From positions 95,236-159,235 of the forward strand of contig JAGQTU010000004.1 of assembly GCA_020438865.1 (NCBI GenBank): a DNA stretch of 64,000 bases, in the 5' to 3' direction. Source of the stretch: Mycobacterium sp. Lineage in GTDB: Bacteria > Actinomycetota > Actinomycetes > Mycobacteriales > Mycobacteriaceae. This document shows positions 1 through 64,000 of this stretch, in pieces. The position numbers were made by a program, and so were the translations under genes. Within the stretch, counting starts at the first letter, position 1. Every line of letters starts with the position of its first letter. The notes under the pieces are model-generated. The model was not told the DNA's origin. It did no database searches and was given only the letters and a program-made list of their open reading frames with translations.

Positions 1-78
1 CTCCACCGCACCCAGCAGCGCATCGGCGAACTGCTCGAGGACCGCCCGCCGATCGGAGCCATCGGACTCAGCGTTCAT
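1..78 (-). CDS. N-terminal fragment of an unidentified protein (runs off the window)
   Basis: A minus-strand reading frame opens with ATG at 76-78 and continues open to the window edge, giving 26 residues that begin MNAESDGSDRRAVLEQF. The segment after residue 10 looks helical. It is too short to assign to a family. Its position, reading away from an intergenic gap and divergent from the SDR gene at 450, fits a real gene start. I infer that it is coding only from the open frame and layout. Confidence 0.45.
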   Translation of the reverse strand, partial: MNAESDGSDRRAVLEQFADALLGAVE

Positions 79-449
79 GCCGCCATTGTGCGGTGCGGGG
101 TGCGCGCTCCGGCGTGAAATCGGCGGGCAAGGTGGCGCTCGGACTAACCTCTGTGCGGTGGACTCCTTCGTCGTTCCGCACACCGATGATCAGATCGAGG
201 TCGACAGCGAACTGCGAACGGAGTGGATCGCGTTACTTCCGCTGCCGCCACGAGCTTTCGGCGACGGGTCTGGCCCCGGGCTCCCACAAGACCACCGGCC
301 GCGGCCAGGTGGTCTTCCTGTCGAGCTCGCTCGATGTGCAGAACGGGTCGATGGGACCGGTGCGCGCATAGCCGACCGCTCGTCGCGCCTCGTGCGGTAG
401 AACGGTGTAAGCCACATCCGTCATCGGACCAGTCCCGAGGGGGACCGCC
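79..449. other. Intergenic region without a supported gene
   Basis: This 371-base gap lies between a leftward gene start and the SDR gene. Several open frames cross it on both strands, but they are arginine/serine/proline-rich and have no ribosome binding site or recognisable domain, as expected of chance frames in GC-rich DNA. It presumably holds the divergent promoters. A purine-rich stretch (GAGGGGGA, about 436-444) serves the SDR start. Confidence 0.5.
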
Positions 450-1265
450 ATGCAGTCTGTCAGAGGGATGAACGTCCTGGTCACCGGCGCAGCCATGGGC
501 CTGGGAAAGCTCTTCGCCACCAACGCCGTCCGCGAGGGCGCCGCCACGGTCGTGCTTTGGGACGCCAACGAGGTGGCGTTGAAGGAGACCGCGGCAGAGT
601 TGGAGGCGGCCGGCGGCGTCATCCAGTACGAGACCGTCGACGTCAGCTCGCAGACCCGGGTGGCCGAGGCCGCCGAGCGGGTGCGAGCCGGCCTCGGCAC
701 CATCCACGTGCTGTTCAACAACGCCGGAATCGTCCGCGGCAACGGCTACTTCTGGGAGAGCCGCCCCCGCGACTTCCTGCTCACCATGGAGGTCAACTCC
801 GTCGGCCCGATGCTGGTCGCCCGCGAGTTCCTGCCGGCCATGATCGCCTCCGGCAGCGACTGCCGACTCGTCAACATCGCATCGTCGGCCGGCCTGAACG
901 CCATCCCCCGGATGGCCGCCTATGCGGCGTCCAAGTGGGCGGCGGTCGGTTTCTCCGATTCGCTTCGGCTCGAACTCGAGCAGGCCGGGCACGATCGGGT
1001 GAAGGTCACCACCGTGTGCCCCACCTACATCAACACCGGAATGTTCGACGGCGCGAAGGGCATCCTGTTCACCCCGATGCTCGAGCAGCAGGACGTCGTC
1101 GCCCGCACCTGGGCGGCGATGCTGGCCGGCGCGCCGTTCGTGGTGATGCCGTGGACGTCGAAGATGAACAAGGTGCTCTCCGCAGTGCTGCCGGTCCGGC
1201 TGCGTGATTTCTACCTGCGTCGCGTCGGTGTGTACAACTCGATGGACGAGTTCACCGGCCACTAG
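450..1265 (+). CDS. Short-chain dehydrogenase/reductase (SDR) family oxidoreductase
   Basis: This 271-residue protein has the classical SDR layout. The NAD(P)-binding motif TGAAMGLG is at about residues 12-19, NNAG at 90-93, the catalytic Ser in IASSAG at about 145, and the YAASK tetrad (Tyr158, Lys162) follows. A C-terminal stretch of about 70 residues after the catalytic region resembles retinol/steroid-type SDRs (SDR16C-like) that act on lipophilic alcohols or ketones. The substrate cannot be read from the sequence. The start at 450 is supported by a GAGGGGGA Shine-Dalgarno about 6 nt upstream. The gene stands alone and is followed by an unrelated lipoprotein gene. Confidence 0.9.
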   Translation: MQSVRGMNVLVTGAAMGLGKLFATNAVREGAATVVLWDANEVALKETAAELEAAGGVIQYETVDVSSQTRVAEAAERVRAGLGTIHVLFNNAGIVRGNGYFWESRPRDFLLTMEVNSVGPMLVAREFLPAMIASGSDCRLVNIASSAGLNAIPRMAAYAASKWAAVGFSDSLRLELEQAGHDRVKVTTVCPTYINTGMFDGAKGILFTPMLEQQDVVARTWAAMLAGAPFVVMPWTSKMNKVLSAVLPVRLRDFYLRRVGVYNSMDEFTGH

Positions 1266-1406
1266 CCGACCGCTCGTCCCGCCCGCCGAGGATTCAGCAA
1301 TGAGTCGTTTCCACCCGCCAAGGCGCGTCGGCGCGATTAGATCGCTACGCGGTCGCGGGGGCACTGATGCAACTCGACGATGTCGCAGAGCACGCAGGAG
1401 CGAGAA

Positions 1407-2801
1407 ATGATCGGAAGCCGCGGTATCACGCCGATCGCCGTTGCCCTGGCAGCGTTGGTTGCCTCGTGTGGGTCCGGTCCGGGCGGCACCTCTGCGAATC
1501 CGGACAAGGCGAATCCGGACAATCCGTATCCCGACTACAGCGTCACCTACCTTCAGGGGCCGCCGGATCAGGCGCACATGGAGGCCAAGCCGCTCGCCTC
1601 CGGCGGCCACCGGTTCTGGATGCTCCCGGCGACGCCGCAGACGACGCAGTGGGGCGTCTACGACAACGACATGGCCCCGGTGCTGCGCATCGACTCCGGC
1701 GACACGGTGGCCATCCAGACCTTGCCCGCCGGCGGCGGCCAGGTTGCGCCCGGCATCAACGAGGGCCAGATCGAGAAGATCAACGGAGCCGTGCCGAACC
1801 GCGGCCCGCATACCGTCACCGGACCGATCTACGTCAACGGCGCCGAACCCGGTGACGTGCTGGCCATCCACATCAACCGGATCCGGCTACCCAACTTCGC
1901 CACCAACAACACCGCCAAGGGTAAGGGGCTGTTCCCCGACGAGTTCCCCGAGCAGGTCACCAGTTACTACCTCGATGCCGACAAGATGCAGATGCGCTTC
2001 GCACCCAACGTGCTGGTGCCGCTCGAACCGTTCCCCGGCGTGCTCGCGGTCGGCCGCTCGAACACCACCGGCCCCTGGTGTACCGATAACAAGTGCAGCA
2101 CCGAGCAGCCCGGGCCTTACGGCGGCAACATGGATCTCCCCGAAATGCAGGTGGGCTCAACTACTTACCTGCCGGTGCAGGTCAAGGGCGGCCTGATCTG
2201 GACCGGGGATTCGCACGCCAAGCAGGGCAACGGTGAGATCGACCTCGACGCGCTCGAGACCTGGTTTCCCGAACTCAACATCACCGTCGACGTCATCAAG
2301 AAGCAGCCGCAGGACTGGCCGACCGTCGAGACGCCGACTGGCTGGGTCGCCGTCGGCTACGACGAGGACCTCGACAGGGCGTTCGACATCAACAAGTCCG
2401 AGACCGTGAAACTGATCATGGCGACGCGGCACCTCTCCCAGGCCGATGCCATGAACGTCATGGCGAGGACCTGGGATTGCCGGATCTCCGAGGTGGTCGA
2501 CGAGGTGCTGGGCACCTATTGCGTCGTCCCGAAGGACCCCGCCACCCGACCCGCACCCGCGCTGCCGACCAGTGACACCGACACCGCGTGGGTGTCCAGC
2601 GCCAGCGCACCGAAGGCACTCGATGCGATGAAGCTGGCCGCCAGCGCGGCACTGGACAAGATGGCGAGCAATCTCGACATCACCCGCAACGACGCCTACC
2701 ACCTCGCGACGATGGTCCTCGACTGCCGGATCGACCGATGGACCGGCGGGGACAAGACGGTGGCGTGCAACGTCCCCAAGAGCATCAAGGTGCCGCAGTA
2801 A
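1407..2801 (+). CDS. Acetamidase/formamidase-family lipoprotein
   Basis: The mature part matches the FmdA/AmdA amidase fold, which hydrolyses short amides to ammonia and acid. A GGNMD motif falls mid-protein and a GDSHAKQGNGE segment follows, as in the metal-site region of the family. Unlike the cytosolic enzymes, it starts with an export signal, MIGSRG followed by a hydrophobic stretch ending in LVASC, a lipobox that predicts a lipid-anchored extracytoplasmic protein. I chose ATG 1407 over ATG 1380 because GCAGGAGCGAG precedes it and the signal then starts correctly. The C-terminal 120 residues contain two related segments, each with an aspartate-cysteine-arginine-isoleucine run (DCRI). The physiological substrate is unknown. 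Confidence 0.85.
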   Translation: MIGSRGITPIAVALAALVASCGSGPGGTSANPDKANPDNPYPDYSVTYLQGPPDQAHMEAKPLASGGHRFWMLPATPQTTQWGVYDNDMAPVLRIDSGDTVAIQTLPAGGGQVAPGINEGQIEKINGAVPNRGPHTVTGPIYVNGAEPGDVLAIHINRIRLPNFATNNTAKGKGLFPDEFPEQVTSYYLDADKMQMRFAPNVLVPLEPFPGVLAVGRSNTTGPWCTDNKCSTEQPGPYGGNMDLPEMQVGSTTYLPVQVKGGLIWTGDSHAKQGNGEIDLDALETWFPELNITVDVIKKQPQDWPTVETPTGWVAVGYDEDLDRAFDINKSETVKLIMATRHLSQADAMNVMARTWDCRISEVVDEVLGTYCVVPKDPATRPAPALPTSDTDTAWVSSASAPKALDAMKLAASAALDKMASNLDITRNDAYHLATMVLDCRIDRWTGGDKTVACNVPKSIKVPQ

Positions 2802-2814
2802 GGCCGCCGGCCCG

Positions 2815-3255
2815 CTAGGGGCAGCGCGTCATCTTCGAGGTTTTGCCGCTGCCATTGGTCGATTCCATGGTCGCGTTGTCGATGACGGTGACGTTGATCT
2901 TGAAGTCCGGCTCGTCGGGGAAACTGAGGACCCCGTCGTTGTAGGTCCAGTTGCCGAACGGGCCGTCGCTGGTGCCGTCGGAGCGCAGGTCGATGGCCAG
3001 GGTGCAGTCGCCGTCGGTACCCCATTTGCCGACCACGAAGTCCCGGTTCGGCTTGTCGCCCTTCGCCGGCGCGGCGGCGGGACCCGCCACGCCCGAGCTG
3101 GATGTGCTAGTGCTCGCCGTGCTGGTGGTCGAACTTTCCGCAGCAGTCGAAACCTGGGAGGAAACCTGCGGCGTTTCAGGGGCGGGTTTGGACTGCGCGC
3201 CGCAGGCGCTGAGGGTGAGTGCGGCGATCACGCCGGTCGCGATTGCGATCTTCAT
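2815..3255 (-). CDS. Small secreted lipoprotein, Ser/Thr-rich linker plus beta domain
   Basis: The 146-residue product begins MKIAIATGVIAALTLSAC, a lipoprotein signal with lipobox LSAC. A low-complexity Ser/Thr/Ala/Pro linker of about 45 residues follows. The C-terminal domain of about 80 residues (DFVVGKWGTDGDCTLAI onward) ends with a second Cys. This is the architecture of many mycobacterial lipoproteins with a lipocalin-like or repair-type domain. ATG 3253-3255 is chosen because GGAAGGGAAC lies just upstream. The longer frame to 3522 only adds an arginine-rich shadow of the next gene. It converges with the acetamidase-like gene, 13 bases away. Function is not recognised. Confidence 0.8.
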   Translation of the reverse strand: MKIAIATGVIAALTLSACGAQSKPAPETPQVSSQVSTAAESSTTSTASTSTSSSGVAGPAAAPAKGDKPNRDFVVGKWGTDGDCTLAIDLRSDGTSDGPFGNWTYNDGVLSFPDEPDFKINVTVIDNATMESTNGSGKTSKMTRCP

Positions 3256-3307
3256 ACGAGTTCCCTTCCGTCGAGTACGGTACCGAATCCAGTCTTTCCC
3301 GAGTGCG

Positions 3308-4549
3308 TTACGAGCGTAAGTGGTCGATGACGGTGTCAAAGCCGTTGAGCGTGAACTGATCTGCCGCGTAGTCCGCCGACACCGGTTGGGACGACTGCTT
3401 GACAACCGCCACCCCGCGGCTGCGGTCGACATAGATCCATTGGCCGTTGACACCGATCGCGCTGATCGCCTCCCGGCCGGGGGTGTGCCGGATCCACCAC
3501 TGCGCCCGGTAGCTCCAGTCACCGTCGGCCATCGGCCCGGCCGCCTCGGGGCCGTTCGAGAAGGCGGCGACGCTGCCCCCGGCCTGCAAGGTGTCGATCA
3601 CGGCCGATGGAACGATCTGTATGCCGTCGACGGTGCCGTGGTTGAGCAGCATCATGGCGAACCGGGCGAGGTCACGCGGGGCCGCGTTGAGCCCGCCACC
3701 GGCCACCAGGGTGCCGCATGGGTCGAGCAGCACATACGTCTCAGCCTCGGTGCCGAGTGGGGCCCACAGGTCATCGGACATCTGGGTCTGGAAGGACTTT
3801 CCGGTGGCCCGGTTGGTCAACCAGTTGACGACATCGGTCTTGGGGGTCTGGTAAGCGAAGACCTCGCCGTGCTCGCGGGCCGGGTCCTTGCGCAGGGTGG
3901 CCAGGAACCCGTAGAGATCGTGGACGGCTGCTCCGGGCGCCGGATCGACCCAGCCCAATGCCCGCCCATAGTCCCAGATGCCGGAGGTCGGGTCGGCGTA
4001 GTCCTCGCTGAAGTCCATCGAGTTGACCATGTCCATGACCTGCCCGACGGTCGCGCCGGCGAACGCGGAGGCGCCCGCCAGTTCCGGCACGATCGCGGTG
4101 ACCTCCGTCGCTTCGTCGAGCAGACCGTCGGTCACCGCCATCAGCGCGAACAGCCCAGCGAAGGACTTGGTGCACGACATCATCTGATGCGGGTGGGTGG
4201 CGTGCATGCCGTTGGCGTAGTACTCGAAGACGATCCGGTCGCCGGTGGTGACGAGCAACGAGTCCGTGTAGGTCTCGCGCAGGAAGGCCGGGAAGTCGGC
4301 GATGCTGCCGTCGGCGCGCGGAACCGCCAGTTTCCCTATCCCACTGTCGATTTCGACATCGGCGGGGCGAACCGTGTCGGCGGTGCGTATCGGTGCCGAC
4401 GGATAGATAGTCCGCATGTGCAGGTACGCCCACCGGTTGTAGGGCGGCAGGAAGATCGCGTTGGAGCGGTTCACCTGTTTGTCGGGGGGCGGCGGAAAGC
4501 CCACCATGATGCCGAGTTCCTCGGCGGTCGCATACGGATCCGCGGTCAC
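3308..4549 (-). CDS. Serine hydrolase, beta-lactamase/6-aminohexanoate-dimer-hydrolase-like (S12)
   Basis: This 413-residue cytoplasmic protein has a class C beta-lactamase fold. The nucleophile motif is SCTK (Ser125, Lys128), and a WDYGRALGW segment and the late region GVNGQWIYVDR match NylB-type esterases and amide hydrolases that lack true beta-lactamase activity. No signal peptide is seen. The start is GTG 4547-4549. A TACGAT box ends 6 nt before it, so the transcript is probably leaderless. The natural substrate is unknown, and esterase or amide hydrolase activity is the family expectation. Confidence 0.85.
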   Translation of the reverse strand: MTADPYATAEELGIMVGFPPPPDKQVNRSNAIFLPPYNRWAYLHMRTIYPSAPIRTADTVRPADVEIDSGIGKLAVPRADGSIADFPAFLRETYTDSLLVTTGDRIVFEYYANGMHATHPHQMMSCTKSFAGLFALMAVTDGLLDEATEVTAIVPELAGASAFAGATVGQVMDMVNSMDFSEDYADPTSGIWDYGRALGWVDPAPGAAVHDLYGFLATLRKDPAREHGEVFAYQTPKTDVVNWLTNRATGKSFQTQMSDDLWAPLGTEAETYVLLDPCGTLVAGGGLNAAPRDLARFAMMLLNHGTVDGIQIVPSAVIDTLQAGGSVAAFSNGPEAAGPMADGDWSYRAQWWIRHTPGREAISAIGVNGQWIYVDRSRGVAVVKQSSQPVSADYAADQFTLNGFDTVIDHLRS

Positions 4550-4555
4550 CGGGGC

Positions 4556-4561
4556 ATCGTA
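4556..4561 (-). promoter_or_regulatory. Probable -10 box (TACGAT) of the serine hydrolase gene
   Basis: TACGAT on the minus strand is followed by 6 nt and then the GTG start, which places the transcription start on the start codon. Confidence 0.45.
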
Positions 4562-4597
4562 GGCTGCGCTACCGCAGCGTGGGTTCGATCGCAGCCA

Positions 4598-4996
4598 TCA
4601 GGCAGGCGGGTCGAAGTGCACCCACTTCGAGGCGCCGACCGGCCCGACGCACTGCACCGGTATTCCGGGGGTCTGCGGCTGCATGGTGTTGCCGCTGAGC
4701 CGGATCTGGCCGTTGGTGCCCGGGACGGCGCAGGGCAGCGACACCGCGGCCTCCCCGATCAGGGGTCCGGTCGGCACCCACACCGCATTCGCTGAGCAGA
4801 TGAGCGTGCTCTTGTCGGCGGTCAGCCCGAACACGAAGGTGGTACTGGGCGTGCAGGGCGAACCGGCGACCACATTGCGGGCCACCCCCGGCAGACAGTC
4901 CGCCGAGTCGCACGCGGCCGCCGACTCCGGGGCGAAGGGCAGTGGCACAGCGAGCAGTCCGCACGCGACCGCCGCCGCGACGATGATCCTGCGCAT
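4598..4996 (-). CDS. Small secreted Cys-containing protein
   Basis: The 132-residue product starts MRRIIVAAAVACGLLAVPLPF and has a cleavable signal ending near AAAC. The mature part holds about five cysteines and short beta-like stretches (TFVFGLTADKSTLICSANAVW). GAGGGGGCACAG precedes ATG 4994-4996, so I reject the much longer upstream frame. No family is recognised. Mycobacteria carry many such small exported proteins of unknown role. Confidence 0.7.
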   Translation of the reverse strand: MRRIIVAAAVACGLLAVPLPFAPESAAACDSADCLPGVARNVVAGSPCTPSTTFVFGLTADKSTLICSANAVWVPTGPLIGEAAVSLPCAVPGTNGQIRLSGNTMQPQTPGIPVQCVGPVGASKWVHFDPPA

Positions 4997-5178
4997 CTGT
5001 GCCCCCTCGACGATCGGAATGAGCCTGCCGGCAACCGAGCCTAACGCGCGGGCGACCCCGTCGAGCGGGGTTTGCGGCCGCCGCTCCGGGTACCGTCCGG
5101 TCACGGCGAACCGACGCCCGGATGAACACCCGAGTAAACCGCCTCCAGTCGGAGCCCGCGGGTGGTAGGACTCGGCAA

Positions 5179-6252
5179 ATGGCAGCTGCGGGCACCCAAG
5201 CGACGTTCCTCCGACAACGGAGCGCCACCGGTAGCCGGACCGTGCGCCGGGTTCGGATCGCAGCTGTCGCGATCGTCGTCTTGAGTGCGACGGCATGCGG
5301 TGGTGGCTCCCCCGACCCGGCCTCCGCCGCCACCCCGTGCGCCACGGTGAACCAGCGGTACTGCGCGGCGGCCGAAGGCGATCTGCTCGACGTCACCCTC
5401 GATATCCTCCACCCGACCCAGCCCTCGCTCGGCTATGACGAGGTGTACTCCCGTCTCGGTCGGTACACCATCGGCAAGGATGCGTCGAACCAATTGTTCG
5501 ACGCCTGGTGCGCCGCCAATGGGCAGAAGGCGATGCAGTCAGTTAAGCCGGGCGCATCGATATCCGACCGGTCCAGCTTCACCTGCACGGTTCCCCTCGG
5601 TTCGGAAACCGCCGAAACCACCGAGCCGATGAAGACCGCAGTCATCGGACCCGGCGGACAGGTGTACCTGACCGACGGGCACCACACGCTGACCTCGTTC
5701 TGGGAGGTCCCCGGCGGCGGACCGAGCGCCCATGTCCGGCTGAAGGTCACGGGTAACCTCTCCAAGCTCGCCCCAGAAGCGTTCTGGCAGGAGATGCAAA
5801 CTCGGGGCTGGACCTGGCTGCGAGACGCCGACGGTAAAACCATTGCACCCGAGGCTCTCCCGAAGAATCTCGGCTTGAAGCAGTTCGCCAACGACCAGTA
5901 CCGGGGGGTGTTGTTCTTCGCGCGCGACATCGGTTACAGCCAGGATGACAACACTCCCGCGTTTCAGGAATTCTATTGGGGACACTGGCTGCGGACCCAG
6001 ACCGATCCGAGCTTGAACCCGAACAACTTCCCCCTCAACGAGTTCAGCCCGTACCTCACCCTAGTGGGCAACGTGGCGAAGGCCATGGTCGCCTTGCCGG
6101 GTGACGCAAAGATCACCGACACCCTGGATGCCAACGCGCTGGGACGACTGGATGCTTTCGGGGAGAAGGCGTTCGAAGCGCTCTCGCAGCCGTTGTCCGC
6201 CCCGAAGCCGGGCAAGCTGGCGATCGCGCTCGAGTACAAACGGACGCACTGA
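5179..6252 (+). CDS. ParB-like nuclease-domain (ParBc_2 type) lipoprotein
   Basis: After a lipoprotein signal ending LSATAC comes a domain with the segment GQVYLTDGHHTLTSFWEV. This DGHHT-type motif is typical of the putative ParB-like nuclease family PF08857, in which the histidines are conserved. The rest (residues about 90-350) has no other recognisable motif. The start is uncertain. ATG 5122 and ATG 5179 are in frame, as is GTG 5242, which would give the neatest signal peptide (VRRVRIAAVAIVV then LSATAC). I list 5179 because a weak GTAGGA precedes it. Activity on nucleic acid outside the membrane is not established, so the domain name should not be read as a function. Confidence 0.65.
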   Translation: MAAAGTQATFLRQRSATGSRTVRRVRIAAVAIVVLSATACGGGSPDPASAATPCATVNQRYCAAAEGDLLDVTLDILHPTQPSLGYDEVYSRLGRYTIGKDASNQLFDAWCAANGQKAMQSVKPGASISDRSSFTCTVPLGSETAETTEPMKTAVIGPGGQVYLTDGHHTLTSFWEVPGGGPSAHVRLKVTGNLSKLAPEAFWQEMQTRGWTWLRDADGKTIAPEALPKNLGLKQFANDQYRGVLFFARDIGYSQDDNTPAFQEFYWGHWLRTQTDPSLNPNNFPLNEFSPYLTLVGNVAKAMVALPGDAKITDTLDANALGRLDAFGEKAFEALSQPLSAPKPGKLAIALEYKRTH

Positions 6253-6300
6253 CCCGGCGACCCGCCGGTGGGTGGCCACACCGGCAACAGTCCGTCCGGC

Positions 6301-6306
6301 TACGGT
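6301..6306 (+). promoter_or_regulatory. Probable -10 box (TACGGT) of the lipoprotein hydrolase gene
   Basis: TACGGT is followed by 7 nt and then the GTG at 6314. Confidence 0.4.
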
Positions 6307-6313
6307 CGATCGG

Positions 6314-7813
6314 GTGACGACGTCGCGACCGCGAATCACCCGAGTTTGCGCCGCGGCAACCGCCTTCCTCGGCCTGACCGCCGCTGTGGCCTGCGCACCC
6401 ACACCGCCGCCGACGTCAGCGCCGTCGGGGCGACCGCCGGCGGTGGTCACCGCTTTGCCGCCGCCCCCGATAGCGACCGTGACACCGGAAGGCGACTTCG
6501 CGGCCGTCACCCGCCTGGTGAACGATGCGATCACCGCCCACCGGCTGCCCGGCGCCGTGGTGCAGGTCGGGCATGCGGGGAAGCTCGAGTTCCGCCAGGC
6601 CTACGGCGCTCGCAAGCTGCCCGGGGAACCCGGGCTGGACGGTTCGCCGTCGGCCGCCGAGCCGATGACCGCCGACACCGTCTTCGACATGGCGTCGCTG
6701 ACCAAGGTTCTGGGCACCACCACCGCCGTTCTGCAGCTCTACGAGCGAGGAAGGATTCAGTTCGACGATCCGGTGCAGACCTACCTACCCGAGTTCAATG
6801 CGGACAACGACCCGGAGCGTGCGCAGGTGACGCTGCGGATGCTGCTCACCCACACGTCGGGGATCGGGGGTGACCTGAGCCACCAGGGTCCCTGGGGACT
6901 GGTCGCCGCCGACCGGGAGGATGGCATTCACCGGGCGCTGACGGCACCGTTGGAGTTGGCGCCCGCGCAGGCGTTCCACTACTCCGACATCAACTTCATC
7001 ATCCTGGGCGTGCTCGTCGAGAGGCTCACCGGCGAACCGCTCGACGAATATGTGCAGGAGAACGTCTTCGCCCCGCTGGGCATGACCGAGACTCGGTATC
7101 TACCCGCCGTCAAGGCGTGCGGCCCACACCGAACGTACGGCACCGCAATCGCTTTCGACCCGAACGGGTCATCCGCCGCGGACTGTCCGGACGGCACGTG
7201 GAGCATCGACCTGCTGAGCCGCATCGCGCCGACCGCGCACGACGAGGACACCCCGGGCATCAACCCGGACTTCGACCATCTGCTGCGCGGCACCGTCCAC
7301 GACCCGACGGCGCGGCGGATGGGCGGGGTGGCCGGCAGTGCCGGGGTCTTCTCGACGGTGCAGGATGTCGGCATATTCGCCCAGGCGCTCCTCGACCGCC
7401 TCGCCGGACGCCCGAGCGTGTTCCCGCTGAGCCAATCGACGCTGCAACTGGCGACGACGCCGCAGCAGCCCGGGCACACCGAGGGACAGGTCGCGGCGGC
7501 GAACGACGCCTTCCGGCGAAGCGTCGCGCTGAACCGGGAACCGAACTACCCGGCCATCGCCGGAGTGGACCTGCGCGGGTTCGGCTGGGACATCGACACC
7601 CCGCATTCCCGGCCGCGCGGCACGATCTTCCCCGTCGGCAGCTTCGGCCACACCGGGTTCACCGGTGTGACGATGTGGCTCGATCCCGGATCCGACAGCT
7701 ACGTCATCGTCCTGGCGAACGTGATCCATCAGCGCGGCGGCCCACCCGTCGCAAGGCTGAGCGGCCAGGTCGCCACCGCGGCGGCGCGGGCGCTGCATCT
7801 CTACGGCAGCTGA
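6314..7813 (+). CDS. Serine hydrolase lipoprotein (class C beta-lactamase/PBP4*-like)
   Basis: The 499-residue protein carries a lipoprotein signal (lipobox Cys27, TAAVAC), a Pro-rich linker to about residue 58, then a full serine beta-lactamase fold. The nucleophile motif is SLTK (Ser128, Lys131), the second motif is YSD in FHYSDINFI, and the third is the late GHTGFTG stretch (HTG). Length and motifs fit esterase or D-aminopeptidase-like members of family S12 on the cell surface. GTG 6314 is preferred because it gives the signal peptide and sits 7 nt after a TACGGT box. The longer frame from 6101 overlaps the preceding gene. Confidence 0.85.
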   Translation: MTTSRPRITRVCAAATAFLGLTAAVACAPTPPPTSAPSGRPPAVVTALPPPPIATVTPEGDFAAVTRLVNDAITAHRLPGAVVQVGHAGKLEFRQAYGARKLPGEPGLDGSPSAAEPMTADTVFDMASLTKVLGTTTAVLQLYERGRIQFDDPVQTYLPEFNADNDPERAQVTLRMLLTHTSGIGGDLSHQGPWGLVAADREDGIHRALTAPLELAPAQAFHYSDINFIILGVLVERLTGEPLDEYVQENVFAPLGMTETRYLPAVKACGPHRTYGTAIAFDPNGSSAADCPDGTWSIDLLSRIAPTAHDEDTPGINPDFDHLLRGTVHDPTARRMGGVAGSAGVFSTVQDVGIFAQALLDRLAGRPSVFPLSQSTLQLATTPQQPGHTEGQVAAANDAFRRSVALNREPNYPAIAGVDLRGFGWDIDTPHSRPRGTIFPVGSFGHTGFTGVTMWLDPGSDSYVIVLANVIHQRGGPPVARLSGQVATAAARALHLYGS

Positions 7814-7898
7814 TCGCCACCTCGGTGAACTCGCTGCGGGATTCGGTGAATCGGTGGGAGTGTGCAGTTGCCCCCACCGTCCGGTCGCCTCCGGAAGG

Positions 7899-8909
7899 AT
7901 GAACCACCAGATGCCGCTCGCCGTCGGCGACTCCCTGCCCCCGGAGTTGCGTCCACAACTGGACGACGCGCTGGAGATCGTGTGCAACGAGTTCGACGGC
8001 CTCGATCCGCATCAGCAGTACCACAACGCCTTCTCGCGGGTGTTGAAGCCCGATCCGCTGGGGCGGGTGCTGATGATGGGCACCGATCAGCGTGATCTGT
8101 TCGTCCCGATGCTGCGGCGCGCCGTCCGGGAGTACCTGCCGGCCGAAGGCCACATCTTCGACTTCGGCGCCGGTGACGGCCAGACGTTCGCGTACATCGC
8201 CGATGCCGTCCCGGCGGGGACAACCGTCTCCATCGAGGAGCCCAATCCCGGGTATCTGACTGCGTATCAAGCATTTCTGGAAAGCCGGCCGCACCTTCGC
8301 CGCGGCGCGGCGCTTCGTTCCAGCATCGACGAACTCGCCCGGCAACCATCGGAAGGCGATCTTCCGGAGCGGGCGAGCATCGATCTGGCGCTGGCCCTGC
8401 ACATGATCTACTTCACCGCGGACGTGGCCGAGAGCCTGTGCACGATGCTTCGCTTCGTGAAGCCCGGCGGTGCCCTGTTCAGTGTCGTCACCGACGAGGC
8501 GACCGCCTACGGCGGCTCGGTGCTCCGGGCGTTCATCGACTCGGGCGGCGACACGGGCGACAACGCCGGCCATCTCGCCGCCATCGACGAACGCCGCCGG
8601 CTCCTGGGTCCGGATGCCGAGGGCGGTGGTTTGCTTCCCACCACACTGTGGGCGCGGGGCATCAGCGTCGACGTCGAATCCGTGCGTCAGCCGAGCCGCA
8701 TGTACGGGCACAGCTTCGCGGACCTACTGGCGATCGCGAACATCGGCGTGCTGGTGAACGTGCCCGGGCCACAGAAGTTCGAGAGCGCCGCGAAGGTTCT
8801 GCGCGACCGCCCCGGCGAGGTCGGGCTTCGCATCGAAACCGAAGGGCCCCGGGCGGGCATGTGGAGCGTGGTGCAACCTCAGTGGGTGACGCAGGTCCGG
8901 CGGCGCTAG
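7899..8909 (+). CDS. SAM-dependent methyltransferase-like protein
   Basis: A class I methyltransferase core is visible. Motif I is HIFDFGAGDGQTFAYI, followed by an acidic loop (SIEEPNPGY) and a later LALALHMIYFTADV strand with a VKPGG turn. The C-terminal 130 residues are family-variable. ATG 7899 directly abuts GGAAGG, so ATG 7911 (MPLAVGD), 12 nt further on, is an equally possible start. It follows the lipoprotein hydrolase by about 85 nt on the same strand and may be co-transcribed. The acceptor molecule is unknown. Confidence 0.75.
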   Translation: MNHQMPLAVGDSLPPELRPQLDDALEIVCNEFDGLDPHQQYHNAFSRVLKPDPLGRVLMMGTDQRDLFVPMLRRAVREYLPAEGHIFDFGAGDGQTFAYIADAVPAGTTVSIEEPNPGYLTAYQAFLESRPHLRRGAALRSSIDELARQPSEGDLPERASIDLALALHMIYFTADVAESLCTMLRFVKPGGALFSVVTDEATAYGGSVLRAFIDSGGDTGDNAGHLAAIDERRRLLGPDAEGGGLLPTTLWARGISVDVESVRQPSRMYGHSFADLLAIANIGVLVNVPGPQKFESAAKVLRDRPGEVGLRIETEGPRAGMWSVVQPQWVTQVRRR

Positions 8910-8922
8910 CCGTACGGACGCC

Positions 8923-9924
8923 CTAGAGGACGCAGATGTGGATGTGGTTGAAGTGGTTCGCCACCCGCCACATCGTGTACTTGAGGCCGAACCGTGCCGC
9001 CTGGCTCTGGACGTCGGCGTTGATGACATCACCCAGCGTCATGTCGGAACCGATCATGACGTCGATGGCGTGACCGCTCGGGTGATCGGGAATCGGGTCG
9101 GGTCGCACGCCACCGATGGACTGCACGCCCGGATAGGTGGCCATGATGTAGGCCACCAGGATCCGCGCGTTGGGGACCAGTCCGACCATCCCGACCGTGG
9201 GGATCGGTGCCGCGTAACCCAACGCCGACATCACGGCCGCCGGCGGCTCGGTCAGCACGGCCTGCTGGGCGGCCGCGGCCATCTGCGCCTTCAGTTGCGA
9301 CTGCTTGTCCTGCAGATCCGCGCGGGCGGCGGCGGCCGCATCGACGGCGGCCTGGGCGTCGGCCGCCGACTTGGCCGAGGCGGCCTCGGTGGCGCTGGCT
9401 TGCTGGGCGGCCTGCTTGAATCCCGCCATCTCGTCGGCGGACTGCTTGCTGATGACCCGCTCGACGGCGAGCTTGTCGATCAAGGTCTTCGGCGATCCCG
9501 AGGTCAGCAGCGCGGTGACCTCGTCGCCTGGCCCGCCCATGTAGACCGCGGACGCCACCTTGTCGACGTTGCCCTGGCGGATGGCCAGTTTTTCGTTGGC
9601 GGCGTTGAGCGCGGCCATATCGTCGGCGTTGGTCTTGTCGGCCTCGCTCAGCCGCGCCAGCTTCTGCTCGTAATCCACCTGGGCGGCGTGGATGGCATCG
9701 GCGAGCTGTTCGGACTGGTGCGACAGGTCGCTGAGGTTGGCCAGGGTGTCCTGGGACGGGTCGGCGAACGCGGTGCCGCCGCCGACCGCGGCGAAGGTCG
9801 TCATCGCGGCGATCGCCACGGCCACACGCTTGCGCACTACGGATCCGGCCAGAACGGTATCGAACTTCAAGATTGCGATCCTTTGACTGCCGTCGACGGC
9901 TTCTTCGTCGAATTGCCTGTGCAT
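8923..9924 (-). CDS. Secreted coiled-coil protein with M15-like/VldE-type C-terminal domain
   Basis: The protein (up to 333 residues) has a signal peptide (VRKRVAVAIAAMTTFAAVGGG then AFADP). A long Ala/Gln/Lys-rich coiled coil spans about residues 55-215, closely like the N-terminal part of RipA-type exoproteins. The C-terminal domain of about 110 residues contains DHPSGHAIDVMI and ends in HFNHIHICVL. The GHAxD and HIH pattern is what metal sites of peptidase M15-like peptidoglycan domains show. A role in cell-wall remodelling is inferred. An internal GTG (VRKRV) would make a shorter signal. Listed start ATG 9922-9924 has AAGG just upstream. Confidence 0.75.
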   Translation of the reverse strand: MHRQFDEEAVDGSQRIAILKFDTVLAGSVVRKRVAVAIAAMTTFAAVGGGTAFADPSQDTLANLSDLSHQSEQLADAIHAAQVDYEQKLARLSEADKTNADDMAALNAANEKLAIRQGNVDKVASAVYMGGPGDEVTALLTSGSPKTLIDKLAVERVISKQSADEMAGFKQAAQQASATEAASAKSAADAQAAVDAAAAARADLQDKQSQLKAQMAAAAQQAVLTEPPAAVMSALGYAAPIPTVGMVGLVPNARILVAYIMATYPGVQSIGGVRPDPIPDHPSGHAIDVMIGSDMTLGDVINADVQSQAARFGLKYTMWRVANHFNHIHICVL

Positions 9925-10069
9925 CTGCCTTAGGTCTCGAAAAGGTTACGAAACGTCACAGGCTTTGTCCAACCGCAGGTCAGGAACCGACCAAAGGTCT
10001 CGACCGGGATTCTTGACGGGCGTCGAGACAGCAAACACGGCGGACACCGGGAGGGCACCGCGTCGGTCG

Positions 10070-10960
10070 CTACCGGACCACCAGCACCGGGCAGTCGGCG
10101 TGATGGATCAGGTTCTGGCTGACCGAGCCGAGGACCGAGTCGGCAAGCCGGCCACGGCCATGGCTGCCCACGACCACCAACTGGGCCTCCCGCGACAGAT
10201 CGGTCAGACCCTTCGCCGGTCCGATATCCCGAAAGACCTCCACCACGTGGGCGTTCGGATACTTGTGGGCGAACGGCTCGACCAACTCGTCCATCCGCCG
10301 GCGCTGCCGGGCCTGCAACACGTCAAGCAAATCCCAGTCCATGTTCCCTTGGCCCCCGAGGTCGCCCATGCCGACCGCCGCGTCGATCTCCCACATGTGC
10401 GCCACCGTCAGCTGCGCGTGCAGCGCGCGGGCGATGTCGAACGCCTCCGCAACCGCGCGGGCCGCCGGATCGGAGTCGTCGACGCCGACGACGACCGGCA
10501 GCGGCTTGCCGGTCCGTTTGGCCACCGGTGCCCGCCAGACCGCCACCGGACACCGCGCCCGGTGGGTGGTCCGCACGACGTGCCCGCCCAGCGCGCGGTG
10601 GTCCGTTGCACCCGTGCCCAGCACGAGCAGCTTGGCCGACTCCGCGGCGTCCGCCAGCACCGTCGCGACGGCACCCTTGACCGCCTCGATTCGGATCGCG
10701 AGATCGGGATGCGCCGAACGCACGGCGGCCTCGGCAGCGGACAGGGCGCGGTCGCCGTCGGCGCCGTCGGGTTCGGTGGTCGCGTCGGCCGCTGCGAAGT
10801 GCCAGTCCAGTCGCGGGATTGCGTGCACCAGCGTCAGCGCGAGCCCGCGCTTGGCGGCCAGCTCCGCGGCCCACCGGGCCGCACCCAGGGCCGTGTCGGA
10901 TCCATCGATGCCGACAACGACGAATGGCTGGCTGTCCGACTGGTCCGCTGGAGTGGTCAT
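10070..10960 (-). CDS. Universal stress protein, tandem UspA domains
   Basis: Two UspA domains of about 145 residues sit in tandem (about 12-145 and 155-296). Each starts with a VVGxDxSD strand. The second ends with the ATP-binding loop GSHGRGRLADSVLGSVSQ, and the first has the related GTGATDHRALGG. Tandem USPs are a mycobacterial hallmark, are often induced under hypoxia or stress and bind ATP. The start ATG 10958-10960 is 6 nt after a TAGTCT box and has no Shine-Dalgarno. It is divergent from the homocysteine methyltransferase gene, with about 80 bp between the starts. Confidence 0.95.
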   Translation of the reverse strand: MTTPADQSDSQPFVVVGIDGSDTALGAARWAAELAAKRGLALTLVHAIPRLDWHFAAADATTEPDGADGDRALSAAEAAVRSAHPDLAIRIEAVKGAVATVLADAAESAKLLVLGTGATDHRALGGHVVRTTHRARCPVAVWRAPVAKRTGKPLPVVVGVDDSDPAARAVAEAFDIARALHAQLTVAHMWEIDAAVGMGDLGGQGNMDWDLLDVLQARQRRRMDELVEPFAHKYPNAHVVEVFRDIGPAKGLTDLSREAQLVVVGSHGRGRLADSVLGSVSQNLIHHADCPVLVVR

Positions 10961-10966
10961 CCCCGC

Positions 10967-10972
10967 AGACTA
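10967..10972 (-). promoter_or_regulatory. Probable -10 box (TAGTCT) of the universal stress protein gene
   Basis: TAGTCT on the minus strand lies 6 nt before the ATG, consistent with a leaderless transcript. Confidence 0.45.
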
Positions 10973-11031
10973 TTGGGACGCCGACGCCGGGGGTCACCGG
11001 GCGGACCCCTCGACGGGCCCACGGAAGCCCT

Positions 11032-11037
11032 TACAGT
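11032..11037 (+). promoter_or_regulatory. Probable -10 box (TACAGT) of the homocysteine methyltransferase gene
   Basis: TACAGT is followed by 6 nt and then ATG 11044. There is no Shine-Dalgarno. Confidence 0.45.
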
Positions 11038-11043
11038 AGGCCG

Positions 11044-12018
11044 ATGAGCTCCCCGGAATTCTCCGTGCCGCCCGCCGGTGTGCTGATCAGCGACGGCGGC
11101 CTGGCGACCGAACTCGAGGCGCGCGGCCACGACCTCTCCGACGACCTGTGGTCGGCGCGGCTGCTCGCCGAGGCGCCCGAGGAGATCGTCGCGGTGCACG
11201 AGGCGTTCTTCCGCGCCGGGGCGCACATCGCGACCACCGCCAGCTATCAGGCCTCGTTCGAGGGATTCGCGGCACAGGGGATCGACCGCGTCGAGGCCGA
11301 GCGCCTGCTACACCGCAGTGTCGAGTTGGCCAAGTCCGCCCGCGCCGCCGCCTCGGCTCCGGCATGGGTGGCGGCCTCGGTCGGGCCCTACGGGGCGATG
11401 CTCGCCCACGGTGAGGAGTACGTCGGCCGCTACGGGCTCAGCGTTCCCGAGTTGGCGGCGTGGCATCGGCCGCGGCTGGAGGTGCTGATGGCCGCCGATC
11501 CCGACGTCCTGGCCCTCGAGACGATTCCCGACAGCGACGAGGCCGAGGCGCTGGCCGGATTGGTCGGCGAACAAGACATTCCGGCCTGGTTGAGTTACAC
11601 CATCGCCGGGGACCGGACCCGCGCCGGGCAGCCACTCGAGGACGCGTTCGCCGTCGCCGCCGACGTGCCCCAGATCGTCGCGATCGGGGTCAACTGCTGT
11701 GCGCCCGCCGACGTGCTGGGTGCCGTGGCCACCGCGCGCCGGGTCACCGGTAAGCCGGTGATCGTCTACCCGAACAGCGGGGAGGTGTGGGACGGCGCGA
11801 ACCGGGTCTGGGTCGGGACCCCCGGCATGGACACCGGCCTGGCGGTCGAGTGGGTGGCCGCCGGAGCCCGGATCGTCGGTGGCTGCTGCCGGGTGCGCCC
11901 GGACGACATCGCCGCGATGGCGGCGGCGACCGCCGAGTGGTACGGCAGGCCGCTAGGTCCAATCACGGAAGGCGGCGAGCAGGCGCTCCCGGACGACGGG
12001 GTCGAGGGTCTCCCGTAG
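11044..12018 (+). CDS. mmuM: Homocysteine S-methyltransferase
   Basis: The 324-residue protein matches the MmuM-type enzyme that methylates homocysteine to methionine using S-methylmethionine or AdoMet. It has the N-terminal DGGLATELEARG, the zinc ligand Cys218 in GVNCCAP and the ligand pair Cys281-Cys282 in GGCCRV. All three zinc cysteines are present, so the enzyme should be active. The last 20 or so residues (after TAEWYGRP) extend past the usual end and overlap the opposite-strand anti-sigma gene by 66 bp. That tail is probably not functional. Confidence 0.92.
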   Translation: MSSPEFSVPPAGVLISDGGLATELEARGHDLSDDLWSARLLAEAPEEIVAVHEAFFRAGAHIATTASYQASFEGFAAQGIDRVEAERLLHRSVELAKSARAAASAPAWVAASVGPYGAMLAHGEEYVGRYGLSVPELAAWHRPRLEVLMAADPDVLALETIPDSDEAEALAGLVGEQDIPAWLSYTIAGDRTRAGQPLEDAFAVAADVPQIVAIGVNCCAPADVLGAVATARRVTGKPVIVYPNSGEVWDGANRVWVGTPGMDTGLAVEWVAAGARIVGGCCRVRPDDIAAMAAATAEWYGRPLGPITEGGEQALPDDGVEGLP

Positions 12019-12189
12019 GCCTCCGAGGAGCCCGACGGTCGCACTGAACTGCCGCAGGTAGTTTTCGCAGCCGTCGCACTCCGACAGGTGGGTCTCGAAC
12101 CGCCCCCGCGTCTCCGGGTCGAGGGCGCCGTCGAGGTAGGCGGTCACCAGTTCGACCAACTCATCGCAGTCCATTTCCACGGCGCTCAT
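11953..12189 (-). CDS. Zinc-finger anti-sigma factor (ZAS type)
   Basis: This small protein of 78 residues carries the zinc-binding anti-sigma motif HLSECDGC (HxxxCxxC), preceded by the helix ELVELVTAYLDGALDPE typical of RsrA/ChrR-like anti-sigma domains. It has no membrane segment, so it is a soluble, probably redox- or metal-responsive inhibitor. Its ATG overlaps the sigma-factor stop by 4 bp, so the two are translationally coupled and form a pair. Both HxxxCxxC cysteines are intact, so thiol-based sensing is possible. Confidence 0.88.
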   Translation of the reverse strand: MSAVEMDCDELVELVTAYLDGALDPETRGRFETHLSECDGCENYLRQFSATVGLLGGLRETLDPVVRERLLAAFRDWT

Positions 12190-12821
12190 TGGGCCCCCAT
12201 CACGTAGTGCTCCAGTGCATCCCGAATCGCGGACCGGCCACGGTGCAGCAGGACCCGCTGGTTGGCCGGGGAGAGGTTCAGCAGTTCGCAAACCTCCGGA
12301 GAGTCCATCCCAACCAGGTCCCGCAACGTCACGACAGCGCGCTGCCGTTCGGGCAGCTTGTCGAGTTCGCTGCGCGCCAAAGCCATCAACTCCGCGGCCA
12401 GCGCCGATGATTCCGGGGTGTCCGGGAATGGCTGCGGCTGCGCGTCGTCTCGCCAGTGCCCGGCCCACCGCTCGCCGGCCGGGCTGAATCGCGCGGGGTC
12501 AACGGTTCTACCACCGTAGATCTCGCGGCGGGTCTGCTCGTCGCGGCGCTCGCGCTGCCCACGCGTTTTGGCGGTGTTGATCAGCACCGTGAAGATCCAG
12601 CTTCTCAGCGAGCAACGCCCCTCGAATCTGCCGATCCCCTTCACGACACCGATCCACGTTTCCTGCACCACGTCTTCGGCCAATTCCTGGGTGGCCACGT
12701 AATTCCGCGCCACCCGCAGCATGGCCGGGGTGTAGGCATCGACGACGGCCGCGAAGGCCTGCTCGTCGCGCTCCCGCAGGCGAGCGACCAGCGCTTGGTC
12801 GTTGTTGGCGAGCTGTGTCAC
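12186..12821 (-). CDS. ECF-family RNA polymerase sigma factor
   Basis: The 211-residue protein has region 2 (YVATQELAEDVVQETWIGVV, promoter melting and -10 recognition) and region 4 (LPERQRAVVTLRDLVGMDSPEV onward, -35 helix-turn-helix). A variable linker with a GGRTVDPARF stretch joins them. It lies between a DUF417 membrane-protein gene upstream (4-bp overlap) and its anti-sigma gene downstream (4-bp overlap), so the three are one operon. Sigma factors of this layout usually control their own operon. The specific named sigma factor cannot be assigned from sequence alone. Confidence 0.92.
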   Translation of the reverse strand: MTQLANNDQALVARLRERDEQAFAAVVDAYTPAMLRVARNYVATQELAEDVVQETWIGVVKGIGRFEGRCSLRSWIFTVLINTAKTRGQRERRDEQTRREIYGGRTVDPARFSPAGERWAGHWRDDAQPQPFPDTPESSALAAELMALARSELDKLPERQRAVVTLRDLVGMDSPEVCELLNLSPANQRVLLHRGRSAIRDALEHYVMGAQ

Positions 12822-13345
12822 TGGAGATTCACGCTAGCCGGTGAACGTGGGGCGCCACCGGATGGCGAGGCCGCGCGCAATGCGTCGCCCAACGTCCACA
12901 CCGAAAGCCCCAGCAGTGCGACGTCCTTGATCAGGAATCCGCCGATTTCCGACAAGGCCGGGAACCCGCCGCCGGCGGCCGCCCACACGCCGGGCGTCGT
13001 GACCAGGAAGCCCAGGGTGGCGACGAAAAGGCCGATGGCGAGAAGGCTGCCCGCGATCGACACTCGTGGCGCCCACGGCTTGATCGCGATCAAGGCGGCG
13101 GTGCTGAGTTCGACCACGCCGAGCAGCGCTGACAAGGTGCGCACCGAGAATACGTCGTAGAGCCAGGCCATCGCGGGGCTGTTGGCGATGAGGGGCTGTA
13201 TTCCTTCGGCTTCGAACTGAGTGAATTTCATCGCCCCGATCCAGGCGATCACGATCACCAGCCCGTACCGGGCGAAGAGACCTCCGGCCCGCTCCGCCAG
13301 GCCCACCCACTCACCATCGCGGGTCGATGTCGAAGCAACGGTCAT
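12818..13345 (-). CDS. DUF417 (YkgB/RclC-like) inner membrane protein
   Basis: The 175-residue product has four predicted transmembrane segments (about residues 28-45, 70-92, 98-118 and 140-160). Its N-terminal LFARYGLVIVIAWIGAMKFTQFEAEGIQPLI matches the DUF417 signature. A family member, E. coli RclC, belongs to the reactive-chlorine response. The AAGGAGTTCAC upstream supports ATG 13343-13345. It is the first gene of a DUF417-sigma-anti-sigma operon, which suggests a self-regulated response to oxidative or electrophilic stress. The signal is inferred, not shown. Confidence 0.85.
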   Translation of the reverse strand: MTVASTSTRDGEWVGLAERAGGLFARYGLVIVIAWIGAMKFTQFEAEGIQPLIANSPAMAWLYDVFSVRTLSALLGVVELSTAALIAIKPWAPRVSIAGSLLAIGLFVATLGFLVTTPGVWAAAGGGFPALSEIGGFLIKDVALLGLSVWTLGDALRAASPSGGAPRSPASVNLQ

Positions 13346-13373
13346 GTGAACTCCTTGACGACGTGAAAGGCCG

Positions 13374-13409
13374 CTTGCCCATCAACTTGCCCATCAACTT
13401 GCCCATCAA
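13374..13409. repeat. Three perfect tandem copies of a 12-bp unit
   Basis: CTTGCCCATCAA occurs three times head to tail (13374-13385, 13386-13397, 13398-13409), 29 bp upstream of the DUF417 start. The location in the leader or promoter of the sigma operon makes it a candidate regulatory or slippage-prone element. Confidence 0.9.
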
Positions 13410-13527
13410 TAGGTGGTGTCGCGTCGCCCGTGGACCGTTACACCCAGCACGCACCCGGCGGGATCGTCCGTAACGCTCGGCGCCGAGATCGGGTCTACGG
13501 AGGTGTTCGCATCCGAAAGGTGACGCC

Positions 13528-14058
13528 ATGGCCCCCAACCCCGCATCCACTCCCACCCGCGCCCGCGTGGTGCCTTCCGGCGCCAAGACGGACGCCGGGG
13601 TTCCGGGATGGCGGCTGAACTTCGCCGCTGGCTTCGTTCCGCTGATCGCGGGGCTGACGACGCTGATCACGAGCTGGGTCAACGTCGCGCGGGGTGACGC
13701 ACCGCTGTGGACCGGGCTGGGACGGCTGTCCTTCAGCTATTCCGATATCGCCGGCGTCGGCCCGGGCGCCGCCGCCTGGCTCGAACTGAACGGTTCGGTC
13801 GGTGGAGTCAACATCGTCGCCGCTGCGGTCGCCGTCATCGTCGTCTCCCGGTTCGCGCTGCGGGAGGCCCGACGCTGGGCATGGTGGTTTCTAGCCTTCT
13901 GCCTCGTGTGGGTCGGACTCCATGACGCCACGCTGGCGACGCGCTTCTTCGCGGCAACAGGACAGCCCGTCATGGTGCTGCCCTACACCTATGTCGCTCT
14001 GATGACGGCCGGCCTACTCCGCAGCCGCCCTGCCGTGTTCTCGAGCTCCGCCGACTGA
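13528..14058 (+). CDS. Conserved integral membrane protein, about four TM segments
   Basis: The 176-residue protein has a polar 30-residue N-terminus and about four hydrophobic segments (LNFAAGFVPLIAGLTTLITSW, VNIVAAAVAVIVVSRFAL, WAWWFLAFCLVWVGLHD, VMVLPYTYVALMTAGLL). GAAAGGTGACGCC precedes the ATG. It is divergent from the DUF417-sigma operon, with 182 bp between the starts, and may share its control. I do not recognise the family. Confidence 0.75.
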   Translation: MAPNPASTPTRARVVPSGAKTDAGVPGWRLNFAAGFVPLIAGLTTLITSWVNVARGDAPLWTGLGRLSFSYSDIAGVGPGAAAWLELNGSVGGVNIVAAAVAVIVVSRFALREARRWAWWFLAFCLVWVGLHDATLATRFFAATGQPVMVLPYTYVALMTAGLLRSRPAVFSSSAD

Positions 14059-14087
14059 CAGGCCGAGCTGCGCGTTACGCCCTCGCG

Positions 14088-14417
14088 TTAAGGCACGTAG
14101 CAGGGCTCGGCGCCGGGGGTGTAGTACTCCAGGCCGGTCGGCGAGATGCACGGCGCCTCACCGGGGAACGCGGGCACTACCGAGTACGCATAGCTCTGCG
14201 GGAAGCCGTAGCGGGCCCAGTCGTCCGCGCCGACCACCGCCGCGCCGGCTACCGCGGCGTCCACGGCGTCGCCGGCGACGTTGGTGCAACCGCCGACCGA
14301 CACGTGCCGGCCGCCGACATCGCCGCACACGTCGGCTTGGGCCACCGGGGCGATCGCCGCGGGGACCGCCGACAGGGCGGCCAGGCTCAGCAGGATTGCT
14401 GCAGTTCTCTTGGACAT
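14088..14417 (-). CDS. Small secreted protein with signal peptide
   Basis: The 109-residue product begins MSKRTAAILLSLAALSAVPA and is cleaved near AQADVC. Four cysteines in the mature part (VCGDV, GGCTN, APCIS, EPCYVP) could form two disulfides. The C-terminal half is rich in Tyr, Pro and Ala. I chose ATG 14415-14417 because the longer frame lacks a signal. Function is unknown. Confidence 0.75.
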   Translation of the reverse strand: MSKRTAAILLSLAALSAVPAAIAPVAQADVCGDVGGRHVSVGGCTNVAGDAVDAAVAGAAVVGADDWARYGFPQSYAYSVVPAFPGEAPCISPTGLEYYTPGAEPCYVP

Positions 14418-14484
14418 GCCGCGATTATCGCCGACTAATTGACGGGCGTTACAACCGACCTGAGTACGGCTAACCAATGCCCGC

Positions 14485-14748
14485 TCAGAGCCGGAACATC
14501 TCGCGGCTCAGCGCGGCGCCTTCGACGAAGTCCGGCCTGCGCACCGGGTGCTGTCGGCGCGCCGGGCGATCGGTCTCGCCCCGACCCGGAAACACGCTGG
14601 TGAACGCGGCGGCGGCCCACGCGAGCAGGGCCCCTCGCCGCACGCCGGGGCCGGTTGCCGGGATGGGCTGGGCGACGGCGATTCGTCGCCACCTGCGCGA
14701 CCGGGCGCCGATGTCCGGGACATAGAGATCAGTGCGGGCGATAACCAT
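14485..14748 (-). CDS. Small conserved-looking protein, 87 residues, TetR-linked
   Basis: MVIARTDLYVPDIGARSRRW opens an 87-residue, arginine-rich, partly hydrophobic protein (LLAWAAAAFTSVFPG in the middle). It is preceded by an unusually strong Shine-Dalgarno (GAGGAGGA) 5 nt before the ATG, which argues that it is really translated. It is divergent from a TetR gene across two near-identical palindromes, so it is the likely target of that repressor. I do not recognise the product. Confidence 0.65.
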   Translation of the reverse strand: MVIARTDLYVPDIGARSRRWRRIAVAQPIPATGPGVRRGALLAWAAAAFTSVFPGRGETDRPARRQHPVRRPDFVEGAALSREMFRL

Positions 14749-14769
14749 CGGAATCCTCCTCGGGCGCGG

Positions 14770-14786
14770 TAGACCGATTGGTATAC
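14770..14786. promoter_or_regulatory. TetR operator, copy 1
   Basis: TAGACCGATTGGTATAC is a near-palindrome around ACCGATTGGT. It lies 21 bp upstream of the 87-residue gene. Confidence 0.75.
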
Positions 14787-14802
14787 TCGAATTCGACGCT
14801 AG

Positions 14803-14820
14803 TAGACCGATCGGTATACC
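14803..14820. promoter_or_regulatory. TetR operator, copy 2
   Basis: TAGACCGATCGGTATACC contains the perfect 10-bp palindrome ACCGATCGGT. It differs from copy 1 at one base over 17, starts 33 bp from it (three helical turns) and lies 20 bp before the TetR start. Confidence 0.8.
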
Positions 14821-14828
14821 GCAAGTGC

Positions 14829-14834
14829 TAGGCT
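14829..14834 (+). promoter_or_regulatory. Probable -10 box (TAGGCT) of the TetR gene
   Basis: TAGGCT, 6 nt, then GTG 14841. Operator copy 2 covers the spacer/-35 region, which fits autorepression. Confidence 0.45.
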
Positions 14835-14840
14835 GAGGGC

Positions 14841-15413
14841 GTGTCCGCCAGAGACCGATTGATCAGTGCCACCGTGGCGCAGCTGCGCCGATTCGGGGTG
14901 GCGGGCACAAGCGTGTCGGGCATCCTCGAAGACAGCGGGTTGGCGAGGCGAACGCTTTACCTCAACTTCCCCGCCGGCAAGCCCGAACTGATCGCCGCAG
15001 CAACCGAAAACGCCTCGGGGATAACCATTTCGGCGGTCGAAGCGATGGTGTCCGAGTCGGATCCGGCGCAAGTGGTGCAGACCTTCGCCGATCGCTGGGC
15101 CGACAGCCTGGAGGCCAACGACTTCTCCGCAGGTTGTCCGATCGTGGCGGCGGCACTGGGTCGGCAGGAGGCGCCCGAGGCCGCCGATGCGGCCGGTGCC
15201 GCCTTCGCCCGATGGGTGGCGGTGGTCACCCGGTTGGTAACGGATTCGGGTATCGACGGTGCGGCCGCCGAGGAGTTGGCGACCACGGTCGTCGCCACGG
15301 TGGAAGGGGCGGTGATCATGTCGATGGCCGAGTGTTCAGCGGAGCCACTGCGCCGCGCCGGCCGCGGCCTCGCGTCCCTGGTTCGGGCCAAACTGGAGTC
15401 CCAGCCGCGCTGA
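14841..15413 (+). CDS. TetR/AcrR-family transcriptional repressor (LmrA/YxaF-like)
   Basis: This 190-residue regulator has an N-terminal helix-turn-helix (residues about 25-45, VAGTSVSGILEDSGLARRTLYLNF). Its C-terminal ligand domain has the GCPIVAAALG segment seen in LmrA/YxaF-type repressors of drug-efflux or detoxification genes. GTG is the start. Twin palindromic operators lie between it and the divergent 87-residue gene, so it probably represses itself and that gene. The inducer is unknown. Confidence 0.92.
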   Translation: MSARDRLISATVAQLRRFGVAGTSVSGILEDSGLARRTLYLNFPAGKPELIAAATENASGITISAVEAMVSESDPAQVVQTFADRWADSLEANDFSAGCPIVAAALGRQEAPEAADAAGAAFARWVAVVTRLVTDSGIDGAAAEELATTVVATVEGAVIMSMAECSAEPLRRAGRGLASLVRAKLESQPR

Positions 15414-15548
15414 CGGAACCCTGAGCGTCCGGCCTCGCTTCGGGCGATCGGAATGCGCCACGGCCTGCGCATCATCGAACCGGTCGCATCTCGGTACCGA
15501 ACCGGACACAACCGGCGCGCGCAACACCATTAACACCAGTCGCATTGT

Positions 15549-15554
15549 TAACAT
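15549..15554 (+). promoter_or_regulatory. Probable -10 box (TAACAT) of the DUF1906 gene, within an inverted repeat
   Basis: TAACAT, 7 nt, then GTG 15562. The box overlaps the right arm of an inverted repeat TTAACA (15530-15535)/TGTTAA (15546-15551), a possible operator. Confidence 0.45.
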
Positions 15555-15561
15555 CGCGCAG

Positions 15562-16371
15562 GTGCAAGAATCGTCGGAAAACAGCAGCCTGCGGACGTCG
15601 CGCCCGGTTTCGCGCCGTGACGCGCTCCGCTATGCCGCCGCTGCGTCGGCGGTGGCCGGGCTCGGCGTGGCGGCGGCGACCGCCGGCACCCCGAGCGCGG
15701 CGGCCGCCGGTTCCCAGCTGATCGACTTCGCCATGCGGCAGATCCCCGCCGAGCACATTCAGGCGGCCGGCTACGCCGGGGTGATCAACTACGTTTCCAC
15801 GTCGCGGCCCGGTTCGTCCTTCGGCGCGAAGCCGATCACCCTGCCCTACGCCAAGTCGTTGAACGCCGCCGGGTTGGTCATCGTCAGCAACTACCAGTAC
15901 GGCAAGCCCGGCGGGACCGCACCGTCGGACTTCACCCGCGGGTTCGTCGGCGGTGTCGCCGACGCCCGTACCGCCTGGCAACTGCACACCGCGGCGGGTG
16001 GCGGACAGAGCGCACCCATCTACTTCACGATCGATGACGACATCAACCACGACACCTGGAACAACCTGGCGCTGCAGTGGTTTCGCGGGATCAACTCGGT
16101 GCTCGGCGTGCAGCGCACCGGCATCTACGGCGGTATCAACCCCTGCCAGTGGGCGGCCGAGGCCGGCGTCATCGGCAATTCCAGCACGCCGGGGCGCCGG
16201 TGGATCTGGCAGACGCGGTCCTGGTCGGGCGGCAAGGTCCATCCCGCCGCAGTGCTCTACCAACGCGTGGTGAGTACCGCGTCGAATCCCGGGCCGGTGG
16301 TCGGCGGAATCGAAGTCGACGTCAATGACGTCCTCGCCCCGGACGTCGGTCAGTGGAACCTGCATCCGTGA
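15562..16371 (+). CDS. Tat-exported DUF1906 protein (glycoside-hydrolase-like, Rv2525c type)
   Basis: The 269-residue product has a twin-arginine signal (SRRDALRY followed by an Ala-rich stretch to about residue 48) and one DUF1906 domain with the YFTIDDDIN acidic strand typical of this GH25-like barrel. The mycobacterial homologue Rv2525c is a Tat substrate linked to cell-wall integrity. The start GTG lies 7 nt after a TAACAT box, suggesting leaderless translation. It converges with the aminotransferase gene. Confidence 0.9.
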   Translation: MQESSENSSLRTSRPVSRRDALRYAAAASAVAGLGVAAATAGTPSAAAAGSQLIDFAMRQIPAEHIQAAGYAGVINYVSTSRPGSSFGAKPITLPYAKSLNAAGLVIVSNYQYGKPGGTAPSDFTRGFVGGVADARTAWQLHTAAGGGQSAPIYFTIDDDINHDTWNNLALQWFRGINSVLGVQRTGIYGGINPCQWAAEAGVIGNSSTPGRRWIWQTRSWSGGKVHPAAVLYQRVVSTASNPGPVVGGIEVDVNDVLAPDVGQWNLHP

Positions 16372-16392
16372 GATGGCATAAGCCACCCGGGA

Positions 16393-17817
16393 TCAGGCGC
16401 GCAACTCCTTGGCCAGCTCACCGAAGGCATCGACCCACTTGGCCATGTCCGAATCGGTGTGCGCCAGCGAGACCAGCCACTGATCGTCCATGCCCGGAGG
16501 AGTCAGGACGCCGCGGTTGATGCCCCACAGCCAGCCCAGTTCCGCGGCCTCGAAATCGGTGCTCAACTTGTAGTCGCGGTAGTTGCGGATCGGGGTCGGT
16601 GACCAGGTCACCGCGCCCTTCACGCCGAAGCCCACGGTGTGGGCGGGCAGTTCGTACTCCCGAATGATGGCGTCCATGGCTTCCATGGCGTTGTCGTTGA
16701 CCTGCTCTGCCGCGGCCAACGCCTGCGGGGTGGCGATCTCATCGACCGCGGCGGCCGCGGCCATGCACAGCGGGTTGCCGTTGTAGGTGCCGAAGTGCGC
16801 CATCCGGTTGTCGACGACGACCTGCATGACTTCCGCGGTGCCGCCGAAGGCCGCCAGCGGCAGGCCGCCGCCGATCGACTTGGCCAGCGTGATCAGGTCC
16901 GGCTTGACACCCAGGCGCGCGGCCGCGCCGTGGGCACCGGCGGTGAGGCCGGTCTTCACTTCGTCGAAGATCAGCATCGTGCCGTACTTGCGGGTGATCT
17001 CCCGCACGGCCTCGAGGTAGCCGGGCTGCGGCATGCAGATGCCGATGTTCTCCATCACCGGTTCCATCACCACACAGGCGACGTTCTTGCCCTTGGCGGC
17101 CAGCATCCGTTCCATCTGGCCGAGGTCGTTGTAGGCCACCACGTGCACGACGCCGGGCTCGGCATCGAAGGGCACCTGCGGGATCGGGTTGTCGGCGGGA
17201 CCGATTTCATCGATGCCGGGCTTGACCGATACCGAAAGACCGTCGTAGCCGCCGTGGTAGCCGCCCTCGATCTTGATGATCTCCTTGCGGCCGGTGTAGG
17301 CACGCGCCACCCGCACCGCGTACATCGTCGACTCGGTGCCGGAGTTGGTGAACCGCAACATGTCCAGACCGAAGCGTTCCTTGAACTTCTCGGCGACGTC
17401 GGTCGACACCGGAGATGGGGTCACGAACAACGTGCCGATGTCGTCGAGGGACTGCTTGACCTTGGCGACCACGGTGGGATTGAGGTGGCCGGCGAGCATC
17501 GCGCCGAAGCCCATGGACAAGTCCAGCACCCGGCGGTCGTCACAGTCGGTGACGTAGGCGCCGCGGGCCGACTTGACTCCGATCGGGTAAGGGTCCCAAT
17601 GCTGGAAGCTGCTCGTCACACCCAGCGGCAGAGTCTTGCTGGACCGGGCGGCGTGATCGGCCGAACCGGGAGTGGTCTTGGCGTACCGTTCCCACTCCTT
17701 GGCCATCAGCGCCGCGACCCGGCCGTGGTCCAACGGTGTGTAGGACGTGGGCAGCTGTCGCCAGCCGGCGGGGTCGTGAGCAGGAACCGTGTCAGCCGCG
17801 CTTGTCTTTGCGCTCAT
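16393..17817 (-). CDS. Class III PLP-dependent aminotransferase (glutamate-1-semialdehyde aminomutase-like)
   Basis: The 474-residue enzyme has the class III aminotransferase fold. The phosphate-binding SGTESTMYAVRVAR stretch is at about residue 160, the cofactor Asp is in IFDEVKTG, and the PLP lysine is in LAKSIGGGLPLAAFGG. Closest resemblance is to the GSA-aminomutase subfamily, but the amino-acid substrate cannot be read off, and a dedicated haem role is unlikely without neighbouring hem genes. I prefer ATG 17815-17817 (MSAKTS) over ATG 17832 because GAAGGTGA lies 7 nt upstream. Confidence 0.88.
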   Translation of the reverse strand: MSAKTSAADTVPAHDPAGWRQLPTSYTPLDHGRVAALMAKEWERYAKTTPGSADHAARSSKTLPLGVTSSFQHWDPYPIGVKSARGAYVTDCDDRRVLDLSMGFGAMLAGHLNPTVVAKVKQSLDDIGTLFVTPSPVSTDVAEKFKERFGLDMLRFTNSGTESTMYAVRVARAYTGRKEIIKIEGGYHGGYDGLSVSVKPGIDEIGPADNPIPQVPFDAEPGVVHVVAYNDLGQMERMLAAKGKNVACVVMEPVMENIGICMPQPGYLEAVREITRKYGTMLIFDEVKTGLTAGAHGAAARLGVKPDLITLAKSIGGGLPLAAFGGTAEVMQVVVDNRMAHFGTYNGNPLCMAAAAAVDEIATPQALAAAEQVNDNAMEAMDAIIREYELPAHTVGFGVKGAVTWSPTPIRNYRDYKLSTDFEAAELGWLWGINRGVLTPPGMDDQWLVSLAHTDSDMAKWVDAFGELAKELRA

Positions 17818-17931
17818 CGAGATCACCTTCAACCAATCGGTCCGCCCCCAGGGCAGCCTAACGCGCCCGCCCGCCTCCGCTCCCGGAAACCGGAAGCAAG
17901 CGGCAAGAGCTGGGACGGGCCGCCGCTGACG

Positions 17932-19422
17932 TCACGGCGCGGTCTCTCGCAGAGTGCGGGCCAGGCCCTTGTTGATCGCCTTCAGTGTCTGAACCCGGGC
18001 GAACCGTTTGTCGTTGGCCGGGATGACATGCCACTGCGCACCCTCGGATGTGGTGCGCAGGATTTTCTGGTCCACCGCCTTGACGTAGTCGTGCCATCTA
18101 TCCCGGTTGCGGTAGTCCTCCTCGGTGATCTTGTGCTTCTTGTAGGGCGTCTCCTCGCGGGCTTTGAACCGCGCGAGTTGTTCTTCGGCGGAGATGTGCA
18201 GCCAGAACTTCGCCACGTAGTAGCCCCGCTCGACGAGTTGGCTTTCGAAGTCGTTGATCTCGTCGAAGGCCCGCTGCCACTCCGCGGGAGTCGCGAAACC
18301 TTCGAGTCGCTCCACCAACACCCGCCCGTACCAGGTGCGGTCGAAGATCACGAACCTGCCCGCCGGCGGCAGATCTCGCCAGAACCGCCACAGATAGTGG
18401 TACTTGTGCTCCTCCTCGGTCGGCGCGGCGACCGGGATGACGCGGAAGTCGCCCGCCTCCAGGGCAGCGGTCACCCGCCGGATCACCCCGCCCTTGCCCG
18501 CCGCGTCCCACCCTTCGAAAGCCAGCACCGTACTCACCCCGCGGTTGCGGGCCTCGATGGACAGCCGGCGCAGCCGGGCCTGCTGCTTGGCCAACTCCTT
18601 GCGGTACTCGTCGCGGTCGAGGGACTGCGACAAGTCCACACCCGACAACACGTTGGCGCCCTCGTCGAAGTCACCGAAGGCCGATTCGGGGATCGTCGGG
18701 GAGGTGTTCCTGCCCTCCTCGGACAGCCGCGCGGTGAGCGCGGCGAGAATGGTGCGCGCGACGGTGAGGTCGCGGTAGCGGTCGTCGGTGGCCTCGACGA
18801 TGGTCCACGGTGCGCCCGGGCCGCTGGTCTCCCGGAGGATGCGCTCGGCGATCGGCAACACCGGGCCGAGGGTGTCCAACGCGGCCCAGTCGCGATGGTC
18901 CACCTGCCAGCCGCGTTCGGGGTGCTTCTCGGCCTCTTTGAGCTTCTTCTTCTGCACCTTGGCCGGCGTGTGTAGGAAGAACTTCAGGATCAACGCGCCG
19001 TCGGCGACCAGCGCCGCCTGCATCTGGGACAGGTGTCGCAGCCATCCGGAGAACTCGGGCTCGCCGATCTCACCCTCGGCGCGCTGGTTGGCCGCGCGCA
19101 TCAGGCCACCGACGAAGAACGCGGCGCGGCCCCGGGGCGGCAGCGACCGCCACAGCCGCCACAGTTGGGGCCGCTGCATCTCCTCCTCGGTGGGGTCGGC
19201 GAAGACTCGGGTGTCGATGAAGCGTGAGTCCAGCCACTCGTTGAGCCGGTTCACCAACGCGTTGGCGGCCAGGCGGTCATCGCCGGCGATCCAGATGATC
19301 ACCGGGAAATCGGCGTTGCGTAGGTCGTACTGCGCGTTGATCAGCCCGACCCGCAGGTCGGGAAGGGCCGCCTGGAACTCCGCCTTGCCGACCTTGTTGC
19401 CGACCTCGGATACCTCGAGCAT
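17932..19422 (-). CDS. pap: Polyphosphate:AMP phosphotransferase (PPK2 class II, two-domain)
   Basis: The 496-residue protein contains two fused PPK2 domains. The C-terminal one carries an intact Walker A (EGWDAAGKGG, about residue 305) and the lid and basic segments of PPK2 (FDRTWYGRVLVERLEGF). The N-terminal one has a degenerate P-loop (IAGDDRLAAN). This fits Pap, which phosphorylates AMP to ADP with polyphosphate through its second domain. The ATG follows a TAGCGT box by 6 nt. Confidence 0.92.
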   Translation of the reverse strand: MLEVSEVGNKVGKAEFQAALPDLRVGLINAQYDLRNADFPVIIWIAGDDRLAANALVNRLNEWLDSRFIDTRVFADPTEEEMQRPQLWRLWRSLPPRGRAAFFVGGLMRAANQRAEGEIGEPEFSGWLRHLSQMQAALVADGALILKFFLHTPAKVQKKKLKEAEKHPERGWQVDHRDWAALDTLGPVLPIAERILRETSGPGAPWTIVEATDDRYRDLTVARTILAALTARLSEEGRNTSPTIPESAFGDFDEGANVLSGVDLSQSLDRDEYRKELAKQQARLRRLSIEARNRGVSTVLAFEGWDAAGKGGVIRRVTAALEAGDFRVIPVAAPTEEEHKYHYLWRFWRDLPPAGRFVIFDRTWYGRVLVERLEGFATPAEWQRAFDEINDFESQLVERGYYVAKFWLHISAEEQLARFKAREETPYKKHKITEEDYRNRDRWHDYVKAVDQKILRTTSEGAQWHVIPANDKRFARVQTLKAINKGLARTLRETAP

Positions 19423-19428
19423 GCCGAC

Positions 19429-19434
19429 ACGCTA
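19429..19434 (-). promoter_or_regulatory. Probable -10 box (TAGCGT) of pap
   Basis: TAGCGT on the minus strand, 6 nt, then ATG 19420-19422. Confidence 0.45.
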
Positions 19435-19496
19435 TTGCCGCGCGGTCTCCCCTGGGCCTCTTTGGGCGCGTTCGTCGGCCGCCAGCTCGCCCGGCG

Positions 19497-21053
19497 TCAG
19501 AACAGCGTCGGGATGCGCGCGTCGATGAGGTGCGGTCCCGGTTCGGCCAGCGCGCGACGGAACTGCTCGGCCAACTCCTCGCAGGTGGTCGCCACCGTGG
19601 CCGGCACCCCGAAGCCCCCGGCGATCTTCGCGAAGTCCATGTTCGGCCGGGACAGGTCGAGCAGATCGTTGGCCTTGGGGCCGCCGGCTCCGGCACCCAC
19701 TCGGGAGAGTTCAAGGCGCAGAATCGCATAGGCGCTGTTGTTGATCAGCACGACGGTCACGTCGAGGTTCTCCCGCGCCATCGTCCACAGCGCCGAGATC
19801 GTGTAGGCCGCACTGCCGTCGGCCTGTAGCGCGATCACCGGCCGGTCCGGGGCGGCGATCGCGGCGCCCAACGCGACCGGCAGCCCCTGACCGATCGCTC
19901 CGCCGGTCAGGGTGAGGACGTCGTGGCGCGGCGAGCCCGCGGTGGCCGCCGGCAGCAGCAGCCCGGAGGTGTTGGATTCGTCGGAGACGATCGCGTCCCG
20001 GGGCAGCAGCGCCCCGATCACCTGCACCCAGTTCTGGGGAGTCAGCTCGCCAGACGGCAGTTCCGGCGGCGCGGCGTCGGCCAGGCGCGGCGAAGTCCCG
20101 GGTGCGAGCACCTCGGCCAGCTGTTCCAGGGCACCGACCACGTCGGTGTCCAGGCCGGCAAGCGTGTGCACCGCCGCTCCCTCCGGAGTCAGGACGCTCT
20201 GCTTACCCGGGTAGGCGAAGAACGACACCGGGGCGCGGGTGCCCGCGACGATCAGGTGCTTGATCCCGTCGAGTTGAAACGCCGCCTGCTCGGCCAGATA
20301 GCCGAGTCGGTCCGCCGCCGGCACGCCCGCACCGCGGGTCAACCGGGTCGGGAAGGTCTCGACCAGAACGCGGGCGCCGGTGGCCGCAGCGATTCGGTCG
20401 GCCGCGCCCAGCCCGTCCACCCCGGTGGCCGGCCCCCCGATCAAGAGTACGGTCGGCTCCCCGGCGCGCAGCACATCGGCGATCTCGTTGACGGCCTCGG
20501 CATCTGGTGCGGCCGCCGGCTTCGGCGCGACCGGCCCCGATGCCTCGGCACCCTCGTCCCATGAGACGTCGGCGGGCAGGATCAGGTTGGCGATGCGCGC
20601 CGGAGTGGCCAACGACGCGGCCACCGCTTCCGCGGCGTCGCGGCCCACCTCGGTTCCCGTGGTGGTGCGCCGGGTCCAGCCGTGGGTCCAGTCGGCCAGT
20701 GGTTCGATGTCGGATTCCAGTGGTGCGTCGTACTTCTTGTGATAGGTGGCGTGGTCGCCGATGACGTTGACCACCGGCACGTGGGCCCGCCGGGCGTTGT
20801 GCAGGTTGGCCAGACCGTTACCCAGCCCGGGACCCAGGTGCAGCAGAGTGGCGGCCGGCTTTCCGGCGATCCGGGCGTAACCGTCGGCGGCGCCGGTGAC
20901 CACTCCCTCGAAGAGGCAGAGCACCCCGCGCATCTGCGGCACCGTGTCCAGTGCCGCGACGAAGTGCATCTCAGAGGTACCGGGGTTGCCGAAGCACACT
21001 TCCACACCGGAGTCGACCAGCGTGGTGATCAGTGCCTGCGCGCCGTTGGTCAT
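19497..21053 (-). CDS. ilvX: TPP-dependent acetolactate-synthase-like enzyme (IlvX type)
   Basis: The 518-residue protein has the three-domain TPP-enzyme architecture. The catalytic glutamate is Glu49 in CLFEGVVTGAADGYAR, a central Rossmann-like domain follows, and the TPP/Mg domain has ALQADGSAAYTISALW ending in LINNSAYAIL. The usual GDG of the TPP motif is QADG here. It resembles the mycobacterial IlvX paralogue of acetohydroxyacid synthase rather than the anabolic IlvB. Its start overlaps the stop of the FAD-oxidase gene by 4 bp, so they are co-expressed. The real substrate is not established. Confidence 0.82.
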   Translation of the reverse strand: MTNGAQALITTLVDSGVEVCFGNPGTSEMHFVAALDTVPQMRGVLCLFEGVVTGAADGYARIAGKPAATLLHLGPGLGNGLANLHNARRAHVPVVNVIGDHATYHKKYDAPLESDIEPLADWTHGWTRRTTTGTEVGRDAAEAVAASLATPARIANLILPADVSWDEGAEASGPVAPKPAAAPDAEAVNEIADVLRAGEPTVLLIGGPATGVDGLGAADRIAAATGARVLVETFPTRLTRGAGVPAADRLGYLAEQAAFQLDGIKHLIVAGTRAPVSFFAYPGKQSVLTPEGAAVHTLAGLDTDVVGALEQLAEVLAPGTSPRLADAAPPELPSGELTPQNWVQVIGALLPRDAIVSDESNTSGLLLPAATAGSPRHDVLTLTGGAIGQGLPVALGAAIAAPDRPVIALQADGSAAYTISALWTMARENLDVTVVLINNSAYAILRLELSRVGAGAGGPKANDLLDLSRPNMDFAKIAGGFGVPATVATTCEELAEQFRRALAEPGPHLIDARIPTLF

Positions 21054-22462
21054 CTGGTCGCCTCTCCATCGAGTAGCACGCCGGGATTCAAGACGCCCGC
21101 CGGATCGAACACATCCTTGATCTGGCGCATCAGGGCGATCTTGACCGGATCCTCCAAATCCAGGAAGTGTTGCACCTTGGCCCGGCCCAGACCGTGCTCA
21201 CCGGAGATCGCGCCGCCGAGCTCCATCGCCGCAGCGAAGATGTCATGCAGCAACCGGTGCCGGACGTCGTCGTCGGCGCAGAACACCGCCAGGTGCACGT
21301 TGCCGTCGCCGGCGTGCCCACACCCGACCACTCCACCGCTGGCGGCCAGCGCGAGCTCCTTTGCCCGGGTGATGAATTGGTGCATCTGGGCGCGCGGGAC
21401 CACCGTGTCGATGACATCGTCGGCGCCGGTGGCCTTGGCGGTCCAGAACGCCTTCTCCCGTGCCTCGATCAGTGCGTGGGCCGAATTGCCCTCCAGGACA
21501 TACAGATCCAATGCACCGAGAGACTCCAGTAGTACACCGAGCATGGTCACGCCGTCATCTAGACGGTCGTGGTCGCGGTCCTCCACCCCGATCACCAGGT
21601 ATGCCTCGGCGACGTCCCGGATGTTGTCGGGGATGCCCAGGTTCAGGTTCTGCGAGTAGCTCAGCGCGGCCAGGGTCAGGTTGTCGATGTATTCCAGGAT
21701 GTTGGGGTCCACACCGCTGCGCACCACCGCCGGTACGGCCCGCATCACCGCGGGCAGGTCGGCGAACGGCACCAGCAGCGTGGCCGAATTCGCCAGCCGC
21801 GGGTAGAGCCGCACGATGACCTCGGTGGCCAGCGCCAGAGTGCCCTCCGAGCCGATGATCAGCTGGGTCAGGTCGTAGCCGGTGGACAGCTTGGTGACCT
21901 TGCCGCCGGTGCGGATCAGCTCGCCCGTGGGCAGGGCCGCTTGCAGCCCGAGCACATTGTGGCGGGTCACCCCGTACTTCACCGCCCGCATGCCGCCCGC
22001 GTTGGTGCCGACGTTGCCGCCGACGCTGGCGCTCAACTCGCCGGGAAAGACGGTGTACATCAATCCTTCTGCGGCCGTGGCGGCATCGAGGTCGGCCAGG
22101 GTGACACCGGGCTGCACGACCGCAACCTGGTTGTCGGTGTCGATCTCCAGGATCCGGTTCATCTTCTCGAAGCTGATGAGCAGCCCGTCCGGGCAGGGCC
22201 GCGCCGCCGCCGACAGGCCGGTTCCCGAGCCCCGTCCGGTCACCGCAATCCGCGCCCGGGTGGCGGCGGCCAGCAGTGCGGCGACCTGCTCGGCGGTCTC
22301 AGGACGGGCCACGAACCGCGGGGCCACCGGCTCGCCGACCAGCGCCTCGTCGTGCTGGTAGTCGGGTCCGATCCGCTCACCGGTCAGCAGGTGGGACTCG
22401 CCGACGATGCCGGCGAACTCCTGTGCTGCGTCGGTTCCGTTTCGGGCGAGATCGGCATCCAT
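21050..22462 (-). CDS. FAD-linked oxidase (glycolate oxidase GlcD/D-lactate dehydrogenase family)
   Basis: The 470-residue enzyme carries the PCMH-type FAD-binding domain (GRGSGTGLSAAARPCPDGLL and SVGGNVGTNAGGMRAVKYG) and the FAD-oxidase C-terminal domain ending in GHAGDGNVH and GAISGEHGLGRAK. It oxidises a 2-hydroxy acid to the 2-oxo acid. The next gene is a TPP enzyme that acts on 2-oxo acids, so the pair could run hydroxy acid to oxo acid to decarboxylated or condensed product. ATG 22460-22462 has GGAG six bases upstream. The longer frame has no signal or domain. Confidence 0.92.
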   Translation of the reverse strand: MDADLARNGTDAAQEFAGIVGESHLLTGERIGPDYQHDEALVGEPVAPRFVARPETAEQVAALLAAATRARIAVTGRGSGTGLSAAARPCPDGLLISFEKMNRILEIDTDNQVAVVQPGVTLADLDAATAAEGLMYTVFPGELSASVGGNVGTNAGGMRAVKYGVTRHNVLGLQAALPTGELIRTGGKVTKLSTGYDLTQLIIGSEGTLALATEVIVRLYPRLANSATLLVPFADLPAVMRAVPAVVRSGVDPNILEYIDNLTLAALSYSQNLNLGIPDNIRDVAEAYLVIGVEDRDHDRLDDGVTMLGVLLESLGALDLYVLEGNSAHALIEAREKAFWTAKATGADDVIDTVVPRAQMHQFITRAKELALAASGGVVGCGHAGDGNVHLAVFCADDDVRHRLLHDIFAAAMELGGAISGEHGLGRAKVQHFLDLEDPVKIALMRQIKDVFDPAGVLNPGVLLDGEATR

Positions 22463-22740
22463 CAGCGCTCCATCTTCTGCTCCGGCTTCGGACCCGATGC
22501 TACGGCCAGGCCGAATGCACGCGGTGGTGTTGCCGCCTCCTACATGACGACGCAGGCGCACGCGATCACCTCCTGGCCGCCCGACACAAGCGGGACTATC
22601 GTCGACTTCCGGGTTCCGGCCGGAGGCAGCCATGTCAGCACAACGGGGTGATGTGACCGCGACCAGGTAGCCCGGCATGATCCGGACAGCCGGGAGCGCA
22701 GGTAGTGCCCGGTGGGCGGTCAGTGCCGTATGCCGCGGGC

Positions 22741-22974
22741 CGCGGCGGCGTGACCGCGATCGAAGACGCCATCGCCGGGTACACGGCAGAACGGGCTCAC
22801 GGCCCTTATGAAAAGGTTTCGCTTGCAGGAGATTCCGCCGGCGGGGGACTCACCATGGCGACCGCTGTCGCCCTTCGGGATCGCGGGTCCGCGCTGCCCA
22901 CCACGCTGATCTTCATTTCGCCGTGGGTCGACCACACATGCTCGGGGGACAGTGTGACCACCCGCGCGCCGGTG
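22741..22974 (+). pseudogene. Remnant of an HSL-type alpha/beta-hydrolase (esterase/lipase)
   Basis: A segment of about 78 residues reads IEDAIAGYTAERAHGPYEKV, then the nucleophile motif GDSAGGG, then ALPTTLIFISPWVDHTCSGD. This is the middle of a hormone-sensitive-lipase-family esterase. The oxyanion HGG motif upstream and the catalytic Asp and His downstream are absent. Beyond about 22970 the frame turns into unrelated residues and runs into the next gene. It is a truncated relic. Confidence 0.75.
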
Positions 22975-23089
22975 CCGACTTTTGCGGGGCCCATCCGTCG
23001 CCATCACTCGCGAGCCACGGGTGCGAGTCCGAGGAGTACAGTTGGAGGAACGCTCAACGTCGAGCGTTTTCGATCGCGAGGTCTGAGCC

Positions 23090-23413
23090 ATGACCACATT
23101 CCGCGCAGCCGCCTCCGCGCTCCTCGGCGCCACAGCCTTGGCGGCTTCCGTCCTGTTCGCAGCCCCGATGGCGTCGGCCGACCCCGCCCCGGTGCCGTCC
23201 GCTCCCTGCTACAACGGCGTCACCCCGTTCAATCCCTACGCCAACAACTGCGCCATTCCGTACCGGCCGCACCGCGTACTGGGGTCGGCACCGGACCAGA
23301 CGGCGCTCATCAACTGCAGTGTCGGTAGCCGGGCGTTACGTGCGCTATGCATATCGCAGTTCGTCAATGGCGGGCCGCCGATAGGTCCAGGGATCGTGGT
23401 GGGCTTCGGGTAG
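23090..23413 (+). CDS. Small secreted protein, 107 residues
   Basis: A clear signal peptide (MTTFRAAASALLGATALAAS onward to ASADP) is followed by a short mature part with four cysteines (PCYN, NCAI, NCSV, LCIS) and a Gly/Pro-rich end. GAGGTCTGAGCC precedes the ATG. No family is recognised. Confidence 0.75.
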   Translation: MTTFRAAASALLGATALAASVLFAAPMASADPAPVPSAPCYNGVTPFNPYANNCAIPYRPHRVLGSAPDQTALINCSVGSRALRALCISQFVNGGPPIGPGIVVGFG

Positions 23414-23426
23414 CTGGCGTAGGCAC

Positions 23427-24407
23427 TCACCACATCCCGTCACTGACCTTGTCCATGCTCAGGTCGCCGAGCGGGATCACCGTCTTCGGATCGACCGGCA
23501 CGAACGGATGGTCCTCGTCACCAAGCATGTCGCCGACGGTCTTGACCTTCGTCAGGATCTCCGACGGCGCCAGGTCCTCAGCATCGGAGTCGTAGTAGTC
23601 GAACCACGGCAGGCCTGCGCTCACATAGGCGTCCCGGTCGACCGGTGTCGGGGGCGGTAGTTCCCCGGTGATGGCGGTCCATTGCGCGGCCGAGCACAGG
23701 TGGACGAACACCCGCAGGGCCCCGCTCTGGTCGTAGTCGGCGAGGGGACGGTTGTCGGCGTAGACCTCCTGGCGCATCCGGCCGCCCGCTCCCAGTCCCA
23801 TGTCCGGTGGGGCACACGCGATTGGCGCCGCCCCCGCCGACATGTCCGCGTAACGTTCCCGGCGCGCCTGCTGCGCCGCACGCCACGCCGCCAGCGCCTG
23901 CTCCGTGAGGCCGACCGCCCGCAATTGCACGCCACCGTGTGTCTCCTGCCCGGTGACCTGCCCTTCGACGGTGGCGCCCGAACCCAGCGGCACGGCCACG
24001 AACTGGCGGATGAAACCATCGCCGGCGTTGATGCCGTCCAGCCACGGCTGATCGGGCAGGGCGACGTAGTTCTGCGGATCTTTGACCAGGCGCTCGATCC
24101 AGGGCAGGCCGCTGACCGCGCACACCTTGCCGACGCCGACCTGCAACGCGGCAGGCTCGGACGCGCGGAACGACAGCCACATCGCCTCGCGCTGATAGAT
24201 CGGCAGCATCACTCCGCCGCGCGCCAGCCACTCCGCTGGTGCGGTGTCGGGATAGTCCGCCACCCGCCGCACCGGAAACCGGCCCAGACCGGGCGGCAGC
24301 GGATGCAATCCCGTCTCCGGGATTCGCAACGTCCGCTGAAAGTTGACCGTCACCTCGCCCAGCACCAACTGGTCCCGGACGATCTTCACCGACGGCTTTC
24401 CACTCAT
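23427..24407 (-). CDS. Conserved hypothetical protein, 326 residues
   Basis: A soluble, non-exported protein of 326 residues starting MSGKPSVKIVRDQLVLGEV. The first 45 residues form beta-rich stretches. The middle has GKVCAVSGLPWIERLVKDPQ, and the C-terminus WFDYYDSDAEDLAPSEIL is acidic. GGGGGAG lies just before the ATG, which fixes the start. I do not recognise a catalytic motif. It is divergent from a frameshifted membrane-protein gene. Confidence 0.7.
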   Translation of the reverse strand: MSGKPSVKIVRDQLVLGEVTVNFQRTLRIPETGLHPLPPGLGRFPVRRVADYPDTAPAEWLARGGVMLPIYQREAMWLSFRASEPAALQVGVGKVCAVSGLPWIERLVKDPQNYVALPDQPWLDGINAGDGFIRQFVAVPLGSGATVEGQVTGQETHGGVQLRAVGLTEQALAAWRAAQQARRERYADMSAGAAPIACAPPDMGLGAGGRMRQEVYADNRPLADYDQSGALRVFVHLCSAAQWTAITGELPPPTPVDRDAYVSAGLPWFDYYDSDAEDLAPSEILTKVKTVGDMLGDEDHPFVPVDPKTVIPLGDLSMDKVSDGMW

Positions 24408-24570
24408 TACTCCCCCAAACTGTTTGTGTGTGTTGCCAACATCTGTAGCAGTACCTACCGACAGAACCGAACGTGCGTGAGCCGGACGGCTCCCGCGTCC
24501 GCCATAGCGGCGTCGGCGCAACGTGTAGCGTCGGTGTAACACCGAATCTTGGCCAGCGGCGAAAGGCGGT

Positions 24571-25195
24571 ATGACGGTCCGGGCTTGGTCTCCGATCCGG
24601 ATCCTCGTCGAGAATGCCCGCGTCTACGTGGTCGCGAACGTGGCAACGTACGGCGTGTTTCTGGTCGGATTTGGCCTCGGACTGACCTTCCCGCACCTGA
24701 GCGAGGCTCAGCAGACGCGGTTGGAGGACGACGGCACCGGCGATCTCGTCCGATGGCTGATTGCCAGTACCTGGGCTCTTCGCACTGACGATACTCGCGG
24801 TGAACACAGTGCAGATGGGCCTGCTGACCATCGTTGCGCCGTCGTTGATCGTGCCATTCAGCGCCATCGTGTTATTTGCGTACTGGGACGTGACGACCGG
24901 GATGACGCTCGTTCCGGCGAGCGACATCGGTTGGGTGGCCCTGATACCGCACTCATTCACCCTGATCGTCGAGTTGCAGGCCTACCTGCTGCTGTTGGGC
25001 GTGTACCTGCTCGGGAAGTATTTCGTTCGCCCCGGGACCGTCGGCGCCGAGGGGCGCCGGAAGGGCTACCTGCGCGGCCTCCGCGATCTGGGCCGGCTGG
25101 CGCTGCCGGCACTGGTCCTGCTCGTCCTCGGTGCGGTCTACGAGGCTTTCTCGTTGCGCTACGTCGTGCGCCCGCTTGCAGACTGGTTGTTGTAG
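24571..25195 (+). pseudogene. Frameshifted integral membrane protein (SpoIIM/DUF95-like)
   Basis: Two frames together encode one protein. Frame 1 from ATG 24571 (GAAAGGCGGT upstream) gives an N-terminal TM segment (VYVVANVATYGVFLVGFGLG) up to LVRWLIAST. The continuation is in frame 2 from about 24765 (VPGLFALTILAVNTVQMGLL onward) to the stop at 25195, with four more TM segments and an IPHSFTLIVELQAYLLL stretch resembling the PH...E motif of stage II sporulation protein M-like proteins. The junction needs a shift near 24757-24775. It is a disrupted gene or a sequencing error. Confidence 0.65.
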
Positions 25196-25227
25196 GCGCC
25201 GGCCCCGGCAAGCAGCTTGTCCAGACC

Positions 25228-26199
25228 TTACGTGCTGCCGGGTTGCTCTGCGGCGCTCGTCTCGGGCGGGCCGATGAATTCAAGGCCGGCCCGAATTGCA
25301 GGGCGGTGACGCAGGATTCGGTAGTGCGCCAATCGGCCGAGCCCCCGTGTCGTCAAGAACTGTGCGCCCGGCCATGACGTGGCCACGCGTTCACTGGCGG
25401 CATAGGGGCTGTCCGGGTCGTCGGGGTCGTGGATGAGGAGAAGCGGCGGGTGGTTGGCCAGGCGACCGTTCCATGTCAGGTTCGTCTCGTGCAGCTGCAT
25501 TCCGATGCGGGTCTCGAGGCGGCGGTGCAGGCCCGCCCGGATCCGGCGACCGAAGCCGTGGCGGGCGGCGAACAGATCCAGATAGAGGGGGAATTCGCCC
25601 ATGGGTGACAAGAAGACCAGGCGCCCTACCGGCGTGCCCTGAGCTGCCGCCAGAGCAGTCGAGTTAGCTCCGAGCGAGTGGGCGACGACTGCATGCGCCG
25701 GCCCGTGGGTCTCGATCATGGCCGCGATCGCGTCGGCACACTCGATGGCGGTGGTGCGCCCGGGCGCGAGCGCACCCGGATCCGATTCGTTGTGGCTGGG
25801 CAGGTCGAACGCAATGACCCGGTATCCCGCCTCCATCAGAGGTTTGACGAACACCGCCAAATGCGCGCGCTGACCGCCCCAACCGTGCACCAGATATACC
25901 GGCGGCCCCTCGCCCCACTCCTCCCCGGCGACCCGATGCCCGTCCCAGAAGGCCTCTATCGATCTCCCCGGTGGAACACCCGGCGGCATTTTGAGGCTCG
26001 ACTCGAGGACCGGCGGCGTGCACCACAACTCGACGGCCCACCGCGATCCCAGAGCAGGCGCCAACCGCTCGAGCAACCAGAAACGTCGGCGCACCGAGGC
26101 AGCGACGGGCGGCAGCACGCCGGAGCCTTCGGTATCGAGCGGTGCCACCTCGCCGGCCGGCGCGTCTGCCGACGCTGGCCCAAATGCCCCCTCAGTCAT
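25228..26199 (-). CDS. Alpha/beta-hydrolase
   Basis: The 323-residue protein has the alpha/beta-hydrolase core. The oxyanion region is VYLVHGWGGQRAHL, the nucleophile elbow AHSLGANST, the acid in LLIHDPDDPDSPY, and the late His in LGRLAHYRIL. A helical N-terminal segment (VRRRFWLLERLAPALGSRWA) precedes the core, as in several mycobacterial thioesterase/esterase-like proteins. I prefer ATG 26197-26199 over ATG 26295. It lies 8 nt after a TACGAT box, whereas the longer form has no ribosome binding site. Substrate unknown. Confidence 0.85.
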   Translation of the reverse strand: MTEGAFGPASADAPAGEVAPLDTEGSGVLPPVAASVRRRFWLLERLAPALGSRWAVELWCTPPVLESSLKMPPGVPPGRSIEAFWDGHRVAGEEWGEGPPVYLVHGWGGQRAHLAVFVKPLMEAGYRVIAFDLPSHNESDPGALAPGRTTAIECADAIAAMIETHGPAHAVVAHSLGANSTALAAAQGTPVGRLVFLSPMGEFPLYLDLFAARHGFGRRIRAGLHRRLETRIGMQLHETNLTWNGRLANHPPLLLIHDPDDPDSPYAASERVATSWPGAQFLTTRGLGRLAHYRILRHRPAIRAGLEFIGPPETSAAEQPGST

Positions 26200-26207
26200 C
26201 ACCTGCG

Positions 26208-26213
26208 ATCGTA
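26208..26213 (-). promoter_or_regulatory. Probable -10 box (TACGAT) of the alpha/beta-hydrolase gene
   Basis: TACGAT on the minus strand, 8 nt, then ATG 26197-26199. Confidence 0.35.
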
Positions 26214-26400
26214 GTGGGGCGGCACTGTTACCGACATCGGCATGGCCCGGGCGCAGATCGTCTTCGCCGCTGCGCGGGCTCTCCGGGTCGAACATGATCG
26301 TCTGAATCGATGGCCTCCCAGCAGCTCAACTCAGCTGGCGGACGCCGCGTCACGGCTGGTTCAAGTGCGCTGAGACCCTTACCGACCACTTCCGAAATGG

Positions 26401-26406
26401 TATCGT
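26401..26406 (+). promoter_or_regulatory. Probable -10 box (TATCGT) of vapBC
   Basis: TATCGT, 6 nt, then ATG 26413. There is no Shine-Dalgarno. Confidence 0.5.
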
Positions 26407-26412
26407 CAAACC

Positions 26413-26658
26413 ATGCTGGCAACCATCGATGCGGGGGGTCGAGTCGTCGTTCCCAAAGAAGTCCGCGAGCGTCTCGGATTGCGCCCCGGCAGCCGGATCG
26501 TGTTGACAGAGGTCGAAGGACACCTTGAGATCTCGCCGGCGACTACGCCCGTGCGGCTCGTCGATCACGAGGGCGCTCTAGTGGCGGTCGCTGACACCGA
26601 TCTTCCCGTCCTCACCGCCGAGCAGGTCCGGCATGCGGTGGAGGCCACCCGTCGGTGA
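26413..26658 (+). CDS. vapB: VapB-type antitoxin, AbrB/SpoVT DNA-binding fold
   Basis: The 81-residue protein begins with the AbrB-like swapped-hairpin motif LATIDAGGRVVVPKEVRERLGL, which binds the operon operator. The C-terminal part (LTAEQVRHAVEATRR) should wrap around and neutralise the toxin. It overlaps vapC by 4 bp. The ATG is 6 nt from a TATCGT box. The antitoxin normally represses its own promoter together with VapC. Confidence 0.93.
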   Translation: MLATIDAGGRVVVPKEVRERLGLRPGSRIVLTEVEGHLEISPATTPVRLVDHEGALVAVADTDLPVLTAEQVRHAVEATRR

Positions 26659-27062
26659 CCGCGCTCGATACGAGCGTCGTCATCGCAGCCTTCGCCCCTT
26701 GGCACGAGGCACATGAGGCGGCGCGGCGCGCTGTAACACCCGACGCGGTCATCCCGGCACATGTGGTGACGGAAACCTACGCTGTGCTCACCCGCATGCC
26801 TGAGCCGTTCCGGATGGATGCCTCGACAGTGGCTGCGTATCTCACCCGCCAATGGGGCGGACGTGTCATCGCCCCGGACGCGGCGCTGTACGAATCACTG
26901 ACAACAGCTGCCGCGAGAGCCCGAGTGATGGGGGGCGGTACGTATGACGCCCTGGTCGGACTCACCGCCCGGAGTTTCGGCCACGAGTTGTTGTCGCTCG
27001 ATCTCCGGGCTGAACGCACTTACAGAGCACTGGGGATCGATTATCGCCTCCTCACCCAGTAG
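26655..27062 (+). CDS. vapC: VapC toxin, PIN-domain ribonuclease
   Basis: The 135-residue protein starts with GTG inside the vapB stop. PIN-domain acidic residues are present: Asp5 in ALDTSVVI, Glu40 in VVTETYAVL, Asp98 in GGTYDALVG, and a fourth in LLSLDLRAE. All expected Mg-coordinating positions are intact, so it is predicted to be an active RNase held in check by VapB. Confidence 0.93.
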   Translation: MTALDTSVVIAAFAPWHEAHEAARRAVTPDAVIPAHVVTETYAVLTRMPEPFRMDASTVAAYLTRQWGGRVIAPDAALYESLTTAAARARVMGGGTYDALVGLTARSFGHELLSLDLRAERTYRALGIDYRLLTQ

Positions 27063-27143
27063 CGGCGACCAACGCCGTGGTCGAACTCCGTGGGTTTGCG
27101 GGCTGAACGCACGTCACCCCCATGATGAGACCAACGGGCCAAG

Positions 27144-27584
27144 CTAATCCTGATCCTGTGCTGACGTCCCGTAGTCCCAGGACAACGTTCTAACGGGTGT
27201 CACGCGGATATAAGCCGCGCCGGGTCGGGGTGCCGTGGGCCATTCGGACTCTGGCACGCCACGCGCCCGGGCACCCTCCCTCGATAGCTGAAGTGCTTCG
27301 CCTGGTTCGCGAACAATCCGGGCGCGACCCTGCAACATCACTCCCCGGATATCCGCCATGGTGGATCCGTCCTCGAGCAGAATGCTCACGTGCGGGTTCC
27401 GTTCGATATTGGCAACTTTGTGGGTCCCGTCGCGCACACCCATGACGATGTCTCGGCCGAGGCGGAAGTATCCAAGGGGCACGGTGTGCGGGAATCCATC
27501 CTCGTCGATGGTGCTCAGCATCGCCCAACCCGGGCGGCTGTCGAGATAGGCCGCAACTTCTTCGTCACTGAGTTTCCGTGGCAT
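27144..27584 (-). CDS. PPOX-class flavin/F420-dependent protein
   Basis: The 146-residue product has the split beta-barrel pattern of pyridoxamine-5'-phosphate-oxidase-like proteins (GWAMLSTIDEDGFPHTVPLGY, then HKVANIERNPHVSILLED). This group in mycobacteria binds FMN or F420 and reduces diverse substrates. The ATG follows a TAACCT box by 6 nt. It is not in an operon with the neighbouring CIA30-domain gene, which starts further upstream and reads the same way. Confidence 0.85.
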   Translation of the reverse strand: MPRKLSDEEVAAYLDSRPGWAMLSTIDEDGFPHTVPLGYFRLGRDIVMGVRDGTHKVANIERNPHVSILLEDGSTMADIRGVMLQGRARIVREPGEALQLSREGARARGVPESEWPTAPRPGAAYIRVTPVRTLSWDYGTSAQDQD

Positions 27585-27590
27585 GAGAAG

Positions 27591-27596
27591 AGGTTA
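27591..27596 (-). promoter_or_regulatory. Probable -10 box (TAACCT) of the PPOX gene
   Basis: TAACCT on the minus strand, 6 nt, then ATG 27582-27584. Confidence 0.45.
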
Positions 27597-27613
27597 GGCG
27601 CCCTTCGGAGCCT

Positions 27614-28246
27614 TCAGCTTGAAGAGTCGATGGAACTGACGACGAGTTGGAACGGGCCCTCCTGCTTGTCGAGAATGTAGAGCGCGACCCGGCTGATGGT
27701 CGACGGGTCCAGTGGCGCTGCGCTCGGTACCGGGTCGAGGAACATGCCCACCGGCTCAAAGCCGCTGACGGGCAGGTCGTAGGTCCGCCGGACGCCGGCC
27801 TCGGTGGCGAAGCGCTGGATGTAGGACCAGGGCTGCCCCGTCTCCACCTTCAACACGTATGTCTTGCCGTCACCTAATGCCCGCACCCGCAGTGATGTCG
27901 CACCGGTTGCCCGGCGCCCGATCTCGGGGTCGACCGGACCGCGGGCCGAGGCGAATCCGCCGTTGTTGTCCAGCGAGATATTGCCCGAGAACACGAGGCC
28001 ACCGTCGCCGAAGGCGACCGTCGAGGTAGACCGGCCGCCCATGACGGGGTCGTTGACGGTCGTCCAACTGGCCACCGCGGCGGGATCACCGAGGTCGACG
28101 AGAGCCACTGGCCCGGCCGCCGGGGCGGACGGACGAGGTTGATCTGCCTGGGCGATGAGCCCGCTGCTCCCGTAAGTCCCGATCAGTACCGTCAAGCATG
28201 TGATCGTCAGAGCTGTCCGCGCCCGCCACCGCTGGTCACTCCACAT
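27614..28246 (-). CDS. Exported or membrane-anchored CIA30-domain protein
   Basis: An N-terminal hydrophobic segment (TALTITCLTVLIGTYGSSGL) precedes a CIA30-like galactose-binding-type domain. It has the typical WTTVNDPVMGGRSTS opening, FSGNISLDNNGGFASAR, and a YDLPVSGFEPV stretch near the end. CIA30 domains are known from complex I assembly factors and bacterial periplasmic proteins. The role here is unknown. ATG 28244-28246 is preferred for its GGGGGA context. ATG 28276 is also possible. Confidence 0.75.
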   Translation of the reverse strand: MWSDQRWRARTALTITCLTVLIGTYGSSGLIAQADQPRPSAPAAGPVALVDLGDPAAVASWTTVNDPVMGGRSTSTVAFGDGGLVFSGNISLDNNGGFASARGPVDPEIGRRATGATSLRVRALGDGKTYVLKVETGQPWSYIQRFATEAGVRRTYDLPVSGFEPVGMFLDPVPSAAPLDPSTISRVALYILDKQEGPFQLVVSSIDSSS

Positions 28247-28472
28247 TCCCCCAATGTAGGGCCGTGGAGCGTGCATTGGACAGGGACCGAAATTACGGAA
28301 TCCGAACCGAAATCCTTGTCGACATACAGCACGCGCAACCCGGATGGCTCGGCGCTGGCCGCGACGATGAGGTCAGAGAGCGACGGGCCGCGGTTCCGCC
28401 GGGCGTGCTGCAGTCGCATTCGCAATCGGTGTTCGACGCCTCTGTGATTGGGCTCCCTGGCAGAATCAAGTC

Positions 28473-28706
28473 ATGCGAAATCTCCTACGCCGCCCCGTCA
28501 TCGCCATTCTTGTGGCCACTCCTATCACTGCCGTGTTGCTATCCGGCGCCGGGATCGGTTCGGCAGAGCCCCTCAATTGCGTCAATGGACAATTCTGGGA
28601 TCCGATTACCAACACCTGCCAGACACCGCAGCCGGCGAAAGACTGTGCGCCCGGTGAGTACTGGAACGCATTGTCCAATGTGTGCCGGCCGCTGGGTCAG
28701 CTCTAG
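28473..28706 (+). CDS. Small secreted Cys-rich protein, 77 residues
   Basis: After a signal peptide ending GIGSAEP come two similar Cys-containing units (LNCVNGQFWDPITNTCQTP and DCAPGEYWNALSNVCRPL). Each has the spacing C-x6-W-x7-C, reminiscent of chitin-binding-like or other disulfide-knotted repeats. A CAGAAT sequence lies 6 nt before the ATG and may act as a -10 box. It is divergent from the CIA30 gene. Function unknown. Confidence 0.7.
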   Translation: MRNLLRRPVIAILVATPITAVLLSGAGIGSAEPLNCVNGQFWDPITNTCQTPQPAKDCAPGEYWNALSNVCRPLGQL

Positions 28707-28786
28707 TCCGCCCCTACCTTCCTTCACGCCGGACTGAGCGCCGACCGCGACCTCTCTGGCGCCCCGGGGATTCTGTGAGGTCTAGC

Positions 28787-29164
28787 GTGAGCGGCATGGG
28801 TTTGTTCAGTCATGAGGAGTTCCGGGACCCGGCCGACAGCGTTGGTGGCGGCGCTAATAGTGGGGTTGTTGAACGAGCTCGGCGTGCTGAGGTCGGCGAG
28901 TACGGGGTGGATGAACCTGTAGTGGTGGGTCCGGGGTCGCCGCCCGAGGATGGCTCATGCGGTCAGTTCGCTGTGCAGTTTCACGTGTCGACGTCAATGC
29001 TGGTCGGGCTGAAACGTATTGCGGATATGCGTGGGGTGAGCGTGCCGGAGGTCTGCCGGCAGGTGATCGGTGTGTTTGTTGCCCAGCAGGCGGGTGAGCT
29101 GGGTGCATTACTTGCTGCCGAGGCCGAGGCGGCTGATTACCGGCCGAGTTTGGGTGAAGCGTAG
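28787..29164 (+). CDS. Hypothetical protein with possible ribbon-helix-helix region
   Basis: The 125-residue product (GTG 28787, with GTGAGG six bases upstream) has an acidic N-terminal half. The C-terminal half, QFAVQFHVSTSMLVGLKRIA then DMRGVSVPEVCRQVIGVFV, reads like a beta strand followed by two helices, the pattern of ribbon-helix-helix DNA-binding proteins. An alanine/glutamate helix ends it. The start of the patchy accessory stretch is here. No named family is recognised. Confidence 0.55.
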   Translation: MSGMGLFSHEEFRDPADSVGGGANSGVVERARRAEVGEYGVDEPVVVGPGSPPEDGSCGQFAVQFHVSTSMLVGLKRIADMRGVSVPEVCRQVIGVFVAQQAGELGALLAAEAEAADYRPSLGEA

Positions 29165-29812
29165 CCATTGCACGTTGTGCGTCGCGTCCGTCATCCGCGG
29201 CTTGCCGTCGACCCGCCGCCCTCCCGGTGCAACCAGGTGTTCCACGGGCCCTTGCACCTCTCGGTGGGCTTCAACGAAATCGTCTGAGCCGGTTGGCGCT
29301 TGGTTACACGGCGCCCGCGATCGTGTCGATCGCTCGGCGGTCCTGATCGTCGAGCGCGCGGTCGCTGTATGTCTTGATGACGGCTTCAAAACTGAGAACC
29401 TACATGTGTGTTGTAGGTTCTCGAATCCCGTTGCATATCGCGGTCTTCCGAGCTGCGCTTCCTTCGGTTGTCTCGCCCTGTTTCATATGGGTTTGTCTCA
29501 CTTCGCGTTTCATCTCCCAGCCCCGTCGTGCAAGGAGCCGGATGTTCCCCGGGCACTTCGCGACTCAGGTCTGGCGGCGGGGGTGGCTGGATCGCCAGCC
29601 AAACCACGTGCCACTGGCGGGCTGCTTCGTCACGTGATTAGCAAGTCTGAGGTGCCACCCGAACTTAGAGAACTGATCCAAGGCTCGTGAAAATCCCTTG
29701 CTCCGTGGCTCTTTCAGAGACCGACTGACCGGGTCGCCGTTAGCAGGCGTTCGCCGATCCAACCATTCTCGAGTGTCTATTACTTTCTACCCCAACGTGT
29801 CGATCGTCGAGG
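29165..29812. other. 648-base stretch without a supported gene
   Basis: Frames crossing this stretch are short, lack ribosome binding sites and show no domain. Local base composition is less GC-rich from about 29375 on. It contains one clear structured motif, the hairpin at 29394-29422. I read it as decayed or non-coding accessory DNA. Confidence 0.5.
29394..29422. repeat. Perfect 11-bp inverted repeat (hairpin)
   Basis: GAGAACCTACA (29394-29404) and TGTAGGTTCTC (29412-29422) are exact reverse complements with a 7-nt loop. The core ACCTACA/TGTAGGT is the same as in the inner hairpin of the dispersed repeat family at 30.7-56.3 kb, so it may be a related or degenerate member. Confidence 0.7.
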
Positions 29813-30571
29813 CTAAACGTACAGCCGACAGCGATCGACGAGGATCTCTGCCAACCGTTCCGGTTCGCTGACCATCAGCATGTGGGAGGTGTCGATCTCG
29901 ATGAGCGTCTGCACGCCGCCAAGAGCAGCGATGCACTCGCGTTGAATCTTTGTCGGGACGGCACGATCACGCCGAGTGAGTATCCACGTGCGTGGCACGT
30001 CGTCGGGCATACCGCTGCGGTCAACTTTTTCAATCATGATAGAGGGTGATTCCTGACAGGACCGAGCCAGCGTGAACCTGCGTTGTGCGGGATTCATTCC
30101 GTTGCAGAATACAAACCTCGCCAACGCAGTAGGCAAACCTCCCGGGCGTAATGGACGGGATTTCTGCACATTACGTTTCGTGGTGCGACGTGCGTACCAG
30201 CTCAGCGCCCCGGGAACCGCGTCCACCAGGGCGCTGCCGTTGGCTGGTACCTGCGCGGCGGCCAAGATCATCTCCCGCACGCGCGCCGAGCCGAGCTTGG
30301 TGACAACACCGGGGACGGTCGCCCCCGCCAGCGAATGGCCGACGATCACGAGGTCGTCGAGCCCGGCATTCTCGATGTCCGACACCACCGAGTCGACCCA
30401 CTCGCCGATACCAGCCGTGATCAGGTCACCGGCCTTGTCTCGCCGACCTGGCAAGTCAACGGCCAGCACCCTTAGCTTCGGCTCCAGGCTATGAATCGCC
30501 TCTACGGTGGGCTCCCAGCAATCAGCGGCAAAACCGCCGCCGTGCACCAGAACCAAATCGGGCAATGCCAT
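29813..30571 (-). CDS. Alpha/beta-hydrolase (esterase EstA/PIR7-like)
   Basis: This compact 252-residue hydrolase has LVLVHGGGFAADCW (oxyanion strand), VGHSLAGATV (nucleophile Ser), an acid region in WILTRRDRAVP and the late His in IDTSHMLMVSEPERL. The arrangement is like plant hydroxynitrile-lyase/esterase-type hydrolases. GGAGGCCCGCC precedes the ATG. It sits in accessory DNA next to repeat copy A. Substrate unknown. Confidence 0.88.
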   Translation of the reverse strand: MALPDLVLVHGGGFAADCWEPTVEAIHSLEPKLRVLAVDLPGRRDKAGDLITAGIGEWVDSVVSDIENAGLDDLVIVGHSLAGATVPGVVTKLGSARVREMILAAAQVPANGSALVDAVPGALSWYARRTTKRNVQKSRPLRPGGLPTALARFVFCNGMNPAQRRFTLARSCQESPSIMIEKVDRSGMPDDVPRTWILTRRDRAVPTKIQRECIAALGGVQTLIEIDTSHMLMVSEPERLAEILVDRCRLYV

Positions 30572-30697
30572 GGCGGGCCTCCTTAGCCCCGTCGGCGCTA
30601 GACCGCATCGTAAAGCCCGCGACGCGACGGCGCGCCAATTTCATCCTGACGCTGTACCACCGACTGTCCAGTAGCAGCAGCAGCCAGCACGACGTGT

Positions 30698-30821
30698 TGT
30701 AGGTTCCGCTTTCCGATGGCGAACCGATACCGCCGTGAGCACAGCCTTCCGTGTTTTTCCGCTCTGCTTGGCGGGGCGGCTTTTCCGGTTTTCGTGGCGA
30801 ATCCGAGAACCGTACGGTTGT
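30698..30821 (+). repeat. Dispersed structured repeat, copy A (right half only)
   Basis: It opens with TGTAGGTTCCGCTTTCCGAT and ends with GAGAACCGTACGGTTGT, the two conserved blocks of the family. The 124-base spacing between the two blocks matches copies B-D. No left arm is recognisable upstream, so this copy is truncated. It is intergenic between a hydrolase gene and mazF. Confidence 0.85.
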
Positions 30822-30953
30822 CTAACTCTGTGGTGAGTCATCCCAGTGGGAAGAGGGTTTGCGAGCTGGCGAGCACCCTTTTCCTCAAGCGCCTTTCGGG
30901 TGCGGAGGTGTTTTGACAGCGATCGTGCTGGATTGGGCCATACGTTTTGCTGT

Positions 30954-31283
30954 TCAGCCGGTCATGCCGAGGTAGACAAGAAGCCCGCGCTCCAGTTGCA
31001 GCATCTCGGTCGTCGATACCTTGCCGATGCGTTGACCCAATTTCGACCTGTGGGCCGTGGTGATCTTGTCGATCATGATGCTGCTCGGGGCAGCTAGTCC
31101 GTTGGTCATATTGGGCTGCAATGGGATTCGCAGTAGTGGGATATCGGCGACCGCAGTGGTCAGCGGGCAGAAAGTTATGGAGTCAGTGGCGTCGAATCGG
31201 TCATCTCGGATGATCAGGACCGGCCTGGGCTTACCCGCGTAACCCTGGCCGGCCGAGGCGGTCCAGAGTTCGCCACGTTTCAC
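30954..31283 (-). CDS. mazF: MazF/PemK-type toxin (endoribonuclease)
   Basis: The 109-residue protein has the MazF fold: MKRGELWTASAGQGYAGKPRPVLII opening, a SITFCPLTTAVADIPLLRIPL strand pair, and SKLGQRIGKVSTTEMLQLE. The conserved Arg and Thr/Ser positions of the active site are visible. Its ATG overlaps the antitoxin stop by 4 bp. It is a sequence-specific mRNA interferase by family. Confidence 0.92.
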   Translation of the reverse strand: MKRGELWTASAGQGYAGKPRPVLIIRDDRFDATDSITFCPLTTAVADIPLLRIPLQPNMTNGLAAPSSIMIDKITTAHRSKLGQRIGKVSTTEMLQLERGLLVYLGMTG

Positions 31284-31507
31284 GAGTTATCGAAGTCTTC
31301 GTCGTTGAATTGAGAAATGGCGTCCACGAAGTCCTGGTCGTCGCCTGCGTTGCGACCAGCAGCGGCCAAAGCCGATTGGCGATGCGCCTCGTCGGCAAAT
31401 TCAGGGGCCCTGGTGTCGGGGACCCAGATTTGGAGGGGGCGCAGTCCCTGCTCGCGTAGTCGAACTCGGTGTTCGGCGACTCGCTTTCCCACGTCACGGT
31501 TGGCCAT
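31280..31507 (-). CDS. mazE: MazE-family antitoxin (DUF3018 type)
   Basis: The protein starting MANRDVGKRVAEHRVRLREQ has the DUF3018 core (RPLQIWVPDTRAPEFADEAHRQ) and an acidic C-terminus (FVDAISQFNDEDF) that should bind MazF. Starts at ATG 31507 or ATG 31516 (MALMANRD) are both possible, and there is no clear Shine-Dalgarno. A perfect palindrome directly precedes the upstream ATG, fitting autorepression. Confidence 0.88.
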   Translation of the reverse strand: MANRDVGKRVAEHRVRLREQGLRPLQIWVPDTRAPEFADEAHRQSALAAAGRNAGDDQDFVDAISQFNDEDFDNS

Positions 31508-31516
31508 GAGCGCCAT

Positions 31517-31528
31517 GTTACATGTAAC
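31517..31528. promoter_or_regulatory. Palindromic operator candidate of mazEF
   Basis: GTTACATGTAAC is a perfect 12-bp palindrome immediately in front of the first possible mazE ATG. Confidence 0.55.
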
Positions 31529-31870
31529 TTGCGCAGGGAGCGTTTCTTGCGCTTTTTTACACCGGAGAGGGCACCCGCAGCCGGCTCGGTTCATCCGCCA
31601 CCCGGGCCGGTGTATTCGACGTTTAGCCGTGCGACCTGCTTGGCATCACGGCCGAGAGGAAGTTCCCGTGGCTACCTCCGACTGGCGCGTGACTCTACGA
31701 TGCGCGTGGGCTCCTGCCGGAATCAAACCGCCGAACGCCTACCACCACCTGCGGCGCATCGAGAAAGCATTCCGGATGTCTTGAACACGGCCTACAGGCC
31801 CGCCCGTTCTGCCAACACAAACGGGAATCGCGATGCCGCGATCGCCGTCCACCCCCACACCGGAAGCCCC

Positions 31871-32135
31871 CGACGCGTCCATTACCGCCTGGTCGCCACG
31901 CTTACCGACGAAACCCGTTACCCAGCAGCCGAACTCGTCGCGTTCTAACACTAGAGATGGGAAATCGAGACCAGTTACCTCGAACTGAAATCACCCATCG
32001 GCGGAGGACGCGTTCTGCGGGAAGCCGTTCCCGCCGGCATCGCTCAAGAGGTCTAAGCCCTGCTGATCACTTGCCATGCCCTGCGCATCGCCATCGCTGA
32101 CACCGCGCTGGCACGCCCCGGAACCAGCCCCGACC
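31871..32135 (+). pseudogene. IS4-family transposase, C-terminal remnant with in-frame stops
   Basis: Reading one frame gives RVHYRLVATLTDETRYPAAE, then after two stops RWEIETSYLELKSPIGGGRV, then ALLITCHALRIAIADTALAR. This is the C-terminal catalytic region of IS4-type DDE transposases (the YxxRWxIExxYxxLK block with the catalytic Glu). In-frame stops are at 31946, 31952 and 32054. The 5' part and the ends of the element are not recognisable. The remnant overlaps the 3' end of the opposite-strand TetR gene. Confidence 0.85.
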
Positions 32136-32803
32136 CTGGCGTTGATAGCGGTCGTAGTCGAAGCGGCGAGCAGCGAATTGGTGACCGGCGCGACGGTCCG
32201 CATGAGGATGTCTGCAACGAGGTCGGGATCGTCCCCGAAGTCTCTTGCGGCCCAACCGGTGAGGGCCGCGTGGAGTGCGCCAGCCGAGAGGTATGCGAGG
32301 TAGTGCGCCTCGAACTCGGTGAGGGGGCGAACGGGCCGGGCGTTGATGAGCCGGGGGATCACCAGTTCGGACACGGCGGCGCGGGCGGGCTCGACGAACA
32401 GGTGGCTGGGGCATCGGGTGGCAAGGGGCTGAAGTGCGGGGAGTCGGCGGGCGAACCCGGCGAAGACGGCCCTGCCGAAGGTGCGCCCGATCGGCAGCTG
32501 GAACGCTTGATGGTCCATCTCGTCGAGTACGTCGCGGAACATCTCCTCGGCGCTTTGCCGGACCACGTCGTCGACGGAGGCGAAGTGGGCGTACATGGTC
32601 TTGCGAGTGACCTTGGCCCGGGACGCCAGTTCCGAGACCGTGATGTCCGGATAGCTCCGGCCTTCCATGAGGAGGGACAGCAATGCCACCCGGATCGAGT
32701 CGCGGGAGCGCTTGACCCGCGGGTCGCGGCACGGCGTGGCAGATGCGTCGTTCGGCACAGAGTCAGCATGCCAAAGCGGGTGCCGGACGGCTTGCGTCAC
32801 CAT
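31991..32803 (-). CDS. TetR-family regulator with an IS-derived C-terminal tail
   Basis: The helix-turn-helix is clear (DITVSELASRAKVTRKTMYAHFAS, about residues 53-76 from the listed start). The ligand domain runs to about TNSLLAASTTTAIN. The last 50 residues (VGAGSGACQRGVSD onward) are antisense to the IS4 remnant, so the natural C-terminus was probably replaced. I chose ATG 32801-32803 because a TATAAC box lies 7 nt upstream. It is divergent from the MpaB-type oxygenase, which it probably controls. Confidence 0.85.
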   Translation of the reverse strand: MVTQAVRHPLWHADSVPNDASATPCRDPRVKRSRDSIRVALLSLLMEGRSYPDITVSELASRAKVTRKTMYAHFASVDDVVRQSAEEMFRDVLDEMDHQAFQLPIGRTFGRAVFAGFARRLPALQPLATRCPSHLFVEPARAAVSELVIPRLINARPVRPLTEFEAHYLAYLSAGALHAALTGWAARDFGDDPDLVADILMRTVAPVTNSLLAASTTTAINARVGAGSGACQRGVSDGDAQGMASDQQGLDLLSDAGGNGFPQNASSADG

Positions 32804-32810
32804 TGGGACT

Positions 32811-32816
32811 GTTATA
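32811..32816 (-). promoter_or_regulatory. Probable -10 box (TATAAC) of the TetR gene
   Basis: TATAAC on the minus strand, 7 nt, then ATG 32801-32803. Confidence 0.4.
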
Positions 32817-32850
32817 CAAATGGATATTATCTTTGCCGGGAGGTTGCCCG

Positions 32851-34275
32851 ATGCAAACCACACCTTTGAGGGCCGCACACGAGAATCTGTTCTGCCGAGA
32901 ACCGAGTGACCCCTATCGTCTGCCGCCGAAAGCCCGCCGGATCTACAACTCGGAGTTCGAGCACTATCGGGCGTTCATCTTCGACGGGGTGCTGCCGCCG
33001 CAGCTGCTCGACGATCGCTATGCGTCCCAGGTCGAGTCGCCCGGCCCCGGCTCTCTCGAGCTGCGGTACGGGGATCAGATGTGGGAAGGCGACCAGCTGG
33101 CCGACGCCGTGGTCGACATGTTCTTCCGGGAAGGGGTCGGGGCGTCGCGAAAGATGCTCGTCACGGCCCTCGATCAGGGCATCGAGTCGGTGGACTCCCC
33201 GCCCCCGGAGCTCGTGCGCCTGTTCGAGCAACTCGACCGCATCCCGGACTGGATCGACGAAGACACCATCGGGGCGGGTAATACCGTCGCACTGCGCGGT
33301 GGACTGTTCTCCCATATCCTATTTTTCCTGATAGACCTCATTCTCACCCACTACACGGGGATGGCGCGGCCGCTGGCCGCGACAGGCAAGATCAACGCCG
33401 ACTACCGACTGATCGAGACCGCGACGTTCTTCGCCGAGGTGAACCAACCGGGAAGCATGATGCGTCACTCCGAGGGCTTTAAGCGCGCGGTGCTGGTTCG
33501 GGTGATGCATGCGCTCGTCCGCCGCCGCCTCACCGATCCCGATCATCCCGCATTCGCGGACTACGACGTGGCGGGGATGTGCATCAGCAACCATGACATG
33601 GGCGGGATGTGCTGGGCCTACTCCCTGCAGATCGCCCTGGCGTTCCGCCGGTTCGGCGGCGAGTTCTCCGACGAGGACATGTCGGGATTGCACCGGTACT
33701 GGTGCTACATCTGCTACGTCATGGGAGTAAACGAGGCGACTATCCCCAAGTCATTCGAGGAAAACGCCCTGTTCATGAACTACCACTGGGCCTCGGCCGA
33801 GGCCCCGCCACCGGGCACCCAGGCGCTGCGCGATCAAATGCTCGAACAGTTCTCCGTGGCCGGTCGGCAGTCACGGAGGCTGAGCCTCGCCGGCAGATAC
33901 GTTCTCGCCCCGATGTTCCGGCGCATGTTCGGCGATGCCGCCTGCGACAGTCTGAGGATTCCCGACTCAAGACTCAAGCACGTGATTCAGCCCGTGCTGT
34001 TCGTGGTGGTGCGCGGCCACTTCGCCGCGCAACGTGCGATATTCCACCTCCGGCCCGCAAAACGGTTGGCCGACAATTTCTTCGAGCATTACGACCGAAA
34101 GAACGTGAGGCGGCTGGCGCGTGTACACGAGGCCATCGCGGGGATCGAACGGCGACGGGCCCTCGGCACCTACAGCCACCACGACGGCGCAGACGGCCAG
34201 GGCCGGGACTCCGACCTGCAAAGCGGACTCGCGCTGATCTACGCCGCCGCCGTAAACGGCGACGTCCCCGGTTAG
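32851..34275 (+). CDS. Oxygenase MpaB-family protein (DUF2236, Lcp-related)
   Basis: The 474-residue protein matches the haem-binding DUF2236 family that includes latex-clearing protein Lcp and the MpaB oxygenases. The conserved stretch ATFFAEVNQPGSMMRHSEGF and HALVRRRL, and later CISNHDMGGMCWAYSLQI, lie in the all-helical core. Lcp-like members cleave carbon-carbon double bonds. The natural substrate here is unknown. ATG 32851 has GGGAGG 7 nt upstream. It is divergent from a TetR gene 47 bp away, a typical regulator-target pair. Confidence 0.85.
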   Translation: MQTTPLRAAHENLFCREPSDPYRLPPKARRIYNSEFEHYRAFIFDGVLPPQLLDDRYASQVESPGPGSLELRYGDQMWEGDQLADAVVDMFFREGVGASRKMLVTALDQGIESVDSPPPELVRLFEQLDRIPDWIDEDTIGAGNTVALRGGLFSHILFFLIDLILTHYTGMARPLAATGKINADYRLIETATFFAEVNQPGSMMRHSEGFKRAVLVRVMHALVRRRLTDPDHPAFADYDVAGMCISNHDMGGMCWAYSLQIALAFRRFGGEFSDEDMSGLHRYWCYICYVMGVNEATIPKSFEENALFMNYHWASAEAPPPGTQALRDQMLEQFSVAGRQSRRLSLAGRYVLAPMFRRMFGDAACDSLRIPDSRLKHVIQPVLFVVVRGHFAAQRAIFHLRPAKRLADNFFEHYDRKNVRRLARVHEAIAGIERRRALGTYSHHDGADGQGRDSDLQSGLALIYAAAVNGDVPG

Positions 34276-34358
34276 CCGCAATACCGCGCAGTTGAGCGCG
34301 GAGCGTGGTTGGGCCTTGATCCCATGTGGTGGACAAGGGATTTGTGGTTAGGCGGCTA

Positions 34359-34599
34359 ACAACCTTCCGGCAAAATTGCCATTGCTTTGCCACCGAAAGC
34401 GGAATTTCACCATCGGAAAGCGGAACCTACAGTCGTCGTCGTCCAAGTCGTCGTCGCAAGTGCGCTAGTAGTAGTTGTAGGTTCCGCTTCTCGATGGCAA
34501 ATGCGCTAATCCTTGAGCAGCACGTTGACGACTTTTCCGGCCACGGTAGCGAGAGGGTTTTTCCGCTTTTCGTGGCGAATCCGGGAACCGTACGGTTGT
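34359..34599 (+). repeat. Dispersed structured repeat, copy B (full length)
   Basis: The 241-bp element runs from ACAACCTTCCGG to TACGGTTGT. The inner hairpin arms are 34411-34431 and 34476-34496 (19 of 21 pair), enclosing a 44-nt loop made of GTC and GTA trinucleotides. The outer arms GCCACCGAAAGCGGAA and TTCCGCTTTTCGTGGC pair imperfectly. It lies between the MpaB gene and mntA. Confidence 0.85.
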
Positions 34600-34684
34600 C
34601 CACGTCTGATGCATGGGCAGAGCTCGCAACCCAGCGATTCCAGATCGGAGGAACGAGCGCGCTCCGACTGTCGCGGACCGGCCT

Positions 34685-34690
34685 TAGAAT
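34685..34690 (+). promoter_or_regulatory. Probable -10 box (TAGAAT) of mntA-hepT
   Basis: TAGAAT, 7 nt, then GTG 34698. It is 86 bp after the end of repeat copy B. Confidence 0.55.
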
Positions 34691-34697
34691 ACGTAGG

Positions 34698-35015
34698 GTG
34701 ACCAGCACGTACAGCAGCCGGACCTTAGATCGCCTGCGTGAGCATCGCGAGGCGATCGGCAATGTGTTGGCCAGGTACGGGGCGAGCAATCCGCGGCTCT
34801 TCGGGTCGATCGCGCAAGGCACTGCAGGACCGGATAGCGACGTCGACCTCCTGTTGGACCTCGCCGCCGAGGGTTCCGGTAGTCGCCTCTCGCGGTTGTC
34901 GGGGATCAGGCTGGAACTCGAAGAACTGCTCAGGCTCCGAGTCGACGTCGTCTGCGAGGAACTCCTCAAAAAACCCGTCTCAGAATCGGCTCGCAGCCAG
35001 GCCATCGCGTTGTGA
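34698..35015 (+). CDS. mntA: MntA-type minimal nucleotidyltransferase antitoxin
   Basis: The 105-residue protein has the nucleotidyltransferase signature GS-x10-DxD: GSIAQGTAGPDSDVDL with Gly36-Ser37 and Asp48/Asp50, and a third acidic residue in RVDVVCEE. In MntA-HepT systems this enzyme adds AMP units to a HepT tyrosine and so blocks the toxin. It overlaps hepT by 4 bp. GTG start 7 nt after a TAGAAT box. Confidence 0.92.
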   Translation: MTSTYSSRTLDRLREHREAIGNVLARYGASNPRLFGSIAQGTAGPDSDVDLLLDLAAEGSGSRLSRLSGIRLELEELLRLRVDVVCEELLKKPVSESARSQAIAL

Positions 35016-35491
35016 GCAGATCGGCACGAGACCGGCTGACTGACATTCAGACAGCGATCGCCAAGGTCTATGCCTATCGGTCATCCCTGAGAGGCGAGCA
35101 TTCCGACATGGCGATCTCAGCGATCCGCCGCGAAATAGGGATAATCGGCGAAGCGGTTAACGCGCTACCTGAGGGTGTAACTGGCCAGCGGCCCGAGATC
35201 GCCTGGCGGCAGATCGGCGCCATGCGCAATTTCCTGACCCACGAATACTTCAACATCGACGCAGCCGTCGTGGAAGACGTTATCGCCAATGATCTCGACC
35301 CCTTGAACGCTGCAGTGAAAGCCCTGCTCGATAAAGCCAAAGAAGCGTGCTGCCCAGAGCGGAAGTGCTTGGCCAAGCGCGTTATCGGCTCTTCTGAGCA
35401 GGCTGTGCCCCTCCCTATCAGAGTTGCTGTCCAACAACGGCTTACACCTTCAAATAGCAAGGCGTCTCGACAGCAGCAGCAGCTGTTCTAG
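35012..35491 (+). CDS. hepT: HepT-type HEPN RNase toxin, with long C-terminal extension
   Basis: The HEPN motif R-x4-H-x-Y is present as RNFLTHEYF (Arg72, His77, Tyr79), which carries both the RNase residues and the tyrosine that MntA modifies. The HEPN helical bundle ends near residue 110. A tail of about 50 residues with three cysteines (EACCPERKCL) and a QQQQ end is extra to the usual HepT of 110-140 residues. GTG start overlaps the mntA stop. Confidence 0.9.
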   Translation: MSRSARDRLTDIQTAIAKVYAYRSSLRGEHSDMAISAIRREIGIIGEAVNALPEGVTGQRPEIAWRQIGAMRNFLTHEYFNIDAAVVEDVIANDLDPLNAAVKALLDKAKEACCPERKCLAKRVIGSSEQAVPLPIRVAVQQRLTPSNSKASRQQQQLF

Positions 35492-35911
35492 CACGCAACT
35501 CGACGCGTGCCGCGGCTTGTCCAACAGCCAAGTCCGCTTTGTCAATCGTCGTTGCATCTAGACACTCACGGAGGGCTTCATTTCCTACAACAGCCCCACG
35601 ACCAAGCCAACTCGGCTGGTGCAGAGCAGCCGCGTCAGATGGTGAGGTAGCCGAGGCGTTCTGCCGCGGTGTCGATTCGGATGGTGAGGCCCGGGTGGGC
35701 CAGCGGTAGGGAGAGGACGGGACGGCGCGGCATCGCGGTGCTAGGGCAGGTCCGGGTTAGCGAGCGCTACTCGATTGAGGTCAGGAGTCCGCACCGCCCT
35801 CGCCGCTGTTCAGAGGCGACGGAAGCATTGCGTCGGCATTCCGCAGAAAGTCCGGGTCGGTGACCCTTGTTTGGCAATACGCTGAAGCCCCCTTGAGAAA
35901 GCGGTTGGTGC
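35492..35911. other. 420-base intergenic stretch, possible gene debris
   Basis: No gene with a ribosome binding site or domain is seen. On the minus strand (about 35638-35739) a 33-residue frame ending GLTIRIDTAAERLGYLTI could be the tail of a lost gene, but it matches nothing I can name. Confidence 0.45.
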
Positions 35912-37528
35912 ATGACGACTGTTCGCGACGCGATCCTGGACTTGTGCCGCACCCACGGCTTGACGACCTGGTTCGGCAATCCCGGATCCTCGGAACTGTC
36001 TCTGCTGCAGGACTTCCCGGCCGATTTCCGCTACCTGCTGGGTCTGCAGGAGATGATTCCGGTCGGGATGGCCGACGCCTACGCGCAGGTGACGGGCCGA
36101 CCGGCGCTGGTGAACCTGCACACCGCCCCGGGCATGGGAAACGCCCAGGGCCAGTTGTACAACGCCTACGTCAACAAAACCCCGTTGATCGTGACCGCCG
36201 GCAATCAGCGCCGATTCATGCAGAACCAGTACTGCCTGCTGACCAACATCGAAGCCACCACGGTGCCGAAACCCTTCGTGAAATGGGCCGCTGAACCGAC
36301 GATCGCCACCGAAGCGCCGGCGGTGCTGGCACATGCCATCCATCTGGCCACCACGCCGCCGATGGGACCGGTGTTCGTGTCCTTGCCGATGGATGATCTG
36401 CCGGTCGAGTTGACCGACGCGCAGGCCTCCGACGTCGCCGTCGTGGCCATCCGGACGGTGACTCGCGCATACGGTTTCCCACCGGAGCTGGCTCAACAAA
36501 TCTGCCAGCGGATCCAGTCGGCGGCATCCCCCGTCCTCGTCGTCGGGGGCGACGTGGAACGCTATGACGCCTGGGACGGCGTGATCACCCTCGCCGAACG
36601 CAACCAGCTGCCGGTCTGGACCGCGCCGTTGACCGGCTGGAGCGGATTCCCCGAGAACCATCCGCTCTACCAGGGGATGTTGCCACCCGGGGCCGGCTGG
36701 ATTTCCCAGATACTCAAGGGCCACGACCTGGTCGTGGTGATCGGAGCGCCGGTATTCCGCTACTACCCGATGATTCCGGGCCCCTACCTGCCCGAGGGGG
36801 CATCGCTGGTCCACATCACCAACGACCCCGACGAAGCCGCCCGGGCACCCGTGGGCGACGCCATCGTCGCCGACCTGGCCAGCGCCGCACGAGCGCTGGC
36901 CGACGCGTCCACCCCGACTCAGCGACCGGCCCCGGCACCCCGTCCCCAAGCCCAGGCGGTCCAACCCGCTTCCACACCCCTCGCGCCGGCGAACCTCTGG
37001 AGCGCGGTCGCCAAGGCCGCCCCGCCCGATACCTTGTGGGTCAGCGAAGCCGGCAGCAACGAGACCACGATCGTCGACTGTATCCGGCCCGGTCAACGGC
37101 TGTCACACCTGTCGGCCGCCGGAGGCGGTCTGGGCTACGGGTTGCCCGCCGCGGTCGGGGCGCAACTTGCCGCACCGGACCGACCCGTCGTCGCGCTCAT
37201 GGGTGACGGGTCGATGCACTACGCCATCACCGCCCTGTGGACCGCTGCCAGATATCAGATCCCGATCACGGTGGTCGTCGCCTCGAACACCGAATACGGC
37301 GTGCTCAAGGAGTTCGGGTTCATCGAGCAGACCCCCGGGGTTCCCGGCCTCGACCTGCCCGGGCTCGACGTCGTGGCCACCGCCGCCAGCTACGGCGTCG
37401 ACGCCCACGACGCGCACAGTGCCGATGAGGTGACCGAACTCGTTCGAGCCGGTATCGCCGATCGCCAACGGCCCACCCTGATCAATTGCGCGACTGAAAC
37501 AGTCGAAGCGATGGTGAAGCACTCCTAA
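35912..37528 (+). CDS. Benzoylformate-decarboxylase-like TPP enzyme
   Basis: The 538-residue protein follows P. putida benzoylformate decarboxylase (MdlC) almost segment by segment. Ser26 is in FGNPGSSELS, the TPP-activating Glu47 in GLQEMIPVG, His70 in VNLHTAPGMGN, and the TPP motif is LMGDGSMHYAITALWTAARY. The second catalytic histidine (His281 in the VFRYH segment of MdlC) is Tyr285 here (VFRYYPMIPG), so activity or specificity probably differs. No mandelate-pathway genes are adjacent. The annotation as benzoylformate decarboxylase should be taken as family level. Confidence 0.82.
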   Translation: MTTVRDAILDLCRTHGLTTWFGNPGSSELSLLQDFPADFRYLLGLQEMIPVGMADAYAQVTGRPALVNLHTAPGMGNAQGQLYNAYVNKTPLIVTAGNQRRFMQNQYCLLTNIEATTVPKPFVKWAAEPTIATEAPAVLAHAIHLATTPPMGPVFVSLPMDDLPVELTDAQASDVAVVAIRTVTRAYGFPPELAQQICQRIQSAASPVLVVGGDVERYDAWDGVITLAERNQLPVWTAPLTGWSGFPENHPLYQGMLPPGAGWISQILKGHDLVVVIGAPVFRYYPMIPGPYLPEGASLVHITNDPDEAARAPVGDAIVADLASAARALADASTPTQRPAPAPRPQAQAVQPASTPLAPANLWSAVAKAAPPDTLWVSEAGSNETTIVDCIRPGQRLSHLSAAGGGLGYGLPAAVGAQLAAPDRPVVALMGDGSMHYAITALWTAARYQIPITVVVASNTEYGVLKEFGFIEQTPGVPGLDLPGLDVVATAASYGVDAHDAHSADEVTELVRAGIADRQRPTLINCATETVEAMVKHS

Positions 37529-37565
37529 TACCGGCATTGCACACCGATACCGGCATTCCACACCG
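37528..37565. repeat. Two tandem copies of a 19-bp unit
   Basis: ATACCGGCATTGCACACCG (37528-37546) is followed directly by the same 19 bases with one change (37547-37565), between two convergent genes. No function is apparent. Confidence 0.85.
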
Positions 37566-37574
37566 GAGGCGCCC

Positions 37575-38843
37575 TCAAACGAGGGTGTTCTTGACCACCA
37601 CTCCGTCCTTGACGACGACAGCCAGGCCGGTCGCCGCGTCCGCAAGAACCTTCAGGTCGGCGGTCGGATCGCCGTTGAGCACCAGCAGGTCTGCCCAGGC
37701 TCCCGGGGTGATCTGCCCCAGCCGGGCGGATTTGTACGGGTCCCGGTCGCCGGCCAGACGGAGCAATTCCGAATTGCCCGAGGTCACCATCTTCAGTGCT
37801 TCGACGTTGTTGAAGTATTCGCCGAGCCTGGCCACCATCTGGCTTTGGAGGCCGTTGTTCTCGGGTGCGAAGAGCAGATCGGTGCCCCAGGCCACCTTCA
37901 CCCCGTGCTGTTTGGCCCACTGGTAGACCTGGGGTGTCCCCGCGCACATCTGGTGGTTCTTGGCCGCGCTGTCGCCGTTGAGGAAGCTGTGGTCGTGTTC
38001 GGCGAACGGCTGGGTGGACAGCCACACCTCACGTTCGGCCAACAACGCGATCGTGGCCTCGTCGGCCAGATGGCCGTGTTCGATCGACTTCACACCCGCC
38101 TCCACCGCGCGGCGGATACCGATCACGTTGTAGACGTGGGTGGCCACATAGGTGCCGTAGTCGGCGGCGGCCTGCACCGCGGCCCGAAGCTCGGCCGGGG
38201 TGAACTGGATCGTTGACAGCGAGTCGTAGAAGGAGGCGACCCCGCCGCCGGCCATCAGCTTGATCTGGGAGGCGCCGAGTTTGAGTTGCTCGCGCACCGC
38301 CGCCAGCACCCGGTCAGGGCCGTCGGCAACCCGCATGAATCCGATGGCCTCGGCGTGGGCCTGCGGACCGCCCAACGCCGTCGGACGGTCGTACACGAAC
38401 CCGAAATCGCCGTGTCCGCAGGTTTGCGAGATCGCCGCCTGGCTGGGGTAGATGCGCGGGCCCAGTGCCGGTTCGGCGTCGATCACCTTCTTGATCCCCG
38501 CGGTATCCCCGGCCATATCCCGAACAGTGGTGAACCCACGCAGGACAGTGTCTTTGGCACGGGCCAGCGTGGCCGCAACGACCTGGGACGGCGAGCCCAT
38601 CATAAGATCCACCATCGTGTTGGCCATGCCGACCAAATGGGAATGCGCGTCGATCATGCCGGGCATCAGCACCCGGCCCGCACCGTCGATGACCGTGCCG
38701 ACACCGGTCTCGGAGATCGGGGAGGCCTCGACGGCCGCGATGGCCGGACCGTCGATCAGAACGTGTCCGGAGACCAACCCGTCGGCCAGTCCGTCGAAAA
38801 TCTCGACGTTCTTAATCAGAACCCGAGTATCGCTGCCGCCCAA
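37575..38843 (-). CDS. Amidohydrolase-family metal-dependent hydrolase
   Basis: The 422-residue enzyme has the amidohydrolase TIM-barrel ligands: HxH (His67, His69 in DAHSHL), the carboxylated lysine Lys195 in QIKLMAGGG, His236, His256 (EHGH) and Asp322 in GTDLLF. It resembles the Xaa-Pro dipeptidase/Sgx9260-type carboxypeptidases and imidazolonepropionase-like enzymes. Substrate unknown. The start is TTG at 38841-38843 with GCAGGAG upstream. Confidence 0.88.
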   Translation of the reverse strand: MGGSDTRVLIKNVEIFDGLADGLVSGHVLIDGPAIAAVEASPISETGVGTVIDGAGRVLMPGMIDAHSHLVGMANTMVDLMMGSPSQVVAATLARAKDTVLRGFTTVRDMAGDTAGIKKVIDAEPALGPRIYPSQAAISQTCGHGDFGFVYDRPTALGGPQAHAEAIGFMRVADGPDRVLAAVREQLKLGASQIKLMAGGGVASFYDSLSTIQFTPAELRAAVQAAADYGTYVATHVYNVIGIRRAVEAGVKSIEHGHLADEATIALLAEREVWLSTQPFAEHDHSFLNGDSAAKNHQMCAGTPQVYQWAKQHGVKVAWGTDLLFAPENNGLQSQMVARLGEYFNNVEALKMVTSGNSELLRLAGDRDPYKSARLGQITPGAWADLLVLNGDPTADLKVLADAATGLAVVVKDGVVVKNTLV

Positions 38844-38895
38844 AGCAACTCCTGCGATCGAGGTGGATGAAGGCTCGTACGACGAGGGTAGTCAT

Positions 38896-38932
38896 TCACC
38901 AGCACGGTCCGGCTCGGCTACGTGAACTTCGC
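38896..38932. repeat. 37-bp direct repeat, left copy
   Basis: Starts TCACCAGCACGGTCC and ends GAACTTCGC. It matches 41074-41110 at 36 of 37 positions. The left copy includes the last codons of the amide-hydrolase gene. Confidence 0.9.
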
Positions 38933-39973
38933 CGGAACCGTCACGATCGGCGCGCTGGTAGGCCTGTTGTCGACTAAAACAGCGGTGCCGGCGGGGTCTT
39001 GACCGCTGAGGTCGAGTTCGTAGATGGCGGGGTTCTCATACACGCGGAAGTAGTACTTGAGGTTCTTCGTGTCCGCGACACTGGTCCACAACGTGTACTC
39101 GGTCGACTCGACGCCGGTGTCGGTGACGGTACGCATGATCCCGCGCGGCACGTCAAAGTTGTTCATGACGTGCCAGGCCGTCCAGACCGCGTCGGCTCCG
39201 GTCGCGGCCGCGTAGGCGTCGCGCTGATAGAGGCTGGCGCGGATGAAGCGGTCCGGTGAGTTGCTACCGCCCGGCATGCCGACATAGCCATTGCCCAAGG
39301 TGATCTTGTAGGCCTGCGAGCCCCCGGCGGTGATCGGGTCAGACGGGTTGTACGGGGACAGGGACTTGTAGTGCTCCCAGTTGTTCAAATGGAAATCGAA
39401 GCCGGGCGGGTTGGTCAGGCAGCCGTTCGGCGACTCTGTGATCGTGGGGGGCTGATTCGGGGTGTGCCATTCGCAGACGATCGTCCTGCCGCCGGAATCC
39501 CCGACGCGAAGGTGAAGCGGCAGTTGTCCTTTCGTCGTGGGCGTGAAGGGGAACTCGGTGTCGACGACGACGACCTCACCGGACAGCAGAGCCGCCTGGG
39601 CTTCGTCGGTGGTTGCGCAGGTGCCCAGCAGATAGAGCACGACCTGCCAGCTGGCGATCGCTGTGTGGCGGTTGGCGTCGGTGACCGGTGAGAACTCGGT
39701 GAACCCGGGGAGGTTGAAAACCCCTGCCACAAGTCCTTTTTCGTTGATCCCGTCGGAGCCCAACGAGTGGCTCCCGCCGAGGATCGCCGCATTGCCGCCG
39801 AACGCATACTTGTTCGTCCACTTCATCCCGTCGGTCCCGGTGCTCGTGTCCCCGACGAACTCCTGCCCGCGGGGGAAGTAGCCGATCAAACCCGGCAGCT
39901 GGGTGTCGAACTCCATCGTCCGCGCGTAGACCACCTCACCGTTGGTGGCTGTCAGTCGGATCCCTGTGCACAT
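38918..39973 (-). CDS. Linear amide C-N hydrolase (choloylglycine hydrolase/penicillin acylase family)
   Basis: The 351-residue Ntn hydrolase starts Met-Cys-Thr-Gly. Removal of Met leaves the N-terminal Cys nucleophile. Other family residues are visible in ARTMEFD (Arg and Asp), in GSDGINEKGL and in LTNPPGFDFHLNNW. It belongs with bile-salt hydrolases, penicillin V acylases and acyl-homoserine-lactone acylases. GAGGAG precedes the start. It lies inside the segment bounded by 37-bp repeats. Confidence 0.9.
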   Translation of the reverse strand: MCTGIRLTATNGEVVYARTMEFDTQLPGLIGYFPRGQEFVGDTSTGTDGMKWTNKYAFGGNAAILGGSHSLGSDGINEKGLVAGVFNLPGFTEFSPVTDANRHTAIASWQVVLYLLGTCATTDEAQAALLSGEVVVVDTEFPFTPTTKGQLPLHLRVGDSGGRTIVCEWHTPNQPPTITESPNGCLTNPPGFDFHLNNWEHYKSLSPYNPSDPITAGGSQAYKITLGNGYVGMPGGSNSPDRFIRASLYQRDAYAAATGADAVWTAWHVMNNFDVPRGIMRTVTDTGVESTEYTLWTSVADTKNLKYYFRVYENPAIYELDLSGQDPAGTAVLVDNRPTSAPIVTVPAKFT

Positions 39974-40072
39974 CTAGCCACTCCTCAGTGTCGTCGGTCG
40001 TCGTGAGAGTACCGGGAGTGGAGGTGAGGCGATCCCGTTTAACGATGGGTCTGGAAATCGGATAGGCGCTTG

Positions 40073-40735
40073 TCACCCGAGTCGGCTCTGGTGTTTGCCG
40101 ATTCGGAGGAATTCCCCCGGTGGGCCCATCCGGATGTCGAGGATGATCGCTGAGGCCCGCAGCGTGAAGCCAGCTGCCACCGAGACCAGTTCGGCGGGGA
40201 TTTCGGGGGCGCCGAAATGATGCAGAAGCCCGTAAGTAAAGGACCCCAGTAGCGCCGCAGTCGCGTACGGCTGTCCGCTGGTGATCATCGGGTGGGTGTT
40301 GGTAAGCACATCTCGGAAGACGCCGCCCCCGGTCGCGGTCACTACGCCCATGAAGATCGCGACCACCAGGGGCGCGCCGGATCTGAGGGCCACGTGACAG
40401 CCCACCACCGCGAAGGCCGACAGGCCGAGGGCATCGGCCCAGATCATGCCCCTTCGATAGTTGATGCGGCGCCCGACCACAACAAAGGTCGCCAACGCCG
40501 CCACCATGCAAAGAACCAACTCGAACGGGTTCTTCGTCCACCAGACCGCCCGGCCCAGCAGCAGATCCCGGATGGTTCCCCCGCCAATCCCGGTGACGGT
40601 GCCGATCAAGACGAACCCGACCACGTCCATCCTGTACCGGGCCGCCGTCAACGCGCCGCTGAACGCGAACACGACATCGCCGAAGTAGCTGATGCTCAGA
40701 ATGCTGGTAGTCAGCGGTGCGATTTCGGCTGCCAT
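40073..40735 (-). CDS. TRIC-type/UPF0126 membrane channel protein
   Basis: The 220-residue protein has six to seven hydrophobic segments with an internal repeat. Each half contains a GGG-x2-RD signature (IGGGTIRDLLLG and TGGGVFRDVL). This is the prokaryotic trimeric intracellular cation channel family. AAGGGAGATC precedes the ATG. With the amide hydrolase it forms the cargo between the 37-bp direct repeats. Confidence 0.92.
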   Translation of the reverse strand: MAAEIAPLTTSILSISYFGDVVFAFSGALTAARYRMDVVGFVLIGTVTGIGGGTIRDLLLGRAVWWTKNPFELVLCMVAALATFVVVGRRINYRRGMIWADALGLSAFAVVGCHVALRSGAPLVVAIFMGVVTATGGGVFRDVLTNTHPMITSGQPYATAALLGSFTYGLLHHFGAPEIPAELVSVAAGFTLRASAIILDIRMGPPGEFLRIGKHQSRLG

Positions 40736-41073
40736 GATCTCCCTTACTAGGGCAGTTTGATGCCTTGCTGGTTGCCTAAGTTAAGCCCGTCCCGCCGGAT
40801 TCAGATAGCCAAAGCACGCGCTTGAGGGCTGGGGCGTCTTGCACTTCGCACCACAGGGATGCGCTGCCCTACAACTCATCATCGACGTCGCTGAAATACC
40901 TACTAACCGATTCGGGTCGCTGTCGCGTGCGAGTCGATCCGGCCCTGGTGCGGAACGCACGGCGCTGCGGTGCGCCCGAGATGTCGGCGCATTGCGGCAC
41001 CCTGCCCCGTGATCGCTTATCCCGTCGAGGTATGCACGGGTTCGCCACAGTAGTTGGCGGCACATGCGGCACC
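40736..41073. other. 338-base intergenic stretch
   Basis: No supported gene. It separates the TRIC-type gene from the second 37-bp repeat. Frames here are arginine/serine-rich and lack start signals. Confidence 0.5.
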
Positions 41074-41110
41074 TCACCAGCACGGTCCGGCTCGGCTACA
41101 TGAACTTCGC
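41074..41110. repeat. 37-bp direct repeat, right copy
   Basis: One mismatch to 38896-38932. It ends exactly where repeat copy C begins. Confidence 0.9.
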
Positions 41111-41298
41111 TAACCATTCTCCGGCGGATCCGCCATCCTTACCGCCACGAAAAGCGGACGTCCGCCATCGTGTGTGTAGGTTCCGCTTTTGGTTGGCGAA
41201 CGGACACCGCCGCGAACTGCACTTTTGCTCATTTTCCGCCCTGCTTGGCGAGGGAGTTTTTCCGCTTTTCGTGGCGAATCCGAGAACCATACGGTTGT
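41110..41298 (+). repeat. Dispersed structured repeat, copy C
   Basis: The left end reads CTAACCATTCTCCGGC and holds the palindrome GGCGGATCCGCC. The outer arms GCCACGAAAAGCGGA (41144-41158) and TCCGCTTTTCGTGGC (41261-41275) are a perfect 15-bp inverted repeat. The left arm of the inner hairpin is deleted, while the right arm TGTAGGTTCCGCTTTTGG remains. It ends AACCATACGGTTGT. Confidence 0.85.
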
Positions 41299-41416
41299 GC
41301 CGGTCTGAGTGCGATCCCTGGCACAGGATGTTCACACCCCGGCACTCTTTCCGATGCTGTTGGCGCCGTGGTTGCATGGATCTATCGCCATTTCCCGGCC
41401 GTCGAAGACGCTGTGG

Positions 41417-42430
41417 GTGTCCAAACCAGCACCCGCCGAGAGGCGGGGTGTCTATGCCCTTCTGGTGATCGCGGCGGGTCTGACCCTTGCGGCCTGCAAC
41501 ACGGTCCCGAGACCATCGGGGCACCCGACGGCCGTAATCGGGTTGCCGGGCAACAACTCCCGCTTCGACTACGCCACGATCGACAGCTCGCGCGGCTTAA
41601 TGTTCCTCGCCCACTTGGGAGCCAGTGAGGTCATCGAGGTTGACGTTCAGGCCAATCGGGTGGTGCGCACCATCCCCGCTCTGGCTCAGGTACACGGCGT
41701 GCTCGCGGTCGCCCCGCTGAACCGGGTGTTCGCCACCGCGACCGGTGACAACCAGATTGTGGCTATCGACGAGACGAGCGGGCAGGTCGTCGGCCGCGCG
41801 CCCACCGGCGATTATCCCGATGGCATTGCCTACGATTCGCGGCGCAACGCCATCTGGACCACCAACGAGACCGCCGGCACCGAAACTGTCGTCGACGCAG
41901 GCGATCTGCACCCACTGGGAACCGTCGACGCCGGCAGCGAGGTCGGCAATGTCGGCTACGACCCCGTCGCCGATCTGATGCTGGTGGCCGTGCAGGGCGC
42001 CAACGACCTCGCCGTGATCGACCCGGCATCGATGAAGGTTGGCGACCGGATCACGTTGCCCGGTTGCGACCATCCCCACGGGTTGGCGATCGACAGCACC
42101 GACCGGTTGGCCTTCGTGGCCTGCGATCACAACGACACCCTGCTCACCGTGGACCTGACCACCCGCACCGTCACCGCAGCCACGACGGTCGGCCAAAACC
42201 CCGACGTGCTGGCCTATGACCCCGGAGCGCACCGCCTCGTCGTCGCCGCCGAGAGCGGCATCGTCGCCACCTTTGACCTACAGGGCCAGACACTGACCGG
42301 CGCCGGGCCCGAATTCCTCGCCGAGGACGCCCATGTCGTGGCTGTCGACCCCGCCACCCACCGCAGCTACTACCCCATCCCACACGGCCGCGACGGGCAC
42401 CCCGCCGTTCTGATAGTCGAATCCCATTAG
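41417..42430 (+). CDS. YVTN/YncE-type beta-propeller lipoprotein
   Basis: A lipoprotein signal (VYALLVIAAGLTLAAC) precedes about seven blade-like repeats with D(P/T)-x-(T/S) turns (GDNQIVAIDETSGQVVG, ANDLAVIDPASMKVGD, NDTLLTVDLTTRTVTA). Such propellers bind ligands or proteins on the outer face of the membrane. The frame is open from ATG 41309. I list GTG 41417 because it gives a normal-length signal, but no start has a convincing ribosome binding site. It begins just after repeat copy C and borders the copper island. Confidence 0.7.
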   Translation: MSKPAPAERRGVYALLVIAAGLTLAACNTVPRPSGHPTAVIGLPGNNSRFDYATIDSSRGLMFLAHLGASEVIEVDVQANRVVRTIPALAQVHGVLAVAPLNRVFATATGDNQIVAIDETSGQVVGRAPTGDYPDGIAYDSRRNAIWTTNETAGTETVVDAGDLHPLGTVDAGSEVGNVGYDPVADLMLVAVQGANDLAVIDPASMKVGDRITLPGCDHPHGLAIDSTDRLAFVACDHNDTLLTVDLTTRTVTAATTVGQNPDVLAYDPGAHRLVVAAESGIVATFDLQGQTLTGAGPEFLAEDAHVVAVDPATHRSYYPIPHGRDGHPAVLIVESH

Positions 42431-42589
42431 TAGCGGAACCCTTTGCGCTGGAACCGAAACGGCTCGCGGGCGGCATGTTCCCGCCCCGGCTTCTCGAGAT
42501 GGATCTCAGTTGTCAGCGTGGTTCGGTGCGGGTGCTCCGGCGTGTGGAGCCGCTTTGGATCGGGTCTGGATAGTCCGGAAGGGAACGTC

Positions 42590-43012
42590 CTAGCGTTGGC
42601 CGGCCGATGGTGGCGTCGTCGTTGTCGAGCCGGGGGTCGGCCCTGTCATCCCACCTGGCCCCATGCCGGGTCCCATACCGCCGGGCATCCCACCAGGCGC
42701 CATACCGCCCTGTCCCATGCCACCTTGTCCCATGCCACCCATTCCGCCCGGTTGCATCTGCATCATGGGGCAGCCTCCGCCCATGGTGCCGCCGGGTTGC
42801 ATCTGCCCGCTCTGCGAGCCCCGGTGCCACCCGTAGCCGCCCGAGGCGCGGGCTGCGAAGAATCCGGAGAAGAAGACCACTGCGACGATGAAAAGGATGC
42901 CGGCCACGATGCCGACCCATGCCAGGGCGCGGTATAGCCGGTTGTTTCGGTGGACGTCTTCGGTGGTGGTCACCGGTGAGACGACCGTTGTGGATTCTGG
43001 GGATTCGGTCAT
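42590..43012 (-). CDS. Single-pass membrane protein with Met/Gly-rich tail (copper-associated)
   Basis: The 140-residue product has an N-terminal cytoplasmic region, one TM helix (ALAWVGIVAGILFIVAVVFF) and an external tail rich in Met, Gly and Gln (repeated GGMGQGGM, and CPMMQM). Such Met clusters bind Cu(I). GAGAGGAACC precedes ATG 43010-43012. A GAAGATT-type box lies 140 bp upstream. It probably buffers copper outside the membrane. Confidence 0.75.
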   Translation of the reverse strand: MTESPESTTVVSPVTTTEDVHRNNRLYRALAWVGIVAGILFIVAVVFFSGFFAARASGGYGWHRGSQSGQMQPGGTMGGGCPMMQMQPGGMGGMGQGGMGQGGMAPGGMPGGMGPGMGPGGMTGPTPGSTTTTPPSAGQR

Positions 43013-43151
43013 TGTGCTGGTTCCTCTCTGGTGATGCTTAGCCGTGCGCTGGCACATTCGGAGCCGCCCCCGCGCTGCCCGTGTTCCGACCGCTTGGCGG
43101 ACCTAATTCGACTGTGCGCCCATGGGCCGGTGGGTTGTGTATTGGTTTTGT

Positions 43152-43169
43152 GAAGATTCGCTCAAGACC
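43152..43169 (+). promoter_or_regulatory. Copper-island box 1 (GAAGATT N4 CAAGACC)
   Basis: Direct repeat of a 7-mer with 11-bp period, upstream of the Met-rich protein gene. It is the same element as at 45767, 48786 and 51761. Confidence 0.7.
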
Positions 43170-43208
43170 GAGAAGCAAGTAGACGGGCGGTAGTCCTTCT
43201 GGTGGCGC

Positions 43209-43715
43209 TCACGGGCGAATCGCCCTGGCGCTGCCGGATTCCATGGTGCGTCGGGCCTGCCAGATTGAGGTGCCGAGCAGGTAGGTGCGGATCACCGGAT
43301 TCAGGTCGATCCGGAGGAAGCAGATGCGGGATTCGCCTCGGTCGTGCAGTTCGCGGTAGCTGGTGAGGATTTGGCGGCCAAGGAGGAAGCCGGAGAAGAC
43401 CTGGGTGCCCTCGGCGTCGGCCCAATCACGGATCGCCGCGTGGCCGCGCAGTTGAATCGTTGCGGGCGGCACCGGCCATAGCAGCCTGCGCGACACCGGA
43501 ATCACCAGAGAAACAGCGGGATTGGCGGCGACATTGCGGGCCTTCTGCAGGTGCCGCCGGGTCATCACATACATGACCGCCCCAGACGGCGTCAGGCCGT
43601 AGCTCACCCCCGCAGATGCGGGATGGCCATCGGTGTCGCTGGTGGCCAGCACCGCGAAGTGCTGGCGGTGCATCGCGCGCAGCACCCTCGGATAGGCGAG
43701 GGCCCGTTCACTCAC
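43209..43715 (-). CDS. PPOX-class pyridoxamine 5'-phosphate-oxidase-like protein
   Basis: The 168-residue product has the split-barrel signature HFAVLATSDTDGHPASAGVSY, then ARNVAANPAVSLVIPVSR, as in FMN/F420-dependent PPOX proteins. GTG start. It is the third gene of a leftward run mmcO, SHOCT-protein, PPOX, with only 19 bp to the preceding gene, so it is probably copper-induced. Substrate unknown. Confidence 0.82.
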   Translation of the reverse strand: MSERALAYPRVLRAMHRQHFAVLATSDTDGHPASAGVSYGLTPSGAVMYVMTRRHLQKARNVAANPAVSLVIPVSRRLLWPVPPATIQLRGHAAIRDWADAEGTQVFSGFLLGRQILTSYRELHDRGESRICFLRIDLNPVIRTYLLGTSIWQARRTMESGSARAIRP

Positions 43716-43734
43716 AGCCAGGCCGCCTGGTTGC

Positions 43735-44010
43735 TCACTGGCGCGCGGTGGCCCGCAACACGTCGAGGCGGTGGCGATATTCGGTTTCGTCGACTTCCCC
43801 GCGGGCGAAGCGGGCAGCGAGCATCTGCTCGGGTGACTCGTAATCGCTGTAATGCGGCAACTGAGTTACGGCTCTCGCTTGGGGTGCGCCGGCGGTGTAT
43901 CGGATCAGGGCGACGATCCCGACGATGATGAGGGCCCAGAACAACACCATTCCAATAACCATGCCTGCGTATCCCCATCCGCTCATGTCGTGGTCGGACC
44001 AGAACATCAT
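43735..44010 (-). CDS. Small membrane protein with SHOCT domain
   Basis: The 91-residue product has one TM segment (VIGMVLFWALIIVGIVALI) and a C-terminal short helical domain (EQMLAARFARGEVDETEYRHRLDVL), the SHOCT signature. GAGGTTCCC precedes the ATG. It lies 53 bp downstream of mmcO. SHOCT proteins are common beside metal-resistance genes and may aid oligomerisation. Confidence 0.88.
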   Translation of the reverse strand: MMFWSDHDMSGWGYAGMVIGMVLFWALIIVGIVALIRYTAGAPQARAVTQLPHYSDYESPEQMLAARFARGEVDETEYRHRLDVLRATARQ

Positions 44011-44063
44011 GGGAACCTCTCCTTCTTTTCTCTCGGTGTGAGCTCGTTGCGGCTGAACGGATG

Positions 44064-45692
44064 TCAGCCGGTGTAGTTCAGGGTGGTCATCATCCCGGCG
44101 TCCATGTGATAGGCGTTGTGGCAGTGCAGCATCCAGATTCCCGGGTTGTCGGCGGCCAGTCTGGTCGTGACGGTTTGCATGGGTTTGACGATGACGGTGT
44201 CCTTGCGCGGCCCCGGGCTGCCGTCGGCCTTGATGACCTGGAAGGTGTGGCCGTGCAGGTGCATGGGATGCCACATCATGGTGTTGTTGGTGAACGTCAG
44301 CGTGGCGTGCTGCCCTTCCTGGATGGTCAGGGGGATTGTCTGGTCGTAGGGCCGACCGTTGATCGCCCAGTCGTAGGCCATCATCGTGCCGGTCAGCCGG
44401 GCCTGCAGAGCCAGATCGCTGGTGGTCGGCAACTGCACCTGCGGTGTGGCGGTGAAGGTGTCGACAGTGCCGACAAGACGGGTCAACTCCGGTGGCCGGA
44501 AAGCAGCATCAGGTGCGCTCCCAGTCGCGGTGGACAGCAGGGCGCGGGCCACGGCGTTCTTGCCTTCTGCGGAGGCCACCAGCGGGAACACCCCGTCCCC
44601 GGCGGTGACGACGACGTCGTAGCGCTCCCCCATGCCGAGGAGGAGTGCGTCGACGTCGGTGGGCACGACCGGAAATCCGTCGGTGTGGGTGACGGTCATC
44701 CGGTGCCCGGCCAGGGCGACCCGGAAGGCGGTGTCGGCTCCGGCGTTGATGATGCGGATGCGGATGCGCTGCCCGGGCTTGGCGGTGAATGTCGTTGCCG
44801 CCGAGGGGATGCGGCCGTTGATCAGGTAGTAGGGGTAGGTGACGTCGCCGCCGTCGCCGCCGAGCAGATTGCTGCTGGACGCACCACCCACGCCGGGGGT
44901 GCCGGGCATCGACCCCATCCCGCCCATTCCGGGCATCTGGCCCATGCCCCCCATGCCGGGCATATGTCCCATGTCACCCATGCCGCCCATCCCCGGCATC
45001 TGGCCCATACCGCCCATACCGGGCATGCCGGCCATGGGACCCTGGCCGGATCCGCCGCCCATCGACTTCAGTCCCTGGTAGATCTGTTCGGGGCTGCTGC
45101 CGACTCCGGAAGTCCAGTCGTCGAGCATCACGATCCACTCGGCGTCGTAGCGGCCGGGCTCGGCGGGGTCGTCGATGATGACCGGCACGTACAGGCCGTA
45201 GTCGGTGTCCAGCCCGGTGTGCGGGTGCGCCCAGTAGGTGCCCGGGTAGGGCGAGGTGAACCGGTAGGTGAAACTCTTCCCGGGATCGACGTTGGGGGTG
45301 GCCGGCGCTGCCCCGTCCATGTCATTGCGCACCGCCAGCCCGTGCCAGTGCATCGACGTCGGATGGTCCAGACCGTTGTCCACGGTGACCGCGATCTCGT
45401 CACCGACGTTGGCGCGGATCATCGGGCCCGGAACCGCGTTGTTGTAGGCCAGAGTCTGCGCCCGCGTTCCGCCGAGGTCGACGTCGGCCGGACCGGGGGC
45501 CAGGCGGGCGGTGACCGTCTTTCCGGTGTGGGGGCGGGCGGCTTCGGCCGCCGCGATCGGATCGGTCGTACCGGCGCCGTTGGGCGCGGTGGCGGAACGG
45601 TTGCAGGCGACCAGCGCCGCGCCGCCCAGCACGCTCGCGGCGAGGAAGCCGCGTCGGCTCAGCGTTGTGGCGGCAAGAACCTGCCTGCTCAT
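44064..45692 (-). CDS. mmcO: Multicopper oxidase, MmcO-like lipoprotein
   Basis: The 542-residue protein has a Tat-type signal with a lipobox (SRRGFLAASVLGG then VAC). The four copper-binding segments are present: HWHG, HPH in WAHPHTG, HPMHLHGH and HCHNAYHMDAGM. A Met-Gly-rich insertion (about residues 215-265) with repeated GMGGMG resembles the Met-rich loop of CueO that feeds Cu(I). It oxidises Cu(I) to less toxic Cu(II) outside the membrane. GAGGGG precedes the ATG, and a shared box lies 75 bp upstream. Confidence 0.93.
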   Translation of the reverse strand: MSRQVLAATTLSRRGFLAASVLGGAALVACNRSATAPNGAGTTDPIAAAEAARPHTGKTVTARLAPGPADVDLGGTRAQTLAYNNAVPGPMIRANVGDEIAVTVDNGLDHPTSMHWHGLAVRNDMDGAAPATPNVDPGKSFTYRFTSPYPGTYWAHPHTGLDTDYGLYVPVIIDDPAEPGRYDAEWIVMLDDWTSGVGSSPEQIYQGLKSMGGGSGQGPMAGMPGMGGMGQMPGMGGMGDMGHMPGMGGMGQMPGMGGMGSMPGTPGVGGASSSNLLGGDGGDVTYPYYLINGRIPSAATTFTAKPGQRIRIRIINAGADTAFRVALAGHRMTVTHTDGFPVVPTDVDALLLGMGERYDVVVTAGDGVFPLVASAEGKNAVARALLSTATGSAPDAAFRPPELTRLVGTVDTFTATPQVQLPTTSDLALQARLTGTMMAYDWAINGRPYDQTIPLTIQEGQHATLTFTNNTMMWHPMHLHGHTFQVIKADGSPGPRKDTVIVKPMQTVTTRLAADNPGIWMLHCHNAYHMDAGMMTTLNYTG

Positions 45693-45766
45693 CTACCAAT
45701 CCCCTCGTCGTGGAGTTCTGCTTCCACTGTGTTCCCCGCTGCCCGGGGGTTTGGTGTTGGTTGTGT

Positions 45767-45784
45767 GAAGATTCGCTCAAGACG
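45767..45784 (+). promoter_or_regulatory. Copper-island box 2 (GAAGATT N4 CAAGACG)
   Basis: Lies in the mmcO/response-regulator divergent promoter, 75 bp before mmcO and 35 bp before the regulator start. Confidence 0.75.
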
Positions 45785-45818
45785 CGGAAGCGCTGCGTCG
45801 GCACGGCACGATGAAGGC

Positions 45819-46565
45819 ATGGATCTGATCCCCGAGCCCGTTGCGGGCGGCGCCGACCTGGGCTATCGCGCCCTGGTGGTCGACGACGAGGCGGCGCTGG
45901 CCGACGTGGTCGCCAGCTATCTGACCCGCGAGCACTTCGAGGTGACCGTCTGCCATACCGGGGCAGAGGCGCTGGCGGTAGCCCGGGAGGTCGACCCCGA
46001 CGTGGTGGTGCTCGATCTGGGGTTGCCGGGCATCGACGGGCTGGAGGTCTGCCGCCAACTTCGCACGTTCTCCGACGCCTACGTGGTGATGCTGACCGCC
46101 CGAGACACCGAAATGGACACTATCGTCGGGCTGTCGGTCGGGGCCGACGACTATGTGACCAAACCGTTCAGCCCGCGGGAGTTGGTCGCCCGGATCAGAG
46201 CGATGCTGCGCCGCCCCCGCGCGGTACCCGTAGCCCTGGTCCCGCCCGCCGACGAGGCTCCACCGCGGGCGTTCGGGCCGCTGTCGATCGACGTCGCCAG
46301 CCGGCAGGTGTTTCTTGATGGCGAGTCGATCCCGTTGACCCGCACCGAGTTCGACATCCTCGCGGCCCTGTCGTCGCGGCCCGGGGTGGTGTGGAGCCGC
46401 CGCCAGCTCATCGACGCGGTCTGGGGCGAACCGTGGGTCGGCAACGACCACTTGGTCGACGTTCACCTCGGGCACCTGCGCCGCAAGCTTGCCGATGACC
46501 CCGCCGACCCGCGGTTCGTGTTCACCGTCCGTGGGGTGGGCTACCGGATGGGCAGCGGGGAATGA
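45819..46565 (+). CDS. OmpR-family response regulator (copper island)
   Basis: The receiver domain has the acidic pair VVDDE, phospho-acceptor Asp66 in VVLDLGLPG and Lys in DDYVTKPF. A winged-helix output domain follows (LTRTEFDILAALSSRPGVVWSRRQLIDAVWG and VDVHLGHLRRKLADD). It overlaps its kinase gene by 4 bp. It probably binds the 11-bp-spaced boxes found in four promoters of this island. The start has only a weak GAAGG next to it. Confidence 0.92.
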   Translation: MDLIPEPVAGGADLGYRALVVDDEAALADVVASYLTREHFEVTVCHTGAEALAVAREVDPDVVVLDLGLPGIDGLEVCRQLRTFSDAYVVMLTARDTEMDTIVGLSVGADDYVTKPFSPRELVARIRAMLRRPRAVPVALVPPADEAPPRAFGPLSIDVASRQVFLDGESIPLTRTEFDILAALSSRPGVVWSRRQLIDAVWGEPWVGNDHLVDVHLGHLRRKLADDPADPRFVFTVRGVGYRMGSGE

Positions 46566-47722
46566 CCGCGCCCGCACCGTCTACCGGGTTCGGGATGCGC
46601 CGGCGGCTGTTGCTCGCCCAGACTCTGGTGCTGCTGGCCGGCGGGGTGACCACCTGGGTGGTGGCCTCGCTGGTCGGTCCGCCGCTTTTCCGCGAGCATC
46701 TGCACCTGGCCGGGGTGGCCCACGACTCCAACGAGCAGTTCCACGCCGAGCAGGCCTATCAGCATGCGACTGCGCTGTCGATCGCGGTCGCGATCACGGT
46801 GGCCGCGTCGACCGCGTTCGTGGTGACCGCCTACCTGAGCCGGCGCCTGCAGCGTTCCATCGCCGAGGTCTCCGCGGCGGCCTCCGCGGTGGCCGAGGGC
46901 CGCTACGACATCCGGGTGGCTCCACCGAGACTCGGGGAGGAGTTCGACGAGCTGGCGGTGGCGTTCAACCGGATGGCGCAGCGCCTGCAGTCGGTGGAGT
47001 CCACCCGCCGCCAGCTCTTCGGTGACCTCGCCCACGAGATCCGCACCCCGGTGTCGGTCCTGGAGGCCTACCTCGAAGCCGTCGAGGACGGCGTGAAAAC
47101 CCTTGACCCGCCAACCATTGCGATGCTGCGCGAGCAGACCGGTCGGCTGGTGAGGTTCTCCAACGACGCTGCCGCGCTGGCCCAGGCCGAAGACGCCCAC
47201 GCCGCGATCACCCCGCAGTGGGTGGACGTCGATGAGCTCGTTGGCGCGGTGAAAGCGGTTGCCGCCGAACGGTACGCCGTCAAGGGGGTGACCCTGACCA
47301 CTCGGACGAATGGTGGGCGTTTGTGGGCCGATCGGCAACGGCTGATGCAGGTGCTGGGCAACCTGCTCGATAACGCGCTGCGCCACACCCGGTGCGGTGG
47401 GCATGTCAGCCTGACGGCCAGCCGCGCCGGCACCGAGGTGGTGTTCACCGTCGCCGACGACGGCGAAGGGATCGCCCCCGAGCACCTGCCGCACCTCTTC
47501 GAGCGGTTCTACCGCGCCGACTACGCCCGCGACCGTGGACGCGGCGGCTCCGGGATCGGGCTGGCCATCGTCAAAGCCCTGACCGAGGCCCACGGCGGCC
47601 ACGTCAGTGTGACCAGCCGCGGGCCCGGGCACGGCACCACCTTCACCGCAACGGTGCCGGCGTCCGCGACGTCGGCGCCACGGGGTGAGGGTCAGCCCGC
47701 GGGTGTGCCGACCAGTTCGTAA
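46562..47722 (+). CDS. Sensor histidine kinase (copper island)
   Basis: Two TM segments (about residues 17-38 and 72-92) flank a short external loop of about 33 residues containing three to four His (FREHLHLAGVAHDSNEQFHAEQAYQHAT). These could sense metal. HAMP, DHp (phospho-His158 in GDLAHEIRTP) and HATPase (NLLDNALRHT, DDGEGIAPEH, GGSGIGLAIV) follow. Its 3' end overlaps the opposite-strand CopZ-like gene by 31 bp. Confidence 0.93.
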   Translation: MTAPAPSTGFGMRRRLLLAQTLVLLAGGVTTWVVASLVGPPLFREHLHLAGVAHDSNEQFHAEQAYQHATALSIAVAITVAASTAFVVTAYLSRRLQRSIAEVSAAASAVAEGRYDIRVAPPRLGEEFDELAVAFNRMAQRLQSVESTRRQLFGDLAHEIRTPVSVLEAYLEAVEDGVKTLDPPTIAMLREQTGRLVRFSNDAAALAQAEDAHAAITPQWVDVDELVGAVKAVAAERYAVKGVTLTTRTNGGRLWADRQRLMQVLGNLLDNALRHTRCGGHVSLTASRAGTEVVFTVADDGEGIAPEHLPHLFERFYRADYARDRGRGGSGIGLAIVKALTEAHGGHVSVTSRGPGHGTTFTATVPASATSAPRGEGQPAGVPTSS

Positions 47723-47922
47723 CCGGCACGCGTGATCGCATCGCGCACCGCCCCGGCCTCCAAGGCGGCTGAGCTGGTGACGGTCACGGTCGAATCACCT
47801 TGCGGGACAAGATCGACGGCGACGTCGGTGACGGTGCCCAGCGTTTGAAGCTCGCTGGTCACCGCCCCGACGCAATGCCCGCACGTCATGCCCCGGACCC
47901 GGTAGGTCTGTGTCTGGGACAC
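47692..47922 (-). CDS. HMA-domain copper chaperone (CopZ-like)
   Basis: The 76-residue protein has the heavy-metal-associated fold with an intact GMTCGHCVGAV motif (CxxC) that binds Cu(I) and passes it to the ATPase. GTG start with GAGGAG upstream. It starts 11 bp after the DUF305 gene stop, so the two form an operon controlled from the DUF305 promoter. Confidence 0.92.
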   Translation of the reverse strand: MSQTQTYRVRGMTCGHCVGAVTSELQTLGTVTDVAVDLVPQGDSTVTVTSSAALEAGAVRDAITRAGYELVGTPAG

Positions 47923-47933
47923 GGGTTCTCCTC

Positions 47934-48707
47934 CTACAGCGAACTCAGGATCTGGTTCATGGTGTCGATCTCCTTCTGCTGGCTCTCCAGGATCGACTTC
48001 GCGAGCGCGATAGCGTCGGTGGACTGACCGTTCTTGATCTCGTCCTGCGCCATGGTGAGCGCACCCTGGTGGTGCTTGATCATGCCGGTCAGGTAGAGCT
48101 TGGCGGCCTGGGCGCCGTTGGCGTTCTTCAACGCGTCCATGTCAGCCTGCGACATCATGCCGTCCATACCGGACATGTCCATGCCGCCGTGATCCATGCC
48201 GGGCATCATCGAACCGCTCGGCATCATCGAGCCGCTGGGCATCATGCTGGTGGTGGTCGGTGTGCCGGAGTCCTGCATGCCGCCGTGGTCCATCCCGGGC
48301 ATTCCGCTCATGCCGCCGTGGTCCATACCGGGCATCCCGCTCATGCTCGGCATTCCACTCATGCCGCCCATGCCCCACTGGCTGATCCAGCCCTGCATCG
48401 TCGCGATCTCCGGGCCCTGGGCGGCCTTGATCTGCTTGGCCAGGTCCACTACGCGCGGGTCGATGCCCTGTTTGGCCAGGATGATGTCGCTCATCTCAAT
48501 GGCCTGCTGGTGATGCGGAATCATCATCTGCGCGAAGTGCATATCGGCCATGTTGTGCGCGGCGGCCGGCGCAGCCGAGGAGGTCTGGGTCGTCGACGGC
48601 GCCGCCGAGGACGTGGCTTCCTTGGTCGCGGTGTTGCTACACGCCCCGAGGGCGGCCACCGTGGCCAGCGCAGCCATACCGGTCACCACAGTCCTTGTCT
48701 TCTTCAC
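47934..48707 (-). CDS. DUF305 lipoprotein with internal Met/His-rich insertion
   Basis: Signal with lipobox (LGAC) and two DUF305-type ferritin-like halves (DMHFAQMMIPHHQQAIEMSD and KLYLTGMIKHHQGALTMAQDE). Between them lies a Met/Gly/His-rich stretch with repeated MPGMDHGGM units. DUF305 proteins are found in copper-resistance clusters and may bind copper through the HH pairs and Met. GTG starts at 48710 and 48707 are both possible, with GAAAGG upstream. A box lies 79 bp before the start. Confidence 0.9.
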   Translation of the reverse strand: MKKTRTVVTGMAALATVAALGACSNTATKEATSSAAPSTTQTSSAAPAAAHNMADMHFAQMMIPHHQQAIEMSDIILAKQGIDPRVVDLAKQIKAAQGPEIATMQGWISQWGMGGMSGMPSMSGMPGMDHGGMSGMPGMDHGGMQDSGTPTTTSMMPSGSMMPSGSMMPGMDHGGMDMSGMDGMMSQADMDALKNANGAQAAKLYLTGMIKHHQGALTMAQDEIKNGQSTDAIALAKSILESQQKEIDTMNQILSSL

Positions 48708-48785
48708 CACATACCTTTCGTTGTCGTCACGTTCGTTCGGCTTCCAGCCTTCCGCGCGTTGATAGGGGTGTCCTAGCCGTTCTGT

Positions 48786-48803
48786 GAAGATTCGATAAAG
48801 AAC
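48786..48803 (+). promoter_or_regulatory. Copper-island box 3 (GAAGATT N4 AAAGAAC)
   Basis: Between the divergent DUF305 and DUF302 genes, 79 bp before DUF305. Confidence 0.7.
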
Positions 48804-48888
48804 AGCCTGCGGTCGCACCACCCGGTGGATGGGCGTGCCAAATTCGGTGAAGAGGAACCCGTGACGGGCCGCATGAGGGGGAAACACC

Positions 48889-49296
48889 ATGAGCATTGCC
48901 ATCTCGACTGCCCTGCAGTCCTCGTTCGCCGACGCGGTGACCCGCACCCGTGAGGCACTCGCCGGCCAGGGTTTCGGCGTCCTCACCGAGATCGACATGA
49001 AAGCCACCCTGAAGGCCAAGCTGGACCAGGACATGGAGAACTACCTGATCCTGGGCGCCTGCAACCCGCCACTGGCCCACCGGGCGGTGGACATCGACCG
49101 CCAGATCGGGCTGCTGCTGCCGTGCAACGTCGTGGTGCGCACCGACCCTGACGATGACACCCGGGTGCTGGTGGAAGCGATGAATCCCCAACTGCTGGTT
49201 CAGGTCACCGGCGACCCAGCCTTGCAGGAGGTCGCCGACGAGGTCACCGCCAAGCTGCGCGCGGCGATTCAAGCGTTGGGTCCGACCTCGGAGTAG
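48889..49296 (+). CDS. DUF302-family protein
   Basis: The 135-residue soluble protein matches DUF302 (FADAVTRTREALAGQGFGVLTEIDMKATLKAK, then LGACNPPLAHRAVD and LLLPCNVVV). Two conserved Cys are present. Family members occur near copper and redox genes, but the activity is not defined. GAGGGGGAAACACC precedes the ATG. It is divergent from DUF305, with box 3 between. Confidence 0.9.
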   Translation: MSIAISTALQSSFADAVTRTREALAGQGFGVLTEIDMKATLKAKLDQDMENYLILGACNPPLAHRAVDIDRQIGLLLPCNVVVRTDPDDDTRVLVEAMNPQLLVQVTGDPALQEVADEVTAKLRAAIQALGPTSE

Positions 49297-49309
49297 ACGC
49301 GCCGGGCTG

Positions 49310-51688
49310 TCACACCGCGGTGGCTGCGGGCTGCTGGGCGCTTGAGGCGCTCGGCGCTGGGGGTGCCGGCAGTTTCAGGCGCTTGAGCATCAGGGCATTG
49401 ACGGCGACGATAAAACTGGAGCCCGACATCGACATGGCGGCGATCTCCGGGCGGAGCACAAACCCGAACACCGGTTTGAGCACCCCGGCCGCGATGGGTA
49501 GGGCGATCACGTTGTAACCCACGGCCCACCAGAGGTTCTGGCGCATCTTGCGCAGGGTTCCTCTGCCGATGCGCAGGGCGATTGGTACGTCGAGGGGATC
49601 TGAGCGCATCAGGACCAGGTCTGCGGTTTCGATCGCGACGTCGGTGCCCGCCCCGATCGCGACCCCGAGATCGGCCTGGGCCAGAGCGGGGGCGTCGTTG
49701 ACGCCGTCGCCGACCATGGCGGCTTTTCGGCCCTGGTTCTGCAGGTCGGCGATCTTGGCGGCTTTGTCTCCGGGCAGCACCTCGGCGATGACGGTGTCGA
49801 TGCCGAGTTGGTCGGCGATACGGGTGGCGGTGGCCTGGTTGTCGCCACTGAGCATGACCACCTTCACCCCGAGGTCGTGCAGCTCCCGCACGGCGTCAGC
49901 GGACGTCTCCCGCGCGGCGTCAGCCAGGGCGACCACCCCGACCCCGCGCCCGTCGACGGAGATCAGCACCGCGGTGCGCCCGCTGGCGGCGAGCTCATCG
50001 CGGCGGCTCATCAACGCCGTCGGGAAGTCCACCGCTTCCTCGACCATGAGTTTGCGGTTGCCCACAGCGACCCGCCGGCCGGCGACCGTCGCGGTGGCGC
50101 CGTGGCCGGGCACGTTGCGGAAATCCGTCAATGTGGCTGCTGCGGCGCCCTTTTCGGTGGCGAAGCGCACGATCGCCGCCGCCAAGGGGTGCTCGGACTC
50201 CTTCTCCACTGCGGCGACCAGAGCCAGCAGTTCTTGCTCGCCGATCCCCTCGGCGACGAAATCGGTGACTTCCGGCTCGCCTTTGGTGAGTGTGCCGGTC
50301 TTGTCCATCACCACGGTGTCGATCCGGGCCGATGTCTCCAGGGCCGTGGCGTTTTTGAACAACACGCCCCGTTGGGCGCCCAGGCCGGTACCCACCATGA
50401 TGGCCGTCGGGGTGGCCAGACCCAGGGCGTCGGGGCAGGTGATGACGACCACCGTGATCGCGAAGAGCAGCGCGGCCTGTACTCCGGCCCCGACGGCCCA
50501 CCAGACCAGGAAGGTGACGGTCCCGCCGACCAGCGCGACCAGGACGAGCCAGAAGGCCGCGCGGTCGGCCAGCCGCTGCCCGGGCGCCTTGGAGTTCTGA
50601 GCCTGCTGCACCATCGCCACGATCTGGGCCAGTGCGGTGTCGGAACCGACTTTGGTCGCCCGGACCCGCAAGGTGCCGGTGGTGTTGATCGAGGCGCCGA
50701 TGACGCTGTCACCCTGCGCTTTAGACACCGGCAGGCTTTCACCGGTGACCATCGACTCGTCGACCTCCGAGGCGCCCTCCTCGACCGTGCCGTCGACGGG
50801 AATCTTGGCCCCGGGACGGATCAACAACAGGTCCCCGACCACGACCTCCGCAGTGGGCACTTCCACCGGTTCACCATCACGGACGACCACCGCCATCGGC
50901 GGCGCGAGCTCGAGCAGGGTACGAATGGCTTCGTTGGCCCCGCCCCGGGCGCGCATCTCGAACCAATGTCCAAGCAGCACAAAGGTTGTCAGCATCGCGG
51001 CGGCCTCGTAGAACACCTCGCCGCCGCCGGTCAGGGTCACCCCGACGCTGTAGAGCCAGCCCGTGCCGACGGCGACGGCGACCAGGACCATCATGTCCAA
51101 AGTCCGGGCCCGCAGGGCCCGCCAGGCGCCGTCGAAGAAGATCCACGCCGAGTAGAACACGACCGGCAGGCTCAGCAGGAAGGTGAAGACGTCGTCACGC
51201 ATGCCGAACGGCGCCGGCACCATGAATCCGAACATGTGCCGCCCCATCGGGGAGAACAACATGATCGGGATCGACAGCACCAAGGCCACCAGGAACCGGT
51301 TGCGCATGTCGCGCACCATCGCGTCCATCGACATACCTGCGTGGCCGCCGTGTCCCATCATCTCGTGCGGCGACGGGCCCGCCTGGGGAGCGTGATGGCC
51401 GTGGTGGACATGGCCGGCCTCGCCGGTGTCGGCCGTCGGTTCGGCCATCGGATCGCAGACGTGGTGGGGAACTGAGCGGCCGGCGCAGTGGAATCCGCAG
51501 TCGCGCACCCAGTCCGCAAGTTCACCCACGGAGGTCGTGGCCGGGTCGTAGGTCACCGTCGCGGTCTGGTTGACCGCGTTGGCCTGCACCGCGCTGACAC
51601 CCGGCCGGCGCAGCAGCGCCGACTCGATCACCGCGGTCGAGGTCGCCCAGTGCAAGCCGCCGACGTCGAGGACAGTGCTTTCAGGCAT
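49310..51688 (-). CDS. Copper P1B-type ATPase with CPD metal-site motif
   Basis: The 792-residue pump has the P-type ATPase core: TGES (315-318), DKTGT phosphorylation site (Asp462), [10 protein letters not shown] and eight TM segments. The N-terminus has a degenerate HMA domain lacking CxxC ([12 protein letters not shown]) followed by a His/Met-rich stretch ([20 protein letters not shown]). The TM metal-site motif is CPD (Cys418-Pro-Asp420) rather than CPC or CPH. It should export copper, but specificity is uncertain. GGAGAA precedes the ATG and box 4 lies 73 bp upstream. Confidence 0.9.
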
Positions 51689-51760
51689 GGGTTCTCCGTC
51701 CGCGTGATCTGCTGGCTACCAGGCTTCCCCGTGAGCACAGGGTTCTTGTGCGGGTTCGAC

Positions 51761-51778
51761 AAAGATTCAATGAAGATT
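51761..51778 (+). promoter_or_regulatory. Copper-island box 4 (AAAGATT N4 GAAGATT)
   Basis: Upstream of the ATPase gene (73 bp) and of the L,D-transpeptidase gene. The second heptamer is the most complete match. Confidence 0.75.
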
Positions 51779-51823
51779 GCCGGTTCAGGCCGGACGCGAA
51801 CCGACCGAGAGTGGCTCGGTGAT

Positions 51824-51829
51824 TAGGTT
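51824..51829 (+). promoter_or_regulatory. Probable -10 box (TAGGTT) of the L,D-transpeptidase gene
   Basis: TAGGTT, 7 nt, then ATG 51837. Box 4 lies about 46 bp upstream, where a regulator could contact polymerase. Confidence 0.5.
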
Positions 51830-51836
51830 GGGCATC

Positions 51837-53216
51837 ATGCGCGCCCTTCTCCAGATGTCCGGCACGCGGCTCGGATCCAGGACGCTGCAGAGGAACACTC
51901 TGCTTGCGGTTCATCTGGTCGTCCTGCTCGTCGTGGCGGTCGCCATGCCGGGGGTGTTTCGCTGCCCGACACCGCTGTGTGGGCACGACGGCGACTCGGC
52001 GCACGGTTCGTCACCTGCGACGGTATCGGCACCGGCTCCGGTCCAGCTGTCCATGCAGCCCGGACCCAACGCGAACAACGTCGACCCGCTCGCCCCCGTC
52101 ACCGTCACCGCGGCCGCCGGCAGCCTGCTGAACGTGGAGATGGTCAACGAGACCGGCAAGGCCGTCGAGGGCGTGATGACCCCGGACAACACGGTGTCGA
52201 AACCCACCGTGCCGCTGGGCTACGGCCGCAGCTACACCGTGACCGCAACCGGCCGCGGCGCCGACGACGTCACCCGCGCCCTAGTGTCGACGTTCACCAC
52301 CCTGGTCCCCGGCAACCAGACCGCGGTGAGACTGACCACCACCGGCAACCACGACCTCGTCGACGGCGGCACTTACGGAATCGGGACCGTCGTGGTCGCC
52401 CGCTTCGATGAGCCCGTCCCTGACCGCGCCGCCGCCCAGCGCGCCCTGCGCGTAACCACCAACCCGCCCGTCGACGGTGCGTGGACCTGGGTCGACGACG
52501 CGACCGCGCACTGGCGGCCCCAGCACTACTACGCCCCCGGCACCACCGTGAACGTCGCGGCCAACATCTACGGCGTCCCCCTCGGACAGGGCCTGTACGG
52601 GCAAGCCGACGCGAGCGTGAGCTTCCGCATCGGCGACGCCCACGTCTCGATCGCCAACGACCTCACCAAACAGGTCAGCGTGTTCAGCAACGGCCAACTG
52701 GTGCGCACCATGCCGACGTCGATGGGGATGGGCGGCAGCGAAACCATCGGCGGGCGCACCATCAGCTTCTGGACCCAACCCGGGATCTACACCGTGATGG
52801 ACAAGGCGAACCCCGTCGTCATGGACTCCTCGACCTACGGCCTGCCCATCAACTCCCGGCTGGGCTACAAGCAAACCATCAACTGGGCCACCCGCATCAG
52901 CACCGACGGCATCTACCTGCACGCCCTGGAAGACACCGTGTGGGCCCAGGGCAACACCAACGTCTCCCACGGCTGTCTGAACCTCAGCGCCGAGAACGCC
53001 GAGTGGTTCTACAACTTCTCCCAGCCCGGAGACATCGTCGAAGTCCGCGACACCGGCGGAGCCCCGCTGCAACAGTGGCAAAACGGCGACTGGAGCGTCC
53101 CATGGGCGGAGTGGCTGGCCGGCAGTGCCACCCATGAACCGCCGCCACCCACCGTCCCCGATGCCCCGGCCGACACACTGGAGAAACAGGGAGCCGATGG
53201 TCAACCCCCACGCTGA
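51837..53216 (+). CDS. L,D-transpeptidase (Ig-like domains plus YkuD)
   Basis: The 459-residue protein has an N-terminal membrane anchor (residues 21-40), two mycobacterial-type Ig-like domains, and a YkuD catalytic domain with His362 and the signature SHGCLN (His378, Cys380). It makes 3->3 crosslinks in peptidoglycan. In this context it may strengthen the wall under copper stress. It overlaps the next gene by 20 bp. An ATG 7 nt from a TAGGTT box sets the start. Confidence 0.93.
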   Translation: MRALLQMSGTRLGSRTLQRNTLLAVHLVVLLVVAVAMPGVFRCPTPLCGHDGDSAHGSSPATVSAPAPVQLSMQPGPNANNVDPLAPVTVTAAAGSLLNVEMVNETGKAVEGVMTPDNTVSKPTVPLGYGRSYTVTATGRGADDVTRALVSTFTTLVPGNQTAVRLTTTGNHDLVDGGTYGIGTVVVARFDEPVPDRAAAQRALRVTTNPPVDGAWTWVDDATAHWRPQHYYAPGTTVNVAANIYGVPLGQGLYGQADASVSFRIGDAHVSIANDLTKQVSVFSNGQLVRTMPTSMGMGGSETIGGRTISFWTQPGIYTVMDKANPVVMDSSTYGLPINSRLGYKQTINWATRISTDGIYLHALEDTVWAQGNTNVSHGCLNLSAENAEWFYNFSQPGDIVEVRDTGGAPLQQWQNGDWSVPWAEWLAGSATHEPPPPTVPDAPADTLEKQGADGQPPR

Positions 53217-53655
53217 TCGCGGCAACCGCGGCCCGCTGTTGTGGATCGCCGCCCCGGTCGTCGCCGGCGCCGCCATTGTCGCCGTCGCCGTCGCCACCGG
53301 CGCACTGCAGCTGGGAAGGTCTGCGGACTCCGCACCATCGACCGAGCAGGTCGCGCAACAACGCTGCCCAGCCGAGGTGATGAAACGGCTGGTCGCCCCT
53401 GACAAGGCCACCCTCTCCGATGTCCGTACCGAGCCCAGCACCCTCGACACCGAGGGCCGGGACTTCTCCTCCCTGACAGCCAGCGAAGCACTCAAGGGTG
53501 TCGACACCTCGCGTATCACGGTGCTCAACGTCTCCGGGGTGGCCAACGCGCCCAGCGAGATCGGCACCACGATCCAAGACCACTTCGACTGTCGCGCCTA
53601 CTTCGTCGACGGCGCGCTCGCCCACACTCTGGTGGTCTTCGACCACGGCCACTGA
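53197..53655 (+). CDS. Membrane-anchored hypothetical protein
   Basis: The 152-residue product has an N-terminal TM segment (LLWIAAPVVAGAAIVAVAVA) and an extracytoplasmic domain with two Cys (QQRCPAEV, FDCRAYF) that could pair. ATG 53197 has GGGAGCC upstream. It overlaps the L,D-transpeptidase gene by 20 bp, so they are probably co-expressed. Function unknown. Confidence 0.75.
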   Translation: MVNPHADRGNRGPLLWIAAPVVAGAAIVAVAVATGALQLGRSADSAPSTEQVAQQRCPAEVMKRLVAPDKATLSDVRTEPSTLDTEGRDFSSLTASEALKGVDTSRITVLNVSGVANAPSEIGTTIQDHFDCRAYFVDGALAHTLVVFDHGH

Positions 53656-53756
53656 AAGTCCGGTTCAGCGAGGCCGAAATGCCGTGAGGGTCAGCACGGG
53701 TAGCGTGGAATCCACGTCAGGACGCGGTGCGTCCTTCGTCGACCAGGGGGGCCACG

Positions 53757-54848
53757 ATGGCGACAGCAGCAGTCCGGGCGATCACCGCCATCACCCTTGT
53801 TGCAACAGCCCTGACGGGATGTTCGAGCAAGCCCCAGGCATCCCCACCCCGGTCGGGGTCGGTCTGGGTCGCCGATGAGGGCCACGACAGCGTGTCGGTC
53901 ATCGACGCCGCCACCAACACGGTGACCATGACCCTCACCGGAATCAAAGGGCCACACAACATCCAAGTCGGCCGTGACAACTCGGTGGTATATGCGGTCA
54001 GCAGCGCCGGCGTCGTCGTCGCCATCGACCCCGCCACCTACCAGGTGACCGCCACAGCGCCCACCGGACCCCATCCCGCCCATGTCATCGAAGCCCCCAA
54101 CGGCAAGGTCTACGTGACCAATTCGGGGGACGGCACGGTGTCGGTCTACAAGGCCCCGGGACTGAGCCCCGCCGGTCGGATCACCCTCGATGGCATGCCC
54201 CATGGGCTGCGGGCTGCCGCCGGTGGCTCGGTCATCGTGGTCGCCAACACCATGGACGGTGCGGTCGATCTGATCGACCCGGCCACCGACAAGTACGTGG
54301 GGGCGGTGCCGGTCGGTGCGAGTCCCGCTCAGGTCGCGGTCAGCGGCGATGGCAAGTACGCCTACACCGGGATCACCGAGCCGCCCAGTGTCGTGAAAGT
54401 CGATCTCGCACAACGCAAAGTGGTCGGCAGCGTCGCCGTTCCCACTGCGCCGGTCCAGCTCTATCTCACCCCCGACGAGAACGAGGTCGTCTCCGCCGAC
54501 CAAGGCACCAAGGACGCCCCGGGACACACGCTGTCGGTCATCGACACCAAGGCCGTGACGGCCCGCAGCACGGTCACCACCGGTGCCGGGCCGCACGGCG
54601 TGGTCATCGACGACTCCGGCACATGGGCGTGGGTGACCAACAGCTTCGACAACACCGTCACCGCTGTCGATCTCTCGTCGTCGACGGCGATGCCCCCGAT
54701 TCCCGTCGGCACCGAGCCCAGCGGCATCAGCTACTCGTCACGACCGCCCGCCACCGCCCCGGCCAGCAGCACCACCCTCGACATCCCCAGCCCGTCTACC
54801 TTGCCGCCGGGTGAATCCCAGTCCGATCCGCACAGCGGACACCACTAG
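53757..54848 (+). CDS. YVTN-family beta-propeller lipoprotein
   Basis: The signal has a lipobox (LVATALTGC). The mature part carries about seven YVTN-type blades (SVWVADEGHDSVSVIDAATN, GKVYVTNSGDGTVSVYKAPG, TWAWVTNSFDNTVTAVDLSS) and a Ser/Pro/His-rich tail ending SGHH. GGGGGGCCACG precedes the ATG. It is similar in design to the propeller lipoprotein at 41.4 kb, and the two bracket the copper island. Confidence 0.88.
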   Translation: MATAAVRAITAITLVATALTGCSSKPQASPPRSGSVWVADEGHDSVSVIDAATNTVTMTLTGIKGPHNIQVGRDNSVVYAVSSAGVVVAIDPATYQVTATAPTGPHPAHVIEAPNGKVYVTNSGDGTVSVYKAPGLSPAGRITLDGMPHGLRAAAGGSVIVVANTMDGAVDLIDPATDKYVGAVPVGASPAQVAVSGDGKYAYTGITEPPSVVKVDLAQRKVVGSVAVPTAPVQLYLTPDENEVVSADQGTKDAPGHTLSVIDTKAVTARSTVTTGAGPHGVVIDDSGTWAWVTNSFDNTVTAVDLSSSTAMPPIPVGTEPSGISYSSRPPATAPASSTTLDIPSPSTLPPGESQSDPHSGHH

Positions 54849-54861
54849 GCCCGTCGGGCGC

Positions 54862-55854
54862 TCAATCGTCGTGGTGGTGCTGGTGACCGTCGGCGTCACC
54901 ATCACCCTCTGCCTCCACCGCCGACGAAGAAGACTGCGCCGGAGCCGGTTTCGCAGCGGGCACCGCCGCGGGGGGCGCGGGGGCCTCCGGCGCTGGCTGG
55001 GTCACTCCACCGGCAGCCGGCACGCCGGGCTCCCCATGATGGTCGCCGTCGACCTCAAGGGACATGTCGGTCACCGGCAGCTCCTCCTCCGGCACCCCCG
55101 TGCCTGCAGGGGGCGCCAGGGGGACCGACGGATGGTGATCGCCGTCCATGTGCCCGTCTGCATCCATGTGAGCGTCGCCGTCCATGTGCGCGCCATCCAT
55201 GTGGCCCTCCATGTGGGCATCACCGTCCATGTGCGCGCCATCCATGTGGCCCTCCATGTGGGCATCACCGTCCATGTGCGCCTCGTGATGGGATTGATGG
55301 CCCTCCTGCGCCTCGGCAGCTGCCCCATGGTGATGGTGATGGTGGCCCTGCAAGCTGGCCGCCAGACCCAACGTGACCGCCCCGGCCACGATCGTGTTGG
55401 CCCCCATGAGCACCATCGCCCGCCCAAACCCGGAAACCTCTTCAGCCTGATGCATTCGCGACCACGCCCACCCGGCGCCCATGACGACATAAAGCTGAAG
55501 CAGCAGAACACAAATCCCGGCTGCCCCCACCGGTTCAGGCTGTCCTGCCGACGGCCCGACCGGCGGCCCACTGATACAGGACATCACCCACAATCCGGCC
55601 GCGCCCACATTCGCCGCAATTCCGGCGGATAGCACCCAGGCGTTCTGCCGCGACCACGCCACCAACCCCCACACCAGCTGAAAACTGGCCAGGACTGCGA
55701 AAAACACGCCCGACGGCAACCAATCCCGCCAATGCATCGGCGTGACCGCGAAGTGAATCACGGCTGCGCCCATCGACGCCACCGCCGCACAGCGAGCGGC
55801 CAGCCGAACGTCGGACTTCGTCAATTTCCTCGTGGCCACGGCAATGACGGTCAC
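54862..55854 (-). CDS. Membrane protein with His/Met/Asp-rich repeat tail (metal binding)
   Basis: The 330-residue protein has four TM segments in its first 170 residues. A hexahistidine run (QGHHHHHHG) and a repeated HMDGDAHMEGHMDGA unit follow, then a Pro/Ala-rich region and a final HQHHHDD. The many His, Met and Asp side chains should bind copper, zinc or nickel. GTG start. Tandem 45-bp units encode the repeat, so copy number may vary between strains. Confidence 0.8.
   Translation of the reverse strand: MTVIAVATRKLTKSDVRLAARCAAVASMGAAVIHFAVTPMHWRDWLPSGVFFAVLASFQLVWGLVAWSRQNAWVLSAGIAANVGAAGLWVMSCISGPPVGPSAGQPEPVGAAGICVLLLQLYVVMGAGWAWSRMHQAEEVSGFGRAMVLMGANTIVAGAVTLGLAASLQGHHHHHHGAAAEAQEGHQSHHEAHMDGDAHMEGHMDGAHMDGDAHMEGHMDGAHMDGDAHMDADGHMDGDHHPSVPLAPPAGTGVPEEELPVTDMSLEVDGDHHGEPGVPAAGGVTQPAPEAPAPPAAVPAAKPAPAQSSSSAVEAEGDGDADGHQHHHDD
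55178..55282. repeat. Tandem 45-bp coding repeat (two perfect copies plus partial)
   Basis: Units 55178-55222 and 55223-55267 are identical, and 55268-55282 starts a third copy. They encode the His/Met/Asp unit of the membrane protein. Confidence 0.92.
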
Positions 55855-56114
55855 ACAAAGGGTGAATCAGCACGAGCAGCAACGGATAACAGTCGCGTCC
55901 CAGATCCGCAACGCACAAATCAGGACTTAGCAGTCTGTCGTCACGACAATAGATCGCCGCTTCTAGCTGCAGTGACGCAGTGGTCTCCGGCAGATGGGGC
56001 CAGTATTCGTGATGATTAGTGCCGACATCGCTTGCTCCGCGCGATGAACGAGGCACCGCATCATGAGCGTCCCACCGGGAAGGCTCTGCGGTCAACAGTT
56101 AGGTAGCCGTCCTA

Positions 56115-56316
56115 ACAACTTTCCGGCAAAATTGCCAATCTACTGCCATCAAAAGCGGAATTTGGCCATCGAAAAGCGGAACCTACAGCACCTGTAGGTT
56201 CCGCTTTTCGGTGGCGAAGGCGCCACTTACTGAGCTGCGCGTTGGCGGCTTTTCCGCCGAAGATGGCGAGACAGTTTTTCCGCTTTTCGCGGCGAATCCT
56301 AGAACCGTACGGTTGT
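56115..56316 (+). repeat. Dispersed structured repeat, copy D (full length)
   Basis: The element runs from ACAACTTTCCGGC to TACGGTTGT. The inner hairpin has 22-nt arms (56167-56188 and 56192-56213, one mismatch) and a 3-nt loop. The outer arms GCCATCAAAAGCGGAA and TTCCGCTTTTCGCGGC pair with two mismatches. It lies downstream of uppP and upstream of the His-rich gene, intergenic. The 260 bases between the His-rich gene start and this repeat hold no gene. Confidence 0.88.
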
Positions 56317-56391
56317 GCGGGAAAGAGAGCCGATGCGTTGTTCCGCTTGGGGTATTAGCCCTCACGTTGCTGCCAGCAGACTCACACGAAG

Positions 56392-57318
56392 TCAGCGCAG
56401 AGTGAGCCACAGCCCGACGCCGCCGGCTGCGAGGCAGTAGATCGCAAATGGTGTCAGCGTTCGGGTTTCGAAGTAGCGAGTCAGGAAGCGGACCGAGAGG
56501 TAGGCAGTGACGAATGATGCGATGCTGCCGGCGAGTACCTGGCCGTGGATGCCGGTTCCGAGCGGCCCGAAGAGATCGGGCACTTTGAAGAGACCGGCGG
56601 CGAGGATGATCGGAGTGGCGAGCAGAAACGAGAATCGTGCTGCTTCCTCGTGGGAGAGGCCTCGCAGTAGGCCAGCGACCATGGTGATGCCGGACCGACT
56701 GATGCCGGGTAGCAGGGCGAGGGTCTGAGCGCACCCGATCAGCACGCCTTGCTTGATCGTCTGGTCGGCGAGTCGGTCGTCCACTGGGTTACCGACGGTA
56801 GAAGGGTGCCCCGCTGGCTGAGAGGCGTTGGTCGGCAGAGGATTCGCCGGGGCTGGCGCTGTTCGTCGCTGTCGTTCTCCGAGCAGGAGCACGGCTCCGT
56901 TGACCATGAGGAAGGCCGCGGCGGGGATGGGTTTTCCGAGGGTTGTTCGGAAGAGGTGTTCGAGGGCAAGGCCGGAGAGGCCGACTGGGATCGTGGCGAG
57001 AACGATCAGCCATGCGAGCCGTTCGGGACGGGTGCTGATCCGCCGATTTCTGATGGAGCTGAAGAAACCTCCGAGGATCACGAGCCAGTCTCGCCAGAAG
57101 AACATCAGCAATGCGATGGCGGTGGCGACGTGCAACCCGACGATGAAGGCGAGGTAGGGGGATTCCGGTGTGGAGACGTTGAGGTCGTGGGCCCAGCGCC
57201 CTCCGACCAGGGCGGGGATCAGTACCGAGTGGCCGAGGCTGGAGACGGGAAAGAGTTCGGTGACCCCTTGGAAGAGGCCGACGATAACGGCTTCGACGTA
57301 GCTGAGGTGGGTGGTCAC
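56392..57318 (-). CDS. uppP: Undecaprenyl-diphosphate phosphatase
   Basis: The 308-residue integral membrane protein has the two BacA/UppP signatures: EAVIVGLFQGVTELFPVSSLGHSVL near the N-terminus and LLPGISRSGIT in the second half. It recycles the undecaprenyl carrier lipid for peptidoglycan and is known to give bacitracin tolerance. The loop after about residue 155 is unusually long and polar (about 35 residues). GTG start. Confidence 0.95.
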   Translation of the reverse strand: MTTHLSYVEAVIVGLFQGVTELFPVSSLGHSVLIPALVGGRWAHDLNVSTPESPYLAFIVGLHVATAIALLMFFWRDWLVILGGFFSSIRNRRISTRPERLAWLIVLATIPVGLSGLALEHLFRTTLGKPIPAAAFLMVNGAVLLLGERQRRTAPAPANPLPTNASQPAGHPSTVGNPVDDRLADQTIKQGVLIGCAQTLALLPGISRSGITMVAGLLRGLSHEEAARFSFLLATPIILAAGLFKVPDLFGPLGTGIHGQVLAGSIASFVTAYLSVRFLTRYFETRTLTPFAIYCLAAGGVGLWLTLR

Positions 57319-57468
57319 AACCTAAGGAGCCTTTCTTCGGGGTGCGCTATTGCGGGCCTCTGATGGGGCGCCGCCGAACTGCAACGTGTGCACGCAGTAG
57401 ATACCCGAAGGGCCGCACGCGGGCGTGACCACCACGGTTCTGGCTGCGGGCCTGCCGCTGCAGGGGGA

Positions 57469-57939
57469 CTAGCGGGTGCCGGGTGGCGCCGGGGTGGGGG
57501 CCGGTGCCGGGGAGGCCGTGCTGCTGGGATTCGGCGCCTTCGTCGCGGGTGTCTGTACGGCGGGCTGGGATTGGTCGGTCTGGTTGTTCATCGATGCCGG
57601 TGTCTGGTCGGCCTCATCGGCCTCGTCGTCGTCCTTGGATGAGTCGGTCTTGATCGGCTGGCTGTTGGCAGCTTCGTGGTCGCGATGCCATTCGTACTCA
57701 CCGCCGAGTGTCTTCCCGGCCACTACACCGGTCACGAAGATCCCCGCGCCGAGCAGTAACGCGGCCGCGGCGATACCGACCCACGTCCAGGGCCGGGAGA
57801 GGACGCTGCGCTTGCCCTCAGCTGCAGGAGGGTTGGGTCGCAGCGCCTCGGTAGGGGCCGACGTCCGCGGAATCTCGTTGGTGGCCTGCTCTGCGGTCGG
57901 TTCGGGGGTGTCCTGGGGTTCGGGGGTGTTGGTGTCCAT
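57469..57939 (-). CDS. Single-TM hypothetical protein with Pro/Ala-rich tail
   Basis: The 156-residue product has a polar N-terminal region, one TM helix (WTWVGIAAAALLLGAGIFVTGVV), a short YEWHRDHE motif and a long Asp/Ser/Thr/Pro-rich outer tail. GAGGAG lies upstream of ATG 57937-57939. It resembles in layout the Met-rich protein at 42.6 kb (same TM-Gly-Tyr-x-Trp-His-Arg pattern) but lacks the Met tail. Confidence 0.7.
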   Translation of the reverse strand: MDTNTPEPQDTPEPTAEQATNEIPRTSAPTEALRPNPPAAEGKRSVLSRPWTWVGIAAAALLLGAGIFVTGVVAGKTLGGEYEWHRDHEAANSQPIKTDSSKDDDEADEADQTPASMNNQTDQSQPAVQTPATKAPNPSSTASPAPAPTPAPPGTR

Positions 57940-58086
57940 ATCGGTATTGGCTCCTCATTCGTTGTCTGTTTCGGTCGCGGGATGGCCCCTCTCCGGCGGC
58001 GGCCGGGGCCGCTCAGGCGCGGATTGCTCCGGACTGCGGTGCGGCCTGCACGGTGGCCGGCCGGGTGCTTGGTTGGATGACCGTTG

Positions 58087-59004
58087 ATGGGACACGGTGT
58101 GGGGTTGGGGGCGGCGCGGTTCGGTCCGGTAGGCGTCGGGGTGGTTGGCCTGCTGGTTGTGGTGGCGGCGTTGGCGGTGTGGGTGGCCCGGCACCCGCCG
58201 CGCAGCGGCCGGCTGGAGCGCGTCGGCGATGTCCCGCTGGTCGGTCCGGTGCTGCGGGTGGTCGCGGTGCGCCTGGACGCCCTGGTGTCCCCGGTGCAGG
58301 CCTGGTTGGGGCTGCGTGGTGTCGCCGTCGTGGGATTGGTGGCGGGGCTGGTCGTGGTGGGCACTGCCGCGGTGGGGTTCACCGATCTGCTCGACGATGT
58401 GCTCGACGGTGAGGGCGTCGCGGCGTTCGATGAACCGGTCGCGGCGTGGCTGGCTGCCCATCGGGAGGTGTGGCTGACGAAAGTCCTGCTGGTCGTGACC
58501 CGGATGGGTGAGGTTGACGCGCAGGCGGTGTGGCTGACGCTGGTGTGTGTGGTGGCTGCGGTGCGGGCGCGGTCGTGGCTGCCGGTGTTGGTCGGGCTGG
58601 CCGGTGGCGGAGGTATCGGGTTGGTGATCGTGGTCGCCAAGCATCTGGTCGGCCGGCCGCGTCCGGGCTTGCCGTTCGCCGTGATTCCCACGCCCGGGTT
58701 CTCCTTTCCGTCCGGGCACGCCACCGGCGCCGCAGCGATCGGGGTCCTGGGGGCGTGGATGTTGTGCCGGTGGGTGATTCGCCGGTGGGCGGTCCAGGTG
58801 GCGGTGTGGGCGGCGACGGTGACCGCGATCGGCTTGATCGGCTTTTCCCGCCCGTATCTGGGGGTGCATTTTCTGACCGATGTGCTGGCCGGTTGGCTGC
58901 TCGGAGCGGGTTGGGCTGCGGCGGTGATCCTGGCCGCGTCGTGGTGGTCGCGGGCCCAACCGGCGCCGCGACAGGGTGTTCCGAGTTCTGTCAGCGCCGA
59001 CTGA
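58087..59004 (+). CDS. PAP2-family phosphatase (lipid phosphatase-like)
   Basis: The 305-residue protein has six to seven TM segments and the tripartite PAP2 signature: KHLVGRPRP, FPSGH and SRPYLGVHFLTD. All catalytic residues are present. It probably dephosphorylates a polyprenyl or phosphatidate lipid. With uppP nearby it may also act in carrier-lipid recycling. ATG 58087 is preceded by an in-frame TTG. No clear ribosome binding site. Confidence 0.92.
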   Translation: MGHGVGLGAARFGPVGVGVVGLLVVVAALAVWVARHPPRSGRLERVGDVPLVGPVLRVVAVRLDALVSPVQAWLGLRGVAVVGLVAGLVVVGTAAVGFTDLLDDVLDGEGVAAFDEPVAAWLAAHREVWLTKVLLVVTRMGEVDAQAVWLTLVCVVAAVRARSWLPVLVGLAGGGGIGLVIVVAKHLVGRPRPGLPFAVIPTPGFSFPSGHATGAAAIGVLGAWMLCRWVIRRWAVQVAVWAATVTAIGLIGFSRPYLGVHFLTDVLAGWLLGAGWAAAVILAASWWSRAQPAPRQGVPSSVSAD

Positions 59005-59096
59005 TCCTGGCTGCGCAGTTGAAGCGGTCGTCCCGGCAGCGCTGGCGGAAGCCGAACGTGTCAGCGCCTCAATGGTTCTGGTTCGCACAGTCTTAT

Positions 59097-60311
59097 TCAG
59101 CGCAGGGCGCTGTTCAGGGCGCTCAGTGCCTGTTGTTCGGTCGCCGGGTCTGGGTTGGATGCCCGTACCGCTTTGAGGGCGGCGTCGATCTTGCCGTCCA
59201 GGTAGGTCCAGGCGGCGCCGTCTAGGGGCCGGAGCCGGTCTTCGGCGTCGTCCCACGCCGTTTCCAGGTCGGTGATCCGCGCTGTTGCGCCGGCCTGGTC
59301 ACCGGATGACACCTTGGCCGTGGTGTCGGTGACGATGATGCGGAACTGGTCGAGGTCAGCAGCTGGGAACGCGGCGGTGACCTGGCCGGCGAACAGTGCG
59401 GCCACCGCGGGCGCCGAAGGGCCCTCGGCTTCCAGCGCCGGTGAACTGCCGTGCGGTTGCGCGCCCGCCCACGTCAGCAGCCCGGCCGTGGCTGCGGCCA
59501 GCACCGCGTAGTAGCCGAGCATGACTCGTTCGCGGCCAGCATGTCGCGCGGCGACAGGCGCGGCGGTGGTGTCCGGGTTGTCGATGACGTCGCGGCGGGT
59601 GACGGTCAGGTAGATCACCGTGGCCAGGATGGCCGCCAGGAACACCACGCTGGTGCCGGCGGTTCCCAGTCCGACGCCGCCCTCGGCGCGGGTACGGGCC
59701 AGCCAGTCACCGAGGTTGGCGCCCAGCGGGCGGGTCAGGATGTAGGCCAGCCAGAACGAGAGCACCGGGTTGGCGCCGAGTCGCCAGCCCACCGCGATCG
59801 CGGCGATCAGGCCGGCGGGCAGAAGCACGGCCACCCCGGGCTGCCAGCCGGTCAACTCCAGGGTCCAGTCCCCGAGTGCGGTGCCCAGTGCGAAGGTAAC
59901 CAGGACGGCCAGCCAGTAGAAGCCTTCCCGCGGGGTCGTGATGATGCTGTGGATCGACAGGGTGCGTTCCCGCGCCCACCAGATCCCGAACACCACCGCG
60001 AGGAGCCCGGCGAACACCGCACTGCTCACCGCCAGCGGAACGCCCAGGGAGTCGGTGAGGATGTCGGTGTACAGGGTGCCGGTGACGCTGAGCACCACCA
60101 CGGTCAGCCAGTACACGAACGGCACATAGCGCGACAGGCTCATCTGCCAGACCAGCACGCCGACGAGCACGGCGGTGAAGATCGCCGTCGTCGTCAGCAG
60201 GCCCAGCCCCAGGGTTTCGTTGACCCAGTCGGCGAAGCTCTCCCCGACCGTCGTGCACAGGATCTTGATCACCCAGAACCAGACGGTGACCTCGGGGACC
60301 TTGCTCAGCAT
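59097..60311 (-). CDS. COG4705-type membrane protein with C-terminal helical domain
   Basis: The first 300 residues contain repeated units of three to four TM segments, each with a GD-x-L/GES-x-AD turn (TTVGESFADWVNETLGLG, GTALGDWTLELTGW, LGANLGDWLA). This is the COG4705 pattern. The last 100 residues (AADLDQFRIIVTDTT onward) form an extracytoplasmic helical domain. Start ATG 60309-60311 or GTG 60329. It is divergent from a small signal-peptide gene across GCTGAG boxes, so the second two-component system probably controls it. Confidence 0.8.
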   Translation of the reverse strand: MLSKVPEVTVWFWVIKILCTTVGESFADWVNETLGLGLLTTTAIFTAVLVGVLVWQMSLSRYVPFVYWLTVVVLSVTGTLYTDILTDSLGVPLAVSSAVFAGLLAVVFGIWWARERTLSIHSIITTPREGFYWLAVLVTFALGTALGDWTLELTGWQPGVAVLLPAGLIAAIAVGWRLGANPVLSFWLAYILTRPLGANLGDWLARTRAEGGVGLGTAGTSVVFLAAILATVIYLTVTRRDVIDNPDTTAAPVAARHAGRERVMLGYYAVLAAATAGLLTWAGAQPHGSSPALEAEGPSAPAVAALFAGQVTAAFPAADLDQFRIIVTDTTAKVSSGDQAGATARITDLETAWDDAEDRLRPLDGAAWTYLDGKIDAALKAVRASNPDPATEQQALSALNSALR

Positions 60312-60351
60312 TCGGCGACTCAGTATCACTCGGCCAGCCTGGCGACGCGGC

Positions 60352-60391
60352 GCTGAGGAAACGCTGAGGGCCGGGGCTCGGCTCAGCGTTT
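60352..60391. promoter_or_regulatory. GCTGAG box cluster, copy 1 (second two-component system)
   Basis: GCTGAG at 60352 and 60363 are 11 bp apart. AAACGCTGAG (60359-60368) and CTCAGCGTTT (60382-60391) form a perfect 10-bp inverted repeat. It lies between two divergent genes. Confidence 0.75.
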
Positions 60392-60462
60392 TCACAGTGC
60401 GCAGCCCGCAGCGTGGGGTCAGCGTCACCGATCCCGGTGGCGTGTATCAGGAAGGAAATCCC

Positions 60463-60696
60463 ATGTCAGCACGCAGAAAGATCGCCACCGTGATCGCAGG
60501 CGCCACGGTCGCACTCGGGGCGGCCGGCGCGGTAGCGCTGGTTCACCCGATCCAGGTCCCGCACATCTCCTTCGGCGCCGAGCAGCCCGCCCCAGCCCCC
60601 GCGGCCGGCGGTGTTTCAGAGGCGCCCGAGGCCCCGGAGGCCCCCGGCGTCGCCGACGTGCCCGAGCCCGGTGACACACCGGATGCCGGCGACTAA
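60463..60696 (+). CDS. Small signal-anchored Pro/Ala/Glu-rich protein
   Basis: The 77-residue product has an N-terminal hydrophobic signal (KIATVIAGATVALGAAGAVA) followed by a Pro/Ala/Glu-rich acidic tail of repeated EAPEAPE type. AGGAAGGAAATCCC precedes the ATG. It lies upstream of the response regulator on the same strand, separated by a strong hairpin. No family recognised. Confidence 0.7.
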   Translation: MSARRKIATVIAGATVALGAAGAVALVHPIQVPHISFGAEQPAPAPAAGGVSEAPEAPEAPGVADVPEPGDTPDAGD

Positions 60697-60714
60697 CCCG
60701 ACGCTGCCTACCCT

Positions 60715-60752
60715 CGGGGCTGGGGGCGACACGCGCGTTGTCCCCAGCCCCG
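60715..60752 (+). terminator. Strong GC hairpin between the small gene and the response regulator
   Basis: CGGGGCTGGGG (60715-60725) and CCCCAGCCCCG (60742-60752) pair perfectly over 11 bp with a 16-nt loop. No U-tract follows, so it is a candidate attenuator or terminator rather than a classical intrinsic terminator. Confidence 0.5.
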
Positions 60753-60781
60753 AAGGCCGCCACGACAAGGAGTCGACCGCT

Positions 60782-61462
60782 GTGAGAGTGCTTGTCGTCG
60801 AGGACGAGGCGCGGCTGGCCAAGACCCTGGAAGTGGGGCTGGCGGCAGAGGGCTTCGTCGTCGTCACCGCCGACAACGGCACCGACGGGCTGTGGCTGGC
60901 CACCGAGGACCAGTTCGATGTCGTTGTCCTCGACATCATGCTGCCCGGTCTGAGCGGCTACGAGGTACTGCGCCGCATGCGGGCTGCATCCGTGTGGACC
61001 CCGGTGCTGATGCTGACCGCCAAGGACGGCGACTACGAGCAGGCCGACGCCTTCGACCTCGGCGCCGATGACTACCTGACCAAACCGTTCTCATTCATCG
61101 TCCTGACCGCCAGACTGCGAGCCCTGCTGCGCCGCGGGGCACCTGAGCGCCCCGCGATCCTCGCCGCCGGCGATCTGTCCCTGGACCCGGCACGACGGTC
61201 GGTGCACCGCGGCGAGGTCCCGATCACACTGACCCCCCGCGAGTTCGGGCTCCTGGAATACCTGATGCGCAACCACGACATCGCCGTCACCAAAACGCAA
61301 ATCCTGCAACATGTTTGGGACGCCCACTACGCCGGCCCCGACAACGTCGTCGAGGTTTACATGGGGTATCTGCGCCGCAAGATCGACACCCCGTTCGGCA
61401 CGAACACCATCGAAACAGTGCGCGGGGTCGGCTACCGGCTCAGCTCTGAGTCCCGCAGATAG
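60782..61462 (+). CDS. OmpR-family response regulator (second two-component system)
   Basis: The 226-residue regulator has VVEDE, phospho-acceptor Asp51 in VVLDIMLPG, Lys in DDYLTKPF and an OmpR winged helix (LTPREFGLLEYLMRNHDIAVTKTQILQHVWD). GTG start with AAGGAG upstream. Its 3' end overlaps the opposite-strand kinase gene by 31 bp. Likely binds the GCTGAG boxes. It resembles the TcrA/TrcR group in general design only. Confidence 0.92.
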   Translation: MRVLVVEDEARLAKTLEVGLAAEGFVVVTADNGTDGLWLATEDQFDVVVLDIMLPGLSGYEVLRRMRAASVWTPVLMLTAKDGDYEQADAFDLGADDYLTKPFSFIVLTARLRALLRRGAPERPAILAAGDLSLDPARRSVHRGEVPITLTPREFGLLEYLMRNHDIAVTKTQILQHVWDAHYAGPDNVVEVYMGYLRRKIDTPFGTNTIETVRGVGYRLSSESRR

Positions 61463-62835
61463 ACCGTTATGACCGTCCCCCCGCCGGGGCGGTCACCGAC
61501 AGTCACCCGGCCCTGATGGGCGGCCACGATCTCGGCGACGATCGCCAACCCCAGCCCGCTGCCGCCCGCGGCGCGCGATCGGTCGGTGTCCAGGCGCACG
61601 AACCGCTCGAAGACCCGGTCGCGATCCGCCGGCGCAATTCCCGGCCCATCATCGGCGACCGACATACATCCTGAACCGTCCTGAACCCATACCGCGATCT
61701 CAACGGTTGAACGGGCATGGCGCACAGCGTTGTCCACCAGATTGCGCAACACCCGGCCCAACGCCGACCGATCCCCGACCACCTGCGCCGGCGACAGATC
61801 AGCCCGCACTGCCGGCACGCCGTCCCGCTCCAGACGGGCCACCTCGTGGGCGGCCAGATCGTCGAGGTCGACATCCTCGCGACGCACCACGATCCCGCGT
61901 TCATCAGACCGCGCCAACAACAACAGGTCGTCGATCAATGCCTGCATCCGTTGCGCCTCGGGCAACACCATGTCCCGCGCCAATTGCGCCTGCGGCAGTT
62001 CCGGGTGGGCCAGCCCCACTTCCACCGCCGAGATGATCGTGGCCAACGGGCTACGCAACTCATGGGAGGCGTCCCCGACGAACCGGCGCTGCGCAGCCTG
62101 GCCCGACTCGATACGGGCCAGCATGTCGTTCATCGTCGCCGCCAGCGCGGAAATCTCATCGCGATGCGCGGGCACCGGAACACGCCCCGACAGATCATGG
62201 GCGCTGATGTCGGCGACCTCCGCGCGAATGACCTCCACCGACCGCAACGAGCGACGCACCAACACAAACGTCGCCGCGGCCGCACCGGCCACCACGAACG
62301 GCATCGCCGCCGCCAGCAGCAGCCCCAGATCCTTCACCGTCGAGATCGCGGCCCCGCTCGCCGCGCCGACCAACACCGTGTAGTCGCGGCCTGGGCCGGC
62401 ACCGGCCTCCCGGCTGACCCGCACACCGTATTCGCCCTCACCGTCGCCGGATTCATCAGCGTGCTGCGACCCGGTACCCCACCCGGTCATCGGCGTCATC
62501 GGCGTGCCGGCGGATGCCCGCACCACCGCTCCCGAGGAATCCAGGACCTGCACCGCCACGATCTGGGTGTCGGTGGCGAGCAGGCCGGAATCCAGCTCCC
62601 CCACCGGATCCTGCTGCAGACCGGTCACCACGTCACGCGCGCGGCGCTGCGCCGCGGCATCCACATCGGCCAGCAGCTGCCGATACAACACCGCCGCCAC
62701 AGCCGCGGCGACGACCCCAAACGACACCAGCACCACCAGGGCGGCCGCCAGCGCCGAGCGCACCGGGATCCCCCACGTCCGCGGGTCAACCCACCACAGA
62801 TACCGCCGCCCCCAACGGCGACACCGCTCTATCAC
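61432..62835 (-). CDS. Sensor histidine kinase (second two-component system)
   Basis: The 467-residue kinase has two TM segments (about 28-50 and 172-193) flanking a 120-residue external sensor domain. HAMP, DHp with phospho-His258 (GDASHELRSP) and HATPase domains (NLVDNAVRHA, DDGPGIAPAD, GGSGLGLAIV) follow. GTG start. It converges on the response regulator instead of following it in an operon, which is unusual. GCTGA boxes lie upstream, about 65-80 bp from its start. Confidence 0.92.
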   Translation of the reverse strand: MIERCRRWGRRYLWWVDPRTWGIPVRSALAAALVVLVSFGVVAAAVAAVLYRQLLADVDAAAQRRARDVVTGLQQDPVGELDSGLLATDTQIVAVQVLDSSGAVVRASAGTPMTPMTGWGTGSQHADESGDGEGEYGVRVSREAGAGPGRDYTVLVGAASGAAISTVKDLGLLLAAAMPFVVAGAAAATFVLVRRSLRSVEVIRAEVADISAHDLSGRVPVPAHRDEISALAATMNDMLARIESGQAAQRRFVGDASHELRSPLATIISAVEVGLAHPELPQAQLARDMVLPEAQRMQALIDDLLLLARSDERGIVVRREDVDLDDLAAHEVARLERDGVPAVRADLSPAQVVGDRSALGRVLRNLVDNAVRHARSTVEIAVWVQDGSGCMSVADDGPGIAPADRDRVFERFVRLDTDRSRAAGGSGLGLAIVAEIVAAHQGRVTVGDRPGGGTVITVYLRDSELSR

Positions 62836-62898
62836 CAGCTGACCCCGTCCACCACGCCATTGTCACCGCACGCGCTGTGCCCATCGTCTGTAACGCGT

Positions 62899-62915
62899 GC
62901 TGACAGCACGCTGAG
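62899..62915. promoter_or_regulatory. GCTGAG box, copy 2
   Basis: GCTGAC at 62899 and GCTGAG at 62910 are 11 bp apart, between the divergent kinase and permease genes. Confidence 0.6.
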
Positions 62916-62993
62916 AGACCAGGCGGGGCGAGAAACCGTCGCGCGTGACGTCGATTCCACGGTGCGACAGGGTGGGCGCGCGAGACTGGGCCC

Positions 62994-63827
62994 GTGCACA
63001 CATCCCAACCCGTCATCGGTCCCGCCCTGGCCGTGGTCTGCATCGTGATGGTCGCCGCGGCCGCGCTGGTTTACCGCATCGCCGCGCTCGGGTCGGCGTG
63101 GACAGTCCCCCGCGCGGCCCTGCGAGCGGTAGCGCAGTTGGCTGCGGTCGCGGGGGTGCTGGCCGCGGCGATGAGCCGGCTGTGGTCCTCGGCGCTGATC
63201 CTGTTGGTGATGTTCGTTGTCGCCGCGGCCACAGCGGCGCGGCGCAGCCAAGCCCAGCGGGGCTCGTGGTGGCTGGCCGGATCGCTCGGGGTGGGGCTGC
63301 TCTCGGTGCTACCGCTGCTGTTGCTGTCAGGGGTAGTCCCAGTCGACGGGGTGGCGATCGTGCCGATGGCCGGCATCGTTCTCGGGGGGACGATGACCGC
63401 CGTGGCCGTCGCCGCGCGGCGAGCCCTGGACACGCTCGGCCTTCGGGCCGGCGAAGTCGATGCGGCGCTGAGCCTTGGCTTCACCGACCGCGACGGCCGA
63501 ATGGAGGTTATCGGCCTCACCGCCGCCGATGCCCTGCTGCCGAATCTCGATCAAACCCGCACCGTCGGGGTCGTGACGTTGCCCGGGGCTTTCGTCGGCG
63601 TGCTGCTCAGCACCGGTTCACCCCTGCAAGCCGGAGCCGTTCAAATCCTCATCCTGCTCGCGCTGCTGCTGTCGCAGACCTGCGCCGTGGCGACAACCAT
63701 CGAACTCATCGCTCGAGGCGTCATCTCCCGCGAATCTGAACCATCCCAATTCAGTGATACATCACGAAGTGGCGGCATTCTCAACAATCTGAAGCTGAAG
63801 CGTCGCAGAGGAATCCGGGCCGGCTGA
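62994..63827 (+). CDS. UPF0014/FetB-like ABC-type permease
   Basis: The 277-residue protein has seven hydrophobic segments and the UPF0014 signatures (VPMAGIVLGGTMTAVAVAARR, LPNLDQTRTVGVVTLPGAFVGVLLSTGSPLQAG). The family includes FetB, a metal-export permease. GTG start. No FetA-type ATPase gene is adjacent in the window. The last 35 residues (RESEPSQFSDTS onward) are polar and unlike the family end, so the tail may be altered. Confidence 0.85.
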   Translation: MHTSQPVIGPALAVVCIVMVAAAALVYRIAALGSAWTVPRAALRAVAQLAAVAGVLAAAMSRLWSSALILLVMFVVAAATAARRSQAQRGSWWLAGSLGVGLLSVLPLLLLSGVVPVDGVAIVPMAGIVLGGTMTAVAVAARRALDTLGLRAGEVDAALSLGFTDRDGRMEVIGLTAADALLPNLDQTRTVGVVTLPGAFVGVLLSTGSPLQAGAVQILILLALLLSQTCAVATTIELIARGVISRESEPSQFSDTSRSGGILNNLKLKRRRGIRAG

Positions 63828-64000
63828 AGTTGTTCGTTGCTGCTGCACCACCACCAAAATGACTGGCACCGGCGGGAGAATTGAACCACTTCACTGCAAA
63901 GGCCGGCAGCAGCACGCTCGGATCTAAGCGGACACGGATTAGGTGGTTCTGGTGAAGACAATCAGCAATTGAGCCATCCCAGAGGGCGACTCGACCAACT
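63828..64000. other. Window-end stretch without a supported gene
   Basis: The bases after the permease gene show no gene with start signals. A minus-strand frame (63641-63961) overlaps the permease end and has no recognisable domain. Confidence 0.4.

Follow-up and report, generated by a model that had tools for sequence, protein, structure and literature searches.

Intergenic repeats in a mycobacterial contig are most probably the abutting ends of Tn7-like transposons arrayed head to tail

We analysed four related intergenic repeats (A to D) in a 64,000-nucleotide stretch of a Mycobacterium sp. contig (hereafter, the window). These repeats are very probably (at about 0.93 by our own estimate) the juxtaposed ends of Tn7-like transposons arranged in a head-to-tail array, of which three elements, the first part of a fourth and their cargo lie in the window. 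The elements belong to a known kind, the actinobacterial Tn7-like elements. An earlier description made from the letters of the DNA (the sequence-only reading) was to count as refuted if the repeats proved to belong to a known element; this is what happened, as further copies were found and these correspond to Tn7-like transposon ends.

The conserved blocks of all four copies were found where the sequence-only reading had placed them. The block TGTAGGTTCCGCTT gave six exact matches in the window, four on the + strand and two on the − strand, while 100 shuffles with up to two mismatches allowed gave a mean of 0.17 and never reached six (0/100). Four matches to TTCCGCTTTTCGNGGCGAATCC were detected against an expectation of zero, with one mismatch in copy A. 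The block GAACCGTACGGTTGT matched four times on the + strand, with one mismatch in copy C, and also four times on the − strand, because the motif is nearly palindromic; the mean of its shuffle control was 1.39, and none of the shuffles reached eight. The distance of 124 bp from the first block to the right end was confirmed in all four copies. The set itself required refinement, since copy A consists of the 124-bp ‘right’ part alone, and the ‘left’ part of copy C is present without its last ~15 bp.

The repeat unit is inside out: the real termini lie in the middle of the repeat, where one element closes with its short end and its neighbour opens with its long end. B, C and D are such junctions between neighbours, and copy A consists of a long end alone. 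The short end (77 bp) finishes with ...GGAACCTACA and the long end (124 bp) starts with TGTAGGTTCC..., the element termini being 5'-TGTAGG...CCTACA-3'. The sites repeated in the ends, TTCCGCTTTTCG.TGGCGRA, are predicted TnsB sites, of which two or three are packed into the short end and three are spaced along the long end. In the alignments, which took in 26 long ends and 17 short ends, the two kinds of end are asymmetric and have repeated transposase-type sites and TGT...ACA termini, and on this pattern the two parts look like the asymmetric ends of Tn7-like transposons with inverted predicted transposase sites. In Tn7 the ends are likewise asymmetric, start with 5'-TGT and hold several TnsB sites; its insertion creates a 5-bp duplication, and its tnsA-side end points to the attachment gene. 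The motif pair ACAAC...GGTTGT, previously taken for terminal inverted repeats, is conserved, but it bounds the two parts on their inner side and is not the terminus of a mobile unit. The nested inverted pairs are real as well and arise from copies of one ~20-bp site that lie in opposite orientations.

The mapped ends, spacers and elements all lie on the + strand. Long end A (30698–30821, 124 bp) has no short end before it, carries AGCAGCAGCAGC in its outer flank and opens element X1 (30698–34431, 3,734 bp), the cargo of which includes a MazF/PemK-type toxin, a MazE-like antitoxin and an MpaB/Lcp-type oxygenase (by Pfam) and a TetR-like regulator (by eye). X1 closes with short end B (34356–34431; terminus CCTACA at 34431), and a 44-bp spacer rich in GTC and TAG triplets (34432–34475) separates it from long end B (34476–34599), identified by block matches. 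The following element, X2 (34476–41173, about 6.7 kb, with the lost short terminus extrapolated), carries a HepT-like RNase with its probable nucleotidyltransferase partner (recognized by eye), a TPP enzyme, an amidohydrolase and a choloylglycine-hydrolase-family enzyme, and ends in the truncated short end C (41110–41171; model positions 2–62 of 77). Long end C (41175–41298; outer 5 bp GTGTG) opens X3 (41175–56187, 15,013 bp), the cargo of which includes a multicopper oxidase and a metal P-type ATPase. Short end D (56112–56187), the 5-bp spacer GCACC (56188–56192) and long end D (56193–56316), again with block matches, form the junction to X4, of which the start (56193–64000) runs to the end of both window and contig. 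End matches below 17 bits were not used in mapping, and a search for remnant ends in 35301–36000, 56317–64000 and 27001–30697 gave one weak long-end match, at ~29412 (9.2 bits). Copy D had no match at E 1e-5 in plasmid and phage collections, and none of six cargo proteins gave a PADLOC hit. Searches of the window's contig (C313) for TnsA, TnsB and TniQ gave no match. The sequence-only suggestion of a non-autonomous mobile element therefore holds as regards mobile DNA on a contig where these proteins were not found, but the repeat itself is not the element; the mobile units are the 3.7–15 kb blocks between the repeats.

Genes of the tns type were detected on another contig of the same genome, C347: a short-end terminus lies there 12 nt beyond the stop of dnaB, and the element starting at it encodes homologues of TnsA, TnsB, TnsC and TniQ. 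The TnsA homologue matched TnsA_like_Actin (NF033179) over the cut-off at E 1.1e-65 and had no Pfam match. The TnsB-like DDE protein (L060:6930–9038) matched Mu-transpos_C (E 1.1e-6) and PDB TnsAB/TnsB chains (3e-18 to 4e-9); the adjoining TnsC/TniB (L060:5821–6933) matched PF05621 (1.5e-9) and Vibrio TnsC (3.6e-6), and the TniQ/TnsD-family protein (L060:3427–5817) matched PF06527 (E 8e-21). TniQ was located at seven places across G000, G208 and G181, none of them on the window's contig. In the related genome G208, a homologue of X3 with 96.75% identity directly abuts the tns element at dnaB; its similarity to the window (41144–56319) stops at the mapped ends (41175–56316). We infer that X4 probably continues on C347, with tns genes beside dnaB; against this, the two contigs are not linked, and the window beyond 56319 showed no match to the G208 element at dnaB.

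The position behind dnaB was then read across genomes. A TGT-type end was present in 39 of 67 distinct dnaB tails, in a non-random sample of genomes whose DnaB ranks as most similar to that of the genome under study, with a loose expression (TGT[AC]GG...) that occurs 21 times on both window strands, or ~0.6% per 36-nt single-strand stretch; the classes TGTGGC and TGTCGAGAT among these tails are candidate Tn7-like ends only. The end lies 7–14 nt past the dnaB stop in 34 of the 39. Tails were read in 70 (30 loci and 40 more) of the 193 genomes with a match, plus L120 from G208; two gave no tail and L120 was left out, leaving 68 genomes. Around 21 of the 25 TnsB loci of other genomes, the stretch contained no dnaB tail, suggesting that dnaB is one target among others.

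Exact 5-bp repeats flanked two of the 16 elements with both ends mapped, against a background of 7/836 that is raised by triplet-rich flanks, one of the two positives (GCTGC) being of that kind. Both are small relatives without detected tns genes, and their repeats flank TGTAGG/CCTACA; for the G288 element, four of five predicted ORFs were scanned. The remaining 14 showed no exact match, X2 not being a fair test as its terminus is lost, suggesting that most boundaries have recombined or decayed, or that the arrays did not arise from simple stacking. Accordingly, a compatible variant of the best explanation, in which the ends are Tn7-like and the arrays owe their origin chiefly to homologous recombination or duplication and not to repeated targeted insertion, deserves tentative consideration at perhaps one chance in a few. 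It is favoured by these 14 unmatched elements and by the cargo of X2, which in G181 is divided over two elements in swapped order. However, the exact duplications kept in two elements speak against it, and the diversity of the spacers, exactly 5 bp in 11 of 26 junctions, with neighbours of differing motif types, fits independent insertions. These 26 junctions are those among 55 distinct long ends in which a short end was recognized by the expression; 28 of the other 29 entered the flank analysis, one having no flank, and their designation as ‘solitary’ is approximate, as some (e.g. L003 and L026) keep a damaged short end and they are not independent lineages. Two of the searches across genomes scored 2 and 12 candidates per genome, respectively, the own genome being included in both, and the counts from these searches are lower bounds.

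All four sites point the same way and are separated by cargo, and one junction in G181 combines a left flank like that of copy C with a right flank like that of copy B, as might be expected if the repeat were an integron-like or recombinase cassette site exchanging its cargo as circles. This is very improbable, as TnsA/B/C/TniQ genes adjoin an end, the spacers vary in sequence with a mode of 5 bp, no integrase was present among the few genes scanned, and homologous recombination between ends can account for the shuffling. The sequence-only proposal that the 124–240 bp repeat is a small MITE-like non-autonomous element bounded by ACAAC/GGTTGT, to which the dispersed copies and the retention of both motifs in B and D had pointed, was largely refuted and has next to no probability left: each half can be found without the other (the long end in copy A, the short end at dnaB and on contig C302), the block common to genomes is the interval between repeats, and the two exact 5-bp flank matches lie at TGTAGG/CCTACA. 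The nested inverted repeats, and terminal arms that pair at 16/16 positions in D, speak for a structured RNA or for a paired-strand element conserved because of a double hairpin. This is just as improbable: the arms come from different elements, no more than 11 of the 26 junctions have arms pairing at ≥14/16 positions while five have arms pairing at ≤11/16, lone halves are unable to form the hairpin, and no Rfam family reached the gathering score in the window.

With the repeats read as Tn7-like ends, each element would have its short end on the tnsA side and its long end opposite. The TnsA/TnsB transposase would recognize the repeated sites, and TnsC with a TniQ/TnsD-type selector would pick the target, insertion giving a 5-bp duplication. 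The selector would put the short end ~12 nt past the dnaB stop, later insertions would enter between dnaB and the earlier element so that the stack grows, and recombination between like ends would shuffle the cargo. The elements in the window would need mobilization in trans, for example by the C347 element. We infer these protein functions, the insertion order and the trans-mobilization, as well as the identity of the window array with the dnaB array.

The presence of TnsA, TnsB, TnsC and TniQ-family genes and the insertion just 3' of a conserved gene resemble Tn7, whereas the attachment gene here is dnaB, the end and site sequences are other, and many tandem elements lack detected tns genes. 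In E. coli, TnsD mediates insertion of Tn7 behind glmS (PMC2918618). The clade 2 Tn7-like transposons, similar in host group and in their TnsB-based core gene set, are described by Benler et al. (2021; PMC8649781) as mostly from Actinobacteria and as having no experimentally characterized member; boundaries were mapped there from TnsB-site arrays, and the words ‘mycobacter’ and ‘non-autonomous’ are absent from the main text of that article. Tn7706 of Rhodococcus erythropolis, a 19.4 kb multicopy element found in other strains only on linear plasmids, is similar by gene content (tnsA, tnsB, tniQ and tniB in an actinobacterium), and ‘dnaB’ is absent from the article text (PMC12915292).

Triplet-repeat tracts adjoin outer long ends and some dnaB tails without an end. 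An ApeA-like HEPN protein was observed among the cargo of a relative. It is conceivable, if rather doubtful, that mycobacteria possess a genus-wide cargo platform behind dnaB, in which several Tn7-like families and non-autonomous blocks moved in trans form mixed stacks and the triplet tracts are scars of use. Such a scar might form when a 5-bp duplication XYZXY is left by an excised element and rejoined over a 2-bp microhomology to give XYZXYZXY; if true, the length of the tract would log how often the site was used. For actinobacterial Tn7-like transposons, the results show where the ends lie, which site is targeted and how arrays are laid out. They also explain cargo islands beside an essential replication gene, with their copper-type genes, toxin-antitoxin pairs and, in a relative, the ApeA-like HEPN protein, and offer a simple sequence handle to find such islands.

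The four intergenic repeats that the sequence-only reading had placed at 30698-30821 (A), 34359-34599 (B), 41110-41298 (C) and 56115-56316 (D) were confirmed at these coordinates, far in excess of chance. Each repeat consists of up to two parts, namely, a short part (~77 bp) with GGAACCTACA at its end and a 124-bp long part running from TGTAGGTTCC to GGTTGT, which we treat as the short and long ends of proposed Tn7-like transposons. Repeat A is the long part alone; B and D carry both parts with spacers of 44 bp and 5 bp, respectively, and C carries both, with the final ~15 bp of the short part missing. As read from end alignments, a ~20-bp motif (window form, TTCCGCTTTTCG.TGGCGRA) is repeated in both ends: the long end has three copies, spaced apart, and the short end has two or three, packed together. 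The motif type varies among elements (TTCTCA, TTCCAC, TTGCAA, TTGCCA); by eye, not by systematic count, it was alike at both ends in G149 383351-381781, both G163 elements and the G288 element, and agreed poorly between the two ends in G200 and G295 (G numbers denote genomes of the genus, G000 being that of the window).

Along the window, the ends follow in the order long A, short B, long B, short C, long C, short D, long D and contig end, forming an array of head-to-tail elements of 3.7 kb (X1, 30698-34431), about 6.7 kb (X2, 34476-~41173) and 15.0 kb (X3, 41175-56187), plus the start of a fourth (X4, from 56193). A weak long-end-like match (29412-29460, 9.2 bits) may be what is left of a decayed end lying upstream of A. 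Elsewhere in the window's own genome (G000; 4.96 Mb, 366 contigs), halves occur singly on further contigs. C347 bears a short end; C302 begins with a long end and bears a short end at 79967-80042 (L059:9968-10043). The latter lies 10 nt past the stop codon of a gene other than dnaB, which suggests another attachment site. By eye, this gene is transglycosylase/DUF4226-like; a partial short end lies ~1 kb away.

Inward from its short end, C347 encodes a TnsA-like endonuclease (NF033179, E 1.1e-65), a 702-aa TnsB-like transposase, a TnsC/TniB ATPase and a 796-aa TniQ protein, while outward the dnaB stop codon lies 12 nt past the short-end terminus. A search of G000 detected TnsB on C347, in two pieces on C339 and as a weak match on C154, and TnsA and TniQ on C347 and C339; none of the three was found on the window's contig, C313. 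A second TniQ gene on C347, truncated by the contig start, is separated from the first by an IS256-type (Transposase_mut) insertion (L060:40-1782 and L060:2123-3454). The DnaB at L060:9947-12574 has 875 aa compared with 435 positions in the TIGR00665 model, which suggests an intein.

On contig C31 of G208, the ends form a series in a single orientation. The element next to dnaB, lying behind that gene, spans 20.2 kb (89650-109882) and encodes TnsA, TnsB and two TniQ proteins; it is followed by the X3 homologue (109888-124841), 124847-134509 and further ends to 196562. Window 41144-56319 shares 96.75% identity over 15,198 aligned positions with G208 124869-109756, and the similarity breaks off at the mapped ends. 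C347 3496-17086, spanning the tns genes and dnaB, is 84% identical to G208 96085-82473. Judging from this synteny between unjoined contigs, X4 probably continues on C347; the part of X4 within the window showed no match to the G208 element. In G181, the X2 cargo is divided between two adjacent elements in swapped order, and therefore cargo has been shuffled. A second TnsA gene in the G208 array (C31:160862-161473) adjoins a short end of another motif type (GTGAGAACCTACA); the array may be common to two tns-bearing elements of different type.

Junction spacers (n=26) measured 5 bp in 11 cases, 8 bp in five, 4 bp in four, 7 bp in two, with single junctions at 6, 12, 17 and 44 bp. Of 16 elements mapped at both ends, two had exact 5-bp flanking matches, against a background of 7/836 long-end/short-end pairs taken from different tiles. 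These two elements measure 1,571 bp in G149 (GCTGC) and 6,200 bp in G288 (AGTCG). No tns genes were found in either, based for G288 on four scanned proteins, of which only one gave a Pfam match (ApeA-like HEPN protein), and for G149 on the ORF listing, in which the longest entry inside the unit has 305 aa. The pair offers the strongest available argument for movement in trans. Two coincidences, picked after the fact, are GTGTG outside both long end C and the dnaB short end in G000, and GGTCG at both G208 160576 and 89650.

Trinucleotide tracts immediately adjoin several long ends on their outer side and also occur within certain junction spacers (window 30668-30697 and 34432-34475; L044, L035/L047, L055, L029/L058, L006, L015, L123 and L139). 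Perfect period-3 runs of at least 10 nt occurred in 6/28 outer 30-nt flanks of long ends without a recognized short end, compared with 3/868 control windows drawn from the same flanks, and in 2/28 distinct dnaB tails (the stretch just past the stop codon) without a recognized end (L205, L230). These tracts may reflect either a target preference of the transposons or scars of earlier events.

Within the genus, copy D was detected by BLAST in at least 32 of 297 genomes and the long end by a sequence model in at least 84; plasmid and phage records gave no match to copy D at E 1e-5. The kind of element, Tn7-like, is established, and PMC8649781 describes the actinobacterial clade as experimentally uncharacterized. 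The terms 'actinobacteri', 'actinomycet' and 'mycobacter' are absent from the main text of a survey of Tn7 target selectors (PMC10293859). Neither a dnaB attachment site nor mycobacterial arrays of Tn7-like elements appeared in the titles or abstract openings searched, and 'dnaB' had no occurrence among the matches listed in literature searches on such elements; within this literature, the target and array of the present element were not found in print.

A TGT-type end was present in 39 of 67 distinct dnaB tails, in 34 of these at 7-14 nt past the stop codon. The 39 ends comprise TGT[AC]GG (23), TGTGGC (8) and TGTCGAGAT (8), the latter two classes being counted as TGT-type ends that may or may not be Tn7-like. 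A Nocardia element (L187) begins 3 nt past dnaB. No dnaB tail was found within the stretch examined, several stretches being short on that side, at 21 of 25 TnsB loci, and therefore targets other than dnaB exist. Because eight dnaB tails (L196, L198, L201, L204, L206, L207, L218 and L227) bear another end type, TGTCGAGATGCA or TGTCGAGATCCA, at approximately the same position, further mobile families may share the dnaB site.
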